From Plantactinospora alkalitolerans (GTDB taxonomy: Bacteria > Actinomycetota > Actinomycetes > Mycobacteriales > Micromonosporaceae): a DNA stretch of 43,232 nucleotides. The first letter of the stretch is position 1; each line of letters begins with the position of its first letter. The notes beneath the pieces were generated by a model. The model made no database searches. It was not told where the DNA came from and saw only the letters and a list, made by a program, of their open reading frames with translations. A program made the translations under genes and the position numbers. Location: NCBI RefSeq assembly GCF_015690345.1, contig NZ_JADPUN010000345.1, positions 1 to 43,232 on the forward strand, given 5' to 3'. Shown here in pieces: positions 1 through 43,232 of the stretch.

Positions 1-36
1 CCCCCCGCCCCACCCCCGTCGAACTGGATTACGAGA

Positions 37-744
37 GTGGAACATTCGGTGAATCCCAACATAACGACCCCTCGGATTGTGAGGGATGAGGACCTGGACG
101 GCTTCGCGGCCGGTCAACTCCTAGACGTGATGAAAGCACTCACAATGATCCTGGCTCTGCCTCAGTCGGCCGCCGCGCACGTCGATGCCATCGCTATTGC
201 GAGCGGCCAGGGAGAAGAGTGGCGTTTCACCCATGGAATTCGGAACTGGGAGTCAAACCTCCACCACCGTTACCTGTTGGTGGCGAACGGGAACCCAGCC
301 GAAAAAACCTACGTCGAGATCACGCTCGACTACCTGCGCAGCCTCGGCCTCCATCGCACCGAAGGAGTTCACCTCCAGCCCGAGCCAGCACCCAACACCG
401 GCCTGCAAGCCGCGTGGATTGTCGAACAGGTTCAGGGTCGCGGCATCACAAGCATCGCGCTCACCGTTTCCCCCTACCACCTGCCCCGTGCCTATCTCAC
501 CGTCCTCAAAGAACTAGACAGGAGCGGGATCCGCATACCCGTCATCCCAGTTCCCGTGGCCGTCGCCCCGCATGCATCTATTCCAGAAACCGGAGCTACG
601 GCCTACGACCTGGTTCCCGGCGAAGTGAAGCGCATCCTCGCCTACATGAACAAGGACTGGGTCGCCACACCCCAGGATCTGGAGCGATACCTGCACTGGC
701 TATGGAATAACCATGAGCCTCTTTTGGTCGGGACCCCTGAATGA
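37..744 (+). CDS. YdcF/SanA-like (DUF218) protein
   Basis: This 235-residue protein resembles the YdcF/ElyC/SanA (DUF218) family of small Rossmann-like proteins, whose biochemical role is poorly defined. The visible match is the central part: an Asn-Thr then Ala-Ala-Trp-Ile-Val helix, a strand ending in a Thr/Val-Ser turn, and the family-typical Tyr-His-Leu-Pro-Arg-Ala motif at about residues 147-152. There is no signal peptide or membrane helix, so it is probably cytosolic, unlike envelope members of the family. The GTG at 37 is the first start after the window edge; its ribosome-binding site is weak (ACGAGA), so a later GTG at 50 cannot be excluded. It stands alone and shows no link to the biosynthetic cluster. 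Confidence 0.65.
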   Translation: MEHSVNPNITTPRIVRDEDLDGFAAGQLLDVMKALTMILALPQSAAAHVDAIAIASGQGEEWRFTHGIRNWESNLHHRYLLVANGNPAEKTYVEITLDYLRSLGLHRTEGVHLQPEPAPNTGLQAAWIVEQVQGRGITSIALTVSPYHLPRAYLTVLKELDRSGIRIPVIPVPVAVAPHASIPETGATAYDLVPGEVKRILAYMNKDWVATPQDLERYLHWLWNNHEPLLVGTPE

Positions 745-908
745 GCCACGGATTGTCATTTCGTTGGTCCAACGCGCCGTCGCGATTGCGCCACGCCTCA
801 CCCTGGACGTCGTGGCGTGCCCTGCCCGCACCCGGCCGCCGAGGGAGCGGAAGGTCGCCCGGTGCCGCACGTCGAGCGATCGATGACGCACAGATGGACG
901 CTGGCGTT

Positions 909-1163
909 TTATCGCCGGACCAGAGGCTCCGGCAGGCGGGGCTGCTCGGGCGCGTCGCTCCTCGCGTCGATGATGTTGATTTGCCATTCGACGACGGTGG
1001 GAGCCGCAAGCCGGCCGACATGCCAGCCGAAAATTCCGAAAGCGATGACGAGCGAGATGGCCATCAGACTGAAAGGCCATCTCAGTAAGCATGCCCGACG
1101 ATCGATGGGATGGGGGCGTGGCAGCGCTTGGGCGCCAAGTGGCAACGGGGGAGGAAGCATCAT
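909..1163 (-). CDS. small single-pass membrane protein
   Basis: This 84-residue protein has one clear hydrophobic segment at about residues 32-50 (LMAISLVIAFGIFGWHVG), preceded by a basic stretch and followed by a polar tail of about 35 residues. I recognise no family. Support for it being real is the ATGA overlap with the end of the upstream gene on the same strand, which implies translational coupling, and the plausible membrane topology. Its function is unknown; it may form a pair with the upstream membrane-anchored protein. Confidence 0.45.
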   Translation of the reverse strand: MMLPPPLPLGAQALPRPHPIDRRACLLRWPFSLMAISLVIAFGIFGWHVGRLAAPTVVEWQINIIDARSDAPEQPRLPEPLVRR

Positions 1164-1720
1164 AGGTGCGACAGCACCTCCTGAGTGACGGTGGTGGCGG
1201 ACTCGACGATGGATGCGTCGGTGACCCCGACAGCTTCGTACACCACGTAGGTGAGATAGGTGCCAAGGCAGGCGGTGAAGTGGATGACTCGGCCGGTGTC
1301 TGGGTCGCCCTCGATGAAATAGACAGCAGCATCGCCGAGCGCAACCCGGTGGTTCGTACGGTTCAGGGCCGTAAGAAGCGCCCCCTCAGCCTCGACGCAC
1401 TCTGGACCCTCGCCATCGTGCCGTCCGAAGCGAACCAAGGCCATCCACAGCGTTGCGCGCACGCCATGCACACTGGACACGCTCTCGACCTGGCAGGCAG
1501 TCGAACGGCGACCAGGCTCCGTTTCCTCCCCCTCATCCTGCACCGGTCCGCGCCGAGGTACGAGAAGGTCCAATACCTCCGGCCGGATAAGTCGACAGAC
1601 CGAGGGCGCCGCAGGAGGGTCGACTGTCGCACTCCGCCAGCCCGTCCCCACGCCGACCCCCAGGGCGACCAGGACGCAGCCGCCCAGCACTGCCCACCGA
1701 ATCCAGCGATTCGAACGCAT
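1160..1720 (-). CDS. membrane-anchored protein of unknown function
   Basis: This 186-residue protein starts with a short basic N-terminus and one hydrophobic helix (about residues 9-26). The rest is soluble and probably faces outside, with cysteines at about 42, 96, 127 and 149 that could form disulfides in the exported domain. The layout resembles the many small actinobacterial exported proteins of the DUF3558 type, but I cannot assign a family. ATG at 1720 places the hydrophobic segment correctly; a longer start at 1746 is in another frame. It is coupled by ATGA to the next small membrane protein. Confidence 0.55.
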   Translation of the reverse strand: MRSNRWIRWAVLGGCVLVALGVGVGTGWRSATVDPPAAPSVCRLIRPEVLDLLVPRRGPVQDEGEETEPGRRSTACQVESVSSVHGVRATLWMALVRFGRHDGEGPECVEAEGALLTALNRTNHRVALGDAAVYFIEGDPDTGRVIHFTACLGTYLTYVVYEAVGVTDASIVESATTVTQEVLSHL

Positions 1721-2097
1721 CCTGTCATTGTGCGCGAGGTATACAAGAGGCCGGCGCCGCCTCAGCTGGACCGGCGAATGACCGCGCCAGCGGGCAAGGC
1801 CGCCGGATGCCAGGCCTTCCAGCCACCGTCTAATAGCGAACCCGAGCTGCCGTACCGGCTGGGTCCGTACTCAGTCTGCTGAGCTTCGGCGTGCCAGGTT
1901 ACAGACGGCCGGCTGTAGCCTGACAGCGCGGCGGCTGCCCCTCGACGATCTCCTTGGTCCACACAAGCGAGGTGATCTGCTACCGGGGAGCCACCGTTAC
2001 CCGTAGTGACACCCGTGTTCTCGGCTACAGTGAACTTCAAGGGTTCTGAATAGCGCTCCTGGCCCCTACACCCCGGACCACGTGGCGGGAGTGCCTT
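1721..2097. other. stretch without a confident gene
   Basis: This 377-base stretch has only a 92-codon open frame on the minus strand (1762-2040) with no family resemblance, no good ribosome-binding site and an amino-acid mix like a chance reading frame. It lies upstream of the membrane-anchored protein gene (which starts at 1720 on the minus strand), so it probably holds that gene's promoter. It could also contain eroded coding sequence. I see no RNA gene or clear repeat in it. Confidence 0.4.
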
Positions 2098-2394
2098 TCA
2101 GACCGCCTCCTCGACCGCGGTGCCCTCCTCGGAGCTGACGATCTCGCCGATCAGCTCGAAGAAGGCCCGGATGCCGGGCCGGTTGCCACCCTTGGCCCGG
2201 GACGCGGCGAGGTCCGCCGACGACCGCCAGGAGACGATGTCCAGCCACTCGTCGTCGGCCAGCCGGACCAGCCGGGCGTCGAGAAACCCGTCACGATCGG
2301 CCCGGAAGTCGCGCAGCATCGCCGAGCGTGCCGCCAGCAGCGCCTCACTCAGGCCGGGCGACACCCGGAAGCGCGTGAGTTCGACAGTGATCAC
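2098..2394 (-). CDS. antibiotic biosynthesis monooxygenase (ABM) domain protein
   Basis: This 98-residue protein has the ferredoxin-like dimeric alpha/beta barrel pattern of ABM-domain proteins: an N-terminal strand (VITVELTRFRV), a helix with the typical LLAARSAMLRDF pattern, a strand with LVRL, then the conserved Trp-Leu-Asp-Ile-Val-Ser-Trp strand. Family members range from quinol monooxygenases to heme-degrading enzymes and stress proteins without known chemistry, so the substrate is open. The GTG at 2394 is chosen because a GGAGGAGG sequence lies about 7 bases upstream; the longer frame reaching 2592 crosses tandem repeats and looks non-coding. It stands alone between repeats and the TetR gene. 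Confidence 0.7.
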   Translation of the reverse strand: MITVELTRFRVSPGLSEALLAARSAMLRDFRADRDGFLDARLVRLADDEWLDIVSWRSSADLAASRAKGGNRPGIRAFFELIGEIVSSEEGTAVEEAV

Positions 2395-2430
2395 CGGACC
2401 ACCTCCTCCGCTGGTCGCATCGTGCTGATC

Positions 2431-2460
2431 GTGGGTTGGGCGGTCGTGGGTTGGGCGGTC
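2431..2460. repeat. 15-bp perfect tandem duplication
   Basis: GTGGGTTGGGCGGTC occurs twice head to tail (2431-2445 and 2446-2460) in the spacer upstream of the ABM-domain gene. It looks like a slippage-type duplication; no function can be read from it. Confidence 0.85.
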
Positions 2461-2543
2461 GACAGGCGACACAGGCAGACTATCGACACAATGCCAAGTA
2501 AATCCGGAAGAACCAGGCGATCGGCATTCGACGGCTACGGCTG

Positions 2544-2571
2544 ACGGCCCACGGCCCACGGCCCACGGCCC
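2544..2571. repeat. four tandem copies of a 7-bp unit
   Basis: ACGGCCC is repeated four times without interruption, then followed up to about 2606 by degenerate ACGGTT/ACGGCT units that run into the 3' end of the TetR gene. The array is a candidate length-variable locus between the TetR stop codon and the ABM-domain gene. Confidence 0.85.
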
Positions 2572-2601
2572 ACGGTTACGGCTGCGGCCCACGGCTGACG
2601 G

Positions 2602-3240
2602 CTACGGCAGCGAGCCGACGACCCTTTCGTAGGTCTGCTCCAGACCGGCGATGAGTGCGTCCAGACCGAGCGCGAACGCCCCCTCGTCGACGCTCTGCTG
2701 GTGCTCCGCGAGCCGGTGCGCCTGGCTCAGGTGGGGATAGTGTGCGGCGTAGAGCTGCGGGTCCTCGACGAAGCCCCGGGCGAACGATCCGAGCGCCGAA
2801 CCGGCGACGAAATAGCGCATCAGCGCGCCGATGTGGGTGGCCCGGGCCGGCGGCCAACCGGCTTTGACCAGCCCGCCGTAGACCGCGTCCGCCATCGCCA
2901 GCGCCGCCGGCCGGCGGCCCGGCCCCTGCGCGAGGTACGGCACGATGTTGGCGTGGGTCACGAGGGCCTGCCGGTACGACCGTCCCCACAGCCGCAGGGC
3001 GTCCCGCCAGTCGTGGGTGGCGAAGAACGATACGTCGACCTTCGAGGTGATGGCGTCCGCCACTGCGTCCAGGATCTCGTCCTTGTTCGCGAAGTGGTTG
3101 TAGAGCGACGGTCCGCGTACCCCGAGTTCCGTCGCCAGTCGACGGGTGGAGAGTGCGTCCAGCCCTTCGGCGTCGATGAGCGCGGCGGCGGCGTCGATAA
3201 TGCGCTGCCGGGTCAACAGGGCCTGGCGGGGTCGGGCCAT
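2602..3240 (-). CDS. TetR-family transcriptional regulator
   Basis: This 212-residue TetR-type repressor has an N-terminal helix-turn-helix (about residues 10-55), with the pattern RIIDAAAALID, then LSTRRLATELGV, then SLYNHFANKDEIL. The C-terminal part resembles the TetR_C ligand/dimerisation domain of tetracycline-repressor-like members. ATG at 3240 is chosen; upstream in-frame codons lack support. It is divergent from the FabG / acyl-CoA dehydrogenase / MaoC operon and probably represses it in response to an acyl or CoA-linked ligand. A 13-bp palindrome at 3301-3313 lies in the shared promoter region and is a candidate operator. Confidence 0.85.
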   Translation of the reverse strand: MARPRQALLTRQRIIDAAAALIDAEGLDALSTRRLATELGVRGPSLYNHFANKDEILDAVADAITSKVDVSFFATHDWRDALRLWGRSYRQALVTHANIVPYLAQGPGRRPAALAMADAVYGGLVKAGWPPARATHIGALMRYFVAGSALGSFARGFVEDPQLYAAHYPHLSQAHRLAEHQQSVDEGAFALGLDALIAGLEQTYERVVGSLP

Positions 3241-3300
3241 GCGTGCTCGCCTTCCGCTCGGGATCTTGGTGGGCCAGGACTGGCGCCAGAAAACTTCCAG

Positions 3301-3313
3301 CGCTAGTTTAGCG
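3301..3313. promoter_or_regulatory. candidate TetR operator palindrome
   Basis: CGCTAGTTTAGCG has perfect 5-bp arms (CGCTA/TAGCG) around GTT. It lies 61 bases upstream of the TetR start and about 120 bases upstream of the divergent fabG-like start, in the right place for an autoregulated divergent promoter. Functional assignment is inferred from position and symmetry only. Confidence 0.4.
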
Positions 3314-3368
3314 GGCAGTGACCTGGTTCCACGGCTGGTGGCCCGAGTCCCGTCCGGGGTGTTAGGCG

Positions 3369-3423
3369 GGGGCCCTTCTTCTACAAAAAGCGATAAGAAG
3401 GGGCCCTTCCTTACAAAGAGCGA
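3369..3423. repeat. GGGCCC-centred imperfect direct repeat
   Basis: Two imperfect copies of the pattern GGGCCCTTC(T/C)T...ACAAA(A/G)AGCGA lie at 3369-3393 and 3400-3423, in a much more AT-rich spacer than the surroundings. Repeats of the type AAGGGGCCCTTCC recur between genes in Micromonospora genomes as I recall, which supports the taxonomic guess. The second copy ends just before the ribosome-binding site of the fabG-like gene. Confidence 0.6.
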
Positions 3424-3433
3424 GGAGATGCAC

Positions 3434-4192
3434 GTGGCTAGATTCATCGACCGGATCGCCGTCGTCACCGGCGCGGCCCAGGGGATCGGTGCGGCCACCG
3501 CACGGCGGTTGGCTGCGGAGGGCGCGACTGTGGCGGTGGTCGACCTGGACGCCGGGCGCGCTCGGCAGACGGCCGACGAGATCACGGCGGAGGGGGGCCG
3601 GGCGAGCGGGTTCGGCTGCGACGTCACCGACGGTACGGCGGTGTCCGCGATGATCGACCAGGTCGTCGAGGCGTACGGGAAGCTCGACGTGCTGGTGAAC
3701 AACGCCGGGATCACCCGGGACAACCTGCTGTTCAAGATGCCGGCCGCCGAGTGGGACGCGGTGATCACCACGAACCTGACCAGCATGTTCCACTGCTGCC
3801 AGGCGGCGCAGCGGCACATGGTGGCGGCCCGGTACGGCAAGATCGTCAACCTCAGCAGCCGCTCCGCGCTGGGCAACCGGGGTCAGGTCAACTATGCGGC
3901 GGCGAAGGCCGGGGTGCAGGGCCTGACCGCCACCCTCGCGATCGAACTCGGCCCCTTCAACGTCAACGTCAACGCCGTCGCGCCCGGCTACATCGCCACC
4001 GCGATGACCGCGGCAACCGCCGAGCGGATGGGTGCCAGCCCCGCCGACCACCAGAAGTACGCCGCCGAGCAGACGCCACTGCGCCGGGTCGGCCAGCCCG
4101 AGGAGATCGCCTCGGTCGTCGCGTTCCTGGCCAGTGACGACGCGTCGTACGTCAGCGGTCAGACGCTCTATGTCAACGGTGGTGCGCGCTAG
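3434..4192 (+). CDS. fabG: FabG-type SDR, 3-oxoacyl-(ACP/CoA) reductase
   Basis: This 252-residue classical short-chain dehydrogenase has the glycine-rich cofactor motif TGAAQGIG near the N-terminus, an NNAG motif, the catalytic Ser and Tyr-x-x-x-Lys (YAAAK), and a C-terminal VNGG end, all typical of FabG-like NADP(H) 3-oxoacyl reductases. I prefer GTG at 3434 to ATG at 3428 because GAGGAG then has 6 bases of spacing; the ATG would have none. It is first in an operon with an acyl-CoA dehydrogenase and a MaoC-type hydratase. The three together suggest oxidation or remodelling of a CoA-bound acyl chain rather than cell-wall fatty acid synthesis. The substrate is not visible. Confidence 0.85.
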   Translation: MARFIDRIAVVTGAAQGIGAATARRLAAEGATVAVVDLDAGRARQTADEITAEGGRASGFGCDVTDGTAVSAMIDQVVEAYGKLDVLVNNAGITRDNLLFKMPAAEWDAVITTNLTSMFHCCQAAQRHMVAARYGKIVNLSSRSALGNRGQVNYAAAKAGVQGLTATLAIELGPFNVNVNAVAPGYIATAMTAATAERMGASPADHQKYAAEQTPLRRVGQPEEIASVVAFLASDDASYVSGQTLYVNGGAR

Positions 4193-4207
4193 CGGGAAGG
4201 AAAGACG

Positions 4208-5380
4208 ATGGACTTCTCGATCAGCGAGGAGGAGCGGGCGATCCGGGACACCGCCCGCGCCTTCATCCGCAACGAGGTCATGACGCTGGAGTCGGAGGTG
4301 CTGCGCCGGGAGCGGGCCCACGAGCCGGGGCTGCGCCACGACGAGCTGCGGGAGTTGCAGCTCAAGGCGAAGGCGTTCGGCTTCTGGGGCCTGGACACCC
4401 CGGAGGAGTACGGCGGAATGGACCTGCCCGCCGTCACGCAGTCGTTGATCTGGACCGAGATCGGCCGCAGCTTCGTGCCGTTCCGGTTCGGCGGCGAGGC
4501 GGACAACATCCTGTTCCACGCCGACGAGGCGCAGCGGAAGGAGTTTCTCCTTCCGACCATCGCGGGCGACCGGATCTCCTGCTTCGCCCTCACCGAGCCC
4601 GGCGCCGGATCGGACGTGGCCAACATCAGGTTGCGGGCCCGGCGCGACGGGGACGACTGGGTACTCAACGGCGAGAAGACGTTCATCACCAACGGCAACG
4701 ACGCGGATTTCGCCATCGTCGTCGCGATCACCGACCCGGAGCGGAAGGTGCACGACGGCGGCGCCACCGCGTTCCTGGTCGACCGCTCGATGGGCTGGCG
4801 GTCGGAGCCGATCCAGACGATGGGGGAGGGCGGGCCGGCGGCGCTGGTCTTCTCCGACGTACGGGTGCCGAGCCGCAACATCCTCGGCGAACTCGGTCAG
4901 GGTTTCACCCTCGGGATGAAGTGGATCGGCAAGGGGCGCTACCTGATCCCGTCGCATGCGCTGGGCATCGCGGAACGGGCCCTGGGGATGGCGATCGAGT
5001 ACGCGAACACCCGGGAGACGTTCGGCAAGCCGATCGGCACCAACCAGGCGATCCAGTGGATGATCGCCGACTCCGAAACCGAGCTGGAGGCCGCCCGCTG
5101 GCTCGTGCTCCGGGCGGCGTGGACGGTCGACGCCGGGCTCGATCCCCGGCACGCCTCCTCGATGGCCAAACTGTACGGCGCGGGAATGATCAACCGGGTC
5201 GTCGACCGGGTGCTGCAGATCCACGGAGGCATGGGCTACACCCGGGAACTGCCGATCGAACGCTGGTACCGGCAGGTCCGGCTGCTGCGCATCTTCGAGG
5301 GCACCGACGAGATGCAACGACTCATCATCTCGCGGGATCTGCTCCGCGGTTACACGAAGCTCGGAGGGCACCTGGAATGA
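4208..5380 (+). CDS. acyl-CoA dehydrogenase
   Basis: This 390-residue protein has the full acyl-CoA dehydrogenase layout: an N-terminal helical domain, the FAD/substrate strand with LTEPGAGSD at about residues 137-145, GEKTFITNG at about 155-163, and a C-terminal helical domain. The C-terminal FEGTDEMQR motif carries the Glu expected to be the catalytic base. It should introduce a trans double bond next to a CoA thioester, passing electrons to ETF. ATG at 4208 follows GGAAGGAAAG. It lies 15 bases after the fabG-like gene and overlaps the MaoC-like gene by ATGA, so the three are co-translated. Chain length and substrate cannot be told. Confidence 0.9.
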   Translation: MDFSISEEERAIRDTARAFIRNEVMTLESEVLRRERAHEPGLRHDELRELQLKAKAFGFWGLDTPEEYGGMDLPAVTQSLIWTEIGRSFVPFRFGGEADNILFHADEAQRKEFLLPTIAGDRISCFALTEPGAGSDVANIRLRARRDGDDWVLNGEKTFITNGNDADFAIVVAITDPERKVHDGGATAFLVDRSMGWRSEPIQTMGEGGPAALVFSDVRVPSRNILGELGQGFTLGMKWIGKGRYLIPSHALGIAERALGMAIEYANTRETFGKPIGTNQAIQWMIADSETELEAARWLVLRAAWTVDAGLDPRHASSMAKLYGAGMINRVVDRVLQIHGGMGYTRELPIERWYRQVRLLRIFEGTDEMQRLIISRDLLRGYTKLGGHLE

Positions 5381-5400
5381 CGCTCGGAGGGGCACCTGGA
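5359..5400. repeat. short tandem duplication across a stop/start junction
   Basis: GCTCGGAGGGCACCTGGA (5359-5376) is repeated at 5382-5400 with one added G. The duplicated block straddles the end of the acyl-CoA dehydrogenase gene and the start of the MaoC-like gene, so it adds near-identical bases to the last codons of one and the first codons of the other in different frames. Confidence 0.8.
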
Positions 5401-5868
5401 GGGCGGACGTTCGCCTCCATCGCCGAACTGGCCGGAGCGGTCGGCGAGGTCATCGGGCCCGGCCCGTGGCACCGGGTCGAACAGGACCGGGTCAACGCCT
5501 TCGCCGACGCGACCGGTGACCACCAGTGGATCCACACCGACCCCGAGCGCGCGGCCACCGGCCCGTACGGGACCACTGTGGCGCACGGTTACCTGACGCT
5601 CTCCCTGCTTCCGGCCCTGATGCGGGATCTCTACCAGGTCGGTGGCGTACGGATGGCCGTCAACTACGGGCTGAACCGGGTCCGGTTTCCCGCGCCGCTG
5701 CGTACCGGCGACGCGGTCCGGATCAGCGCGGAACTCGTCGGAGTCGAGCCGGTTGCCGGCGGGGTGCAACTCGTCACCCGGGTCACCGTCGAGCCGGACC
5801 GGGGTGGCAAGCCCTGCTGCGTGGCCGAGACCGTCAGCCGGCTCTACGCCGAGGCGGAGTCGGGCTGA
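5377..5868 (+). CDS. MaoC-like (R)-specific hydratase
   Basis: This 163-residue protein matches single-domain MaoC/NodN-type hot-dog hydratases. It has the hydratase motif with Asp and His (ATGDHQWIH, about residues 45-53) followed by the AHGYLTLSLLP helix. It would hydrate or dehydrate an enoyl/3-hydroxyacyl thioester, consistent with the dehydrogenase and FabG-like reductase beside it. ATG at 5377 overlaps the preceding stop (ATGA). The first dozen residues come from the duplicated block at the junction and are unlikely to be structurally important. Confidence 0.85.
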   Translation: MTLGGAPGGRTFASIAELAGAVGEVIGPGPWHRVEQDRVNAFADATGDHQWIHTDPERAATGPYGTTVAHGYLTLSLLPALMRDLYQVGGVRMAVNYGLNRVRFPAPLRTGDAVRISAELVGVEPVAGGVQLVTRVTVEPDRGGKPCCVAETVSRLYAEAESG

Positions 5869-5886
5869 GGCGGGCCGGGTGCACCG

Positions 5887-5917
5887 AACCCCGGCCCTCG
5901 GCCGTACGGGGTTCGCC
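5887..5917. terminator. bidirectional hairpin between convergent genes
   Basis: CGAACCCCG (5887-5895) and CGGGGTTCG (5909-5917) are perfect 9-bp complementary arms with a 13-base loop, between the MaoC-like stop and the convergent MFS gene's stop. There is no T-run, as usual in actinomycetes. The role as terminator is inferred from structure and place. Confidence 0.6.
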
Positions 5918-5954
5918 GCCGGAGCAGCCCGGCCGTAGGTGGAGGGCTGGTACC

Positions 5955-7199
5955 TCATGCGCCAAGCTGGGCGCCGGTCCCGGACGGCTCGGGATCCGGT
6001 GCCCCGGCGCGGTCGTGACCGGGCAGCGGTGACCGCGTCCGGGTGGGCGAGCGGCGGGACAGCAGGCGGCCGGTCAGCGCGGCGGCGAGTCCGGCGAGTC
6101 CGGCTGCCGCGAAACCGCCCGCCGGCACGGAGACGTCGATCGCCACCCCGACGATCGAGGACCCGAGCGCGAAACCCGCGCTGTGCGCCGAGGATTGCAG
6201 ACCTGTCGCCTCACCCCGGACGCTGGCCGGCGCCAGCTGGCTCACCGCGTCGGCCACCGTGGTCAGGGTCGGCGCGGTGAGAAGCCCGGCGCCGACGACG
6301 GCCACGCACAACCAGGGCCAGTCGCGGGCGAGCCCGGCGGCGATCGTCACGAGCCCGAGCGAGCCGAGCAGCAGCCAGGTGGGCAGCGGTCGGGGCAGCG
6401 CGCCGTAGATCAGCCCGCCGGCGACGGAGGCCGCGCCGAACACGGACACGACCACGGCGGCCCAGGACAGCTGACCTGCTTCCTTGAGCGTGGCGACGAT
6501 GGCGAGGTCGATGCCGCTGAGCAGCGTCGTGGTACCGAACGCCATCGTCAGGACGGCAATCATGCCGGCGCCCAGCCACTGCCGGCGCGGAGGGCGTCCC
6601 GCCACGCCGGCATCCGTCTCGTCCCTGGCCCGCAGTGGCGGGTTGAGCAGGGCGATCCCGGCTCCGCCAGCCACGATCGCGGCACCGACTCCCCACGCCA
6701 CCACGTCGGGCGACATCTTCGCCGCACAGAGGATCACCACTGCCGGGCCTACCACGTACGACAGTTCGCCCTGCACCGATTCCAGCGCGAACGCCGTCCG
6801 GCGCTGTCCGGACGTCGTCATCGCGGCGATCGCCTGCCTGGTCACCGCCTGAGCCGGGACCATCAGCAGGCCCGCCGCGAAGGCGGCACCGAGCAGGATC
6901 CCGTACGGCAGGATCGGCACGCTCAGCCAGAACGCGACCTGCACCACGACGGTTGCCAGCAGCACGGTACGCGCGCCCCGCGAGTCGATCATGCGGCCTA
7001 GCAGCGGCCCGCCCAGCGCCACTCCGGCGGTCAGGGCCGCGGCGACGCCGCCCGCCGCCGCGTAGTTCATCTCCAGGCCCAGCACGACATACATCGTCAG
7101 CGCCATCATGTCAGCCGTGATCGCGGTACGGGCGAGGAATGAAACGCCCAGCAGCGGTGCCATCCCGGGCACGGCGAGCACTTGCCGGTAGCTGGTCAT
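5955..7199 (-). CDS. MFS transporter
   Basis: This 414-residue integral membrane protein has about 12 hydrophobic segments and the MFS loop motif GPLLGRMIDSRGAR (about residues 63-76), a variant of the GxLaDrxGrR signature between helices 2 and 3. The C-terminal 30 residues are hydrophilic and basic. It is probably a proton-driven efflux permease of the DHA1 type, but the substrate is unknown. It is divergent from a LysR regulator that probably controls it. Whether it belongs to the neighbouring biosynthetic cluster is unclear; the LysR pair suggests a stand-alone efflux unit. Confidence 0.85.
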   Translation of the reverse strand: MTSYRQVLAVPGMAPLLGVSFLARTAITADMMALTMYVVLGLEMNYAAAGGVAAALTAGVALGGPLLGRMIDSRGARTVLLATVVVQVAFWLSVPILPYGILLGAAFAAGLLMVPAQAVTRQAIAAMTTSGQRRTAFALESVQGELSYVVGPAVVILCAAKMSPDVVAWGVGAAIVAGGAGIALLNPPLRARDETDAGVAGRPPRRQWLGAGMIAVLTMAFGTTTLLSGIDLAIVATLKEAGQLSWAAVVVSVFGAASVAGGLIYGALPRPLPTWLLLGSLGLVTIAAGLARDWPWLCVAVVGAGLLTAPTLTTVADAVSQLAPASVRGEATGLQSSAHSAGFALGSSIVGVAIDVSVPAGGFAAAGLAGLAAALTGRLLSRRSPTRTRSPLPGHDRAGAPDPEPSGTGAQLGA

Positions 7200-7229
7200 C
7201 CACCTGACGCTAGATCGCCCGACGGTTCA

Positions 7230-7242
7230 TAGGAAGTGCCTA
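7230..7242. promoter_or_regulatory. candidate LysR-type binding site (T-N11-A)
   Basis: TAGGAAGTGCCTA has dyad arms TAGG/CCTA and fits the T-N11-A spacing of LysR-family regulators. It sits in the 72-base gap between the divergent MFS and LysR genes. The assignment rests on symmetry and location only. Confidence 0.45.
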
Positions 7243-7271
7243 GTTTTGTGGAGCTGGCATAATGGATACTT

Positions 7272-8114
7272 ATGGCTGCGGATCTTGAGACTGCGTTGCT
7301 GCGGTCGTTCGTCACGGCCGTACGGGCGGGCAGCATCAGCCGCGCCGCGACCGCGCTCGGACACACCCAACCCGCGCTCAGCCAGCAGTTGCGCAGGCTC
7401 GAGAGGGTCGTCGGCCGTCCGCTGCTCTACCGGTCGCCGTCCGGCGTCTCGCCAACCCGGGCGGGCGAGGAACTCCTGCCGTACGCCGAACGCATCCTCT
7501 CGCTCTCCGCGCAGGCGCTCACCGAAACCGGACGCGCGCTCACCGGCCACTGCGGCGTCGGGCTGCTCGAAGACCTCGCCGCGTCCCAGCTTCCGCAGGC
7601 CCTCGCCGACCTCGCCCGGCTGCACCCCGGCGCGACGCTGGAGGTGCTCTGCTGTTCCACCGCCGAGATGCGGGAGGCCTACGACGCTGGCCGCGTACAA
7701 CTCGTGCTCGACGTGGTGTCGGACCTTCCCGGACCGCCGCGCTGGACGGTACGCCGCCCGCTGGCCTGGGCGGTCGGCCAGGGCGTGGACGTGGCTGCCG
7801 ATCCACTGCCGGTGGTGCTGTTCTCGAACCCGTGCGCCTGGCGTACCTCGGTGCTGGAAACGCTGGAACGCACCGATCGTCCCTGGCGGGTGGCGTTCGA
7901 AAGCAACAGCCTGATGGGTGTGCTCGCCGCCGTACGGGCCGGGCTCGGCGTCGCGGCGCTGATGCCGGCGAACCTCGAACCGGCGATGGCCTGCCACGAC
8001 GCGGACGCCCTGCCCACCCTGCCGGACGTCGAACTCGGTCTCGCACGGTGGCCACGGACCGAGGGTGATCCGCTGGTCGACGCCGTGGAGACCGCCCTAC
8101 GGCGGATGATCTGA
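7272..8114 (+). CDS. LysR-family transcriptional regulator
   Basis: This 280-residue protein has the LysR N-terminal winged helix-turn-helix, with LLRSFVTAVRAGSISRAA, then HTQPALSQQLRRLE, then GRPLLYR at about residues 9-55. It has a co-inducer-binding domain ending with the usual LMGVLAAVRAGLGVAAL stretch. It is slightly short for the family (about 300). ATG at 7272 is required because the ATG at 7263 runs into a stop. It is divergent from the MFS transporter and probably activates or represses it. No ligand can be inferred. Confidence 0.9.
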   Translation: MAADLETALLRSFVTAVRAGSISRAATALGHTQPALSQQLRRLERVVGRPLLYRSPSGVSPTRAGEELLPYAERILSLSAQALTETGRALTGHCGVGLLEDLAASQLPQALADLARLHPGATLEVLCCSTAEMREAYDAGRVQLVLDVVSDLPGPPRWTVRRPLAWAVGQGVDVAADPLPVVLFSNPCAWRTSVLETLERTDRPWRVAFESNSLMGVLAAVRAGLGVAALMPANLEPAMACHDADALPTLPDVELGLARWPRTEGDPLVDAVETALRRMI

Positions 8115-8132
8115 GGTTGCCGTGCTGGCGGC

Positions 8133-8155
8133 GCGGCCGGATGCCGCCCGGCCGC
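8133..8155. terminator. GC-rich hairpin between convergent genes
   Basis: GCGGCCGG and CCGGCCGC form a perfect 8-bp stem with a 7-base loop. It lies between the LysR gene's stop (8114) and the convergent flavin monooxygenase gene's stop (8168), so it may end transcription from both sides. Confidence 0.5.
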
Positions 8156-8167
8156 CCCCGCCGCTGG

Positions 8168-9856
8168 TCACCGCGGTGGGACCGCCGCCGGCCGGCTCGA
8201 CCCGGAACCCGAAGGAGCGGGGAGCGCCTCCTCGGCCTGACCCCGGTGACCGCTCACCCGTCGGATGACCGAGTCGGGGTGTCGGGGTGGGTGCGATCCC
8301 CGCCATGCCACGTGCTGGTCCGGACGGAGCAGCACGAGATCGCGTTCCCAGAGCCGGCGGGCCCGCCGGTCGCGGACCACCGTGTGCCGCACCGGCATCC
8401 CGAGCCGCCCGGCGGCTTCGAGCAGCGGCCCGGCCCGGCCGTCGCCGGCGAAGTCCACAAGCGTGAAGTCGGGGCCGAACCGGTCGTAGATCGCCTCGGC
8501 CCCGTCCGCGTCGGCGTCGTCCAACAGCAGGCTTGGCGGCCGTCCACCGGGCCAGGTGGTCGGGATGTACCGCTGCGGCGTCCAGTCGGGTTCCGGGCCG
8601 GGCTCGGCACAGATCACCGGTGATCCGGCGTACCGGTAGCCCAACTCGATCCCGGCGTACTCGTTCTCGCCCCGTTCGGCCTGAAGGTACTCGGCGATCT
8701 CGGGCAGCGGGCGGCCGTCCCGCAGCATCGAACCCGCCGTGAGGTGCACGCCGAGGTGCCGGTACGACGTGCGCATGTTCCGGAGGCCGACCGGCCGCCG
8801 CTCGGCCTCGTAACTGTCCAGCAGCGCCGGGCCACCGTAGCCGTGCACCACGGCCGCCAGCTTCCAACCGATGTCCACGGCGTCGGCGACACCCGTGTTC
8901 ATCCCGTAGCCGCCGGTCGGGAACATCTGGTGCACGGCGTCCCCGGCGAGCAGGACCCGCCCGTTGCGGTACCGGTCGGCGATCAGGAACTGTGGACGCC
9001 ACAACGACGTCACCAGCACCCGGTCGACGGAGACCGGCGTACCGAGCATGGACCGCAGTAGGCCGACCGGGTCGGGTGGGGCCGGGTCGAAGTCGTCCGG
9101 CCCGGTCGCGTGGGCGTGGAACGTCCAGGTGTCGGCCTCGTCCTGCGCCAGGATGACGTAGCGGAACGCGAAGTAGTGCCAGAACGGGCCGTGCCGGTGC
9201 AGGCTGCGCAGGTCGCGGCTCTTGAAGTGCACCTGATAGGCGGCGGGAAGGTCGGGAACCTCGCCGCCGCTGGCCAATCCGATCCCGACGGCCCGGCGTA
9301 CCGTGCTGGCCGCGCCGTCGCAGCCGACGGCGTACTCGGCGCGGATGAACCGCTGCTCTCCGGTACCGGCCCGGGACAGGTGTGCCGTGACCCCCTCGTC
9401 GTCCTGGGTCAGTTCCACACAGCGCCACCCCCACGCGGTGTCGATCAGTTTGTCCGCATCGCATCTGGCCCGGAGCAACGGTTCCAGCACCACCTGCGAC
9501 AGCCGCTGTGCCGGCTGTGCCGGTTGGCTGCCGTCGTTGCGCTCACGGATCTGCCGCCATGCCTCGTCGACCGACGGCAGCCGCCAGACGGTGACGACCT
9601 CGCCGTCCAGACCCGTCGACCAGATGACGTCGGCCGGGTGGCCGGGCCCGACACCCACCGCGCGGATGTCGTCGGCCAGACCCCACCGGTGCAGCAGTTC
9701 CATGCTTCGACTGCTGGTCACGTCCATCTTGGGATGGCTGGTCGGCTGGACGTCCTGCTCCACCAGTACACAGGGGACGTCGTGGTGGGCCAGTTCCAAC
9801 GCCGCGACCATGCCGACGGGACCGCCGCCGACAACGAGGACCGGATAGTGCCGCAT
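8168..9856 (-). CDS. class A FAD monooxygenase (MhpA/PheA type)
   Basis: This 562-residue flavoprotein aromatic hydroxylase has an N-terminal GGGPVGM nucleotide-binding motif at about residues 9-15, a DG motif in VGCDGAAS near residue 200, and a GRVLLAGDAVHQMFPTGG motif in the middle. The length and C-terminal thioredoxin-like tail fit the PheA/MhpA/aklavinone-hydroxylase group. Such enzymes use NAD(P)H and oxygen to hydroxylate phenolic rings. ATG at 9856 follows GGAAGGAG. It is the last gene of an apparent minus-strand run with a symporter, DUF485 protein and aspartate kinase, which places it in the aminohydroxybenzoate cluster. A ring hydroxylation or oxidative decarboxylation on the product or a precursor is plausible but not shown. 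Confidence 0.85.
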   Translation of the reverse strand: MRHYPVLVVGGGPVGMVAALELAHHDVPCVLVEQDVQPTSHPKMDVTSSRSMELLHRWGLADDIRAVGVGPGHPADVIWSTGLDGEVVTVWRLPSVDEAWRQIRERNDGSQPAQPAQRLSQVVLEPLLRARCDADKLIDTAWGWRCVELTQDDEGVTAHLSRAGTGEQRFIRAEYAVGCDGAASTVRRAVGIGLASGGEVPDLPAAYQVHFKSRDLRSLHRHGPFWHYFAFRYVILAQDEADTWTFHAHATGPDDFDPAPPDPVGLLRSMLGTPVSVDRVLVTSLWRPQFLIADRYRNGRVLLAGDAVHQMFPTGGYGMNTGVADAVDIGWKLAAVVHGYGGPALLDSYEAERRPVGLRNMRTSYRHLGVHLTAGSMLRDGRPLPEIAEYLQAERGENEYAGIELGYRYAGSPVICAEPGPEPDWTPQRYIPTTWPGGRPPSLLLDDADADGAEAIYDRFGPDFTLVDFAGDGRAGPLLEAAGRLGMPVRHTVVRDRRARRLWERDLVLLRPDQHVAWRGSHPPRHPDSVIRRVSGHRGQAEEALPAPSGSGSSRPAAVPPR

Positions 9857-9942
9857 GATGCTCCTTCCCGTACACGGGTGTCTGCTCGTGGGCCGCCGGT
9901 GGCACCCGGAGGGAGCGGGTCGCTCCCCCCGGGTACCGCGGG

Positions 9943-11559
9943 TCAACGCACCGCCGCGGTTTCGCGCGGTCGAGCCTCGACCGCCGGCTGGGCGCCAGCT
10001 CCGGTCAGGATCCGAGCCTCGAGTACGTCGAAGCGCGCGTCGTCGTGCTCCCGGCTGAACACGGTGCCGAGGTAGCCGAGCAGGAACGCGGCGGGAATGG
10101 AGACCAGCCCGACGTACTTCCAGGGGAACCAGGCGAAGTCGGCACCCGGGATCATCGCCATCGGATTGCCGGAAACCGCCGGGGAGAAGGCGACGAGCAC
10201 GACGGTGAGCGCCAGCCCGCCGTAGAGGCTCCACAGCGCGCCAGAGGTGTTGAACCGACGCCAGAAGATCGCGAACACCAGCACCGGCAGGATCGTCGAG
10301 GCGACCACCGTGACATCCAGCGACAGCATGAACGCGATGTTCTGCCGCATGAAGACCAGACCGCCGAGGATCGACAACACCCCCAACGCCAGCACGACCC
10401 GCCGGGCGACCCGCAGCTCGCCGGCCGCGTCCACCCGCCCCCGCTTCAGCACGCTGGCGTAGATGTCGTGGCTGAACGAGGCTGCCGCACTGATCGTCAA
10501 CCCGGCCGTGACGGCGACGACGGTCAGCAGCACCACGGCACCGACGAAGGCCAGCAACGGCGTGCCGCCGAGTTCGCCGGCCACCAGCATCGCGGCCGAG
10601 TTGCGCTGGCCCGGCGCGGCCATGATTGCCTTGGCCCCGAACAACGCGGCGGCGCCGAACCCGATCACGATGACCGCGAGGTAGAACGGGGTGACGAGCC
10701 AGGTGGCGAAGGCCACCGAGCGGCGTGCCTCCCGGGCGCTGGGCACCGTGTTGTGCCGCAGGAAGAGATACGGCAGTGCGGCGTGCCCGAGAACCACGGT
10801 TACCAGTTGGGAGACGAACTCCCACCTGTGTGTTCCGACGCCGAACTTCTGTCCCGGGCTGAGCCACTGCCCGGCATCCGGGCCGGACCGGGCCGCGGCG
10901 TCGCCGAGCAGCGCGGACAGGTTGCCGCCCCAGCGCACCAGGACCAGCATGGCGAGGATCGCCACCGCGAGGATCAGAAGCACCGCCTTGAAGATCTGCA
11001 CGGCGGTCGTCGCGTGCATCCCGCCGACGAAGACGTAGACGGTGGTCAGTACGCCGATCACCACGACCACGGCCGCCTGCGCCGACGGTTGGGACATGCC
11101 CAGCAGGGGCGCCGCGAGTCCGGCCGCACCCACCATCTGCACCATCGTGTAGAAGAAGAAGACCACCAGGGTCACCACCGCGGTGGCCAGGCGCACCGGA
11201 CGCTCCCGCAGCCGTACGCTGAAGAGGTCTCCGATGGTGTACCTGCTGCCGTTGCGGACCGGTTCGGCGACCAGCAGCAGGGCGACCACGAACGACACCA
11301 CGAACCCGACCGCGAAGAGGACACCGTCGTAGCCACGGATCGCGATCTCGCCGGTCATGGTGAGGAACGACGTGAACATCAGGAAGTTGCCGAACAGGGC
11401 GAGCCCGTTCTGCGGAGCCGGGACGGTGCGACCGGCGACGTAGAAGTCCGACAGCGAGTTCGTCCGGGCACGTGCCCGCGCCGTGAGATAGAGGGTCACG
11501 CCGGCGAAGAGCAGGAACAGTGCGATGGTCGGCAGCGGCCGGCCGAGTTCGGGGATCAT
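9943..11559 (-). CDS. sodium:solute symporter (ActP-like)
   Basis: This 538-residue protein has about 13 hydrophobic segments and the sodium/solute symporter (SSS) pattern: the DFYVAGR motif after helix 1, a GDLFSVR motif, and the GGMHATTAVQ loop. The closest group I recognise is the cation/acetate symporter ActP. The DUF485 gene just upstream, coupled by ATGA, matches the usual YjcH-ActP pairing. It would import a small carboxylate with sodium. In this setting it might move acetate, an aromatic acid or the product, but that is inference. ATG at 11559 places helix 1 correctly. Confidence 0.88.
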   Translation of the reverse strand: MIPELGRPLPTIALFLLFAGVTLYLTARARARTNSLSDFYVAGRTVPAPQNGLALFGNFLMFTSFLTMTGEIAIRGYDGVLFAVGFVVSFVVALLLVAEPVRNGSRYTIGDLFSVRLRERPVRLATAVVTLVVFFFYTMVQMVGAAGLAAPLLGMSQPSAQAAVVVVIGVLTTVYVFVGGMHATTAVQIFKAVLLILAVAILAMLVLVRWGGNLSALLGDAAARSGPDAGQWLSPGQKFGVGTHRWEFVSQLVTVVLGHAALPYLFLRHNTVPSAREARRSVAFATWLVTPFYLAVIVIGFGAAALFGAKAIMAAPGQRNSAAMLVAGELGGTPLLAFVGAVVLLTVVAVTAGLTISAAASFSHDIYASVLKRGRVDAAGELRVARRVVLALGVLSILGGLVFMRQNIAFMLSLDVTVVASTILPVLVFAIFWRRFNTSGALWSLYGGLALTVVLVAFSPAVSGNPMAMIPGADFAWFPWKYVGLVSIPAAFLLGYLGTVFSREHDDARFDVLEARILTGAGAQPAVEARPRETAAVR

Positions 11560-11876
11560 CCGAGGCCACCTTCCGGCTGGACACGGCCGGTGCCGCCGCC
11601 GGCCCGGAGCTGTTCGGCGACCGGATCGACCCGGGTACGGGCGAACCGCAGGTAGAGCTGCGTGACGGCGAGCGCCGACACCAGTTGCGCCAGTGCCAGC
11701 ACGAGACCGACGTTGACGTTGCCGATGAAGGGCTCCGCGAGCAGGTCCGGCGCCCAGCCGGCCAGCGCGATCAGCAGCACCCACCACGCGATCACCGACG
11801 TGGTGCCCAGCGCGACGAAGCGCCGTACCCGTCGGCGCAGCTCACCGTAGCGCGGATCGTAGGGATGGTCCGTCAT
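11556..11876 (-). CDS. DUF485 (YjcH-like) membrane protein
   Basis: This 106-residue protein has two hydrophobic helices (about residues 25-42 and 53-73) flanked by basic N-terminal and acidic/basic C-terminal regions, as in DUF485/YjcH proteins that accompany ActP symporters. ATG at 11876 has GGAAGG 8 bases upstream; a GTG at 11885 lacks room for a ribosome-binding site. It overlaps the aspartate kinase gene's 3' end by 35 bases and the symporter's start by ATGA. All three genes are therefore tightly coupled. Confidence 0.85.
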   Translation of the reverse strand: MTDHPYDPRYGELRRRVRRFVALGTTSVIAWWVLLIALAGWAPDLLAEPFIGNVNVGLVLALAQLVSALAVTQLYLRFARTRVDPVAEQLRAGGGTGRVQPEGGLG

Positions 11877-13188
11877 CAGTCTCACCTTCCTGTCCGTGGT
11901 ATGCGTGTGCGCCGTGGAGGCTCTCCAGGGCGAACGCCCGGTGCAGCACCCGGACGGCCCGTCCCTGCTGGTGCCGGGGTACCAGCACGGACATCCGGGT
12001 CTGCGAGGTGGACATCCACCCGACCGTGATGCCGGCTCCGGCCAGCGCCGCGGTCAGCAGCGCCGCGTACTCGGGGCGGTTGAGCAGTCCCATGCCGATC
12101 AGGGACACCTTCGCCACGTCGTCCCGGACCCGTAGCTCGCCGTCATGCGTCGCGACCAGAGCGTCCAGGGCTGCCCGTACCTCCGCGAGGTCGGACCGGG
12201 ACACGGTCAGCCCCACCCGGCAGCCATCCCGGTCGTCGGCCGAGCGCGCCACCTGGTCGACCGGAACCGAGCATCCGGCCAGGGCGGCGAAGATCTCGGC
12301 AGCAAGGTCGGATCCGTCGCGGCCGGCGGCACCGGCGCCGCAGCTGGCCTGAAGCCAGGCAACGTCCGGGTCGTGCGCCACGGCGACGACGGCACCCACA
12401 CTCTCCAGCACCGGGGCATCACTTCTCTCCACGATCACCGTTCCTGGGCCGCACGTCAGCGAGCCGCTGACGCGCAGTTGGATCCGGCGCAGCGCGGCCA
12501 GTTCGACCGCGCGGGAGTGCACCACCTTCGCGCCGGCGAACGCCATCTCGGCCATCACCGCCACGTCGACCACGGGGAGGATCCGGGCCGTCTCGACGAG
12601 CCGGGGATCGGCGGTGCACACGCCGCGTACATCGGTGTAGATCTCACAGCTGGCGGCACGCAGCGCCGCGCTGACCGCGACCGCGGTGGTGTCCGAGCCG
12701 CCGCGGCCGAGAGTGACGGTGTCGCCGCGGACGTTGCTGCCCTGGAACCCGGCTACCACCACCACCTTGCCCTCGTCGAGCCGGCGACGTACGGGATCGG
12801 GTTCGATCGACGTGATCATGCCGGCCCCGTGCCGCCCGGTCACCCGGATGCCGGCCTGCGCACCCGTCAACGACACCGCGTCGACGCCGAGGCGGCGCAG
12901 AGCCAACGCCAGCAGCGCGGCCGAGGCACACTCCCCGGTGGCCAGGAGCTGGTCGATCTCCCGCCCCGAGCCGGCGTCGCCGACCTGGGCGGCGAGCGCG
13001 AGCAGTCTGTCGGTCTCGGCGCCCCGGGCCGAGACGACGACGACCAACGACCTTCCACGGCCGTACGTCAACGCCGTCGACCGGGCGACCTGTTGGATCT
13101 GGTCCATCGTCGCCAGGGACGTGCCACCGTACTTGTGCACCAGGATCTCCACGCCTTGCAGCGTGCGGGGCCGGTGCCCGCCAGGCAT
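11842..13188 (-). CDS. lysC: aspartate kinase, pathway-associated
   Basis: This protein of about 448 residues phosphorylates L-aspartate to 4-phosphoaspartate, the first step to aspartate semialdehyde. It has the N-terminal KYGGTS motif (about residues 19-24), the nucleotide-binding GRGGSDTTA motif, the Tyr-Thr-Asp-Val-Arg-Gly-Val substrate strand, and two C-terminal ACT-type regulatory domains ending in the GMGLLNRPEYAALLTAAL region. GriI-type enzymes use aspartate semialdehyde, so a dedicated kinase beside the cluster makes sense as precursor supply. The ACT domains look divergent, which could mean altered feedback control; this cannot be judged by eye. The start could be the GTG at 13152 rather than ATG at 13188. 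It is divergent from the PhzE-type gene. Confidence 0.9.
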   Translation of the reverse strand: MPGGHRPRTLQGVEILVHKYGGTSLATMDQIQQVARSTALTYGRGRSLVVVVSARGAETDRLLALAAQVGDAGSGREIDQLLATGECASAALLALALRRLGVDAVSLTGAQAGIRVTGRHGAGMITSIEPDPVRRRLDEGKVVVVAGFQGSNVRGDTVTLGRGGSDTTAVAVSAALRAASCEIYTDVRGVCTADPRLVETARILPVVDVAVMAEMAFAGAKVVHSRAVELAALRRIQLRVSGSLTCGPGTVIVERSDAPVLESVGAVVAVAHDPDVAWLQASCGAGAAGRDGSDLAAEIFAALAGCSVPVDQVARSADDRDGCRVGLTVSRSDLAEVRAALDALVATHDGELRVRDDVAKVSLIGMGLLNRPEYAALLTAALAGAGITVGWMSTSQTRMSVLVPRHQQGRAVRVLHRAFALESLHGAHAYHGQEGETDDGPSLRSALR

Positions 13189-13193
13189 CGCCC

Positions 13194-13204
13194 ATTCACG
13201 GGAT
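13194..13204. promoter_or_regulatory. 11-bp motif shared with the griI/doxX promoter
   Basis: ATTCACGGGAT is an exact copy of the motif at 30771-30781. It sits within the 155-base divergent gap between the aspartate kinase and PhzE-type genes, 6 bases upstream of the aspartate kinase ATG at 13188. If the true start is the GTG at 13152, the motif would be in the leader. Confidence 0.3.
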
Positions 13205-13343
13205 TCTCCCGCTGACCCTCGCCCGAGCGCCTGTCCGGTACGACGCCCCGGCCAGATGGCGGGATCGCGCGATGCGTCAGTGGCCGGCGGGGCGCCATCT
13301 TCAAATCCGGACGGATAGCCGAGCGGCGGTGGAGGACGAGCAG

Positions 13344-15884
13344 ATGGGCGTTGCCGAGGCGGTATTCGATCGGGTGTTGGCAGGCAGGGCGCCCGGCTTC
13401 GCCCTCCTGCACCGCCCCCGGTCCTCGACCGGGCCGCACGCGGTGGAGGTCATCGTCGGGCAGCCGACCACGATGCTCCGGTTGGCCGAGTTGCCGGTGC
13501 CGGTCGGTTCCACCGACCCGTGCCCCGGACGGATCGAGGCGGATGGCGGGGGCGGGGCCGCCGTGCTGGCGGCCATCCCCTACCGGCAGATCGTGGAGCG
13601 GGGCTATGCCTGCCGGGACGACCACGAACCGATCCGCGCCATCCCCGTCGAGGAACACAGCACGGTCCCGGTGGCGGAGGCGCTTCGCCGGCTGCCCGAC
13701 ACACCCGTCGAGTTCGACCGGGCCGGGTTCGACGTCGACGACCGGGCCTACGCCGAACTGACCCGGCGCGTTCTCGCCGAGGAGATCGGCCAGGGCGAGG
13801 GCGCCAACTTCGTCATCAAACGCGCGTTCACCGCGACCATCGCCGACTACTCCACCGACGCCGCGCTGGCGATCTTCCGTCGGCTGCTCACCGCCGAGAC
13901 CGGCGCCTACTGGACGTTCGTGATGTGCACCGGTGACCGCACCCTCGTCGGTGCCACCCCGGAGCGGCACGCGACCCTCGCGGACGAGACCGTGGTGATG
14001 AACCCGATCAGCGGCACCTACCGGTACCCCGCCTCCGGCCCACGCCTCGACGAGGTGATGACCTTCCTCGCCGACCGCAAGGAGGCCGACGAGCTCTTCA
14101 TGGTCGTCGACGAGGAACTCAAGATGATGGCGCGGGTCTGCCACGACGGGGGCCGCGTCGTCGGTCCGTACCTGCGCGAGATGGCGCGGCTGGCGCACAC
14201 CGAGTACCTCATCGAGGGGCACAGCGAACTGGACGCGCGGGACATTCTGCGCGCGACCATGTTCGCGCCGACGGTGACCGGAAGCCCGATCGAGAACGCC
14301 TGCCGGGTGATCGCCCGCCACGAGCCGGACGGACGCGGCTACTACAGCGGGGTACTGGCCCTGCTGGGCCGGGACGGCGCCGGCCGGCAGGCGATGGACT
14401 CGGCCATCCTGATCCGCGCCGCCGACATCACGGCCCGGGGCCGACTCAGCATCGGTGTCGGGGCCACGCTGGTGCGGCTCTCGGATCCCGACTCAGAGGT
14501 GGCCGAAACGCGGGCCAAGGCCGCGAGCATGCTGGCGGCGCTGGGCCTGACGGACGGGGTGGCGGTGCCGTCCCGGGAGGTCGAGTCGATCGCCGGTCAC
14601 CCGGCCGTCCGTACCGCCCTGCGGGAACGCAACCGGAGGCTGTCCCGATTCTGGCTGCAGCCCGCCTCGGCGCGGCAGCGGGCGGTGCCGCACCTGGCCG
14701 GGCGCCGGGTACTGGTGCTCGACGCCGAGGACACCTTCACGGCGATGCTGGAGCAGCAACTCGGCACCCTGGGCCTGGAGGTCGTCGTCCGGCCGTACCG
14801 GCAGGTGCCCGACCCACGCGACTTCGGCCTCGTCATCCTCGGACCCGGGCCGGGGGATCCCACCGACGGGGGCGATCCCAAGATAGCCGAACTGCGACGT
14901 CTCACCCGTGGCCTGCTGCGACAGGGCATCCCCCTGCTCGCCGTCTGTCTCGGTCACCAGGTCCTCGCCGACCAGTTGGGCCTGGAACTGGTCCGTCGGG
15001 ACATGCCGAACCAGGGCGTGCAACTCGACGTCGACCTCTTCGGCCGGCACGAGCGAGTCGGGTTCTACAACACCTTCGCGGCGCGGTGCGACCACACGGT
15101 CTTCGCCGACCCGTACGGATCCGGCACGGTCCGGGTCAGCCGGGAGCCGGCCCATGGTGAGGTCCACGCGCTGCGCGGCGCCCGGTTCGCCTCGGTGCAG
15201 TTCCACCCGGAGTCGCTGCTCACCCAGAACGGTCCCGCGATCCTGCGTGAACTGGTCGAGCCGCTGCTCGACCCGGAGCCGGCGCTTCCGCATCCGGGGT
15301 TACCGGTGTTCCTGCGGGAATTCCTCCGCCATCCGGCCCGGACCGGTGCGGTGGCGCCGAGTTCGCGATGGCTCGCCCGCCGGGCGGTGTGCACGGTGCC
15401 CGAGCGCGGCGACCCGGTGGTGGTGGAGTTGGGCCCGGGTACCGGTTCCTTCACCTCGGCCATCCACCGCCGCTTGTGGGGGCGCGGCCAACACATCGCG
15501 ATCGAGCTGAACCCGCGCTTCGCCGACCTGCTGCGACATCGGTTCCCGGATCTCGACGTGGTGACCGGGGACGCGGCGGATCTACCCAAGGTTCTCGCCG
15601 ACCGAGGGTTGGGCCGGGCCGACGTCATCGTGAGCGCGCTGCCGTGGTCGGTCTTTCCGGGCGCGGTGCAACGCCGGCTGATGGACGCGATCCGCGAGAG
15701 CCTCGCCGACGGCGGCGCCCTGACCGCCTTCGCCTACCTGCACGCCATCTGGTCCCCACCGGCCCGCCGGTTCCGGGCGTTGCTCCGGGAGGCGTTCGAC
15801 GAGGTCCTCGTCGGCCGCACCGTGTGGTCCAACCCGCCGCCCGCGCTGGTGTACACGGCACGGCGACCGAGGGAGCGCCGATGA
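13344..15884 (+). CDS. phzE: PhzE-type ADIC synthase fused to a PmtA-like methyltransferase
   Basis: This 846-residue protein has three parts. Residues 1 to about 430 form a chorismate-utilising (TrpE/PhzE) domain. Residues about 455-645 form a class I glutamine amidotransferase, with GPGPGDP near 502, the nucleophile in CLGHQ (Cys535) and FHPES near 620. Residues about 650-846 resemble phospholipid N-methyltransferases: GAVAPSSRWLARR, the SAM motif ELGPGTG near 696, then GDAADLP and SALPWS. The first two parts match PhzE (about 630 residues) and should make 2-amino-2-deoxyisochorismate from chorismate and glutamine. The methyltransferase tail is extra and its target is unknown. ATG at 13344 follows GGAGG by about 8 bases. 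The gene overlaps the next by ATGA. Confidence 0.9.
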   Translation: MGVAEAVFDRVLAGRAPGFALLHRPRSSTGPHAVEVIVGQPTTMLRLAELPVPVGSTDPCPGRIEADGGGGAAVLAAIPYRQIVERGYACRDDHEPIRAIPVEEHSTVPVAEALRRLPDTPVEFDRAGFDVDDRAYAELTRRVLAEEIGQGEGANFVIKRAFTATIADYSTDAALAIFRRLLTAETGAYWTFVMCTGDRTLVGATPERHATLADETVVMNPISGTYRYPASGPRLDEVMTFLADRKEADELFMVVDEELKMMARVCHDGGRVVGPYLREMARLAHTEYLIEGHSELDARDILRATMFAPTVTGSPIENACRVIARHEPDGRGYYSGVLALLGRDGAGRQAMDSAILIRAADITARGRLSIGVGATLVRLSDPDSEVAETRAKAASMLAALGLTDGVAVPSREVESIAGHPAVRTALRERNRRLSRFWLQPASARQRAVPHLAGRRVLVLDAEDTFTAMLEQQLGTLGLEVVVRPYRQVPDPRDFGLVILGPGPGDPTDGGDPKIAELRRLTRGLLRQGIPLLAVCLGHQVLADQLGLELVRRDMPNQGVQLDVDLFGRHERVGFYNTFAARCDHTVFADPYGSGTVRVSREPAHGEVHALRGARFASVQFHPESLLTQNGPAILRELVEPLLDPEPALPHPGLPVFLREFLRHPARTGAVAPSSRWLARRAVCTVPERGDPVVVELGPGTGSFTSAIHRRLWGRGQHIAIELNPRFADLLRHRFPDLDVVTGDAADLPKVLADRGLGRADVIVSALPWSVFPGAVQRRLMDAIRESLADGGALTAFAYLHAIWSPPARRFRALLREAFDEVLVGRTVWSNPPPALVYTARRPRERR

Positions 15885-16567
15885 TCTACGAGTTCGGCGG
15901 GCTGGACGAGCACCGCTGGCGCGTCGTCGAGGTGCCCGACGGCAGGGGCGGCACCCACCGCTACCGCGACCGCAACGCCCGGGTCCGGGTCGCGGATGGC
16001 CGGCTGTACGCCACGGTGAATCCGTTCACCCGCTTCCACGACAGCGATCCCCGGCAGAACAACGCGAAGCTGCTCTACCTGTCGACCGAACGCGTGGCGA
16101 CCCCCGGGCACGGCGTGGTCGTGTGTGAGGCGGAGATGGCGGTGCTGACCCACGGGCAGATCCCGTTCGACCTCGTCGACGCGTACGGCACCCTGAACGT
16201 CGTCGACTTCCGTACCGGCATGGTGCTCAACTGCGCCGCCACCAACGACACCGTCTACCTCGTCGTCGAGCGGCTGCCAGTCGGCGGCGGCCAGGGCTTC
16301 CGGTACCGGGTCGTGCTCGACGTACCCACCACGCCGGGACAGCCGCACCGGTACGCGGTCGGCTACCGGCGGGACCGGCGGGAGGCCGTGATCCACGTCG
16401 ACGGCGCGCTCGTGTACCGGACCCGTACCCCGGTGGCCGTGCACGGCTTCCAACTCGGGGTGGGAATCTTCTCCGCCCGTGACCTCGACCGGTATCCACG
16501 GCACGAACGCGAGCACGGCCAGGGCGCCTCCGTCCGGTGGGGACCGTGGGAGGTCCGGTCCGGATGA
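15881..16567 (+). CDS. DUF6081-like protein of unknown function
   Basis: This 228-residue soluble protein has no signal peptide or membrane helix. Its pattern of aromatic-rich strands (FTRFHDSDP, then YLSTERV, then a C-terminal GVGIFSARD and WGPWEV) suggests a jelly-roll or concanavalin-like beta-sandwich. It resembles, from memory only, the actinobacterial family DUF6081. It is locked between the PhzE fusion and the MFS-BVMO fusion by ATGA overlaps on both sides, so it is certainly expressed with them. Possible roles are ligand binding or an unrecognised enzyme of the pathway; no catalytic motif is visible. Confidence 0.75.
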   Translation: MIYEFGGLDEHRWRVVEVPDGRGGTHRYRDRNARVRVADGRLYATVNPFTRFHDSDPRQNNAKLLYLSTERVATPGHGVVVCEAEMAVLTHGQIPFDLVDAYGTLNVVDFRTGMVLNCAATNDTVYLVVERLPVGGGQGFRYRVVLDVPTTPGQPHRYAVGYRRDRREAVIHVDGALVYRTRTPVAVHGFQLGVGIFSARDLDRYPRHEREHGQGASVRWGPWEVRSG

Positions 16568-19500
16568 CCGGCGCGTTCCTGGTGGCGGTCCGGGCGCTCG
16601 CCGTGCTCGGGATGTCCGCCGTCGTGGTGCCGACCGTCCTCGTGGCCCACGACTACTACCGGGGTGGCGCCGGCGCTTCGATGGCCGGGCTGCTCTGGCT
16701 GGTCCCCGCCGGGCAAATCGGGGTGGCGGTCTTCCTCCGGGCCCGGGTGGCGCTCACCGAACGGCGCGGCCCCGTGCCGCCCCGCCGCCGGCCGACCGGG
16801 CTCCTGCTCGCGGCCCTGCTCGTTCTGTTGATCATCGACGTGTCGAAGGCGTGGAGTCTCGGCTTCGCGCTGCCCGGAATGCGGGAGGAGTTCGCCCTCA
16901 CCGAGGGCCAGGCGCTGCTGCTGCCGCTCGCCTGTCTGCTCGGGTCGGTCCTGTCGTCGTTCTACTTCGGCGCGCTCGCCGACCGGTTCGGCACCCGTAC
17001 GATGGCATTCTTCAGCGGGCTGGGCTGCACCGGGACCGCGCTGTGCGGCGTGACCGGCAGCTTTCCGGCCGCAGCGGCGTGCTGTTTCGCGCTCGGCCTC
17101 GCCGTCGGCGGGCTCGTGCCGATCGTCTTCGCGCTGCTGCCGTACCTGTTGCCGAGACGTCGGGTGACCACCGCCGGCCTGCTGCTGGCCGGAGCCGCCA
17201 CGACCGGCGGGTACCTCCTGGCGTACCTGCTCGCGCAGCGGTTGCTGCCGGAGTACGGCTGGCGCGGCCTGTGGCTTTCCGGAGCCGTCACCGGCCCGCT
17301 GCTGCTCGCCGGCACCCTGGTGTTGCCGGACTGGGTTCCGGGCTACTCCGGACCACCCCGTCATCTGCCGACGCTCGGCCGGCGTCGACCGGCGCTCGTC
17401 CTCTACGGCCTGATGGCCGGGGCGCTCTGCGTCGGCTACGTCAACCAGGGGCCGTCCCTGGCCGGATACGCCGGTCTGGTCGGCGGTGACGATGTCGTGC
17501 AGGCGTTCCAGGCCGCCCTGGTGCTGCCCGCCGCGCTGGGGATGGCGTTCGCGCTGCGCCGGCTCCCGGCCGCCCGGTGCCTGCACGCCGTCGGCGCCTG
17601 GGCTGGCTGGCTCGTGATCGTGTGTGCCGCCGCGCTGGCCGGGGGCGTGACCGGCGCCCCGATCGCGGTACTGGTCGTCGCGGTCGGCGTGGCCACCAAC
17701 CTCATGGTGGTCGCGGTGCTCGGCGTCGCCTGGCAGTGGTACGGGCGCCCGGCCGGAGTGGCCGGGATCGGGGTGGTGCTCGGGGTGACGAAGTTCGGCG
17801 CCCTGGTCGGGCCGGCGATGATCGTCGATTCGGTCTCGGTGGCGATCCCGCTCGGTGCCGGAACGATCGCCGCGGCCGCCTTCGTCCAGCAGACCTTCGG
17901 CACACCGTTGCCCGGGCCGGGCGGCACCGTCCCGCCGCCCGCCCCGTCGAGCCGGCACGTGCACGTCGTGATCGTCGGCGCCGGGTTCGCCGGACTGGGC
18001 ATGGCGATCCGGCTGGCCCAACAGGGCATCCGGGACTTCGTGGTGCTCGACCGCGCCACGGACGTCGGCGGCACCTGGCGGGACAACACCTATCCGGGCT
18101 GCGCCTGCGACGTGCCGTCGAACCTCTACTCCTACTCGTTCGTGCCGAACCCGGACTGGAGCCGCTGCTTCTCGCCGCAGCCGGAGATCCACCGCTATCT
18201 GCGCCGGTGCGTGGCCCGGTACCGGCTGGCCGCACATCTGCGGCTGGGCCAGGAGTTGCGTACCGCACGCTGGGACGACGGTGCCGGGCACTGGGTGATC
18301 CGCACTGGTCGGGTCGAGTTGACGGCCGGAGTGCTGATCTGTGCCACCGGACCGCTCAGCGAGCCGGTGACCCCCAGGCTGACGGGCGTGGAGTGGTTCA
18401 CCGGGACCACGTTCCACTCGGCGGCCTGGGACCACCGCCACGACCTGCGCGGTGAGCGGGTCGCCGTGATCGGCACCGGCGCCTCGGCGGTGCAGTTCGT
18501 TCCGGAGATCGTCGACGCGGTCGCTCAGCTGTACGTGTTCCAGCGCACGCCGCCGTGGGTGGTTCCCCGCTGGGACCGACCGCGCTCGCCGCTCACCCGG
18601 CGCGCGTTCCGGGCACTGCCGGCGTTGCAACGCCTGGCCCGCTCCGTCGTCTACTGGGGGCGGGAGGCGTTGATGCTGGGCCTCGGTGTCGATCATCGGC
18701 TGCTGAAGGTGGCCGAGTGGCTGGCCCGCTGGCACCTTCGTCGACAGGTCCGGGATCCGGCCCTGCGAGCGGCCCTGACCCCGAGGTACGCCGTCGGCTG
18801 CAAGCGCCTGGTGGTGTCCAGCGACTACTACCCGGCGCTGACCCGCCCCGACGTCGAACTCGTCACCTCGGCGGTACGGGAGGTGGGGGAGCGGTGGATC
18901 GTGACCGCCGACGGGACCCGCCGAGCGGTCGACACGATCATCTACGGCACCGGCTTCGCCCTCGCGAACACTCCCGTGGCGGGGCGACTGTACGGGCGGA
19001 ACGGCCGCAACCTCGCCGAGGAGTGGGCCGGTGGCGCCGCCGCGTACCTCGGCACCGCGGTCGCCGGCTTCCCCAACCTCTTCCTGCTGGCCGGTCCGAA
19101 CAGCGTGCTGGGGCACAACTCGGTGATCCTGGGTGTCGAGGCGCAGATCAGCTACGTGCTGTCCGCCCTGCGTACGATGCGCCGACGCGGACTCGCGGCG
19201 GTCGAGGTGCGTCCGGAGGTGCAGGACTCGTACAACGACGGCCTGCGGACGCGGATGTGGGACACGGTCTGGCTGTCCGGCTGCCGCAGTTGGTACCTCG
19301 ACGCGGCTGGCCGCAACACCACGCTGTGGCCCGGTTTCACGGCGTCGTTGCGCCGCCGGACCCGCCGCTTCGACCTGTCCGACTACCACCTGCTGCGCGG
19401 GACCGGGGAGTCGGCGGGGGGCCGGTCGGTGCACCGGCGCCGGGCGGACCGGCATCGGCTGGAGCGTCGTCGGGCGGGCCGGCGTCGGCTGCGCCGGTCG

Positions 19501-19587
19501 GTGGCCCGCCGTCGGGTGCGGTGGGTGCGGCGACCCGCGCCGCGTCCCGGGACGCGGCGGCGAGCACGACGATCGCGACCACGCTGA
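16564..19587 (+). CDS. MFS transporter fused to a Baeyer-Villiger monooxygenase
   Basis: This 1007-residue protein has two halves. Residues 1 to about 455 are membrane helices (probably two extra helices, then a 12-helix MFS core) with the MFS loop motif GALADRFGTR near residue 138. Residues about 465-1000 form a complete FMO/Baeyer-Villiger-type flavoprotein: VIVGAGFAGLG near 470, GGTWRDNTYPGCACD near 501, the BVMO-like motif FTGTTFHSAAW near 612, and a second Rossmann motif GTGASAVQ near 635. The reading frame is continuous with no internal ribosome-binding site, so it is one polypeptide. Oxidation coupled to export is an attractive reading but unproven. The basic low-complexity tail overlaps the convergent MFS gene by 251 bases. 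Confidence 0.85.
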   Translation: MTGAFLVAVRALAVLGMSAVVVPTVLVAHDYYRGGAGASMAGLLWLVPAGQIGVAVFLRARVALTERRGPVPPRRRPTGLLLAALLVLLIIDVSKAWSLGFALPGMREEFALTEGQALLLPLACLLGSVLSSFYFGALADRFGTRTMAFFSGLGCTGTALCGVTGSFPAAAACCFALGLAVGGLVPIVFALLPYLLPRRRVTTAGLLLAGAATTGGYLLAYLLAQRLLPEYGWRGLWLSGAVTGPLLLAGTLVLPDWVPGYSGPPRHLPTLGRRRPALVLYGLMAGALCVGYVNQGPSLAGYAGLVGGDDVVQAFQAALVLPAALGMAFALRRLPAARCLHAVGAWAGWLVIVCAAALAGGVTGAPIAVLVVAVGVATNLMVVAVLGVAWQWYGRPAGVAGIGVVLGVTKFGALVGPAMIVDSVSVAIPLGAGTIAAAAFVQQTFGTPLPGPGGTVPPPAPSSRHVHVVIVGAGFAGLGMAIRLAQQGIRDFVVLDRATDVGGTWRDNTYPGCACDVPSNLYSYSFVPNPDWSRCFSPQPEIHRYLRRCVARYRLAAHLRLGQELRTARWDDGAGHWVIRTGRVELTAGVLICATGPLSEPVTPRLTGVEWFTGTTFHSAAWDHRHDLRGERVAVIGTGASAVQFVPEIVDAVAQLYVFQRTPPWVVPRWDRPRSPLTRRAFRALPALQRLARSVVYWGREALMLGLGVDHRLLKVAEWLARWHLRRQVRDPALRAALTPRYAVGCKRLVVSSDYYPALTRPDVELVTSAVREVGERWIVTADGTRRAVDTIIYGTGFALANTPVAGRLYGRNGRNLAEEWAGGAAAYLGTAVAGFPNLFLLAGPNSVLGHNSVILGVEAQISYVLSALRTMRRRGLAAVEVRPEVQDSYNDGLRTRMWDTVWLSGCRSWYLDAAGRNTTLWPGFTASLRRRTRRFDLSDYHLLRGTGESAGGRSVHRRRADRHRLERRRAGRRRLRRSVARRRVRWVRRPAPRPGTRRRARRSRPR

Positions 19588-20881
19588 CCACCGAACCGAT
19601 GCCGACCGCCAGTCGCAGTCCGCCGGCGCGGTAGTCCGACAGCGCCCATACGGTGGTGGCCAACGCCGGACCGAGGGCGAAACCAGACTGCCGGGCGAGG
19701 CTGGTCGAGGCGCCGGCGGTGGCCAGCAGCGGTTTCGGCGCGCTGGACATCGCCATGGTCATGTTCGGCGCGTTGAACAGCCCGTTGCCGATCCCGGCGG
19801 CCGCGAGCCGCCAGGCGAGGTCGAGCGGGGTCCAGTCGTCGCCGAGGGGAACCAGAAGCCCGAGCGCCACGGTGAACAGCGCGGCACCGACCAGTGCGGT
19901 ACGCCGGGCGCCCCACCAGTCGGCGAGTACGCCGCCGAGCGGCCCGGTGACCGCCATCGCCAGCGGGAACGCCAACACGGTGAGCCCGGCCGTCGCCTGC
20001 TCGACGTGCCGGATCTCGACCAGGTGGAAGGGGATGACGAAGAAGACCAGCCCGATGGCGGTCGACGCGGCCGCGAGCGCGACGTGCGGCGCGGGGACCC
20101 CCGGGGTGGCCAGCAGGTCCCGTACGGCGGCACTTGTCGAAAGCCGCCGCCACAGCAGGACCAGCGGTATCGCGAGCAGGGCGAGTGCCAGCCAGCCGAG
20201 GTCGCCGTCGGCGGCCAGGGAGAGGCCGAGCATCAGTGCGACGACGGCCGTGCCGAGGAACGTCGCCTCGACGTACCAGGCGCGGTCCGGCAACCTGAGC
20301 CGGCCACCGGCCGGAAGCTGACGCCAGCCGATCGCGATCACGGCCAGGCTGACCGGAACGTTGACGTAGAAGATCCACGGCCAGCCGAGGCCCTGCACCA
20401 GCAGCCCGCCGAGGGCGGGCCCGCTGACCAGCCCGAGTGGTCCGACCGTGGTGACGACCCCCATGGCCCGGCCCCGGGCCTGTGGGCGGACCGCCGTGGT
20501 CGCCAGCGCCGGGATCAGCGCCAGCAGGACCGCGCCGAAGGCGCCCTGGAGGACGCGGGCGGCGATCAGGGCCTCGATGCCGGGGGCGAGTCCGCAGGCC
20601 ACGCTGGCGACGGCGAAGCCGGCGACCGAGAAGACCAGGGCGGGACGCCGGCCGACGCCGTCGAGCCAGCGTCCGCTGGGCAGGGCGAGTGCGATGAGGG
20701 GCAGCAGGTACCCCAGGACCACCCATTCGGTGACACTGGCTCGGGTACCGAGATCCTGCTGGATGGCCGGCAGCGCGATGTTGACGATGCTCATGTCGAG
20801 TGAGGCCATGAACACCGCCAGGCCGGCGGCACCGACCAGCACCCACCGGTCCCGACCGGGCGGACTGGTTTGTTCGGTCAT
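19337..20881 (-). CDS. MFS drug exporter (DHA2/EmrB-QacA type)
   Basis: This 514-residue protein has about 14 hydrophobic segments and DHA2-type signatures: an N-terminal FMASLDMSIVNIALP motif (residues 19-33), PSGRWLDGVGRRP in the helix 2-3 loop, and GPALGGLLVQGLGWPWIFYVNVP (written here in parts: GPALGG, then WPWIFYVNVP). It is probably a proton-coupled exporter giving self-resistance. The last 75 residues are rich in Pro, Ala, Gly and Ser and overlap the convergent MFS-BVMO gene. ATG at 20881 follows TGAGGCGAC and lies 29 bases after the O-methyltransferase stop, so the two form an operon. Confidence 0.88.
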   Translation of the reverse strand: MTEQTSPPGRDRWVLVGAAGLAVFMASLDMSIVNIALPAIQQDLGTRASVTEWVVLGYLLPLIALALPSGRWLDGVGRRPALVFSVAGFAVASVACGLAPGIEALIAARVLQGAFGAVLLALIPALATTAVRPQARGRAMGVVTTVGPLGLVSGPALGGLLVQGLGWPWIFYVNVPVSLAVIAIGWRQLPAGGRLRLPDRAWYVEATFLGTAVVALMLGLSLAADGDLGWLALALLAIPLVLLWRRLSTSAAVRDLLATPGVPAPHVALAAASTAIGLVFFVIPFHLVEIRHVEQATAGLTVLAFPLAMAVTGPLGGVLADWWGARRTALVGAALFTVALGLLVPLGDDWTPLDLAWRLAAAGIGNGLFNAPNMTMAMSSAPKPLLATAGASTSLARQSGFALGPALATTVWALSDYRAGGLRLAVGIGSVVSVVAIVVLAAASRDAARVAAPTAPDGGPPTGAADAGPPDDAPADAGPPGAGAPTGPPPTPRSRAAGGSRTGRSGGSGGATTP

Positions 20882-20910
20882 GTCGCCTCAGTGCCCCCGG
20901 TTGACGCGGA

Positions 20911-21924
20911 TCATGCGGAAACGGCCACCAACACGCCGGTCGGGGTGTCCGGAAGGAGTCGGACCTCGACGAGCGTGAGCCCGGCCCGGGTCAGCAAGGC
21001 GCGGAACTCCGCCTCGGTGCGTTCCCGCCCAGTGTGCTGAGCGAGCATCACGATGTCGAGCAGTTTGCCCGGATGAGGTTCGTCGCCGGAGGGGATGATC
21101 GTGTCGAAGACGATCAGTTCACTCCCGGCCGGCATCGCCCGCCGCACGGTCAGCAGGATCTCGACCGCCCGCTCGTCGTCCCAGTCGTGCAGAATCCACG
21201 ACAGCAGGTACGCGTCGCCGTCGGCGGGTACCCGGCCGCCGAAGAAATCCCCGGCGACCAGCTCCGCCCGGTGGTCGACGCCCGCCTCGGCCAGCACCGG
21301 CCCGGCCCCCGTGACCACCTCGGGACGGTCGAAGACCACACCGGAGAGTTCCGGATAGCGCTGGAGCAGGGCGGCGACCAGATACCCGTGGCCCCCGCCG
21401 ACGTCGACGAGGCGCCTGCGGTCGGACAGGTCGTACGCCTCGACCGCCGCGGCCCGCGCCTGGCGGGCGGCCCCGCCCATGGCGGCGTGGAACGTCTCCG
21501 ACAACTCGGGGTGGGCGTCCAGGTACGACCACCAGTCGGCCCCGTGCACCCGGTCGAACGCGGGCCGCCCGGTACGGACACTGTGCGACAGCTCGGCCAG
21601 CGTCCGATGGGTCTCGGTGGTGCCGACCAGCCGGGCGAGGTCCCGTAACGAACCCCGGTCGTCGGTACGCAACGTCTCGGCGAGCGGCGTCGAACCGAAC
21701 GTACCGGGTGTCACCTCGGTGAACACGCCGGCCGCGGCGAGAGCTCGCAGCACGCGGTGCAGGGACGGCCCGTCCGATCCCGTCCGGACGGCCAACTCGT
21801 CGACCGGTACCGGCCCGTCGGTGACGAGGTCGGCCAGCCGCAGTTCGGCGGCGACTGCCAGGAGCTGGGACAGCAGTCCTCCGTACAGCATCTGGACCAT
21901 CCGGATGGGCGGTTGCGTCGTCAT
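20911..21924 (-). CDS. SAM-dependent O-methyltransferase
   Basis: This 337-residue protein matches the plant-like/hydroxyindole O-methyltransferase group found in antibiotic clusters. It has an N-terminal winged-helix dimerisation domain (residues 5-90), a SAM motif VDVGGGHGY (about 173-181), an acidic FDRPEVV strand, and the LSWILHDWDDE region (about 243-253) that carries the His-Asp pair expected to deprotonate a phenol. It would methylate a phenolic hydroxyl, such as the free OH of an aminohydroxybenzoate or of the final product. ATG at 21924 fits the domain start; the longer frame to 22044 runs into the divergent promoter. It is divergent from the halogenase-like gene. Confidence 0.88.
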   Translation of the reverse strand: MTTQPPIRMVQMLYGGLLSQLLAVAAELRLADLVTDGPVPVDELAVRTGSDGPSLHRVLRALAAAGVFTEVTPGTFGSTPLAETLRTDDRGSLRDLARLVGTTETHRTLAELSHSVRTGRPAFDRVHGADWWSYLDAHPELSETFHAAMGGAARQARAAAVEAYDLSDRRRLVDVGGGHGYLVAALLQRYPELSGVVFDRPEVVTGAGPVLAEAGVDHRAELVAGDFFGGRVPADGDAYLLSWILHDWDDERAVEILLTVRRAMPAGSELIVFDTIIPSGDEPHPGKLLDIVMLAQHTGRERTEAEFRALLTRAGLTLVEVRLLPDTPTGVLVAVSA

Positions 21925-22034
21925 GACTGCCGACGCTAGCCCCGGCGGACAGGTCGGCCAATGGCGTGTATGCGGGATGACGCCCCTGCTCAGAGCGGGC
22001 AGCGTCGGAGGAAAACGACCTGAGGAGCGCTCTG
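21925..22034. promoter_or_regulatory. divergent promoter region
   Basis: This 110-base gap separates the methyltransferase/exporter operon from the halogenase-like/phosphoesterase operon and must hold both promoters. I see no convincing -35/-10 pair. The plus-strand side carries a clear GAGGAG ribosome-binding site at about 22021-22026. Confidence 0.5.
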
Positions 22035-23312
22035 ATGGCAGCACAGTCCGTCGACACTGTCGATGTCGCAGTGATCGGTGCCGGACCGGCCGGCTCCACG
22101 GCCGCCGCCACCCTCGCCCAGGCCGGCCGTTCGGTGCTGGTGCTGGAGCGACGGCGATTTCCCCGCTTCCACATCGGCGAGTCGATGTTGCCGTACACGA
22201 TGGGTCTGCTGGACCGGATCAAGTTGCTCGACCGGGTCCGTGAGCAGGGCTACCCGGTCAAGCGCGGGGCGGAGTTCATCTTTCCCGACGGCGACTTCCG
22301 GCGGGTGGACTTCGCCGACCAGGGGGCCGGGCGACAGTCAACCACCTTCCAGGTGGAACGGGCACACTTCGACAACCTGCTGGCCGGTCACGCCCGGGAC
22401 TGTGGGGCCGACCTCCGCGAGGGTGCCAATGTCACCGGGTTGGTGTTCGGCGACGACCGGGTGACCGGGGTGCGGTACGAGCAGGGTGGCCAGACCCGCG
22501 AGGTGCGGGCACGTTACGTGCTCGACACCGCCGGCCGGGCGAGCCGGATCTCCCAGCATTTCAAGCTGCGCCGGACCATTGACCGGCTCCGCAACATCGC
22601 GGTCTTCAAACACTTCGCCGGCCTCGACGAGCGGCACAATCCGGGCCATGAGGGCGACATCCAGATCGGTGGGCACCCCGACGGCTGGGTGTGGGCGATT
22701 CCGATCTGGCCCGACACCATCAGCGTCGGAGCGGTCATGCCGAAGTCCGTGCTGCGGGGTCGGGAACCCGCCGAGGTCCTCGCCGAGCACATCGCCCGTT
22801 CGACCCGGATCACGCAGCGACTCACCGGTACCGAGCCCTGCTCGGACCTGCGCATCGAGACCGACTACTGCTACTACTCGGACACCGTCACCGGACCCGG
22901 CTGGTTGATGGCCGGCGACGCCGCGTGCTTCCTCGACCCCATCTTCTCCGGCGGGGTGTGTCTGGCCACCGTCACCGGGACCGAGGCGGGCCGCACCATC
23001 GACCGGGCGCTCGGCCAGCCCCACCGCGAGGCCGAGCTGATGCGGCATTACGGCGACCTGCTCAAGACGGGCTACGACACGTACGCCCGGATCATCTTCG
23101 CCTACTACGAGTCGAAGTACAGCCTCGGCCGGTATCTCAGGGGCCTTGGTGTGGACATCGAGGGCGCCTGGTTCTCGCGGTTGATCAGCGGTGACTTCTG
23201 GGACGAGCGGAACCCGATCGCGGGCCTGCTCCGCGAGAAGGCGGACTGGGACTTCTTCGCGCCGTTCGACCGGGTGACCGAGTGCCCCGTCTACCCTGGG
23301 GCGCCGCGATGA
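22035..23312 (+). CDS. FAD-dependent halogenase-like flavoprotein
   Basis: This 425-residue protein belongs to the tryptophan-halogenase/CmlS-like flavoprotein group. It has GAGPAGS at residues 15-21, a GES(M)LP motif near 48, a VKRGAEF segment with Lys76 where these halogenases have their essential lysine, the halogenase motif WVWAIP (218-223), and FLDPIFSGG (299-307) matching the F-x-x-P-x-x-S-x-G halogenase motif. It would need reduced FAD and chloride or bromide. Some relatives act as oxygenases, so halogenation is likely but not certain. ATG at 22035 follows GAGGAG. It is coupled by ATGA to the metallophosphoesterase. An electron-rich aminohydroxybenzoate ring would be a suitable substrate. 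Confidence 0.82.
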   Translation: MAAQSVDTVDVAVIGAGPAGSTAAATLAQAGRSVLVLERRRFPRFHIGESMLPYTMGLLDRIKLLDRVREQGYPVKRGAEFIFPDGDFRRVDFADQGAGRQSTTFQVERAHFDNLLAGHARDCGADLREGANVTGLVFGDDRVTGVRYEQGGQTREVRARYVLDTAGRASRISQHFKLRRTIDRLRNIAVFKHFAGLDERHNPGHEGDIQIGGHPDGWVWAIPIWPDTISVGAVMPKSVLRGREPAEVLAEHIARSTRITQRLTGTEPCSDLRIETDYCYYSDTVTGPGWLMAGDAACFLDPIFSGGVCLATVTGTEAGRTIDRALGQPHREAELMRHYGDLLKTGYDTYARIIFAYYESKYSLGRYLRGLGVDIEGAWFSRLISGDFWDERNPIAGLLREKADWDFFAPFDRVTECPVYPGAPR

Positions 23313-24610
23313 GACTGGGGCCGGTCGCCTTCTTCGGCATCGTCACACTTCTGTTCACGGCGGTGCACACCTACCTCTGGTGGCGGCTGGTGCGCGACAC
23401 CACCCGCCCGGGACGCTGGCGCCGGGTCGGAACCGCCGCGGTCGTGGCGGCCGCGCTGCTCGCGCCGGTCACCTTCGTCGTGACCCGCTCGGTCGGGGTG
23501 GACGCCGGGTGGCTGGCCTGGCCCGGCTATGTCTGGATCGCGGTGCTCCTCTACCTCACGCTCGCCCTGCTCGTACTGGAGGTGCCGCGCGCGGTGCTGC
23601 GGATCCGGGCGGGACGCCGGGCGGCGGTGCCGTCGACGGAGCCGCCGGTACCGGTCGGATCGCCGACCCGTTCCGCCGGGGCGGGTTCGCCGGTGTCGGC
23701 GCCGCCGGACGGACCGGTGTCGGCGCGGTCGGCACGGCACTCCGGCGGGGCAGGTCCGTCAGTCCCGGATCCGGGACGGCGGTTGTTCCTCGCCCGCGCC
23801 CTCGCGGCGGGCGCCGGGGTGGTGGCGGTGGGCACCGTGGGCGCGGGCATGGCGTCGGCGTTCGGCGGCCTCCGGGTCGACCGTGCGGCGGTACGGCTAC
23901 CCCGGCTCGACCCGCGGCTCGACGGCTTCCGGATCGCGGTGGTCGGGGATGTCCACCTCGGCCCGTTCATGCGGCAGGGTTTCGCCGAGCGGGTGGTGGA
24001 GACGGTCAACCGCGAACGGCCCGACGTGGTCGCGATCGTCGGAGACCTCGTCGACGGCACGGTGGACGAGCTGCGGCACGCGGTCGAGCCGATCCGGCGG
24101 CTGCGGGCTGACGGTGGCGTCTACTTCGTGACCGGCAACCACGAGTACTCCTCCGGCGCGGCAGCGTGGCTCGACGAAATCGGCGGCCTGGGGATCAGGA
24201 CCCTGCGCAACAGCCGCGTCGAGATCACGGCCAACGGTGCCGCCTTCGACCTCGCCGGGGTCAACGACCCCTCCGCCGCGCTCTACGAACCGGCCGAGGT
24301 GCCCGACTACGCCGCCGCCCTCGGCGGCCGTGACGAGAGCCGGCCGGTCGTCCTGCTGGCCCACCAGCCGGTCCAGGCGAACGAGGCCAGTAGGTTCGGC
24401 GTGGATCTACAGCTCTCCGGCCACACCCACGGTGGCCAGACCGTTCCGGTCGACCGGGTGACGGGGATTCTGCAGCCGGTCGTCGCCGGTCTCGGCGCGG
24501 TCAACAGCACCCAGGTGTACGTGACGCGTGGCGCCGGCTTCTTCGGTCCGCCGGTCCGGGCCGGGGTGTCACCGGAGGTCTCGCTGGTCGAGTTGCGCTC
24601 CGCGCGCTGA
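23309..24610 (+). CDS. membrane-anchored metallophosphoesterase (YkuE-like)
   Basis: This 433-residue protein has four N-terminal membrane helices (to about residue 100), a Pro/Ser/Gly-rich linker, then a further helix that follows a basic RR motif near residue 160. A calcineurin-like phosphoesterase domain follows, with GDVHLG, GDLVDG, GNHEY, and a C-terminal SGHTHGGQ. These residues form the two-metal site. The layout matches the YkuE/YaeI membrane phosphoesterases with an outward-facing catalytic domain. Its role in a biosynthetic cluster is unclear; dephosphorylation of an exported or membrane-associated intermediate, or tolerance, are possibilities. It is translationally coupled to the halogenase-like gene. 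Confidence 0.85.
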   Translation: MRLGPVAFFGIVTLLFTAVHTYLWWRLVRDTTRPGRWRRVGTAAVVAAALLAPVTFVVTRSVGVDAGWLAWPGYVWIAVLLYLTLALLVLEVPRAVLRIRAGRRAAVPSTEPPVPVGSPTRSAGAGSPVSAPPDGPVSARSARHSGGAGPSVPDPGRRLFLARALAAGAGVVAVGTVGAGMASAFGGLRVDRAAVRLPRLDPRLDGFRIAVVGDVHLGPFMRQGFAERVVETVNRERPDVVAIVGDLVDGTVDELRHAVEPIRRLRADGGVYFVTGNHEYSSGAAAWLDEIGGLGIRTLRNSRVEITANGAAFDLAGVNDPSAALYEPAEVPDYAAALGGRDESRPVVLLAHQPVQANEASRFGVDLQLSGHTHGGQTVPVDRVTGILQPVVAGLGAVNSTQVYVTRGAGFFGPPVRAGVSPEVSLVELRSAR

Positions 24611-24613
24611 CCG

Positions 24614-24644
24614 GCCCTGGTCGAGGGGTGCGGCGGTCCAGGGC
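24614..24644. terminator. weak hairpin between convergent genes
   Basis: GCCCTGG (24614-24620) and CCAGGGC (24638-24644) could form a 7-bp stem with a 17-base loop between the phosphoesterase and antiporter stops. It is a candidate bidirectional terminator only. Confidence 0.35.
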
Positions 24645-24683
24645 TCCGGCGTCTGGTGTATCGAGGTGCCGGCCGTCTCGCGC

Positions 24684-26117
24684 TCAGGGTGCCGGGGTCC
24701 GATCCGGGGCCGGTCGGGGCCGGGCGGCGATCCGGTTGACGACGGGAGCGGCCATCGCCGTGGACGCCAGTGCCATCACCACCAGCATGGTGAACAGTTC
24801 GGGGCTCAGCACTCCGAGATCGAGGCCGATGTTGAGGACGATCAGCTCGGTGAGGCCACGACAGTTCAACAGTGCGCCGATCTGGAGCGCCTCCGGCCAC
24901 GACGTACCGGCGACCCGGGCGGCGACCGCCGAACCGGCGAACTTGCCGACGACCGCGACGAGTAGGACGAGAGCACACCAGAGCCATCCCGCCGGATCGG
25001 TCCCCAGCAGGCCCAACTCCGTACGTAACCCATTGGAGGCGAAGAAGAGCGGCAGCAGCAGGGTAAGGGTCAGGCCACCGACGGCGTCGTCGAGGCGCCT
25101 ACCCCACCGTGACTCGGCGGGAAAGACCAGGCCGAAGAGGAAGGCGCCGAAGACGGCGTGCACCCCGATCCACTCGGTGGCGAGCGCGCACAAGAGCAGC
25201 CCGACCAGCCCGAGCGGCACGGGACCGCCGTGGCGGCCCGCCTCGATCCGCCACAGCAGCGGCCGGACCCCGAACCAGAGCACCGCGACGAATGCCGCGG
25301 TCAACGCGACGGTCGTCAGCACCCCGGCCGCCGATCCGGCGACCACCAGCGCCACCACCAGGGCGAGCAGCAGCCAGGCGGTCACGTCGTCGACCACCGC
25401 GCAGGTGAGCGCGAGGGTGCCGACCCAGGAGCCGAACAGACCGGTGTCCATCAGGATCCTGGCCAGCACCGGCAGCGCGGTGATGCTCATCGAGATGCCG
25501 AGGAAGAGGGCGAAGGGCATGAAACCGAGTCCGCCGGGGGCGAACCGGTGGTAGGCGACGCCGGCGAGTCCGACCCCGAGCAGGAATGGCAGGGCGATGC
25601 TCACGTGGCTGACCGTGATCGCTATCGAGTGCTGCCCACGCAGGAGCCGGGTGTTGAGCTTCAGCCCGGCGAGGAAGACGAAGAGGACCACCCCGAGTTG
25701 GCCGAGCGCGGCCAACTGCGGCATCACGGAGGGGGACAGCAGCCAGGCTGTGGCCGCGGGCCACACCGCGCCCAGCGCCGACGGGCCGAGCGCGATGCCG
25801 GCGGCTATCTCGCCGATCACCGGCGGCTGCCCCAGCCGCCGTACCGCGGCGCCGAGGAGCTTGGCGGTCGCGACGACGATCACCACCGCCAGGAGCAGCC
25901 GCCCCAGGCCGTCGCCCGCCGACGGTACGTGGATCGGCGTCCCGCCAGGGCTGCCGCCGGGGTCGCCGTCGCGGTCCAGCTGGACGAACCCGACAGCGGC
26001 GATGACCGGTACGACGACCAGGCCGGCATAGACCGCGACCAGGCGACGCCGCGGTGGCTTCGGCCGGCGACCCGCGGTCGTCGGCTCGGCGGCGGACGCC
26101 CGGTCGGTGGTTGTCAT
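24684..26117 (-). CDS. CPA2-family cation/proton antiporter
   Basis: This 477-residue protein has about 13 membrane helices in the Kef/NapA (CPA2) pattern, including PPVIGEIAAGIALGPS (residues 98-113) and the double-aspartate motif AVVDDVTAW (Asp243-Asp244), which binds the cation in electrogenic antiporters. It carries an N-terminal extension of about 25 basic residues and an extra helix before residue 70. It is the last gene of the GriI-to-antiporter operon, 4 bases after the isochorismatase stop. Its position suggests it supports export or tolerance, for example by pH or ion balancing, or by moving a charged product. Similar antiporters are found at the ends of several antibiotic clusters. 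Confidence 0.85.
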   Translation of the reverse strand: MTTTDRASAAEPTTAGRRPKPPRRRLVAVYAGLVVVPVIAAVGFVQLDRDGDPGGSPGGTPIHVPSAGDGLGRLLLAVVIVVATAKLLGAAVRRLGQPPVIGEIAAGIALGPSALGAVWPAATAWLLSPSVMPQLAALGQLGVVLFVFLAGLKLNTRLLRGQHSIAITVSHVSIALPFLLGVGLAGVAYHRFAPGGLGFMPFALFLGISMSITALPVLARILMDTGLFGSWVGTLALTCAVVDDVTAWLLLALVVALVVAGSAAGVLTTVALTAAFVAVLWFGVRPLLWRIEAGRHGGPVPLGLVGLLLCALATEWIGVHAVFGAFLFGLVFPAESRWGRRLDDAVGGLTLTLLLPLFFASNGLRTELGLLGTDPAGWLWCALVLLVAVVGKFAGSAVAARVAGTSWPEALQIGALLNCRGLTELIVLNIGLDLGVLSPELFTMLVVMALASTAMAAPVVNRIAARPRPAPDRTPAP

Positions 26118-26121
26118 CCGG

Positions 26122-26823
26122 TCAGCGAGCGCCGTTGGGGCACAGCGACCCCGGGCGGACGGTCGCCGGGCGAGGATGGCGCATCGAGTGGGCGAGCGCG
26201 TCGACGAGCTGGCGGGTGCTGAGCGCGACCGCGCAGCGCTGTGCGGCGTACCGCAGGGCCATCCGGTGCTCCTGGCGGGAGAAGTCTGCCACCGCGTCCG
26301 CCACGAGGAAGGGCTCGATGTCGTGCATGAAGGCGTCGCAGGCCGTCACCAGGCAGCCCACGTGTGCGTACACACCGCACAGGATCAGCTGGTCCCGGCC
26401 CCGATCCTCCATCAACTCGGCGAGTCCGGTGTGGAAGAACGCGCTGTACCGCCACTTGTCGAGCACGGTGTCCCGAGCGGTGGGCGCCAGTTCGGCGACG
26501 ATCTGGGTCGACGTCGGGTCGGAGCCCATTCCGGGACCCCAGATCTCGTGCAGCAGCCCGCGTTGCACCCGGTTCATTCCGCCTGCCTGTGCGGTGTACA
26601 CGATCGGGATGTCCAACGCGGCGGCCGTCACCCGCAGCAGGCGGATGTTGGCGATCAGCGCGCCGACCGGCTCCGCGTCCGGGCGGAAGAAGCTGAGAAA
26701 GTACCGCTGCATGTCGTGGATCACCAGCACCGCGCGTCGCGGGTCCGGGCGCCACGACGGCACGTTCTCCGGAAGTTCCGCCTCGCTCGGCATGGCGTAC
26801 GGTGCGATGGCGGGAATAGTCAT
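26122..26823 (-). CDS. phzD: PhzD-type isochorismatase
   Basis: This 233-residue protein closely follows PhzD, which hydrolyses the vinyl ether of 2-amino-2-deoxyisochorismate to trans-2,3-dihydro-3-hydroxyanthranilate and pyruvate. Visible landmarks are HDMQRYF with the catalytic Asp37, WGPGM near residue 95, the KWRYSAFFH segment with Lys123, and GVYAHVGCL near 150-158. As in PhzD, the usual hydrolase cysteine position is Gly156; Cys157 follows it. PhzD-like residues distinguish it from nicotinamidases. It sits between the EntA-like dehydrogenase (36-base gap) and the antiporter, and takes the product of the PhzE-type enzyme. Confidence 0.93.
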   Translation of the reverse strand: MTIPAIAPYAMPSEAELPENVPSWRPDPRRAVLVIHDMQRYFLSFFRPDAEPVGALIANIRLLRVTAAALDIPIVYTAQAGGMNRVQRGLLHEIWGPGMGSDPTSTQIVAELAPTARDTVLDKWRYSAFFHTGLAELMEDRGRDQLILCGVYAHVGCLVTACDAFMHDIEPFLVADAVADFSRQEHRMALRYAAQRCAVALSTRQLVDALAHSMRHPRPATVRPGSLCPNGAR

Positions 26824-26859
26824 CGTCGCCCACTCCTTTCGAGAATGCCCGGCACACGC

Positions 26860-27636
26860 TCACACCCGTAGCGTGGCGCCGCCGTCCACGTACAGTTCCT
26901 GCATGGTGATGTGCCTGGAACGCTCCGAGGCGAGGAAGACCACGGCCTCGGCGACGTCCTCGGGATCGGCCAGCCGCCCGAGCGGCACGCCGGTGCGGTA
27001 CATCGCCGGTGTTCCGTCGACCACCTGACGTGCGCCGGCTCCGCCGGTCCACATGGCCCGCTGCATCGGCGTGTCCGTCGAGCCGGGGGAGACGACGTTG
27101 CAGCGGATGCCGGCCTCGGACAGTTCCAGGCCGAGGCACTTGGTGAGCATCGCGGCGGCGGCCTTCGACGCCGCGTAGGCGGCCATGTGCATCCGGGCCA
27201 CGCCGGAGACGTTCGAGCCGACCGTGACGATCGTGCCCCGGTGCCGGGGCACCATGTACCGGGCGACCGCCCGGGTAACCCGCAACACGCCACCCGCGTT
27301 CACGTCGAGCACGGCCGACCATGCCTCGTCGGTCATCTCCAGCACGGGCCCGGTACGAAGGATGCCGGCGACGTTGACCAGGATGTCGATCGGGCCCAGC
27401 TCGTCCTCGATCCGCCGCACCACGGTGTCGACGGCGGTTCGGTCGGAGACGTCCGCCGGGCAGGCGTCCGCCCGGCACCGGGCCGACCGCAGGCGCGCGA
27501 CGGTCGCCTCGACGCCGGGCTCGTTCCGGTCCAGCGCCGCCACCCGGGCGCCCCGGGTCGCGAGCGCCTGCGCCACGGCGGCGCCGATGCCCTGAGCCGC
27601 ACCGGTCACCAGTGCGACGCGCCCGTCGAACTCCAC
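26860..27636 (-). CDS. EntA-like SDR, probable dihydro-3-hydroxyanthranilate dehydrogenase
   Basis: This 258-residue classical SDR has TGAAQGIG (residues 11-18), the catalytic Ser141, Tyr154 and Lys158, and a C-terminal VDGGAT end. It resembles EntA and its relatives, which aromatise dihydroxy-dihydrobenzoates with NAD. Placed directly before the PhzD-type gene, it probably oxidises trans-2,3-dihydro-3-hydroxyanthranilate to 3-hydroxyanthranilate, the route used in benzoxazole and some other 3-HAA-based pathways. The GTG at 27636 is chosen because GAGGGGAG lies just upstream. The 119-base gap before it is the largest in the operon, so an extra internal promoter is possible. Confidence 0.88.
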
Positions 27637-27755
27637 CTCGACTCCCCTCGGCGGTCCGGCCGATGCCGCTCGGCGGCCCGGTAGCTCCGAATCGGACCTC
27701 CTGGTCCGGGCCGGACCGCCTCCTCGCCGGACTCTCCGTCCATGTCCATCACTGT

Positions 27756-29069
27756 TCACTGGTACAGCAGTGCCTTGCTCCAGTCCTCGTCGGCGCCGAA
27801 GAGGCTCCGTGGCTTGACCACGTCGTGCACCGCCGTCAGTGCCCGTGCGGGCACGAGGGTGCCGGGCGGCACCGCGGTAACGGTGCAGGGCACCGCATAC
27901 TCCCGGCGGATCGCCGCCGTCAGCTCCGCGCACGCCCCGGCGGCCCACCTGGGCGGAACCTCGATCTCCACCCGCAGGTCGGCGACATCCGCCCGGGCCC
28001 GCCAGAACAGCACCTCGTACTCGGCGGGCAGGCCGAAGACGAGTTCTTCGAGGCGGTGCTGGGTCACGGTGCTGCCGGCCACCGGATAGCCGAACGCGGA
28101 GCGGCCGAGCACCCGGACCGTCGGCAGATGCCATCCACACGGGCACGGCGCGTGGGAGACCTCGACGTCGTCCTCAAGGTTGTACCGCACCAGCGGCATC
28201 GCCTCGCGGTACAGCGGGCTGACCACCAGTTGCCCGGCACCGTCGGGCCGGACCGTTCCGGTTCCCGGGTCGTACACCTCGAAGATGGCCCGGTCGGCCC
28301 AGAGGTGGAGCCGCCCGGCGGAGCACTCCCCGGCCAGGCTCCCGGTCTCCGTCGAGCCGTACTCCTCGACCACCGGCACGTTCCAGATCTCGCTGATCCT
28401 GCGACGCTTGGCGGCGCTGAGCGGATCCCCGCCGACGAAGAGCGCCCGCAGTGCGGGGAAGTCCCGACCCGGATCATGGCCGGCGGCCTTCGCCGCCGCG
28501 GCCCAGAGCAGCGTCTCGGTCGCCATCGACCAGGTCAGGGTGACGCCCAGGTCGTGCAGCACCCGGATCACCCGGGAGAACGGCATGGCCAGCGAACGGT
28601 TGTCACCGGGTACGACGGTCGCACCTCGGTACCGTGCCGCCGCCTGGGCGAGGTGACCGGTGATCATCAGCGCGTACGGGGTACGGACCAGGAACAGGTC
28701 GTCGGCACCGATCGGTACCCGTTTCCGGGCGTACCGCTCGACCAGGTCGACCCAGTCCTCCTCGGTGTAGTACGACGGCGTCGGCCGGCCGGCCGTACCG
28801 CTGCTCTCGTGGTAGGTCGCGAGCCGGTCGCGTTCCACCGCCAACATCCCGAACGGGTAGCTGTCGCGCAGGTCCGCCTTGCTGGTCAACGGCAGGGCCT
28901 CGAAGTCCGTGCGGGAGGCGGGTACCCGGCCGGAGAACCGGGCGGCGTAGAACGGGGCCCGAGCCGCCCAGTTGAGCATCTCGGGCAACTGCTCGTCCTG
29001 CATGGCGATGAGTTCGGCCCTGCTGGTCCAATCACCGGTCTGGGGGAGTCGGGACATGGTCCGCGTCAT
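27756..29069 (-). CDS. PaaK-like acyl-activating ligase (NatL2/BomK-like candidate)
   Basis: This 437-residue protein is an adenylate-forming enzyme of the phenylacetate-CoA ligase type. It has the P-loop ESSGTAGRPT (residues 88-97), a VPVVEEYGSTETG motif (231-243), and a short Cys pair (HAPCPCGW) near residue 315 as in PaaK relatives. It would activate an aryl carboxylate. In nataxazole-type pathways a ligase of this class activates an aminohydroxybenzoate and forms an ester that the partner amidohydrolase closes to a benzoxazole; the gene order here, with the amidohydrolase directly upstream and ATGA-coupled, fits that model. Plain CoA-thioester formation is the alternative. ATG at 29069 is preferred because of the coupling. 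Confidence 0.88.
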   Translation of the reverse strand: MTRTMSRLPQTGDWTSRAELIAMQDEQLPEMLNWAARAPFYAARFSGRVPASRTDFEALPLTSKADLRDSYPFGMLAVERDRLATYHESSGTAGRPTPSYYTEEDWVDLVERYARKRVPIGADDLFLVRTPYALMITGHLAQAAARYRGATVVPGDNRSLAMPFSRVIRVLHDLGVTLTWSMATETLLWAAAAKAAGHDPGRDFPALRALFVGGDPLSAAKRRRISEIWNVPVVEEYGSTETGSLAGECSAGRLHLWADRAIFEVYDPGTGTVRPDGAGQLVVSPLYREAMPLVRYNLEDDVEVSHAPCPCGWHLPTVRVLGRSAFGYPVAGSTVTQHRLEELVFGLPAEYEVLFWRARADVADLRVEIEVPPRWAAGACAELTAAIRREYAVPCTVTAVPPGTLVPARALTAVHDVVKPRSLFGADEDWSKALLYQ

Positions 29070-29827
29070 GGGGCGTCCTCTCTGAGCAGTCGAACGGCGC
29101 TGGCCCAGGTGACCCGGTGCAGCTCGTCGTCGGTCAACGCCAGCGCCCGGCACTTGGCCAGTTCGACCCCGAAGTCCTGTGCCGGGTACTCCGAGCCGAA
29201 CACCACCCGGTCGGCGCCGAGCCGCTGCACCGCGACCCGGGCCACCGAGGTGTAACAGCCGGACGTCTCGGCGAAGATGTTGCCGGTCTCGGCGATCGTC
29301 GCCACGGCGTGGAAGTCGATGCCGATGAAGCCACAGTGGCCGAGGACGAACCGCGCCTCGGGAAACTTGCCCGCGAGGGTCACCAGGTCGCCGACGGTCG
29401 CACCGGGTCGTCCCAGACACACGACGTAGACGGGGTGCCCGGCCTGGGCCGCGACCTCGACCAGGGCGACCGTGCGCGGGTCGTCGAGTCCGACTCCGTG
29501 CACCGCCGGGGAGATCTCCAGCCCTCGGTACGACGGCGCGGCGTCGAGATAACGGCGGGGCTGGCGGTGCGGGTTGGCGAAGTAGAACGGTGTCAACCGG
29601 CCGCCGGAGCGAGCAGAGACGGCGAGTACACGCTCGTTGTCGGCGTCGGTCTCCAGGTGGCCGCCGAAGACGATCTGCCGGGCGAGCCGGACCGGGTCTA
29701 TCAGCCCGCCCGCGCAGGCCACCCCACGGGTGATGCCGTGCCGGTCCATCTCGCCCAACAGCCGATCCGCCGCCACGGAGGGGTCCTCGGGTACCGGACC
29801 GATCCGCAGGTGGAAGTCGTAGATCAT
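29066..29827 (-). CDS. amidohydrolase-fold protein (NatAM/BomJ-like candidate)
   Basis: This 253-residue protein belongs to the amidohydrolase 2 TIM-barrel family. It starts with MIYDFHLRIG, where the usual Asp-x-His-x-His metal site has become Asp4-Phe-His6-Leu-Arg8, so one His is missing. Later landmarks are FVLGHCG and VFGSEYP, the latter with Glu where the family usually has Asp. It is coupled to the ligase and to the GriI-like gene by ATGA overlaps. In nataxazole- and A33853-type pathways an amidohydrolase-like enzyme closes an aminophenol ester to a benzoxazole. The changed ligands fit a cyclase that is not a plain hydrolase, but I cannot say whether known benzoxazole cyclases share them. 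Confidence 0.82.
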   Translation of the reverse strand: MIYDFHLRIGPVPEDPSVAADRLLGEMDRHGITRGVACAGGLIDPVRLARQIVFGGHLETDADNERVLAVSARSGGRLTPFYFANPHRQPRRYLDAAPSYRGLEISPAVHGVGLDDPRTVALVEVAAQAGHPVYVVCLGRPGATVGDLVTLAGKFPEARFVLGHCGFIGIDFHAVATIAETGNIFAETSGCYTSVARVAVQRLGADRVVFGSEYPAQDFGVELAKCRALALTDDELHRVTWASAVRLLREDAP

Positions 29828-30630
29828 CGGCTGGCCGCCGTCAACGGGGTGACCAGACGTACATCCTGGTGGATCCGGGCCGCGAGTCGTCGGGCCATCA
29901 CACCTGGATCGGGAGCCTGGAAGACGTTGCGTCCCATCGCGACGCCGCTGGCTCCGGCCGAGAGCACGTCGTCCAGATACGACAGGACGGCGGCGGTGTC
30001 GGTACGCTTCGCGCCGCCGGCGACCACGACCGGGATCGGGCAGGACCGGATGATGTCGCGCATCTCGTCGGCCGAACCGGCGTACACGGTCTTGACGATG
30101 TCGGCGCCCAGATCGGCGGCGACCGTGACGGCGTGCGCGACCAGATCCGGGTCGGATGGATCGGTGATCGCCGGGCCGCGGGGGTACACCATGGCGAGTA
30201 GCGGGACGTTCCACCGATCGCACGCGTCGGCCACCGTGGCGAGATCGGCGATCTGCCGTGCCTCCTCCGACGATCCCAGGTTGACGTGCACGCTGACCGC
30301 GTCCGCGTTCAGCCTGAGGCACTCCTCGACCGTGCCGACGAGGTACTTCGCGTCCGGGTCCGGCGCCCGCGCCGTGCTCGCCGACAGGTGGACGATCAGC
30401 GATGTCCGGGTGAACCGGTGGTGGTCGACGAAGCGGAGGCTGCCTTTGTGCAGCACCACCGCGTCGACCCCGTTGCCGGCCAGTTGGCCGACCAGATGGT
30501 CGAGACCCCTGCCGTCGGTGAGCGGACCGTTGGTGACCGAGTGGTCCAGCGGCACGATGAAGATCCGCCTGCCTCCACCGAACAGCCGTCCGAGCCGGGC
30601 CTGCCGGCCGAAAGCCGCGTTGAGCACCAC
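29824..30630 (-). CDS. griI: GriI-like aldolase for 3,4-AHBA biosynthesis
   Basis: This 268-residue class I aldolase of the DhnA/FbaB type has VPLDHS (residues 26-31), a central MVYPRG strand (148-153), and a DIVKTVYAG strand with Lys180 as the likely Schiff-base lysine. GriI condenses aspartate semialdehyde with dihydroxyacetone phosphate to a seven-carbon amino sugar phosphate, the first step to 3-amino-4-hydroxybenzoate. Fructose-bisphosphate or ADH-type aldolases share the fold, but a GriH-like gene nearby and the aspartate kinase support GriI. The GTG at 30630 follows GGAGAGGGG; upstream codons look non-coding. It is first in a six-gene operon ending with the antiporter. Confidence 0.9.
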   Translation of the reverse strand: MVLNAAFGRQARLGRLFGGGRRIFIVPLDHSVTNGPLTDGRGLDHLVGQLAGNGVDAVVLHKGSLRFVDHHRFTRTSLIVHLSASTARAPDPDAKYLVGTVEECLRLNADAVSVHVNLGSSEEARQIADLATVADACDRWNVPLLAMVYPRGPAITDPSDPDLVAHAVTVAADLGADIVKTVYAGSADEMRDIIRSCPIPVVVAGGAKRTDTAAVLSYLDDVLSAGASGVAMGRNVFQAPDPGVMARRLAARIHQDVRLVTPLTAASR

Positions 30631-30715
30631 CAGATTCCCCTCTCCGCACGCTGTCGTTCGCGTTGCCGCGAACCGACGGTTCCGGTTCCGGCTACATGGC
30701 TGGTACCACCTGGCC

Positions 30716-30745
30716 GGCGAACCCTCCGCTGCCCCAAGGTTCGCC
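30716..30745. promoter_or_regulatory. inverted repeat in a divergent promoter
   Basis: GGCGAACC (30716-30723) and GGTTCGCC (30738-30745) are perfect 8-bp arms with a 14-base spacer. They lie in the 287-base gap between the griI-like operon and the divergent DoxX-like gene, about 85 bases upstream of the griI-like start. It may be a regulator site or an mRNA hairpin. Confidence 0.4.
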
Positions 30746-30770
30746 GCGATGCCCGTTCCGGTCATCACCT

Positions 30771-30781
30771 ATTCACGGGAT
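30771..30781. promoter_or_regulatory. 11-bp motif shared with the aspartate kinase/phzE promoter
   Basis: ATTCACGGGAT occurs here and, identically and in the same orientation, at 13194-13204 just upstream of the aspartate kinase start. Both sites are in divergent promoter gaps of the cluster. A partial inverted copy (GTGAAT) lies at 30808-30813. A shared regulator site is possible; chance is not excluded. Confidence 0.3.
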
Positions 30782-30917
30782 CCGCGGCCCGGATCGGGGA
30801 TGAGGTGGTGAATCCCGCAGACGCGTGGTGCCTCCGCCACCGCGCCGGGCCTACGTTGCCGGTGATCGTCCTATCGCCGTTGCGCCCTGGACGCCGCTAG
30901 CTGGGAGGTAGACAGTC

Positions 30918-31349
30918 ATGACCGGTAGCACCGCGATCGGTTCGAAGATGCGGGCGGAGACCGCCGAGCACGCCGGGACGGGGAAGAAGACCAATGTCGC
31001 GCTGTGGGTCCTCCAGGTGCTGGTGGCCAGCGTCTTCTTTCTCGCCGGCCTCAGCAAGATGATCTTCCCGCTGGAGATCTTCCACCAGATCGGCTGGGGG
31101 ATGTGGTTCCAGTACCTGACCGGCGTGCTGGAGATGGTCGGGGCGGTCGCGCTGCTGATCCGGCGCACCTCCGGCGTGGCCGCGCTGGCCTTCGTCGGCC
31201 TGGCGATCTGCGCCGTGAACTTCCACGTCTTCGTCCTGGACTCCTCGCTGATTCCCATCGCCCTGCTCGGAATCTGCGCCGCGATCATCGCGTACGGCCG
31301 TCGACACACCATCTCCGCGTTGCTCGGCGACGTGTTCGGACGGAGGTGA
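30918..31349 (+). CDS. DoxX-like membrane protein
   Basis: This 143-residue protein has a hydrophilic N-terminus of about 25 residues and four hydrophobic helices, with the DoxX-like FLAGLSKMIFP motif after helix 1 and LTGVLEMVGAVALL in helix 2. DoxX-family proteins are membrane subunits or partners of quinone-linked or redox systems, and often of unknown role. ATG at 30918 follows GGGAGG. It is divergent from the griI-like operon and lies 4 bases before an atypical SDR gene, with which it forms an operon. A redox or membrane-stress role near a quinone-prone aminophenol product is a guess. Confidence 0.8.
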   Translation: MTGSTAIGSKMRAETAEHAGTGKKTNVALWVLQVLVASVFFLAGLSKMIFPLEIFHQIGWGMWFQYLTGVLEMVGAVALLIRRTSGVAALAFVGLAICAVNFHVFVLDSSLIPIALLGICAAIIAYGRRHTISALLGDVFGRR

Positions 31350-31353
31350 CCAG

Positions 31354-32055
31354 ATGTCCACGGGCAAGCAGGTGCTTGTCATCGGTGGCACGTCCGGCAT
31401 CGGGCGGGCCACCGCCGAGTTCTACGCCCGCGCCGGACACCGGGTGATCCTCTCCGGCCGTGACGCCGACCGGGCCAAGGCGGTCGCCGTCGACATCGGC
31501 GGGCACAGCCGGGGCATCGGCGTCGACCTGGCCCTCCCGGCGGAGATAGCCGGCTCGCTGCGGGACACCGGACACGTCGACCACCTGGTGCTCGCCGCGG
31601 TGGAACGCGACCAGAACTCCGTCCGGGCCTACGATCTCGACCGGGCGATCCGACTGACGACCCTGAAGTTGGTCGGCTACACGGAGGTCGTGCACGCGGT
31701 GGCCGGACGCATGACCGGCGGTGGCGCGGCGGTGCTCGTCGGCGGGCTCGCCATGACCCGGCCGTACCCGGGCTCGACGACCGTGACCACGGTGAACGGT
31801 GGCGTCGCGTCGCTCGTCCGCACGCTCGCGTTCGAACTGGCACCGCTGCGGTTCAACGCCGTACATCCGGCGCTGGTCGCCGACACGCCGTACTGGCAGG
31901 ACAAGCCGCAGGCGGTCGAGGGCGCGCTCAAACGGACGCCGACCGGACGGCTCGCCACCATGGACGACATCGTCGACGCCATCGCGTTCCTGCTGGGCAA
32001 CCGGGCGATGAACGGCGCCAACCTCACCATCGACTGCGGCGCCACCCTCGGCTGA
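31354..32055 (+). CDS. atypical SDR lacking the catalytic Tyr/Lys
   Basis: This 233-residue Rossmann protein keeps the SDR cofactor motif GGTSGIG (residues 11-17), a conserved NAVHP segment near 168 and the C-terminal end IDCGAT. Where classical SDRs have Tyr-x-x-x-Lys, the aligned segment TTVTTVNGG gives Val144 and Asn148; the upstream Ser is also replaced by Gly. I recall related actinobacterial SDRs with similar changes, so this is a subfamily and not decay. It may bind NAD(P) and act by another mechanism or as a non-catalytic partner. ATG at 31354 follows GGAGGTGAC. It is co-transcribed with the DoxX-like gene and ends at a strong terminator. Confidence 0.82.
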   Translation: MSTGKQVLVIGGTSGIGRATAEFYARAGHRVILSGRDADRAKAVAVDIGGHSRGIGVDLALPAEIAGSLRDTGHVDHLVLAAVERDQNSVRAYDLDRAIRLTTLKLVGYTEVVHAVAGRMTGGGAAVLVGGLAMTRPYPGSTTVTTVNGGVASLVRTLAFELAPLRFNAVHPALVADTPYWQDKPQAVEGALKRTPTGRLATMDDIVDAIAFLLGNRAMNGANLTIDCGATLG

Positions 32056-32086
32056 GGCCAACGGTCCGAGTTCACCCGAACGGCCT

Positions 32087-32128
32087 ACCGGTCGAGTTGC
32101 CGCCCGATCAGGCGGCAACTCGACCGGT
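32087..32128. terminator. 18-bp perfect-stem bidirectional terminator
   Basis: ACCGGTCGAGTTGCCGCC (32087-32104) and its exact reverse complement (32111-32128) surround a 6-base loop, CGATCA. It lies between the convergent SDR and flavin monooxygenase genes and overlaps the first base of the latter's stop codon. It is the strongest hairpin I see in the window. Confidence 0.85.
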
Positions 32129-33300
32129 CAGTCTTGCCGAGGAGCCGGAGGGACGGTGCAGCGCTCCGCCGCCGCCAGCTCCGCGTCGTAGCCGAACAGC
32201 CACCGCTTGTTGCGGATGTCCTGGGCGTTCCCGACTCCGGCGGCTGGACGGTGCAGGACCCGGGCGTTGGCCCGGGACAGCGCCTGCACCTCGGCCGTAC
32301 GGGGCCGGCGCAGCTCCTCGTAGCGACGCAGTGCCTGGGTCGACACCTCGGGGCGCAGACACGCGGCCAGCGTCGCGGCGTCCTCGATCGCCTGGTTGGC
32401 TCCCTGCGCCATGAACGGCAGCATCGGGTGCGCGGCGTCGCCGAGCAGCGTGAGCGGGCCGGCACCCCAGCGGTCGGTGGCGTCCCGGTCGTGCAGCGCC
32501 CACCGGTGCACCCGGTCCGCGGCGGTGAACAACTGGCCGACCTCGTCGGTCCAGCCCCGGTAGGCTTCAGCCAGATTCTCGATCCGCCCCTCCGCCCGCC
32601 AGGATTCGCCCAACGGATCATCGCTCGGCACCGTCGCGGCGAAGCTGACCAGCTCCCCCCGGCGCACGGGATAGCAGACGCAGTGCCGACCCGGCCCAAC
32701 CCAGATCAGCACCCGCGGGTCGGCACGCTGGAACGGCACCATCCGGGCCGGTACCAGCCCTCGGTAGACGAGCTGTCCGGAGTAGCGTGGCCGGTCGGCG
32801 ACGAGCGTCGCCCGGATCACGGAGCGGATTCCGTCGGCCCCGACCACCACATCGGCGGTCACGTCGTCCCGATCCTCGAAGCGCAGCACTGCCCGATCCT
32901 GGCCGGCGGTGAGTCCGGTACAGCGGAACCCGAGCCGCAGCAGGTCCGGATCGAGCGTCCGCCGGAGCCCGTCATGCAGGTCGGCACGGTGGACCGTGTA
33001 GTACCGCGCCCCGTAGAGCTGCTCGCACCGGGCGCCGAGTTCGGTACGGTCCAGCAACGCCCCGTCATCCCAGCGACGCAACTCGACGGCCGACGGTTGG
33101 ACCGCCACCTCGGCGAGGTACCGGCCGAGACCGAGGCGGTCCAGCAGCCGGGTGGCGTTCGGGGCGAGTTGGAGCCCCGCGCCGACCTCGGTCAGCCGCG
33201 ACGTCTGCTCGTACACCCGAGGCCGCAGGCCCGCGCGGGCCAGCGCCGCCGCGGCGGCGAGGCCGCCGATCCCGCCGCCGACGATGGCGATGTGCCGCAC
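32128..33300 (-). CDS. salicylate hydroxylase-like FAD monooxygenase
   Basis: This 390-residue class A flavoprotein has an N-terminal GGGIGGLAAA motif (residues 8-17), a VVGADGIRS segment near 155 with the DG motif, and GDAAHPMLPFMAQGANQAIED near 280 (typical of salicylate and 6-hydroxynicotinate hydroxylases), here given in parts: GDAAHP and GANQAIED. Such enzymes hydroxylate an aromatic ring, often replacing a carboxylate. Here the substrate could be 3,4-AHBA, 3-HAA or the condensed product. The GTG at 33300 follows GGAGAAGTGACC and lies 3 bases after the GriH-like stop, so the two are co-translated. This links it to the 3,4-AHBA branch. Confidence 0.87.
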   Translation of the reverse strand: MRHIAIVGGGIGGLAAAAALARAGLRPRVYEQTSRLTEVGAGLQLAPNATRLLDRLGLGRYLAEVAVQPSAVELRRWDDGALLDRTELGARCEQLYGARYYTVHRADLHDGLRRTLDPDLLRLGFRCTGLTAGQDRAVLRFEDRDDVTADVVVGADGIRSVIRATLVADRPRYSGQLVYRGLVPARMVPFQRADPRVLIWVGPGRHCVCYPVRRGELVSFAATVPSDDPLGESWRAEGRIENLAEAYRGWTDEVGQLFTAADRVHRWALHDRDATDRWGAGPLTLLGDAAHPMLPFMAQGANQAIEDAATLAACLRPEVSTQALRRYEELRRPRTAEVQALSRANARVLHRPAAGVGNAQDIRNKRWLFGYDAELAAAERCTVPPAPRQD

Positions 33301-33303
33301 CGG

Positions 33304-34407
33304 TCACTTCTCCAGGCAGAACTCGTTGATGGCGTACCCGACGTGTCGGGCCTCGACCGGCAGGAAGCCGAGCACCCTGTCACCGGGGCGGAGCTCGGTG
33401 GTGTTGAGTACCTGTCCACCCGGTCCGAGGACCCGGACGTGCCAGTCGTGCTGGACGATCAGGTTCACCGGCTGACCGGACGGGGCGACCGCGTCGATGC
33501 TCAGCAGCGGCCGTGTTTCGATCTTCACCCGCCCCACGGTGACCAGGCGGGTACGGCCGGCGGAGTCGACCGCGAGCACCCGACCGCCGGAGGTGAGTTC
33601 GCTGAGGTAGCTGGTTCGTTCCGCATGCGCCAGGGTGTAGGAGTGCAGTGCACCGGCGTTCACCCGGAACGGCCGGGTCGGCATGTACGGCAGGGGATGG
33701 GTCTCGCTGCAGCAGAGCACCATGCCCCGGGCGTGCGAGCCGATGAGCAGTCCCTCGTCCTCCCGGAAATGAGAGCACGTGTCGACACAGACCCGGTCGC
33801 CCATTCCGACGTCGGAGACGGCGGTGACGGTCAGCTCGACCAGTTCGACATCGGCGACGTGGGACTGGGCGGCCGTTCGCAGCCGGGTGGTGTCGCCCAC
33901 GTCGGTGGCGGCCATCATGACGCCGTCGGACCCGCGTTCCAGCACACCGAACACGATCTCCGCCTCGGCCGGGTCGGCCACCATGGTCACGATGCTGCCG
34001 TCGGTGCGGTCGGCGGCGGCCAGGACGATCTCCAACGGAATCTTCGTCGGGTCGTGGAAGTGCAACACGCTCCAGGTGTCGGTCCGGGCGATGTCGCAGG
34101 CCCGTTCGAGCGTGGCCGAGTCGGTGATCTCGACGTACCGGCCGACCTCCAGATCCGGATGCTCGCGGAGCACGTCGGCGGGCCGGACTCCGGACCGGAC
34201 GTCGAGGATCAGCACGTCGATGCCGTCGAAGTCGGGCGGCAGTGGCTGGTCCAGCGAGAAGTACACCCTGGTCAGCGTCGGAGGCAGTCCGGACAGGTCG
34301 TCGGGCACGTCGGACACCACGGCGTCCATCCGTTGATGGACCGCCTCCTCCAGGATCGCCTTCCGGTTCTCCTCCGCACGACGTACGTCGAGCCAGCACA
34401 GTCTCAT
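33304..34407 (-). CDS. griH: GriH-like enzyme (3-dehydroquinate synthase II family)
   Basis: This 367-residue protein matches the DHQ synthase II/GriH family. Its C-terminal half has GMGDRVCVDTCS (residues 201-212), GLLIGSHARGMVLC, and the conserved YMPTRPFRVNAGALHSY segment (241-257). GriH turns the GriI product into 3-amino-4-hydroxybenzoate. ATG at 34407 follows GAAGGGAGTCC. The gene lies between the LAL regulator and the flavin monooxygenase, separated from the GriI-like gene by about 2.7 kb on the same strand; in the clusters I know, the two genes are adjacent. An archaeal-type DHQ synthase role is less likely in an actinomycete. Confidence 0.9.
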   Translation of the reverse strand: MRLCWLDVRRAEENRKAILEEAVHQRMDAVVSDVPDDLSGLPPTLTRVYFSLDQPLPPDFDGIDVLILDVRSGVRPADVLREHPDLEVGRYVEITDSATLERACDIARTDTWSVLHFHDPTKIPLEIVLAAADRTDGSIVTMVADPAEAEIVFGVLERGSDGVMMAATDVGDTTRLRTAAQSHVADVELVELTVTAVSDVGMGDRVCVDTCSHFREDEGLLIGSHARGMVLCCSETHPLPYMPTRPFRVNAGALHSYTLAHAERTSYLSELTSGGRVLAVDSAGRTRLVTVGRVKIETRPLLSIDAVAPSGQPVNLIVQHDWHVRVLGPGGQVLNTTELRPGDRVLGFLPVEARHVGYAINEFCLEK

Positions 34408-34438
34408 GATCGGACTCCCTTCGGGATTGTCGGCACCC

Positions 34439-37174
34439 TCAGGCGGCGCTGAGGGTGTTGGCGAGGTACTGCCGGGTCAGCTCGACCCGGCTGTTGATAC
34501 CGAGCTTGGCGAAGACGTGCCGGAGGTGGCTGTCCACCGTGTGCGGCGACAGGAACAACCTGTTCGCGGCCTCCCGGTTGGTCATCCCTTCGGCGATCAC
34601 CTCGACGACGCGTAGCTCGGACTGGGTCAGGCTGAGCCATCCCTCGACCGGCCGGGGCGGCGCGGCGAGGTTCACTCCGCACAACAGCCGCCGGGCGCGA
34701 ACGACGTCGTAGGTGGCGCCGCTGCGGCCGTACGTCTCGACCGCCTCCCCAAGCAACGCCGCCGCCTCGGTGAGGTTGCCGGCACCCTGCTCGGCCCGGG
34801 CGGCGTCCTCGAGCGCCGAGGCCCGCGCGAGGGGTCGGGTACTGGTCCGGAAGTGATCCACGGCGCGGCGCAGGGCCGGCAGGTCGCCGCGTAGCACCCC
34901 GTCTGCGTGCGCGGCCGCTCCGGCCAGCGATGCCACGCTCGGGTTGTGGTCGGCCAGGCAGCGTGCCGTTGCGGCAACCGCCTCGGCCATGCTCTGCTCG
35001 CCGGCCCGGCGGGCGATGCGGACCAGGGCCGGTGCGGCCTGTGGCTGCTCGGTGAGCAGCAGTGCGCGGGAGGCTGTCCCGGCGTACACCCAGGCGAGTT
35101 TGTCCAGCGCTGCCGCTGGTTCGCCGCCGGCCTCATCGAGGGCGGCACTGGCCCAGGCCAGGTTCACCGCCGGGACGCCGACGCTGCCATCGGTCGCGGG
35201 GGCATGTCGTAGATGGGTTCGCGCCACCGCCAGGTCGTCCCGGCGGATCGCGATCTGTGCCAACAGTGCCCGCAGCACGACCAGTAGCTGGGGTGGGGCA
35301 TCGTTGTCGACGAGGTCGAGCGCCGCGCCGGCCTCGTCACCGGCCTCGGCCAGCCGACCGGCCGCCGCGCAGAGCTCCGCCCGGTGATAGTGCCAGAGCG
35401 CCTGTGACCAGTCCGGGCCGAACCGGGCGGCGCCCCGCCGCGCCGCCGTGTAGACGACGTCGGCCTCGGCCAGCCGGTCCGCGCCGGTCAGACCCCGAGC
35501 GAGCCAGAGCCAGGGCTGCGGTGGACAGGTCGGGTCGACCGGATCGGACGCGGGTAGGTAGGGCCGATCATGGTGCACCATCTCAACCGGCTGCCGCACA
35601 CCCGATTCGACCGGGTCGGCGCCGACGAGCTGTGCGTGTGCCTGCACGGTCAGCAGCTCCGCGCGGATCGCGGTGGGCAGGCCGGGCCGGTCGAGGGCAC
35701 GCCGCGAGTAGTGCACGGCGGCCACGTTGTCGCCAACACACTGGACGGCCTCGGCGAGGCCGAGCAGGAGTCGGGCCTCCGCCTGCGGGGCGAGACCCGC
35801 GCCGAGTGCCAGCTCACCCAGCTGCCGGGCTTCCGGCAGCCGACCGGCGGAGGCCAGGATGCGCACGGCCTCCGCGATCAGTTGGGGGCGGTCGGCTCCC
35901 TGCTCGCCGAGCTGGTCGAGTACGTGCACCACCACGTCGGCAGCGGCGGCCGGGTCGGGTCCGGCCGGAGGTGGCCCCGTCGGCTCACCGGCAGGTCCGG
36001 GTCGGACGGGTGTCCTCGGCCGCGGCACCGGCCGGTTGGGTGCCTTCGGTCCGGCGGCCGGCCGGGCGCGGGTCGCCGGCTCGGGCTCCACCGGCCTGCC
36101 ACCCCGCGACAGGTGGACGGCGACCTCGTCCGGCGGACGACCCTCCTGTTGCGCCATCCGGGCCGCCTCGCGGTGCAGCGCCAGCCGCACGGGCCGGCAG
36201 GTACGGCGGTAGACGGCCTCGCGGACGAGGTCCTGGTGGAAGTCCAGCTCCCCGCCGCGGTCGGTCAGCATGCCGGCGTCGACCAGTTCCGTCGTCGCCG
36301 GGACGACGTCGACGGCGCCGCGGCCGACCAGTCCCGCCGCCTCGTGCACGGTGAAGGGCCGGTCGAGGACCGCGCAGGCCTGTAGTAGGCGACGTGCCTC
36401 GTCGGTGAGGTCGTGCAGCCGTCGGTCGACCTCGTCGAGAAACGTCGTGGGCATCTCGTCCCACCGACCGTGCCGGGCGACGGTGCCGAGTAGTTCGTTG
36501 AGCAGGAACGGGTTGCCGCCCGCGCGATTGGCGAGGGCGAGCAGTTGGGGTCCGGGTGGGTTGCGCAGCACGGTCAGGCAGAGTTCGGCCACGGATTGCT
36601 CGTCGAGGGGGCCGAGCGGTAACCGGCAGGCGCCCTCGTCCACCAGGCGGTCGATCACCACCCGGCCGGGTGCGTCGGGCCTCGGTGCACGGCTGGCCAC
36701 CAGCCAGAGGATGCGGGAGTGGGCGAGTGCCGGCACCAGCGCGGCCAACACGACGGCGCTGAGGTGGTCGATCCATTGTGCGTCGTCGAGCAGCAGGACG
36801 ACGGGCTGGTTCGTCGCGGATCGTCCGAGCTGTTCGCTGAGGGCTCGGACCAGTTCCACCGGGTTGGGTTCGTGTCCGTTCAGGTCCGACGACAGGGTTG
36901 CGTGGTCGGCTCTGGTCGGTACCCCGGAGGTGAACGGGACCAGCGTGCTGAGCGGCGCGGCCCGGTCCAGTGCGCTGGCCCGTCCGGGAATTACCGCCAT
37001 TCCGTGGGCGACGGCCAGCGCCGTCCCCTCCTCGAGCAGTCGGCTCTTGCCGATGCCGATCGGCCCCTGGATGAGCACACAGCGTCCCGCCCCCCGCGTT
37101 ACGGTCGCCATTTCTCGGCTCAGTACGTCGAGTGTGGCTTTCCGGCCCACGATTGGAGATCCGTCCCCATTCAC
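34439..37174 (-). CDS. LAL-type LuxR-family regulator
   Basis: This 911-residue regulator has an N-terminal AAA/STAND ATPase domain with a Walker A motif GPIGIGKS (residues 37-44) and Walker B VVLLLDDAQWID (125-136), a Pro-rich linker at about 370-430, a long helical (TPR-like) middle, and a C-terminal LuxR helix-turn-helix (about 848-905: LTQSELRVVEVIAEGMTN and SPHTVDSHLRHVFAKL). Members of this class usually switch on secondary metabolism. The GTG at 37174 follows GGGGGAGGG; the longer ATG start at 37213 lacks such a site. It heads a minus-strand run with the GriH-like and FMO genes, so it is the likely pathway activator. Confidence 0.9.
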   Translation of the reverse strand: MNGDGSPIVGRKATLDVLSREMATVTRGAGRCVLIQGPIGIGKSRLLEEGTALAVAHGMAVIPGRASALDRAAPLSTLVPFTSGVPTRADHATLSSDLNGHEPNPVELVRALSEQLGRSATNQPVVLLLDDAQWIDHLSAVVLAALVPALAHSRILWLVASRAPRPDAPGRVVIDRLVDEGACRLPLGPLDEQSVAELCLTVLRNPPGPQLLALANRAGGNPFLLNELLGTVARHGRWDEMPTTFLDEVDRRLHDLTDEARRLLQACAVLDRPFTVHEAAGLVGRGAVDVVPATTELVDAGMLTDRGGELDFHQDLVREAVYRRTCRPVRLALHREAARMAQQEGRPPDEVAVHLSRGGRPVEPEPATRARPAAGPKAPNRPVPRPRTPVRPGPAGEPTGPPPAGPDPAAAADVVVHVLDQLGEQGADRPQLIAEAVRILASAGRLPEARQLGELALGAGLAPQAEARLLLGLAEAVQCVGDNVAAVHYSRRALDRPGLPTAIRAELLTVQAHAQLVGADPVESGVRQPVEMVHHDRPYLPASDPVDPTCPPQPWLWLARGLTGADRLAEADVVYTAARRGAARFGPDWSQALWHYHRAELCAAAGRLAEAGDEAGAALDLVDNDAPPQLLVVLRALLAQIAIRRDDLAVARTHLRHAPATDGSVGVPAVNLAWASAALDEAGGEPAAALDKLAWVYAGTASRALLLTEQPQAAPALVRIARRAGEQSMAEAVAATARCLADHNPSVASLAGAAAHADGVLRGDLPALRRAVDHFRTSTRPLARASALEDAARAEQGAGNLTEAAALLGEAVETYGRSGATYDVVRARRLLCGVNLAAPPRPVEGWLSLTQSELRVVEVIAEGMTNREAANRLFLSPHTVDSHLRHVFAKLGINSRVELTRQYLANTLSAA

Positions 37175-37293
37175 TGTCCCTCCCCCGGATGATTGCGCCA
37201 GACGGTGTCCCAAGCCGTATACAATGTCCTATAAGGTGTGTAGGAGTGCCGATCGGTCGCACACCAGTTGACCGGAGCCCGTTGTTACGCAGG

Positions 37294-37320
37294 GCAAAAG
37301 CTGCCGCCGCAAGCTTTTGC
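37294..37320. promoter_or_regulatory. 9-bp inverted repeat, candidate operator
   Basis: GCAAAAGCT (37294-37302) and AGCTTTTGC (37312-37320) are perfect arms with a 9-base spacer. The arms are unusually AT-rich for this genome and lie within the predicted leader or promoter of the LAL gene, 120 bases from its start. A dimeric regulator site is likely; a hairpin in the leader is the other reading. Confidence 0.55.
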
Positions 37321-37337
37321 GGGTGGCATATGGTGCT

Positions 37338-37363
37338 ACGTAAATCCCCTGGGGGTGACGTAA
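37338..37363. promoter_or_regulatory. ACGTAA direct repeats, 20-bp spacing
   Basis: ACGTAA occurs at 37338-37343 and 37358-37363, exactly 20 bp apart, two helical turns, with the palindrome CCCCTGGGG at 37346-37354 between them. The second copy overlaps the proposed -10 element of the LAL promoter. This geometry suits binding of one regulator to one face of the DNA. Confidence 0.45.
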
Positions 37364-37712
37364 CCACGGGTACCTATCATCGTCAAGTTGAGCGATGAAC
37401 ATGGCGTATCCGCGCCATTTGGCCGGTTAAATCGAATGATCGAATAGCCGACATGGGAGTCTCGGTGGGACGAAATGGCGTGGGGGCGACGTCCAGCAAA
37501 TGGGCATGGTTCGCCGTCAATATCGCCGCAAGATGATCGGTGACGACGCCTGCCGAGCCGGCCGCCGACGTCACGCCGTCAGCGGTCGGCCGCTCCGAAC
37601 GTGGATGTCGCGTCGTGGCGACCTTACTGTGGCGGAGCCGGTGGGTGGGGCCGGCGCGGACCGGCCGTAGGCCGGGGCGCGGCCGGTGATCCCGGCCGTT
37701 GCCCCGGACCGG

Positions 37713-38099
37713 CTATCGGCCGCTGGCGGGCTCGAAGAGTTCCACCGCATTGCCCGACGGGTCGTCCACCAGGATCTGCTTGCCACCTCGGCCCTCGACG
37801 ATCTCGTTGCGGAACGGGATGCCGGCGGCCTTGAGCTTGTCGACCATCTCCGCCAGATCTGGAACCTCGATCTGAAAGCGGTTCCAGCCGCCCGGCTCGG
37901 GCCGGCGGCCGTCCGGCATCGCCTGCGCCGCACCACCCGGGCCACCGGGCGAGTTGAGCAGCAGGCGGAGTTCTCCCCGGGTCAGCATCGCGAAGCCGGG
38001 TGCCGGTTCCATTGCCTCCGCAAAGCCCAGGTGTTCGGTGTAGAAGGCTGACGCCGTTGCGACGTCGTCGACGATGTAGCGCACGCTCACGGCCACCAC
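37713..38099 (-). CDS. VOC/glyoxalase-family protein
   Basis: This 128-residue protein has the paired beta-alpha-beta-beta-beta modules of the vicinal oxygen chelate family: the first with YIVDDVATASAFYTEHLGF (seen in parts: VRYIVDD and FYTEHLGF), the second with FQIEVPDLAEMVDKL and a C-terminal DPSGNAVELFEP. Relatives include glyoxalases, extradiol dioxygenases and drug-binding resistance proteins. A GTG at 38099 follows GGAGG with good spacing. It is divergent from a TetR gene and probably regulated by it. A binding/tolerance role for a cluster product is possible but not shown. Confidence 0.85.
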   Translation of the reverse strand: MVAVSVRYIVDDVATASAFYTEHLGFAEAMEPAPGFAMLTRGELRLLLNSPGGPGGAAQAMPDGRRPEPGGWNRFQIEVPDLAEMVDKLKAAGIPFRNEIVEGRGGKQILVDDPSGNAVELFEPASGR

Positions 38100-38232
38100 G
38101 GGCTCGCCTCCTTGGTTGATGTGGCAACGAACTGGGCACCGATGGGCGTACCTGGCTGCCGCCAACAACTTCACATCATGTGCATATCCTAGACCGGGGA
38201 GCCGGGCGGCGCAGCGGATGGAGGCATCACGG

Positions 38233-38838
38233 GTGACGATCAGGGAGCCACGCAACGAACGGAGCCGGCGCACCCGTGCCGCGATCCTCGGCGCCACCCG
38301 TGCGCTGCTGGAGGACGGCGGGCTGTCCAGCCTCACCATGGCCGCCGTCGCCGACCGGGCCGAGATCTCCCGACGCGCCGTCTACCTGCACTTTGATTCC
38401 CGGTCACGCCTGCTCGCGGCGCTGTTCGACCACGTGAACGAGACGGAGGGCCTGGCCGAGTCCAGCCGGCCGGTACTGGAGGCGCCCGACGCGGTCAGCG
38501 CGCTGATGGAGTGGGCCGATCACCTGGCCCGCTATCACCCTCGGCTCGTCCCGATCACCCGGGCGATCGAGCGGGCCCGGGACACCGACCCGGACGCGGC
38601 GGCGCTGTGGGACATGATCATGGCGGACTGGCTCGCCGCCTGTGAACACCTCGCGGATCGCCTCAAGCGGGAGGGCCGGCTGGCCGCTCCCTGGACGGCG
38701 CGGCACGCCGCCGATCTGCTGTGGGCGCTGATGTCGGTCGACGTCTGCGAGCGGCTTGTCGGAGATCGACGCTGGACGTCGCGGCGTTACGGCGACCGCC
38801 TCGGCATGCTGCTGCGCGCCACCCTGGTCTCCGAGTGA
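38233..38838 (+). CDS. TetR-family transcriptional regulator
   Basis: This 201-residue TetR-type regulator has its helix-turn-helix at about residues 10-57 (RAAILGATRALLEDGG, then LTMAAVADRAEISRRAVYLHF, seen as two segments) and an all-helical C-terminal domain. The GTG at 38233 is chosen because GGAGG lies 8 bases upstream, whereas earlier in-frame starts (38116, 38218) lack a good site. It is divergent from the VOC gene across a 133-base gap and likely represses both. Its ligand is unknown. Confidence 0.85.
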   Translation: MTIREPRNERSRRTRAAILGATRALLEDGGLSSLTMAAVADRAEISRRAVYLHFDSRSRLLAALFDHVNETEGLAESSRPVLEAPDAVSALMEWADHLARYHPRLVPITRAIERARDTDPDAAALWDMIMADWLAACEHLADRLKREGRLAAPWTARHAADLLWALMSVDVCERLVGDRRWTSRRYGDRLGMLLRATLVSE

Positions 38839-38867
38839 CCGCACGGCTCTCCGAGTGACCGCACGGC
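38828..38867. repeat. 20-bp perfect tandem duplication over a stop codon
   Basis: TCTCCGAGTGACCGCACGGC is repeated twice in a row (38828-38847 and 38848-38867). The first copy contains the TetR stop codon, so the duplication leaves the protein unchanged. It looks like a recent slippage event. Confidence 0.9.
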
Positions 38868-38954
38868 CGGACCGGTCACCGCGTGGCATTCCGGTCTGGT
38901 CCGGGGACGGTCCGTCGTCGGGTAGGCCCCGAGCCTTCGCCGCCCCGCCGCTGG

Positions 38955-39314
38955 TCACCGGGGCGGGGCCACCGGCCGGTCCCGTTTCGGCAGCTTGCCG
39001 ACCACCGTGTCGTAGGAGGCGTCGACGGCCTCCAGCAGTTCGTCGTCGGGGATCGCGCCGCCGATCCGCAGGGTGTTCCAGCCGGAGCGGCCGATGTAGG
39101 CGGTCACCGAGGCGTCCTCCGGATAGCGCAGCAGCCACTCGTCGGCCGCCTCCCGGTTCGGGCCGCACTTGAGGCCGACGCTGGAACCGGACTGCTCGCC
39201 GAGGAAGGCGAAGATCTTGGGGCCGACCTTCACCACGACGTCACCCTCCCAGGGCTCGTCCTGCCACGCGCCGGGCTTGGCCAGACAGTAGGCGCGGATC
39301 TCCTCCCACGTCAC
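38955..39314 (-). CDS. MmcQ/YjbR-like protein
   Basis: This 119-residue protein matches the MmcQ/YjbR family: N-terminal YCLAKPGAWQDEPW, a central VKVGPKIFAFLG strand pair, and WNTLRIGGAIPDDEL near residue 80. These small CyaY-fold proteins are common in actinomycetes, are thought to bind DNA, and have no settled function. The GTG at 39314 follows GGGAGGAG. It is alone, with no link to the cluster. Confidence 0.85.
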   Translation of the reverse strand: MTWEEIRAYCLAKPGAWQDEPWEGDVVVKVGPKIFAFLGEQSGSSVGLKCGPNREAADEWLLRYPEDASVTAYIGRSGWNTLRIGGAIPDDELLEAVDASYDTVVGKLPKRDRPVAPPR

Positions 39315-39425
39315 GCCGGCTCCTCCCGATCGCTGGATGCCTGTCGACGAACAGCCTGTCAGACCGTCCGCCTGCGGCGGACGTCGGAGTCCTTCGACTC
39401 GACGGGCCGGCGGACGTACCCGCGG

Positions 39426-41654
39426 TCAGTCCAGGAGCTTGTCCAGGGTGATCGGCAGGTCGCGGATCCGCCGCCCGGTGGCGTGGTGGATCGCGTTGCC
39501 GATCGCGGCGGCGACGCCGACCGTGCCGACCTCGCCGATCCCGCGCGCACCGAGCGGATTGAACAGGGTGTCCGGATGGTTCAGGAAGTGAACGTCGATC
39601 GGTGGTACGTCCGCGTTCACCGGCAGCAGGTACTCGGCGAGGTTGGCGTTGGCGATCCGGCCGGTCGCCGGTTCCACCTGGGCACCCTCCAGCAGCGCCT
39701 GCCCGATGCCGAAGATCACGCCGCCGATGATCTGGCTGCGCGCGGTCTTGGCGTTGACGATGGCGCCGCCGTCGATGACGGTGGTGATCCGGGCGAGTCG
39801 GGGCTCACCGGTCCACCGGTTGACCCGGACCTCGCAGAAGTGTGCCCCGAACGAGGTGAAGGCGTGCTGCCCGTGCTCGGGGCCCGGTGCCGTCGAACCG
39901 GTCGCCTCGACGCCGGCCACGTCGACCGCCTGGAGCAGGGCGGCGAACCCGATCCGCCGGCCCGGGGCGACGAGGTCGCCACGGTCGTACCGGACGTCGG
40001 CGGCGGGCACGCCGTGCAGCGGCGAGCGTTCGTGCGTGACGGCGAGCTTGATCAGTTCGGTGCTGGCGGCCTCGGCGGCGACGGCGACGGCCGGCCCGGT
40101 GCTGGCGGTGGCGCCCGAGCCGAACGCCCCGATGTTGGCGGCCAGGGTGGAGTCGCCGAGGTCGGTACGGATCCGGTCGACCGGCAGGCCGAGCGCCTCG
40201 GAGCCGAGTACGGCCAGCACCGTCCACATCCCCGTTCCGAGGTCGGCGGTGGCGCTGGAGACCGCCACGTCCCCGTCGGCCTGGAACCGCACCTTCACCG
40301 ACGCCGGAAAGCGCTCCGCCGGATACACGGCGCTGGCCGTCCCCGTCCCGACCAGCCACTCGCCGCGTACGTCGGATCGGGGTGCCGGATCGCGCCGGTC
40401 CCAGCCGAACCGCCGCGCGCCGACCCGGTAGCACTCGTCGAGGTGCTTGCTGGACCACGGCACGTTCCGCCCGGGGTACACCGTCGCGTCGTTCCGCAAC
40501 CGCAGGGCGACGGGATCCATCCCCAGCTCGACCGCGAGTTCGTCCAGGGCGGTTTCCAGGGCGAACGAGCCGGACTCCTGCCCCGGCGCCCGCATCCAGG
40601 TCGGTGGCGGTACGTCCAGCGTCACGATCTTCTGGTCGAGGTGGATGTTCTCGGCCCGGTAGAGGTAGCGGGAGGTGGTGTGCGGCGAGGTCTCGAAGAT
40701 TCCGCCCGAGGTGGACTGGCTGGAGTACGCCTGGTGCTTGACGGCGACGAGGGTGCCGTCGCGGCGGGCGCCCAGCGTGACCGTCTGCCGCACCGCCGAG
40801 CGGTTTCCGGTGACCGTGAAGGTCTGTTCCCGGGTCAGCACGACCTTGACCGGCCGACCGAGCGTACGGGCGGCGGCCGCCGCGAGCAGCGGATGCGCCC
40901 AGGTCGCGATCTTGTTGCCGAAGCCACCGCCGACGTGTGGACTGATCACCCGCACCCGGGCCGGTTCGACGCCGAGGGCGGCGGCGATGGTGCCGAGGGT
41001 CAGCGACGCGCTCTGGGTGCCGTTGTAGAGCGTGAGCTGGTCGTCCTGCCAGACCGCCACCGTGGCGTGCGGCTCCATCGCGCTGTGGTGCTTCATCGGC
41101 TGGCTGTAGGTGCCGGAGACGGTCACCTCGCTGGATGCCAGCGCCTCGTCGATGGTGCCTACCCCGTCGGCGAGCAGGTTCAGCACCGCCGGCTCGCCGT
41201 TGACCCGCCCCGGGTCGGTGGCGCGCGGGATCCCGTCCGGCAGGGACGCCGCCGGTGGGCGTACGTCGTAGTCCGCGCTGACCAGCGCCGCGGCGTCCCG
41301 GGCCTGTTCGAAGGTCTCCGCCACGACGAGACCGATGGCCTGCCCGTGGTAGCGCACCTCGGCGTCCTGCAACGGCAGCCAACTGTGGCCCACGCTGAAC
41401 GGGTTGCCGCCGCCGTTCAGTTTCAGCGGATGGAACGGGGTGAACACCGCGAGTACCCCGGGCGCGCGCTGCGCGGCGGCGACGTCCATCGACCGGATCG
41501 TGCCGAGGGCCACCGTGCTGAGCAGCAGGTAGCCGTGCGCGGCGCGTTCGGCGAGGTGGTCGGCACTGTACCGGGCTCCGCCGGTGACCTTGAGGCGACC
41601 GTCGACCCGGTTCACCGACACCGTCCGGGCCGCGCCCTGTGCTGCGCTCTGCAT
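39426..41654 (-). CDS. paoC: molybdenum cofactor-binding subunit, PaoC-type
   Basis: This subunit of about 742 residues belongs to the xanthine oxidase/aldehyde dehydrogenase family. It has an N-terminal domain with GARYSADH, the molybdopterin domain with a GQESGSFALE segment, and a GARGIGEVG motif whose Glu is the expected catalytic base. Length and subunit order match the E. coli PaoABC periplasmic aldehyde oxidoreductase. ATG at 41654 is preferred; an overlapping TTG at 41660 is the alternative. The preceding FAD-subunit gene ends next to it, so the three genes are one operon. It probably oxidises aromatic or other aldehydes; substrate not visible. Confidence 0.88.
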   Translation of the reverse strand: MQSAAQGAARTVSVNRVDGRLKVTGGARYSADHLAERAAHGYLLLSTVALGTIRSMDVAAAQRAPGVLAVFTPFHPLKLNGGGNPFSVGHSWLPLQDAEVRYHGQAIGLVVAETFEQARDAAALVSADYDVRPPAASLPDGIPRATDPGRVNGEPAVLNLLADGVGTIDEALASSEVTVSGTYSQPMKHHSAMEPHATVAVWQDDQLTLYNGTQSASLTLGTIAAALGVEPARVRVISPHVGGGFGNKIATWAHPLLAAAAARTLGRPVKVVLTREQTFTVTGNRSAVRQTVTLGARRDGTLVAVKHQAYSSQSTSGGIFETSPHTTSRYLYRAENIHLDQKIVTLDVPPPTWMRAPGQESGSFALETALDELAVELGMDPVALRLRNDATVYPGRNVPWSSKHLDECYRVGARRFGWDRRDPAPRSDVRGEWLVGTGTASAVYPAERFPASVKVRFQADGDVAVSSATADLGTGMWTVLAVLGSEALGLPVDRIRTDLGDSTLAANIGAFGSGATASTGPAVAVAAEAASTELIKLAVTHERSPLHGVPAADVRYDRGDLVAPGRRIGFAALLQAVDVAGVEATGSTAPGPEHGQHAFTSFGAHFCEVRVNRWTGEPRLARITTVIDGGAIVNAKTARSQIIGGVIFGIGQALLEGAQVEPATGRIANANLAEYLLPVNADVPPIDVHFLNHPDTLFNPLGARGIGEVGTVGVAAAIGNAIHHATGRRIRDLPITLDKLLD

Positions 41655-41656
41655 GG

Positions 41657-42634
41657 TCAACCCGCCAGGTTCGTCAGGGCGCGCACGATGGTGCGCCGGA
41701 CCAGCGTCACCTTGAATCGGTTGTGTGCCAGCGGCCGGGCGTCCGCGACGGCCCGCGCGGCGGCGGCCTCGACGGCGTCCGGACGCGGGGACATCCCGCG
41801 CAGGGCCTCCTCCACCTCCGGCAGCCGCCAGGGCCGGGTACCGACGCCGCCGACCGCCAGCCGTACGTCCCGGATGACGCCGTCGCGCAGGTCCAGGGCC
41901 ACGGCGGCGGAGGCGAGGGCGAACTCGTACGACTGCCGGTCACGGATCTTCAGGTACGCCGACCGGCGGGCCCAGGCCAGTTCCGGCACCGTCACCCGGG
42001 TGACCAGTTCCCCGGGACGTAGGTCGTGCTCGAGCTGCGGAGTGTCCCCGGGCAGCCGGTAGAAGTCGGCGAGCCGGACGTCCCGGGTTCCGTCCCGGCC
42101 GACCAGCCGGACCGAGGCGTCCAGTGCGACCAGCGCCACCGCCAGATCGCTGGGATGGGTGGCGACACAGGAGTCGCTGGTGCCGAGGATCGCGTGTCCC
42201 CGGTTCTCGCCCCCGATCGCGGGGCAGCCGGAACCGGGCTCCCGTTTGTTGCACGGTGTACTGGTGTCCCGGAAGTAGCCGCAGCGGACCCGTTGCAGCA
42301 GGTTGCCGCCGATGCTCGCCATGTTGCGCAGTTGGGGCGACGCGCTGCGGGACAACGCCTGTGCGATCACCGGGTAGCGCGCGGTCACCAGCGGATGGAC
42401 GGCCACGTCGCTCATCCGCTCGAGCGCTCCGATGTGCAGGCCACTCCGGTCGGTGGTGACACCGCGCAGCGGAAGGCGGTTGATGTCCACCACCTGGCGC
42501 GGGGTCATCACGTCGAGCTTCATCAGGTCGACCAGCGTGGTCCCGCCGGCCAGGTAGGCGGAACCGGCGCCACTTCCGGCCCTGGTCAGTGCCTGGCCGA
42601 GAGTTTCGGCGACCGCGAAGTCGAAGGCTCTCAT
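41657..42634 (-). CDS. paoB: FAD-binding subunit with extra Fe-S cysteines, PaoB-type
   Basis: This 325-residue subunit has the CO dehydrogenase/xanthine oxidase FAD-binding fold, with YLAGGTTLVDLMK near residue 27 and ASIGGNLLQR near 107, and a C-terminal domain of the CODH-C type. Between about residues 116 and 160 there are four or more cysteines (RCGYF, PCNK, GCPA, DSCVA), which match the [4Fe-4S] insert of PaoB/YagS and separate it from plain xanthine dehydrogenase subunits. It passes electrons from the iron-sulfur clusters to FAD. ATG at 42634 overlaps the upstream stop (ATGA). Confidence 0.9.
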   Translation of the reverse strand: MRAFDFAVAETLGQALTRAGSGAGSAYLAGGTTLVDLMKLDVMTPRQVVDINRLPLRGVTTDRSGLHIGALERMSDVAVHPLVTARYPVIAQALSRSASPQLRNMASIGGNLLQRVRCGYFRDTSTPCNKREPGSGCPAIGGENRGHAILGTSDSCVATHPSDLAVALVALDASVRLVGRDGTRDVRLADFYRLPGDTPQLEHDLRPGELVTRVTVPELAWARRSAYLKIRDRQSYEFALASAAVALDLRDGVIRDVRLAVGGVGTRPWRLPEVEEALRGMSPRPDAVEAAAARAVADARPLAHNRFKVTLVRRTIVRALTNLAG

Positions 42635-43232
42635 CGGTCCGCCCCGTCCCGCCGGGCCGTCCGGACCGCGGCCACGATGTTGTCGTACGCCCCGCAGCGG
42701 CAGATGTTGCCCGACATGTGCTCGCGGATCTCGTCGTCGGAGTGGGTGTGGCCCTCGTCCACCAGCGCCACCGCCGACATGATCTGGCCGGAGGTGCAGA
42801 ATCCACACTGGAACGCGTCACAGTCGATGAACGCCTGCTGCATCGGGTGCAGCCGGTCGCCGTCGGCCAGCCCCTCCACCGTGGTGACCCGGCGGCCGGC
42901 GGTGGCCACCGCCAGGGTCAGGCAGGACAGCACCCGGCGACCGTCGACGTGCACGGTGCAGGCCCCGCACTGGCCACGGTCGCAGCCCTTCTTGGAACCG
43001 GTAAGTGCCAGGCGCTCCCGGAGCGCGTCTAGCAGGGTGACCCGGGAATCGACCTGGAGCCGCTCGGCACGACCGTTGACCACCAGCCGGATCTCGACCG
43101 GAGAGTTCCCCGCCGCCTCGGGCGCGGGTGCCGCGATGGCCGGTTCGGCCAGTTCGGCACCGGCCACGGGTCCGGCCGCCGCACCGACGGCGAGGCCGGC
43201 CGACGCGGCGGCGGTCCCGCGCAGCACACCAC
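42631..43232 (-). CDS. paoA: [2Fe-2S] subunit, PaoA-type (5' end cut)
   Basis: This subunit of at least 198 residues has the N-terminal plant ferredoxin-like cluster (GCDRGQCGACTVHVDG with the fourth Cys in LSCL) and the C-terminal helical cluster (QCGFCTSGQ and GNICRCGAY), the two [2Fe-2S] sites of this enzyme class. The visible N-terminus is Ala-rich and hydrophobic (TAAASAGLAVGAAAG), as in a Tat signal, but the twin-arginine start would lie beyond the window edge. PaoA carries a Tat signal and exports the complex, so this enzyme is probably extracytoplasmic. It is first in the three-gene operon. Confidence 0.88.
   Translation of the reverse strand, partial: GVLRGTAAASAGLAVGAAAGPVAGAELAEPAIAAPAPEAAGNSPVEIRLVVNGRAERLQVDSRVTLLDALRERLALTGSKKGCDRGQCGACTVHVDGRRVLSCLTLAVATAGRRVTTVEGLADGDRLHPMQQAFIDCDAFQCGFCTSGQIMSAVALVDEGHTHSDDEIREHMSGNICRCGAYDNIVAAVRTARRDGADR

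Follow-up and report, generated by a model that had tools for sequence, protein, structure and literature searches.

A two-precursor gene cluster of Plantactinospora alkalitolerans, predicted to make a mixed benzoxazole, and its recurrence in actinobacteria

We propose that a gene cluster spanning about 9.9-37.2 kb of the window (the whole stretch of 43,232 nucleotides of Plantactinospora alkalitolerans DNA that was analysed) makes a mixed benzoxazole, in which a 3-hydroxyanthranilate (3-HAA) acyl unit is joined to 3-amino-4-hydroxybenzoate (3,4-AHBA), the ring is closed and the product is then chlorinated and methylated; we put the probability of this reading at roughly 0.6. As seen from the open reading frames of the window, the two precursor gene sets, a NatL2-type ligase gene and an amidohydrolase-fold gene form a single cluster, and this two-precursor gene set is a recurring design in dozens of actinobacteria, beyond one strain. 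It is noted that the genes named in an earlier note on this DNA were all found as open frames, at or near the places where it had put them, and that its interpretation, a hybrid benzoxazole with halogen and O-methyl tailoring, is partly supported overall. The genes are as follows, the counts referring to the 63 related loci described below.

9943..11787, minus strand: sodium:solute symporter (SSF; PF00474), probable cluster transporter, with homologues at 34-45% in 14/63 loci
11842..13188, minus strand: aspartate kinase, aspartate semialdehyde supply for 3,4-AHBA (NF005155, 372 bits, above the cut-off of 346)
13272..15884 (start may be 13344), plus strand: PhzE-like ADIC synthase (681 bits to PhzE 3R74)
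15881..16567, plus strand: DUF6081 protein (PF19559; in 14/63 loci)
16564..19587, plus strand: MFS transporter-flavin monooxygenase fusion (MFS_1 and Pyr_redox_3/FMO-like in one frame)
19337..20881, minus strand: MFS transporter (PF07690)
20911..21924, minus strand: O-methyltransferase (PF00891; best PDB match 6C5B, 295 bits)
22035..23312, plus strand: flavin-dependent halogenase (PF04820, WxWxIP motif; matches 8ZOP, 3E1T and CmlS 3I3L)
26122..26823, minus strand: PhzD-like isochorismatase, ADIC to DHHA (236 bits to 3R77, 233 to PhzD 1NF9)
26860..27636, minus strand: EntA/DhbA-like SDR dehydrogenase, DHHA to 3-HAA (TIGR04316, 346 bits, above the cut-off of 300)
27756..29069, minus strand: NatL2-type adenylating ester/amide-forming ligase (6SIW, 583 bits; AjiA1 6WUQ, 581 bits)
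29066..29827, minus strand: Amidohydrolase-2-fold protein, predicted benzoxazole-closing enzyme (PF04909)
29824..30630 (start may be 30768), minus strand: GriI-like aldolase, 3,4-AHBA step 1 (PF01791)
30918..31349, plus strand: DoxX-like membrane protein (PF13564; in 6/63 loci)
31354..32055, plus strand: SDR oxidoreductase (PF13561; in 16/63 loci)
32128..33300, minus strand: flavin monooxygenase, candidate decarboxylative aromatic hydroxylase (8RQH, 269 bits; in 49/63 loci)
33304..34407, minus strand: GriH-like 3,4-AHBA synthase (PF01959)
34439..37174, minus strand: LAL-family LuxR regulator (AAA_16 and GerE)

Judged from these genes, both precursor routes are complete in the cluster. For the chorismate/DHHA route to 3-HAA, the PhzE, PhzD and DhbA/EntA-like enzymes are all present in the window, with the PhzE-like protein carrying the GATase Cys and His/Glu motifs and the PhzD-like protein having the motifs HDMQ and KWRYS. 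The PhzE-like protein also has a C-terminal OlsG/PmtA-like methyltransferase domain (NF041658, 113 bits there, below the cut-off of 350), which is a stand-alone gene in two related loci, L043 and L059, where homologues of the MFS-flavin monooxygenase fusion at 59-60% are also found. A route to 3-HAA of the same PhzE/PhzD/DhbA type is described for limazepine (Lim4/5/6; PMC5958127), where, unlike in the window, it supplies a pyrrolobenzodiazepine NRPS. The 3,4-AHBA module has both GriI and GriH in the window: the GriI-like protein gives 401 bits to BagB_FevI (NF041223, below the cut-off of 500) and is above the subfamily cut-off of NF005556, while the GriH-like protein, the sole PF01959 match in the draft genome, gives 541 bits to BagC_FevH (NF041224, below the cut-off of 750) and is above that of NF002625. 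Since the GriI and amidohydrolase genes and the amidohydrolase and ligase genes overlap by 4 bases each, the three are likely to be translationally coupled; GriH is displaced from this block in the window.

In the proposed pathway, chorismate would be converted to 3-HAA by the PhzE, PhzD and EntA-like enzymes, and aspartate semialdehyde and dihydroxyacetone phosphate to 3,4-AHBA via aspartate kinase, GriI and GriH. The ligase would adenylate 3-HAA in its NatL2-like pocket and then transfer it onto the phenol of 3,4-AHBA, the amidohydrolase-fold protein would convert the ester to 2-(2-amino-3-hydroxyphenyl)benzoxazole-5-carboxylic acid, and the benzoxazole core would then be tailored by the halogenase and the methyltransferase(s). 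The flavin monooxygenase at 32128..33300, which gives 224 bits to the decarboxylative vanillate 1-hydroxylase 8X38, may hydroxylate the 3,4-AHBA unit, possibly with decarboxylation. The ligase-amidohydrolase pair probably joins one of each building block into the benzoxazole ring, and we infer a hybrid of 3-HAA and 3,4-AHBA in one molecule.

The recurrence of the gene set was seen in a genome scan with the amidohydrolase alone as query, the neighbour genes not being selected for, which gave 63 loci. Within flanks of at most 10 kb, some contigs ending sooner so that absence in the flanks is no proof of absence, the ligase is found in 62 loci, GriI in 58, GriH in 58, PhzE in 39, PhzD in 38 and EntA in 37, and the aspartate kinase is near the amidohydrolase in 35. 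Two or more of the trio of 3-HAA genes are present in 40/63 loci, and GriI and GriH together with two or more of them in 39/63, so that the sharing of one cluster by the two pathways, which the earlier note had pointed out, holds well outside this strain. Chance grouping is excluded because GriI, GriH, amidohydrolase and ligase stand back to back in 50/63 loci, with the ligase adjoining the amidohydrolase gene on the same strand in 57/63. The relatives at 49-61% number 21, G102, which has an internal stop, being left out. The view that the set is uncharacterised holds in so far as no published cluster with both precursor routes was found in open-licence PMC papers (subscription papers may have one); as a peculiarity of this strain it does not stand.

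The ligase is homologous to NatL2 (6SIW) over its full length (residues 8-436). A grouping with catabolic enzymes, which had been named as an argument against a hybrid, is not what was found, the score to PaaK 2Y27 being 117 bits vs 583 to NatL2. In an alignment of 60 family ligases, where split frames were left unjoined with the best segment alone used, and which omits L049, L057 and L091 (best segment below 330 aa) and L099 (ligase not found), the NatL2 Zn site Cys248/His254/Cys308/Cys310 is kept in 60/60, as CHCC in the window, and the partner-subunit Lys418, kept in the window ligase, is Lys in 58/60. As a check of the numbering, 20 of the 21 NatL2 residues named in PMC7204872 gave the expected letter, with Arg68 falling on Gln.

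The acyl pocket bears on which unit is activated. NatL2 Glu235 is described as touching the acyl 3-HAA hydroxyl (PMC7204872), and ClxA, which adenylates 3,4-AHBA, as having Tyr at this position (PMC12519233). Glu stands there in the window ligase and in every other ligase that has two or more 3-HAA genes in its neighbourhood, 40 in all with that of the window, and the 20 remaining family ligases divide into 11 Glu and 9 Asp. The association of Glu235 with nearby 3-HAA genes gives p 1.1e-5 in a Fisher test that ignores kinship, and a sign test on independent pairs gives no significance, the Glu/Asp pattern amounting to 2-3 changes on the ligase tree. Among the 11 Glu-type loci whose flanks hold at most one 3-HAA gene, L042 and L092 have a PhzE on the contig of the amidohydrolase, at a distance of 12-16 kb, PhzE matches sit on other contigs for L062, L066, L072, L088, L089, L090 and L094, and the genome search gave no PhzE match for L077, L076 being left out of it. 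There is also L097, with an Asp-type ligase and yet PhzE, PhzD and EntA about 18-22 kb away. In the acceptor pocket, Thr128, Thr135, Arg156 and Trp178 of NatL2 are conserved in the window ligase; since Arg156, the acceptor-carboxylate binder in NatL2, is kept in 60/60, decarboxylation ahead of ligation is argued against. On the evidence, 3-HAA is more likely to be the acyl unit, with 3,4-AHBA accepting it, in place of the 3,4-AHBA acyl unit that the earlier note had suggested.

It should be considered whether the ligase instead forms a 3-HAA homodimer benzoxazole, as for A33853, nataxazole and microechmycin, with 3,4-AHBA used elsewhere, e.g., built in as a third unit or made into another product. 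This would agree with the 583 bits to NatL2 and with the features shared with the nataxazole and AJI9561 ligases NatL2 and AjiA1, namely the family, the Zn site and Glu235 in the acyl pocket; NatL2 and AjiA1 branch among the Glu-type rows of the ligase tree. The benzoxazole of those systems has two 3-HAA units. However, Ala211/Ala212 of the NatL2 acceptor pocket are Gly/Gly in the window ligase, with Gly at the second position in 60/60 family ligases. Moreover, the draft genome has a single match to the ligase at E 1e-20, the ligase-amidohydrolase pair with GriI/GriH also occurs in genomes with no detected PhzE, and no NatAM-type amidohydrolase is seen among the window ORFs scanned. We thus consider the homodimer unlikely. 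The mich cluster of Micromonospora (PMC9864271) is like the window in its 3-HAA genes and BomJ/BomN-like pair, with an O-methylated product, but microechmycin is a 3-HAA dimer by description, and 3,4-AHBA genes go unmentioned in that description.

On ring closure, the earlier note needs correction. It had drawn on nataxazole/A33853-type pathways, but NatAM, the nataxazole amidohydrolase, is a larger, different protein of about 494 residues (PMC7204872). The window protein (Amidohydro_2) has 253 aa and matches no PDB sequence at E 0.001, and its reading as a NatAM homologue was rejected; of its 10 PDB matches up to E 10 none is named NatAM, in a PDB set that may omit the NatAM chain. The metallophosphoesterase at 23282-24610 was considered as the amidohydrolase meant and rejected, its family assignment being different. 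Residues H6, R8, C137, H164 and E213 occupy the positions that we equate with the zinc ligands of a NatAM-type enzyme (an HxH motif, two further His and an Asp), so that this ligand set is not intact in the window protein. R8 and C137 stand at positions that we take to be usually metal ligands in the amidohydrolase superfamily.

The top Foldseek matches of the predicted structure (pLDDT 93.7) are 5-carboxyvanillate, 2,6-dihydroxybenzoate and 2,3-dihydroxybenzoate decarboxylases, and these nearest folds, with the changed metal-ligand positions, would count against a ring-closing role. If the protein were an aromatic-acid decarboxylase, the ligase product would be an ester or amide of the bagremycin/ferroverdin kind and no benzoxazole would form, and the ligase gives 581 bits to BagE_FevW (cut-off 800). 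On the other hand, the changed residues R8 and C137 speak against a decarboxylase as well, and the same amidohydrolase family is present in the nocarbenzoxazole producer; we give the decarboxylase reading a lower probability still than the homodimer.

Returning to the mixed benzoxazole, residues 8 and 104 of the amidohydrolase-fold protein are of R/E type in 55 loci and of H/K type in 8. The scan used two peptide motifs, one demanding E104 and S106 and the other E213, so that these letters are partly selected; the first motif alone accounts for 11/55 R/E loci, and all 8 H/K loci came via the second, so H/K forms may be undercounted, while residue 8 and the ligase lie outside both motifs. Tentatively, there might be a widespread actinobacterial hetero-benzoxazole family with a 3-HAA acyl unit and a 3,4-AHBA acceptor, closed by an Amidohydro_2-fold enzyme whose metal site is rebuilt (residue 8 His/Arg, residue 104 Lys/Glu on another strand) in step with Asp/Glu235 of the ligase; with such a rebuilt site, closure may avoid the usual zinc chemistry. 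If this is true, it would give a genomic handle on a large benzoxazole group in about 60 genomes of several families, for which no description was found, would offer natural ligase pairs, Glu235 vs Asp235, to read acyl selectivity, and would raise the question of how the heterocycle is formed by an amidohydrolase fold in which metal ligands have changed.

The least probable alternative is a closoxazole-like one, with 3,4-AHBA as both acyl unit and acceptor and 3-HAA going to another product: GriI/GriH are the most constant partners after the ligase, the clx/pfx clusters (PMC12118335, PMC12519233), compared by description, share 3,4-AHBA genes, an AMP ligase and a condensing amidohydrolase with the window, and ClxD homologues are said to be present in actinobacteria (PMC12118335), but closoxazole has two ligases and 3,4-AHBA in both halves vs one ligase in the window, its described cluster has no mention of 3-HAA genes, two or more of which stand near in 40/63 loci, and the acyl site Tyr218/Asn226 of ClxA differs from the Glu or Asp at 235 in the 60 family ligases and the Ser at 243 in 54 of them. 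A dibenzoxazepinone (mycemycin) was rejected, its anthranilate unit being described as tryptophan-derived and its coupling enzyme as different (PMC5867642), as was a phenoxazinone by oxidative dimerisation, tyrosinase/copper oxidase families not being found among the window ORFs scanned.

Finally, we note that Nocardiopsis lucentensis DSM 44048, which produces the nocarbenzoxazoles, carries one of the 63 loci. Like the window it has the ligase-amidohydrolase pair, at identities of 58% and 50%, and the GriI/GriH/AspK set, the latter on a different contig from the pair. By contrast with Glu235 and R8/E104 and the PhzE-like gene of the window, it has Asp235 and H8/K104, and PhzE was not found in its genome at E 1e-60. 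Its amidohydrolase stands beside the only close ligase homologue, the other match at E 1e-20 being at 34%. Chemical synthesis of nocarbenzoxazole G started from 4-hydroxy-3-nitrobenzoate (PMC8951824), which corresponds to a 3,4-AHBA pattern in the benzoxazole half of the product. If the mixed-benzoxazole reading is right, this amidohydrolase-ligase locus would be a candidate for the nocarbenzoxazoles.

Gene calling from codon-position GC and Pfam/NCBIfam scans, applied to the window (a complete contig within a 9.2-Mb draft genome), bore out the gene list of the earlier note. The amidohydrolase frame is concealed inside a longer ORF; starting at 29827, it gives a 253-aa PF04909 protein, with four-base overlaps between GriI and amidohydrolase and between amidohydrolase and ligase. 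GriH is separate from these three genes, on the far side of a DoxX/SDR pair, and adjoins the flavin monooxygenase. The PhzE-like and PhzD-like proteins score 681 bits against 3R74 and 236 bits against 3R77, respectively, and the EntA/DhbA-like protein exceeds the TIGR04316 cut-off. Judged from sequence, this set is the chorismate/DHHA route to 3-hydroxyanthranilate (3-HAA), as outlined for limazepine in excerpts of PMC5958127. The matches of the GriI-like and GriH-like proteins to the BagB/FevI and BagC/FevH models fall short of the cut-offs, and those to two broader subfamily models exceed theirs; with the aspartate kinase (AspK), these proteins would fit the route to 3-amino-4-hydroxybenzoate (3,4-AHBA), which starts from aspartate semialdehyde and dihydroxyacetone phosphate (PMC12118335, in part).

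The two-precursor benzoxazole cluster family is real and conserved. The amidohydrolase search over 151 genomes gave a distinct group at 49-61% identity, with the next matches at only 36%. In the loci fetched for 20 of the 21 relatives in this group, GriI, GriH, amidohydrolase and ligase (at least partial) are present in all 20 and PhzE in 18, one of the two loci without PhzE being a 4.5-kb contig. A second, motif-based scan of named genomes, with alignment, gave 63 loci (L-numbers below) overlapping partially with the first set, where the ligase occurs in 62, GriI and GriH in 58 each, the flavin monooxygenase in 49, PhzE in 39, PhzD in 38, EntA in 37 and AspK in 35. The GriI-GriH-amidohydrolase-ligase block is found in 50/63 loci and all seven genes together in 27/63; at least two 3-HAA genes lie in the flanks of 40/63, 39 of which also have GriI and GriH. 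A hybrid product is likely, still unproven.

The ligase pockets bear on how the two precursors would be used. In NatL2, according to parts of PMC7204872, the hydroxyl of the acyl 3-HAA is bound by Glu235, and the acceptor site consists of Thr128, Thr135, Arg156, Trp178, Ala211 and Ala212; the 235 site is occupied by Tyr in ClxA, an enzyme that adenylates 3,4-AHBA (PMC12519233, in part). Across 60 aligned family ligases, that of the window included, residue 235 is Glu in 51 and Asp in 9, residue 212 is Gly in 60/60, and residue 211 is Gly in 51, Ala in 8 and Val in 1; this pattern therefore points to 3-HAA as acyl unit and 3,4-AHBA as acceptor. Glu235 is present in 40/40 ligases that have two or more 3-HAA genes nearby. 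Against this reading, the flanks of 11 Glu-type loci hold fewer than two such genes, and the Glu/Asp235 split depends on few changes along the ligase tree. L079, Asp-type among Glu-type rows, has flanks without 3-HAA genes (PhzE is ~200 kb away on the same contig) and is one independent case for the association; L097 is an exception, Asp-type yet with 3-HAA genes ~18-22 kb off. On this unrooted tree NatL2 and AjiA1 fall among the Glu235 rows, with low support at that point, so 3-HAA-only ligases may be derived from two-precursor ligases.

By tree labels, Glu-type ligases occur in Micromonosporaceae, Streptomycetaceae, Thermomonosporaceae, Pseudonocardiaceae, Nocardiaceae, Glycomycetaceae, Geodermatophilaceae and Nocardiopsidaceae. 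L070 and L099, from a gammaproteobacterial and a Pseudobacteriovorax MAG with contamination possible, suggest that the family reaches outside actinobacteria.

The amidohydrolase differs together with its ligase partner, since its residues 8/104/106 track ligase residue 235: clusters whose ligase has Glu235 show R/E/S (51/51), and those whose ligase has Asp235 mostly show H/K/A (7/9), L070 having R/E/A and L079 R/E/S. The scan motifs included E104, S106 and E213, so that the constancy of these is partly selected, with residue 8 outside the motifs. One supported branch (SH-aLRT 97) divides the R/E from the H/K forms. In the AlphaFold model (pLDDT 93.7), whose nearest folds among the best 50 rows are aromatic-acid decarboxylases and other amidohydrolase-2 folds, residue 8 is on strand 2-9 and residue 104 on strand 102-105, strands that carry metal ligands in the amidohydrolase superfamily. 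By these residues, the usual zinc site is changed in the window-type enzyme.

Homologues of the flavin monooxygenase, which is closest to tropone 2-monooxygenase and decarboxylative vanillate 1-hydroxylase, are present in 48/51 Glu-type versus 1/9 Asp-type loci; the Asp-type L075 and L085 carry other FAD_binding_3 enzymes. The flavin monooxygenase gene adjoins GriH both in the window and in L070, a hint that 3,4-AHBA could be the substrate of the enzyme; carboxyl loss before ligation is disfavoured because ligase Arg156 is kept. Halogenase homologues occur in L042 and L082 (62%) and L063 (61%). From gene content we predict chlorination and methylation of the product, by the halogenase, the O-methyltransferase and a methyltransferase domain fused to PhzE.

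Nocardiopsis lucentensis DSM 44048 (L080) is the source of nocarbenzoxazoles A-G (Sun 2015, as cited in passages of PMC8951824 and PMC10180399). Its sole close ligase homologue adjoins the amidohydrolase, and the neighbours of this pair, where the contig ends, are an alcohol dehydrogenase and a fragment of an aldehyde dehydrogenase; the set AspK-GriI-GriH is on another contig, C600, and no PhzE was found in the genome at E 1e-60. Nocarbenzoxazole G was synthesised from 4-hydroxy-3-nitrobenzoate, with ester-to-alcohol reduction as the final step (PMC8951824, in part), and thus shows the 3,4-AHBA pattern in its benzoxazole half. We infer that the L080 locus makes nocarbenzoxazole, the assignment being our own. 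The candidate locus is divided between two contigs (L080, L109).

Nocardiopsis sp. JB363 has two ligase and two amidohydrolase genes in ~25 kb of one contig (L067 and L093), with one Asp235-type and one Glu235-type ligase and with PhzE, PhzD and EntA next to the L093 amidohydrolase; perhaps this double set gives a two-ring product.

In the window, the PhzE-like gene (13272-15884) carries an in-frame fusion with an OlsG/PmtA-like methyltransferase domain, whose homologue (57-59%) is a stand-alone gene close to PhzE in L043 and L059. A single frame at 16564-19587, with homologues of 59-60% in the same two loci, encodes an MFS transporter-flavin monooxygenase fusion, and its 3' end overlaps a convergent MFS gene (19337-20881). 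The DUF6081 (15881-16567) and SDR (31354-32055) genes, found in 14/63 and 16/63 related loci, are in those clusters frequently adjacent on opposite strands. The three-subunit operon of CO-dehydrogenase/xanthine-oxidase type at the contig end (39426-43230) is probably unrelated to the cluster.
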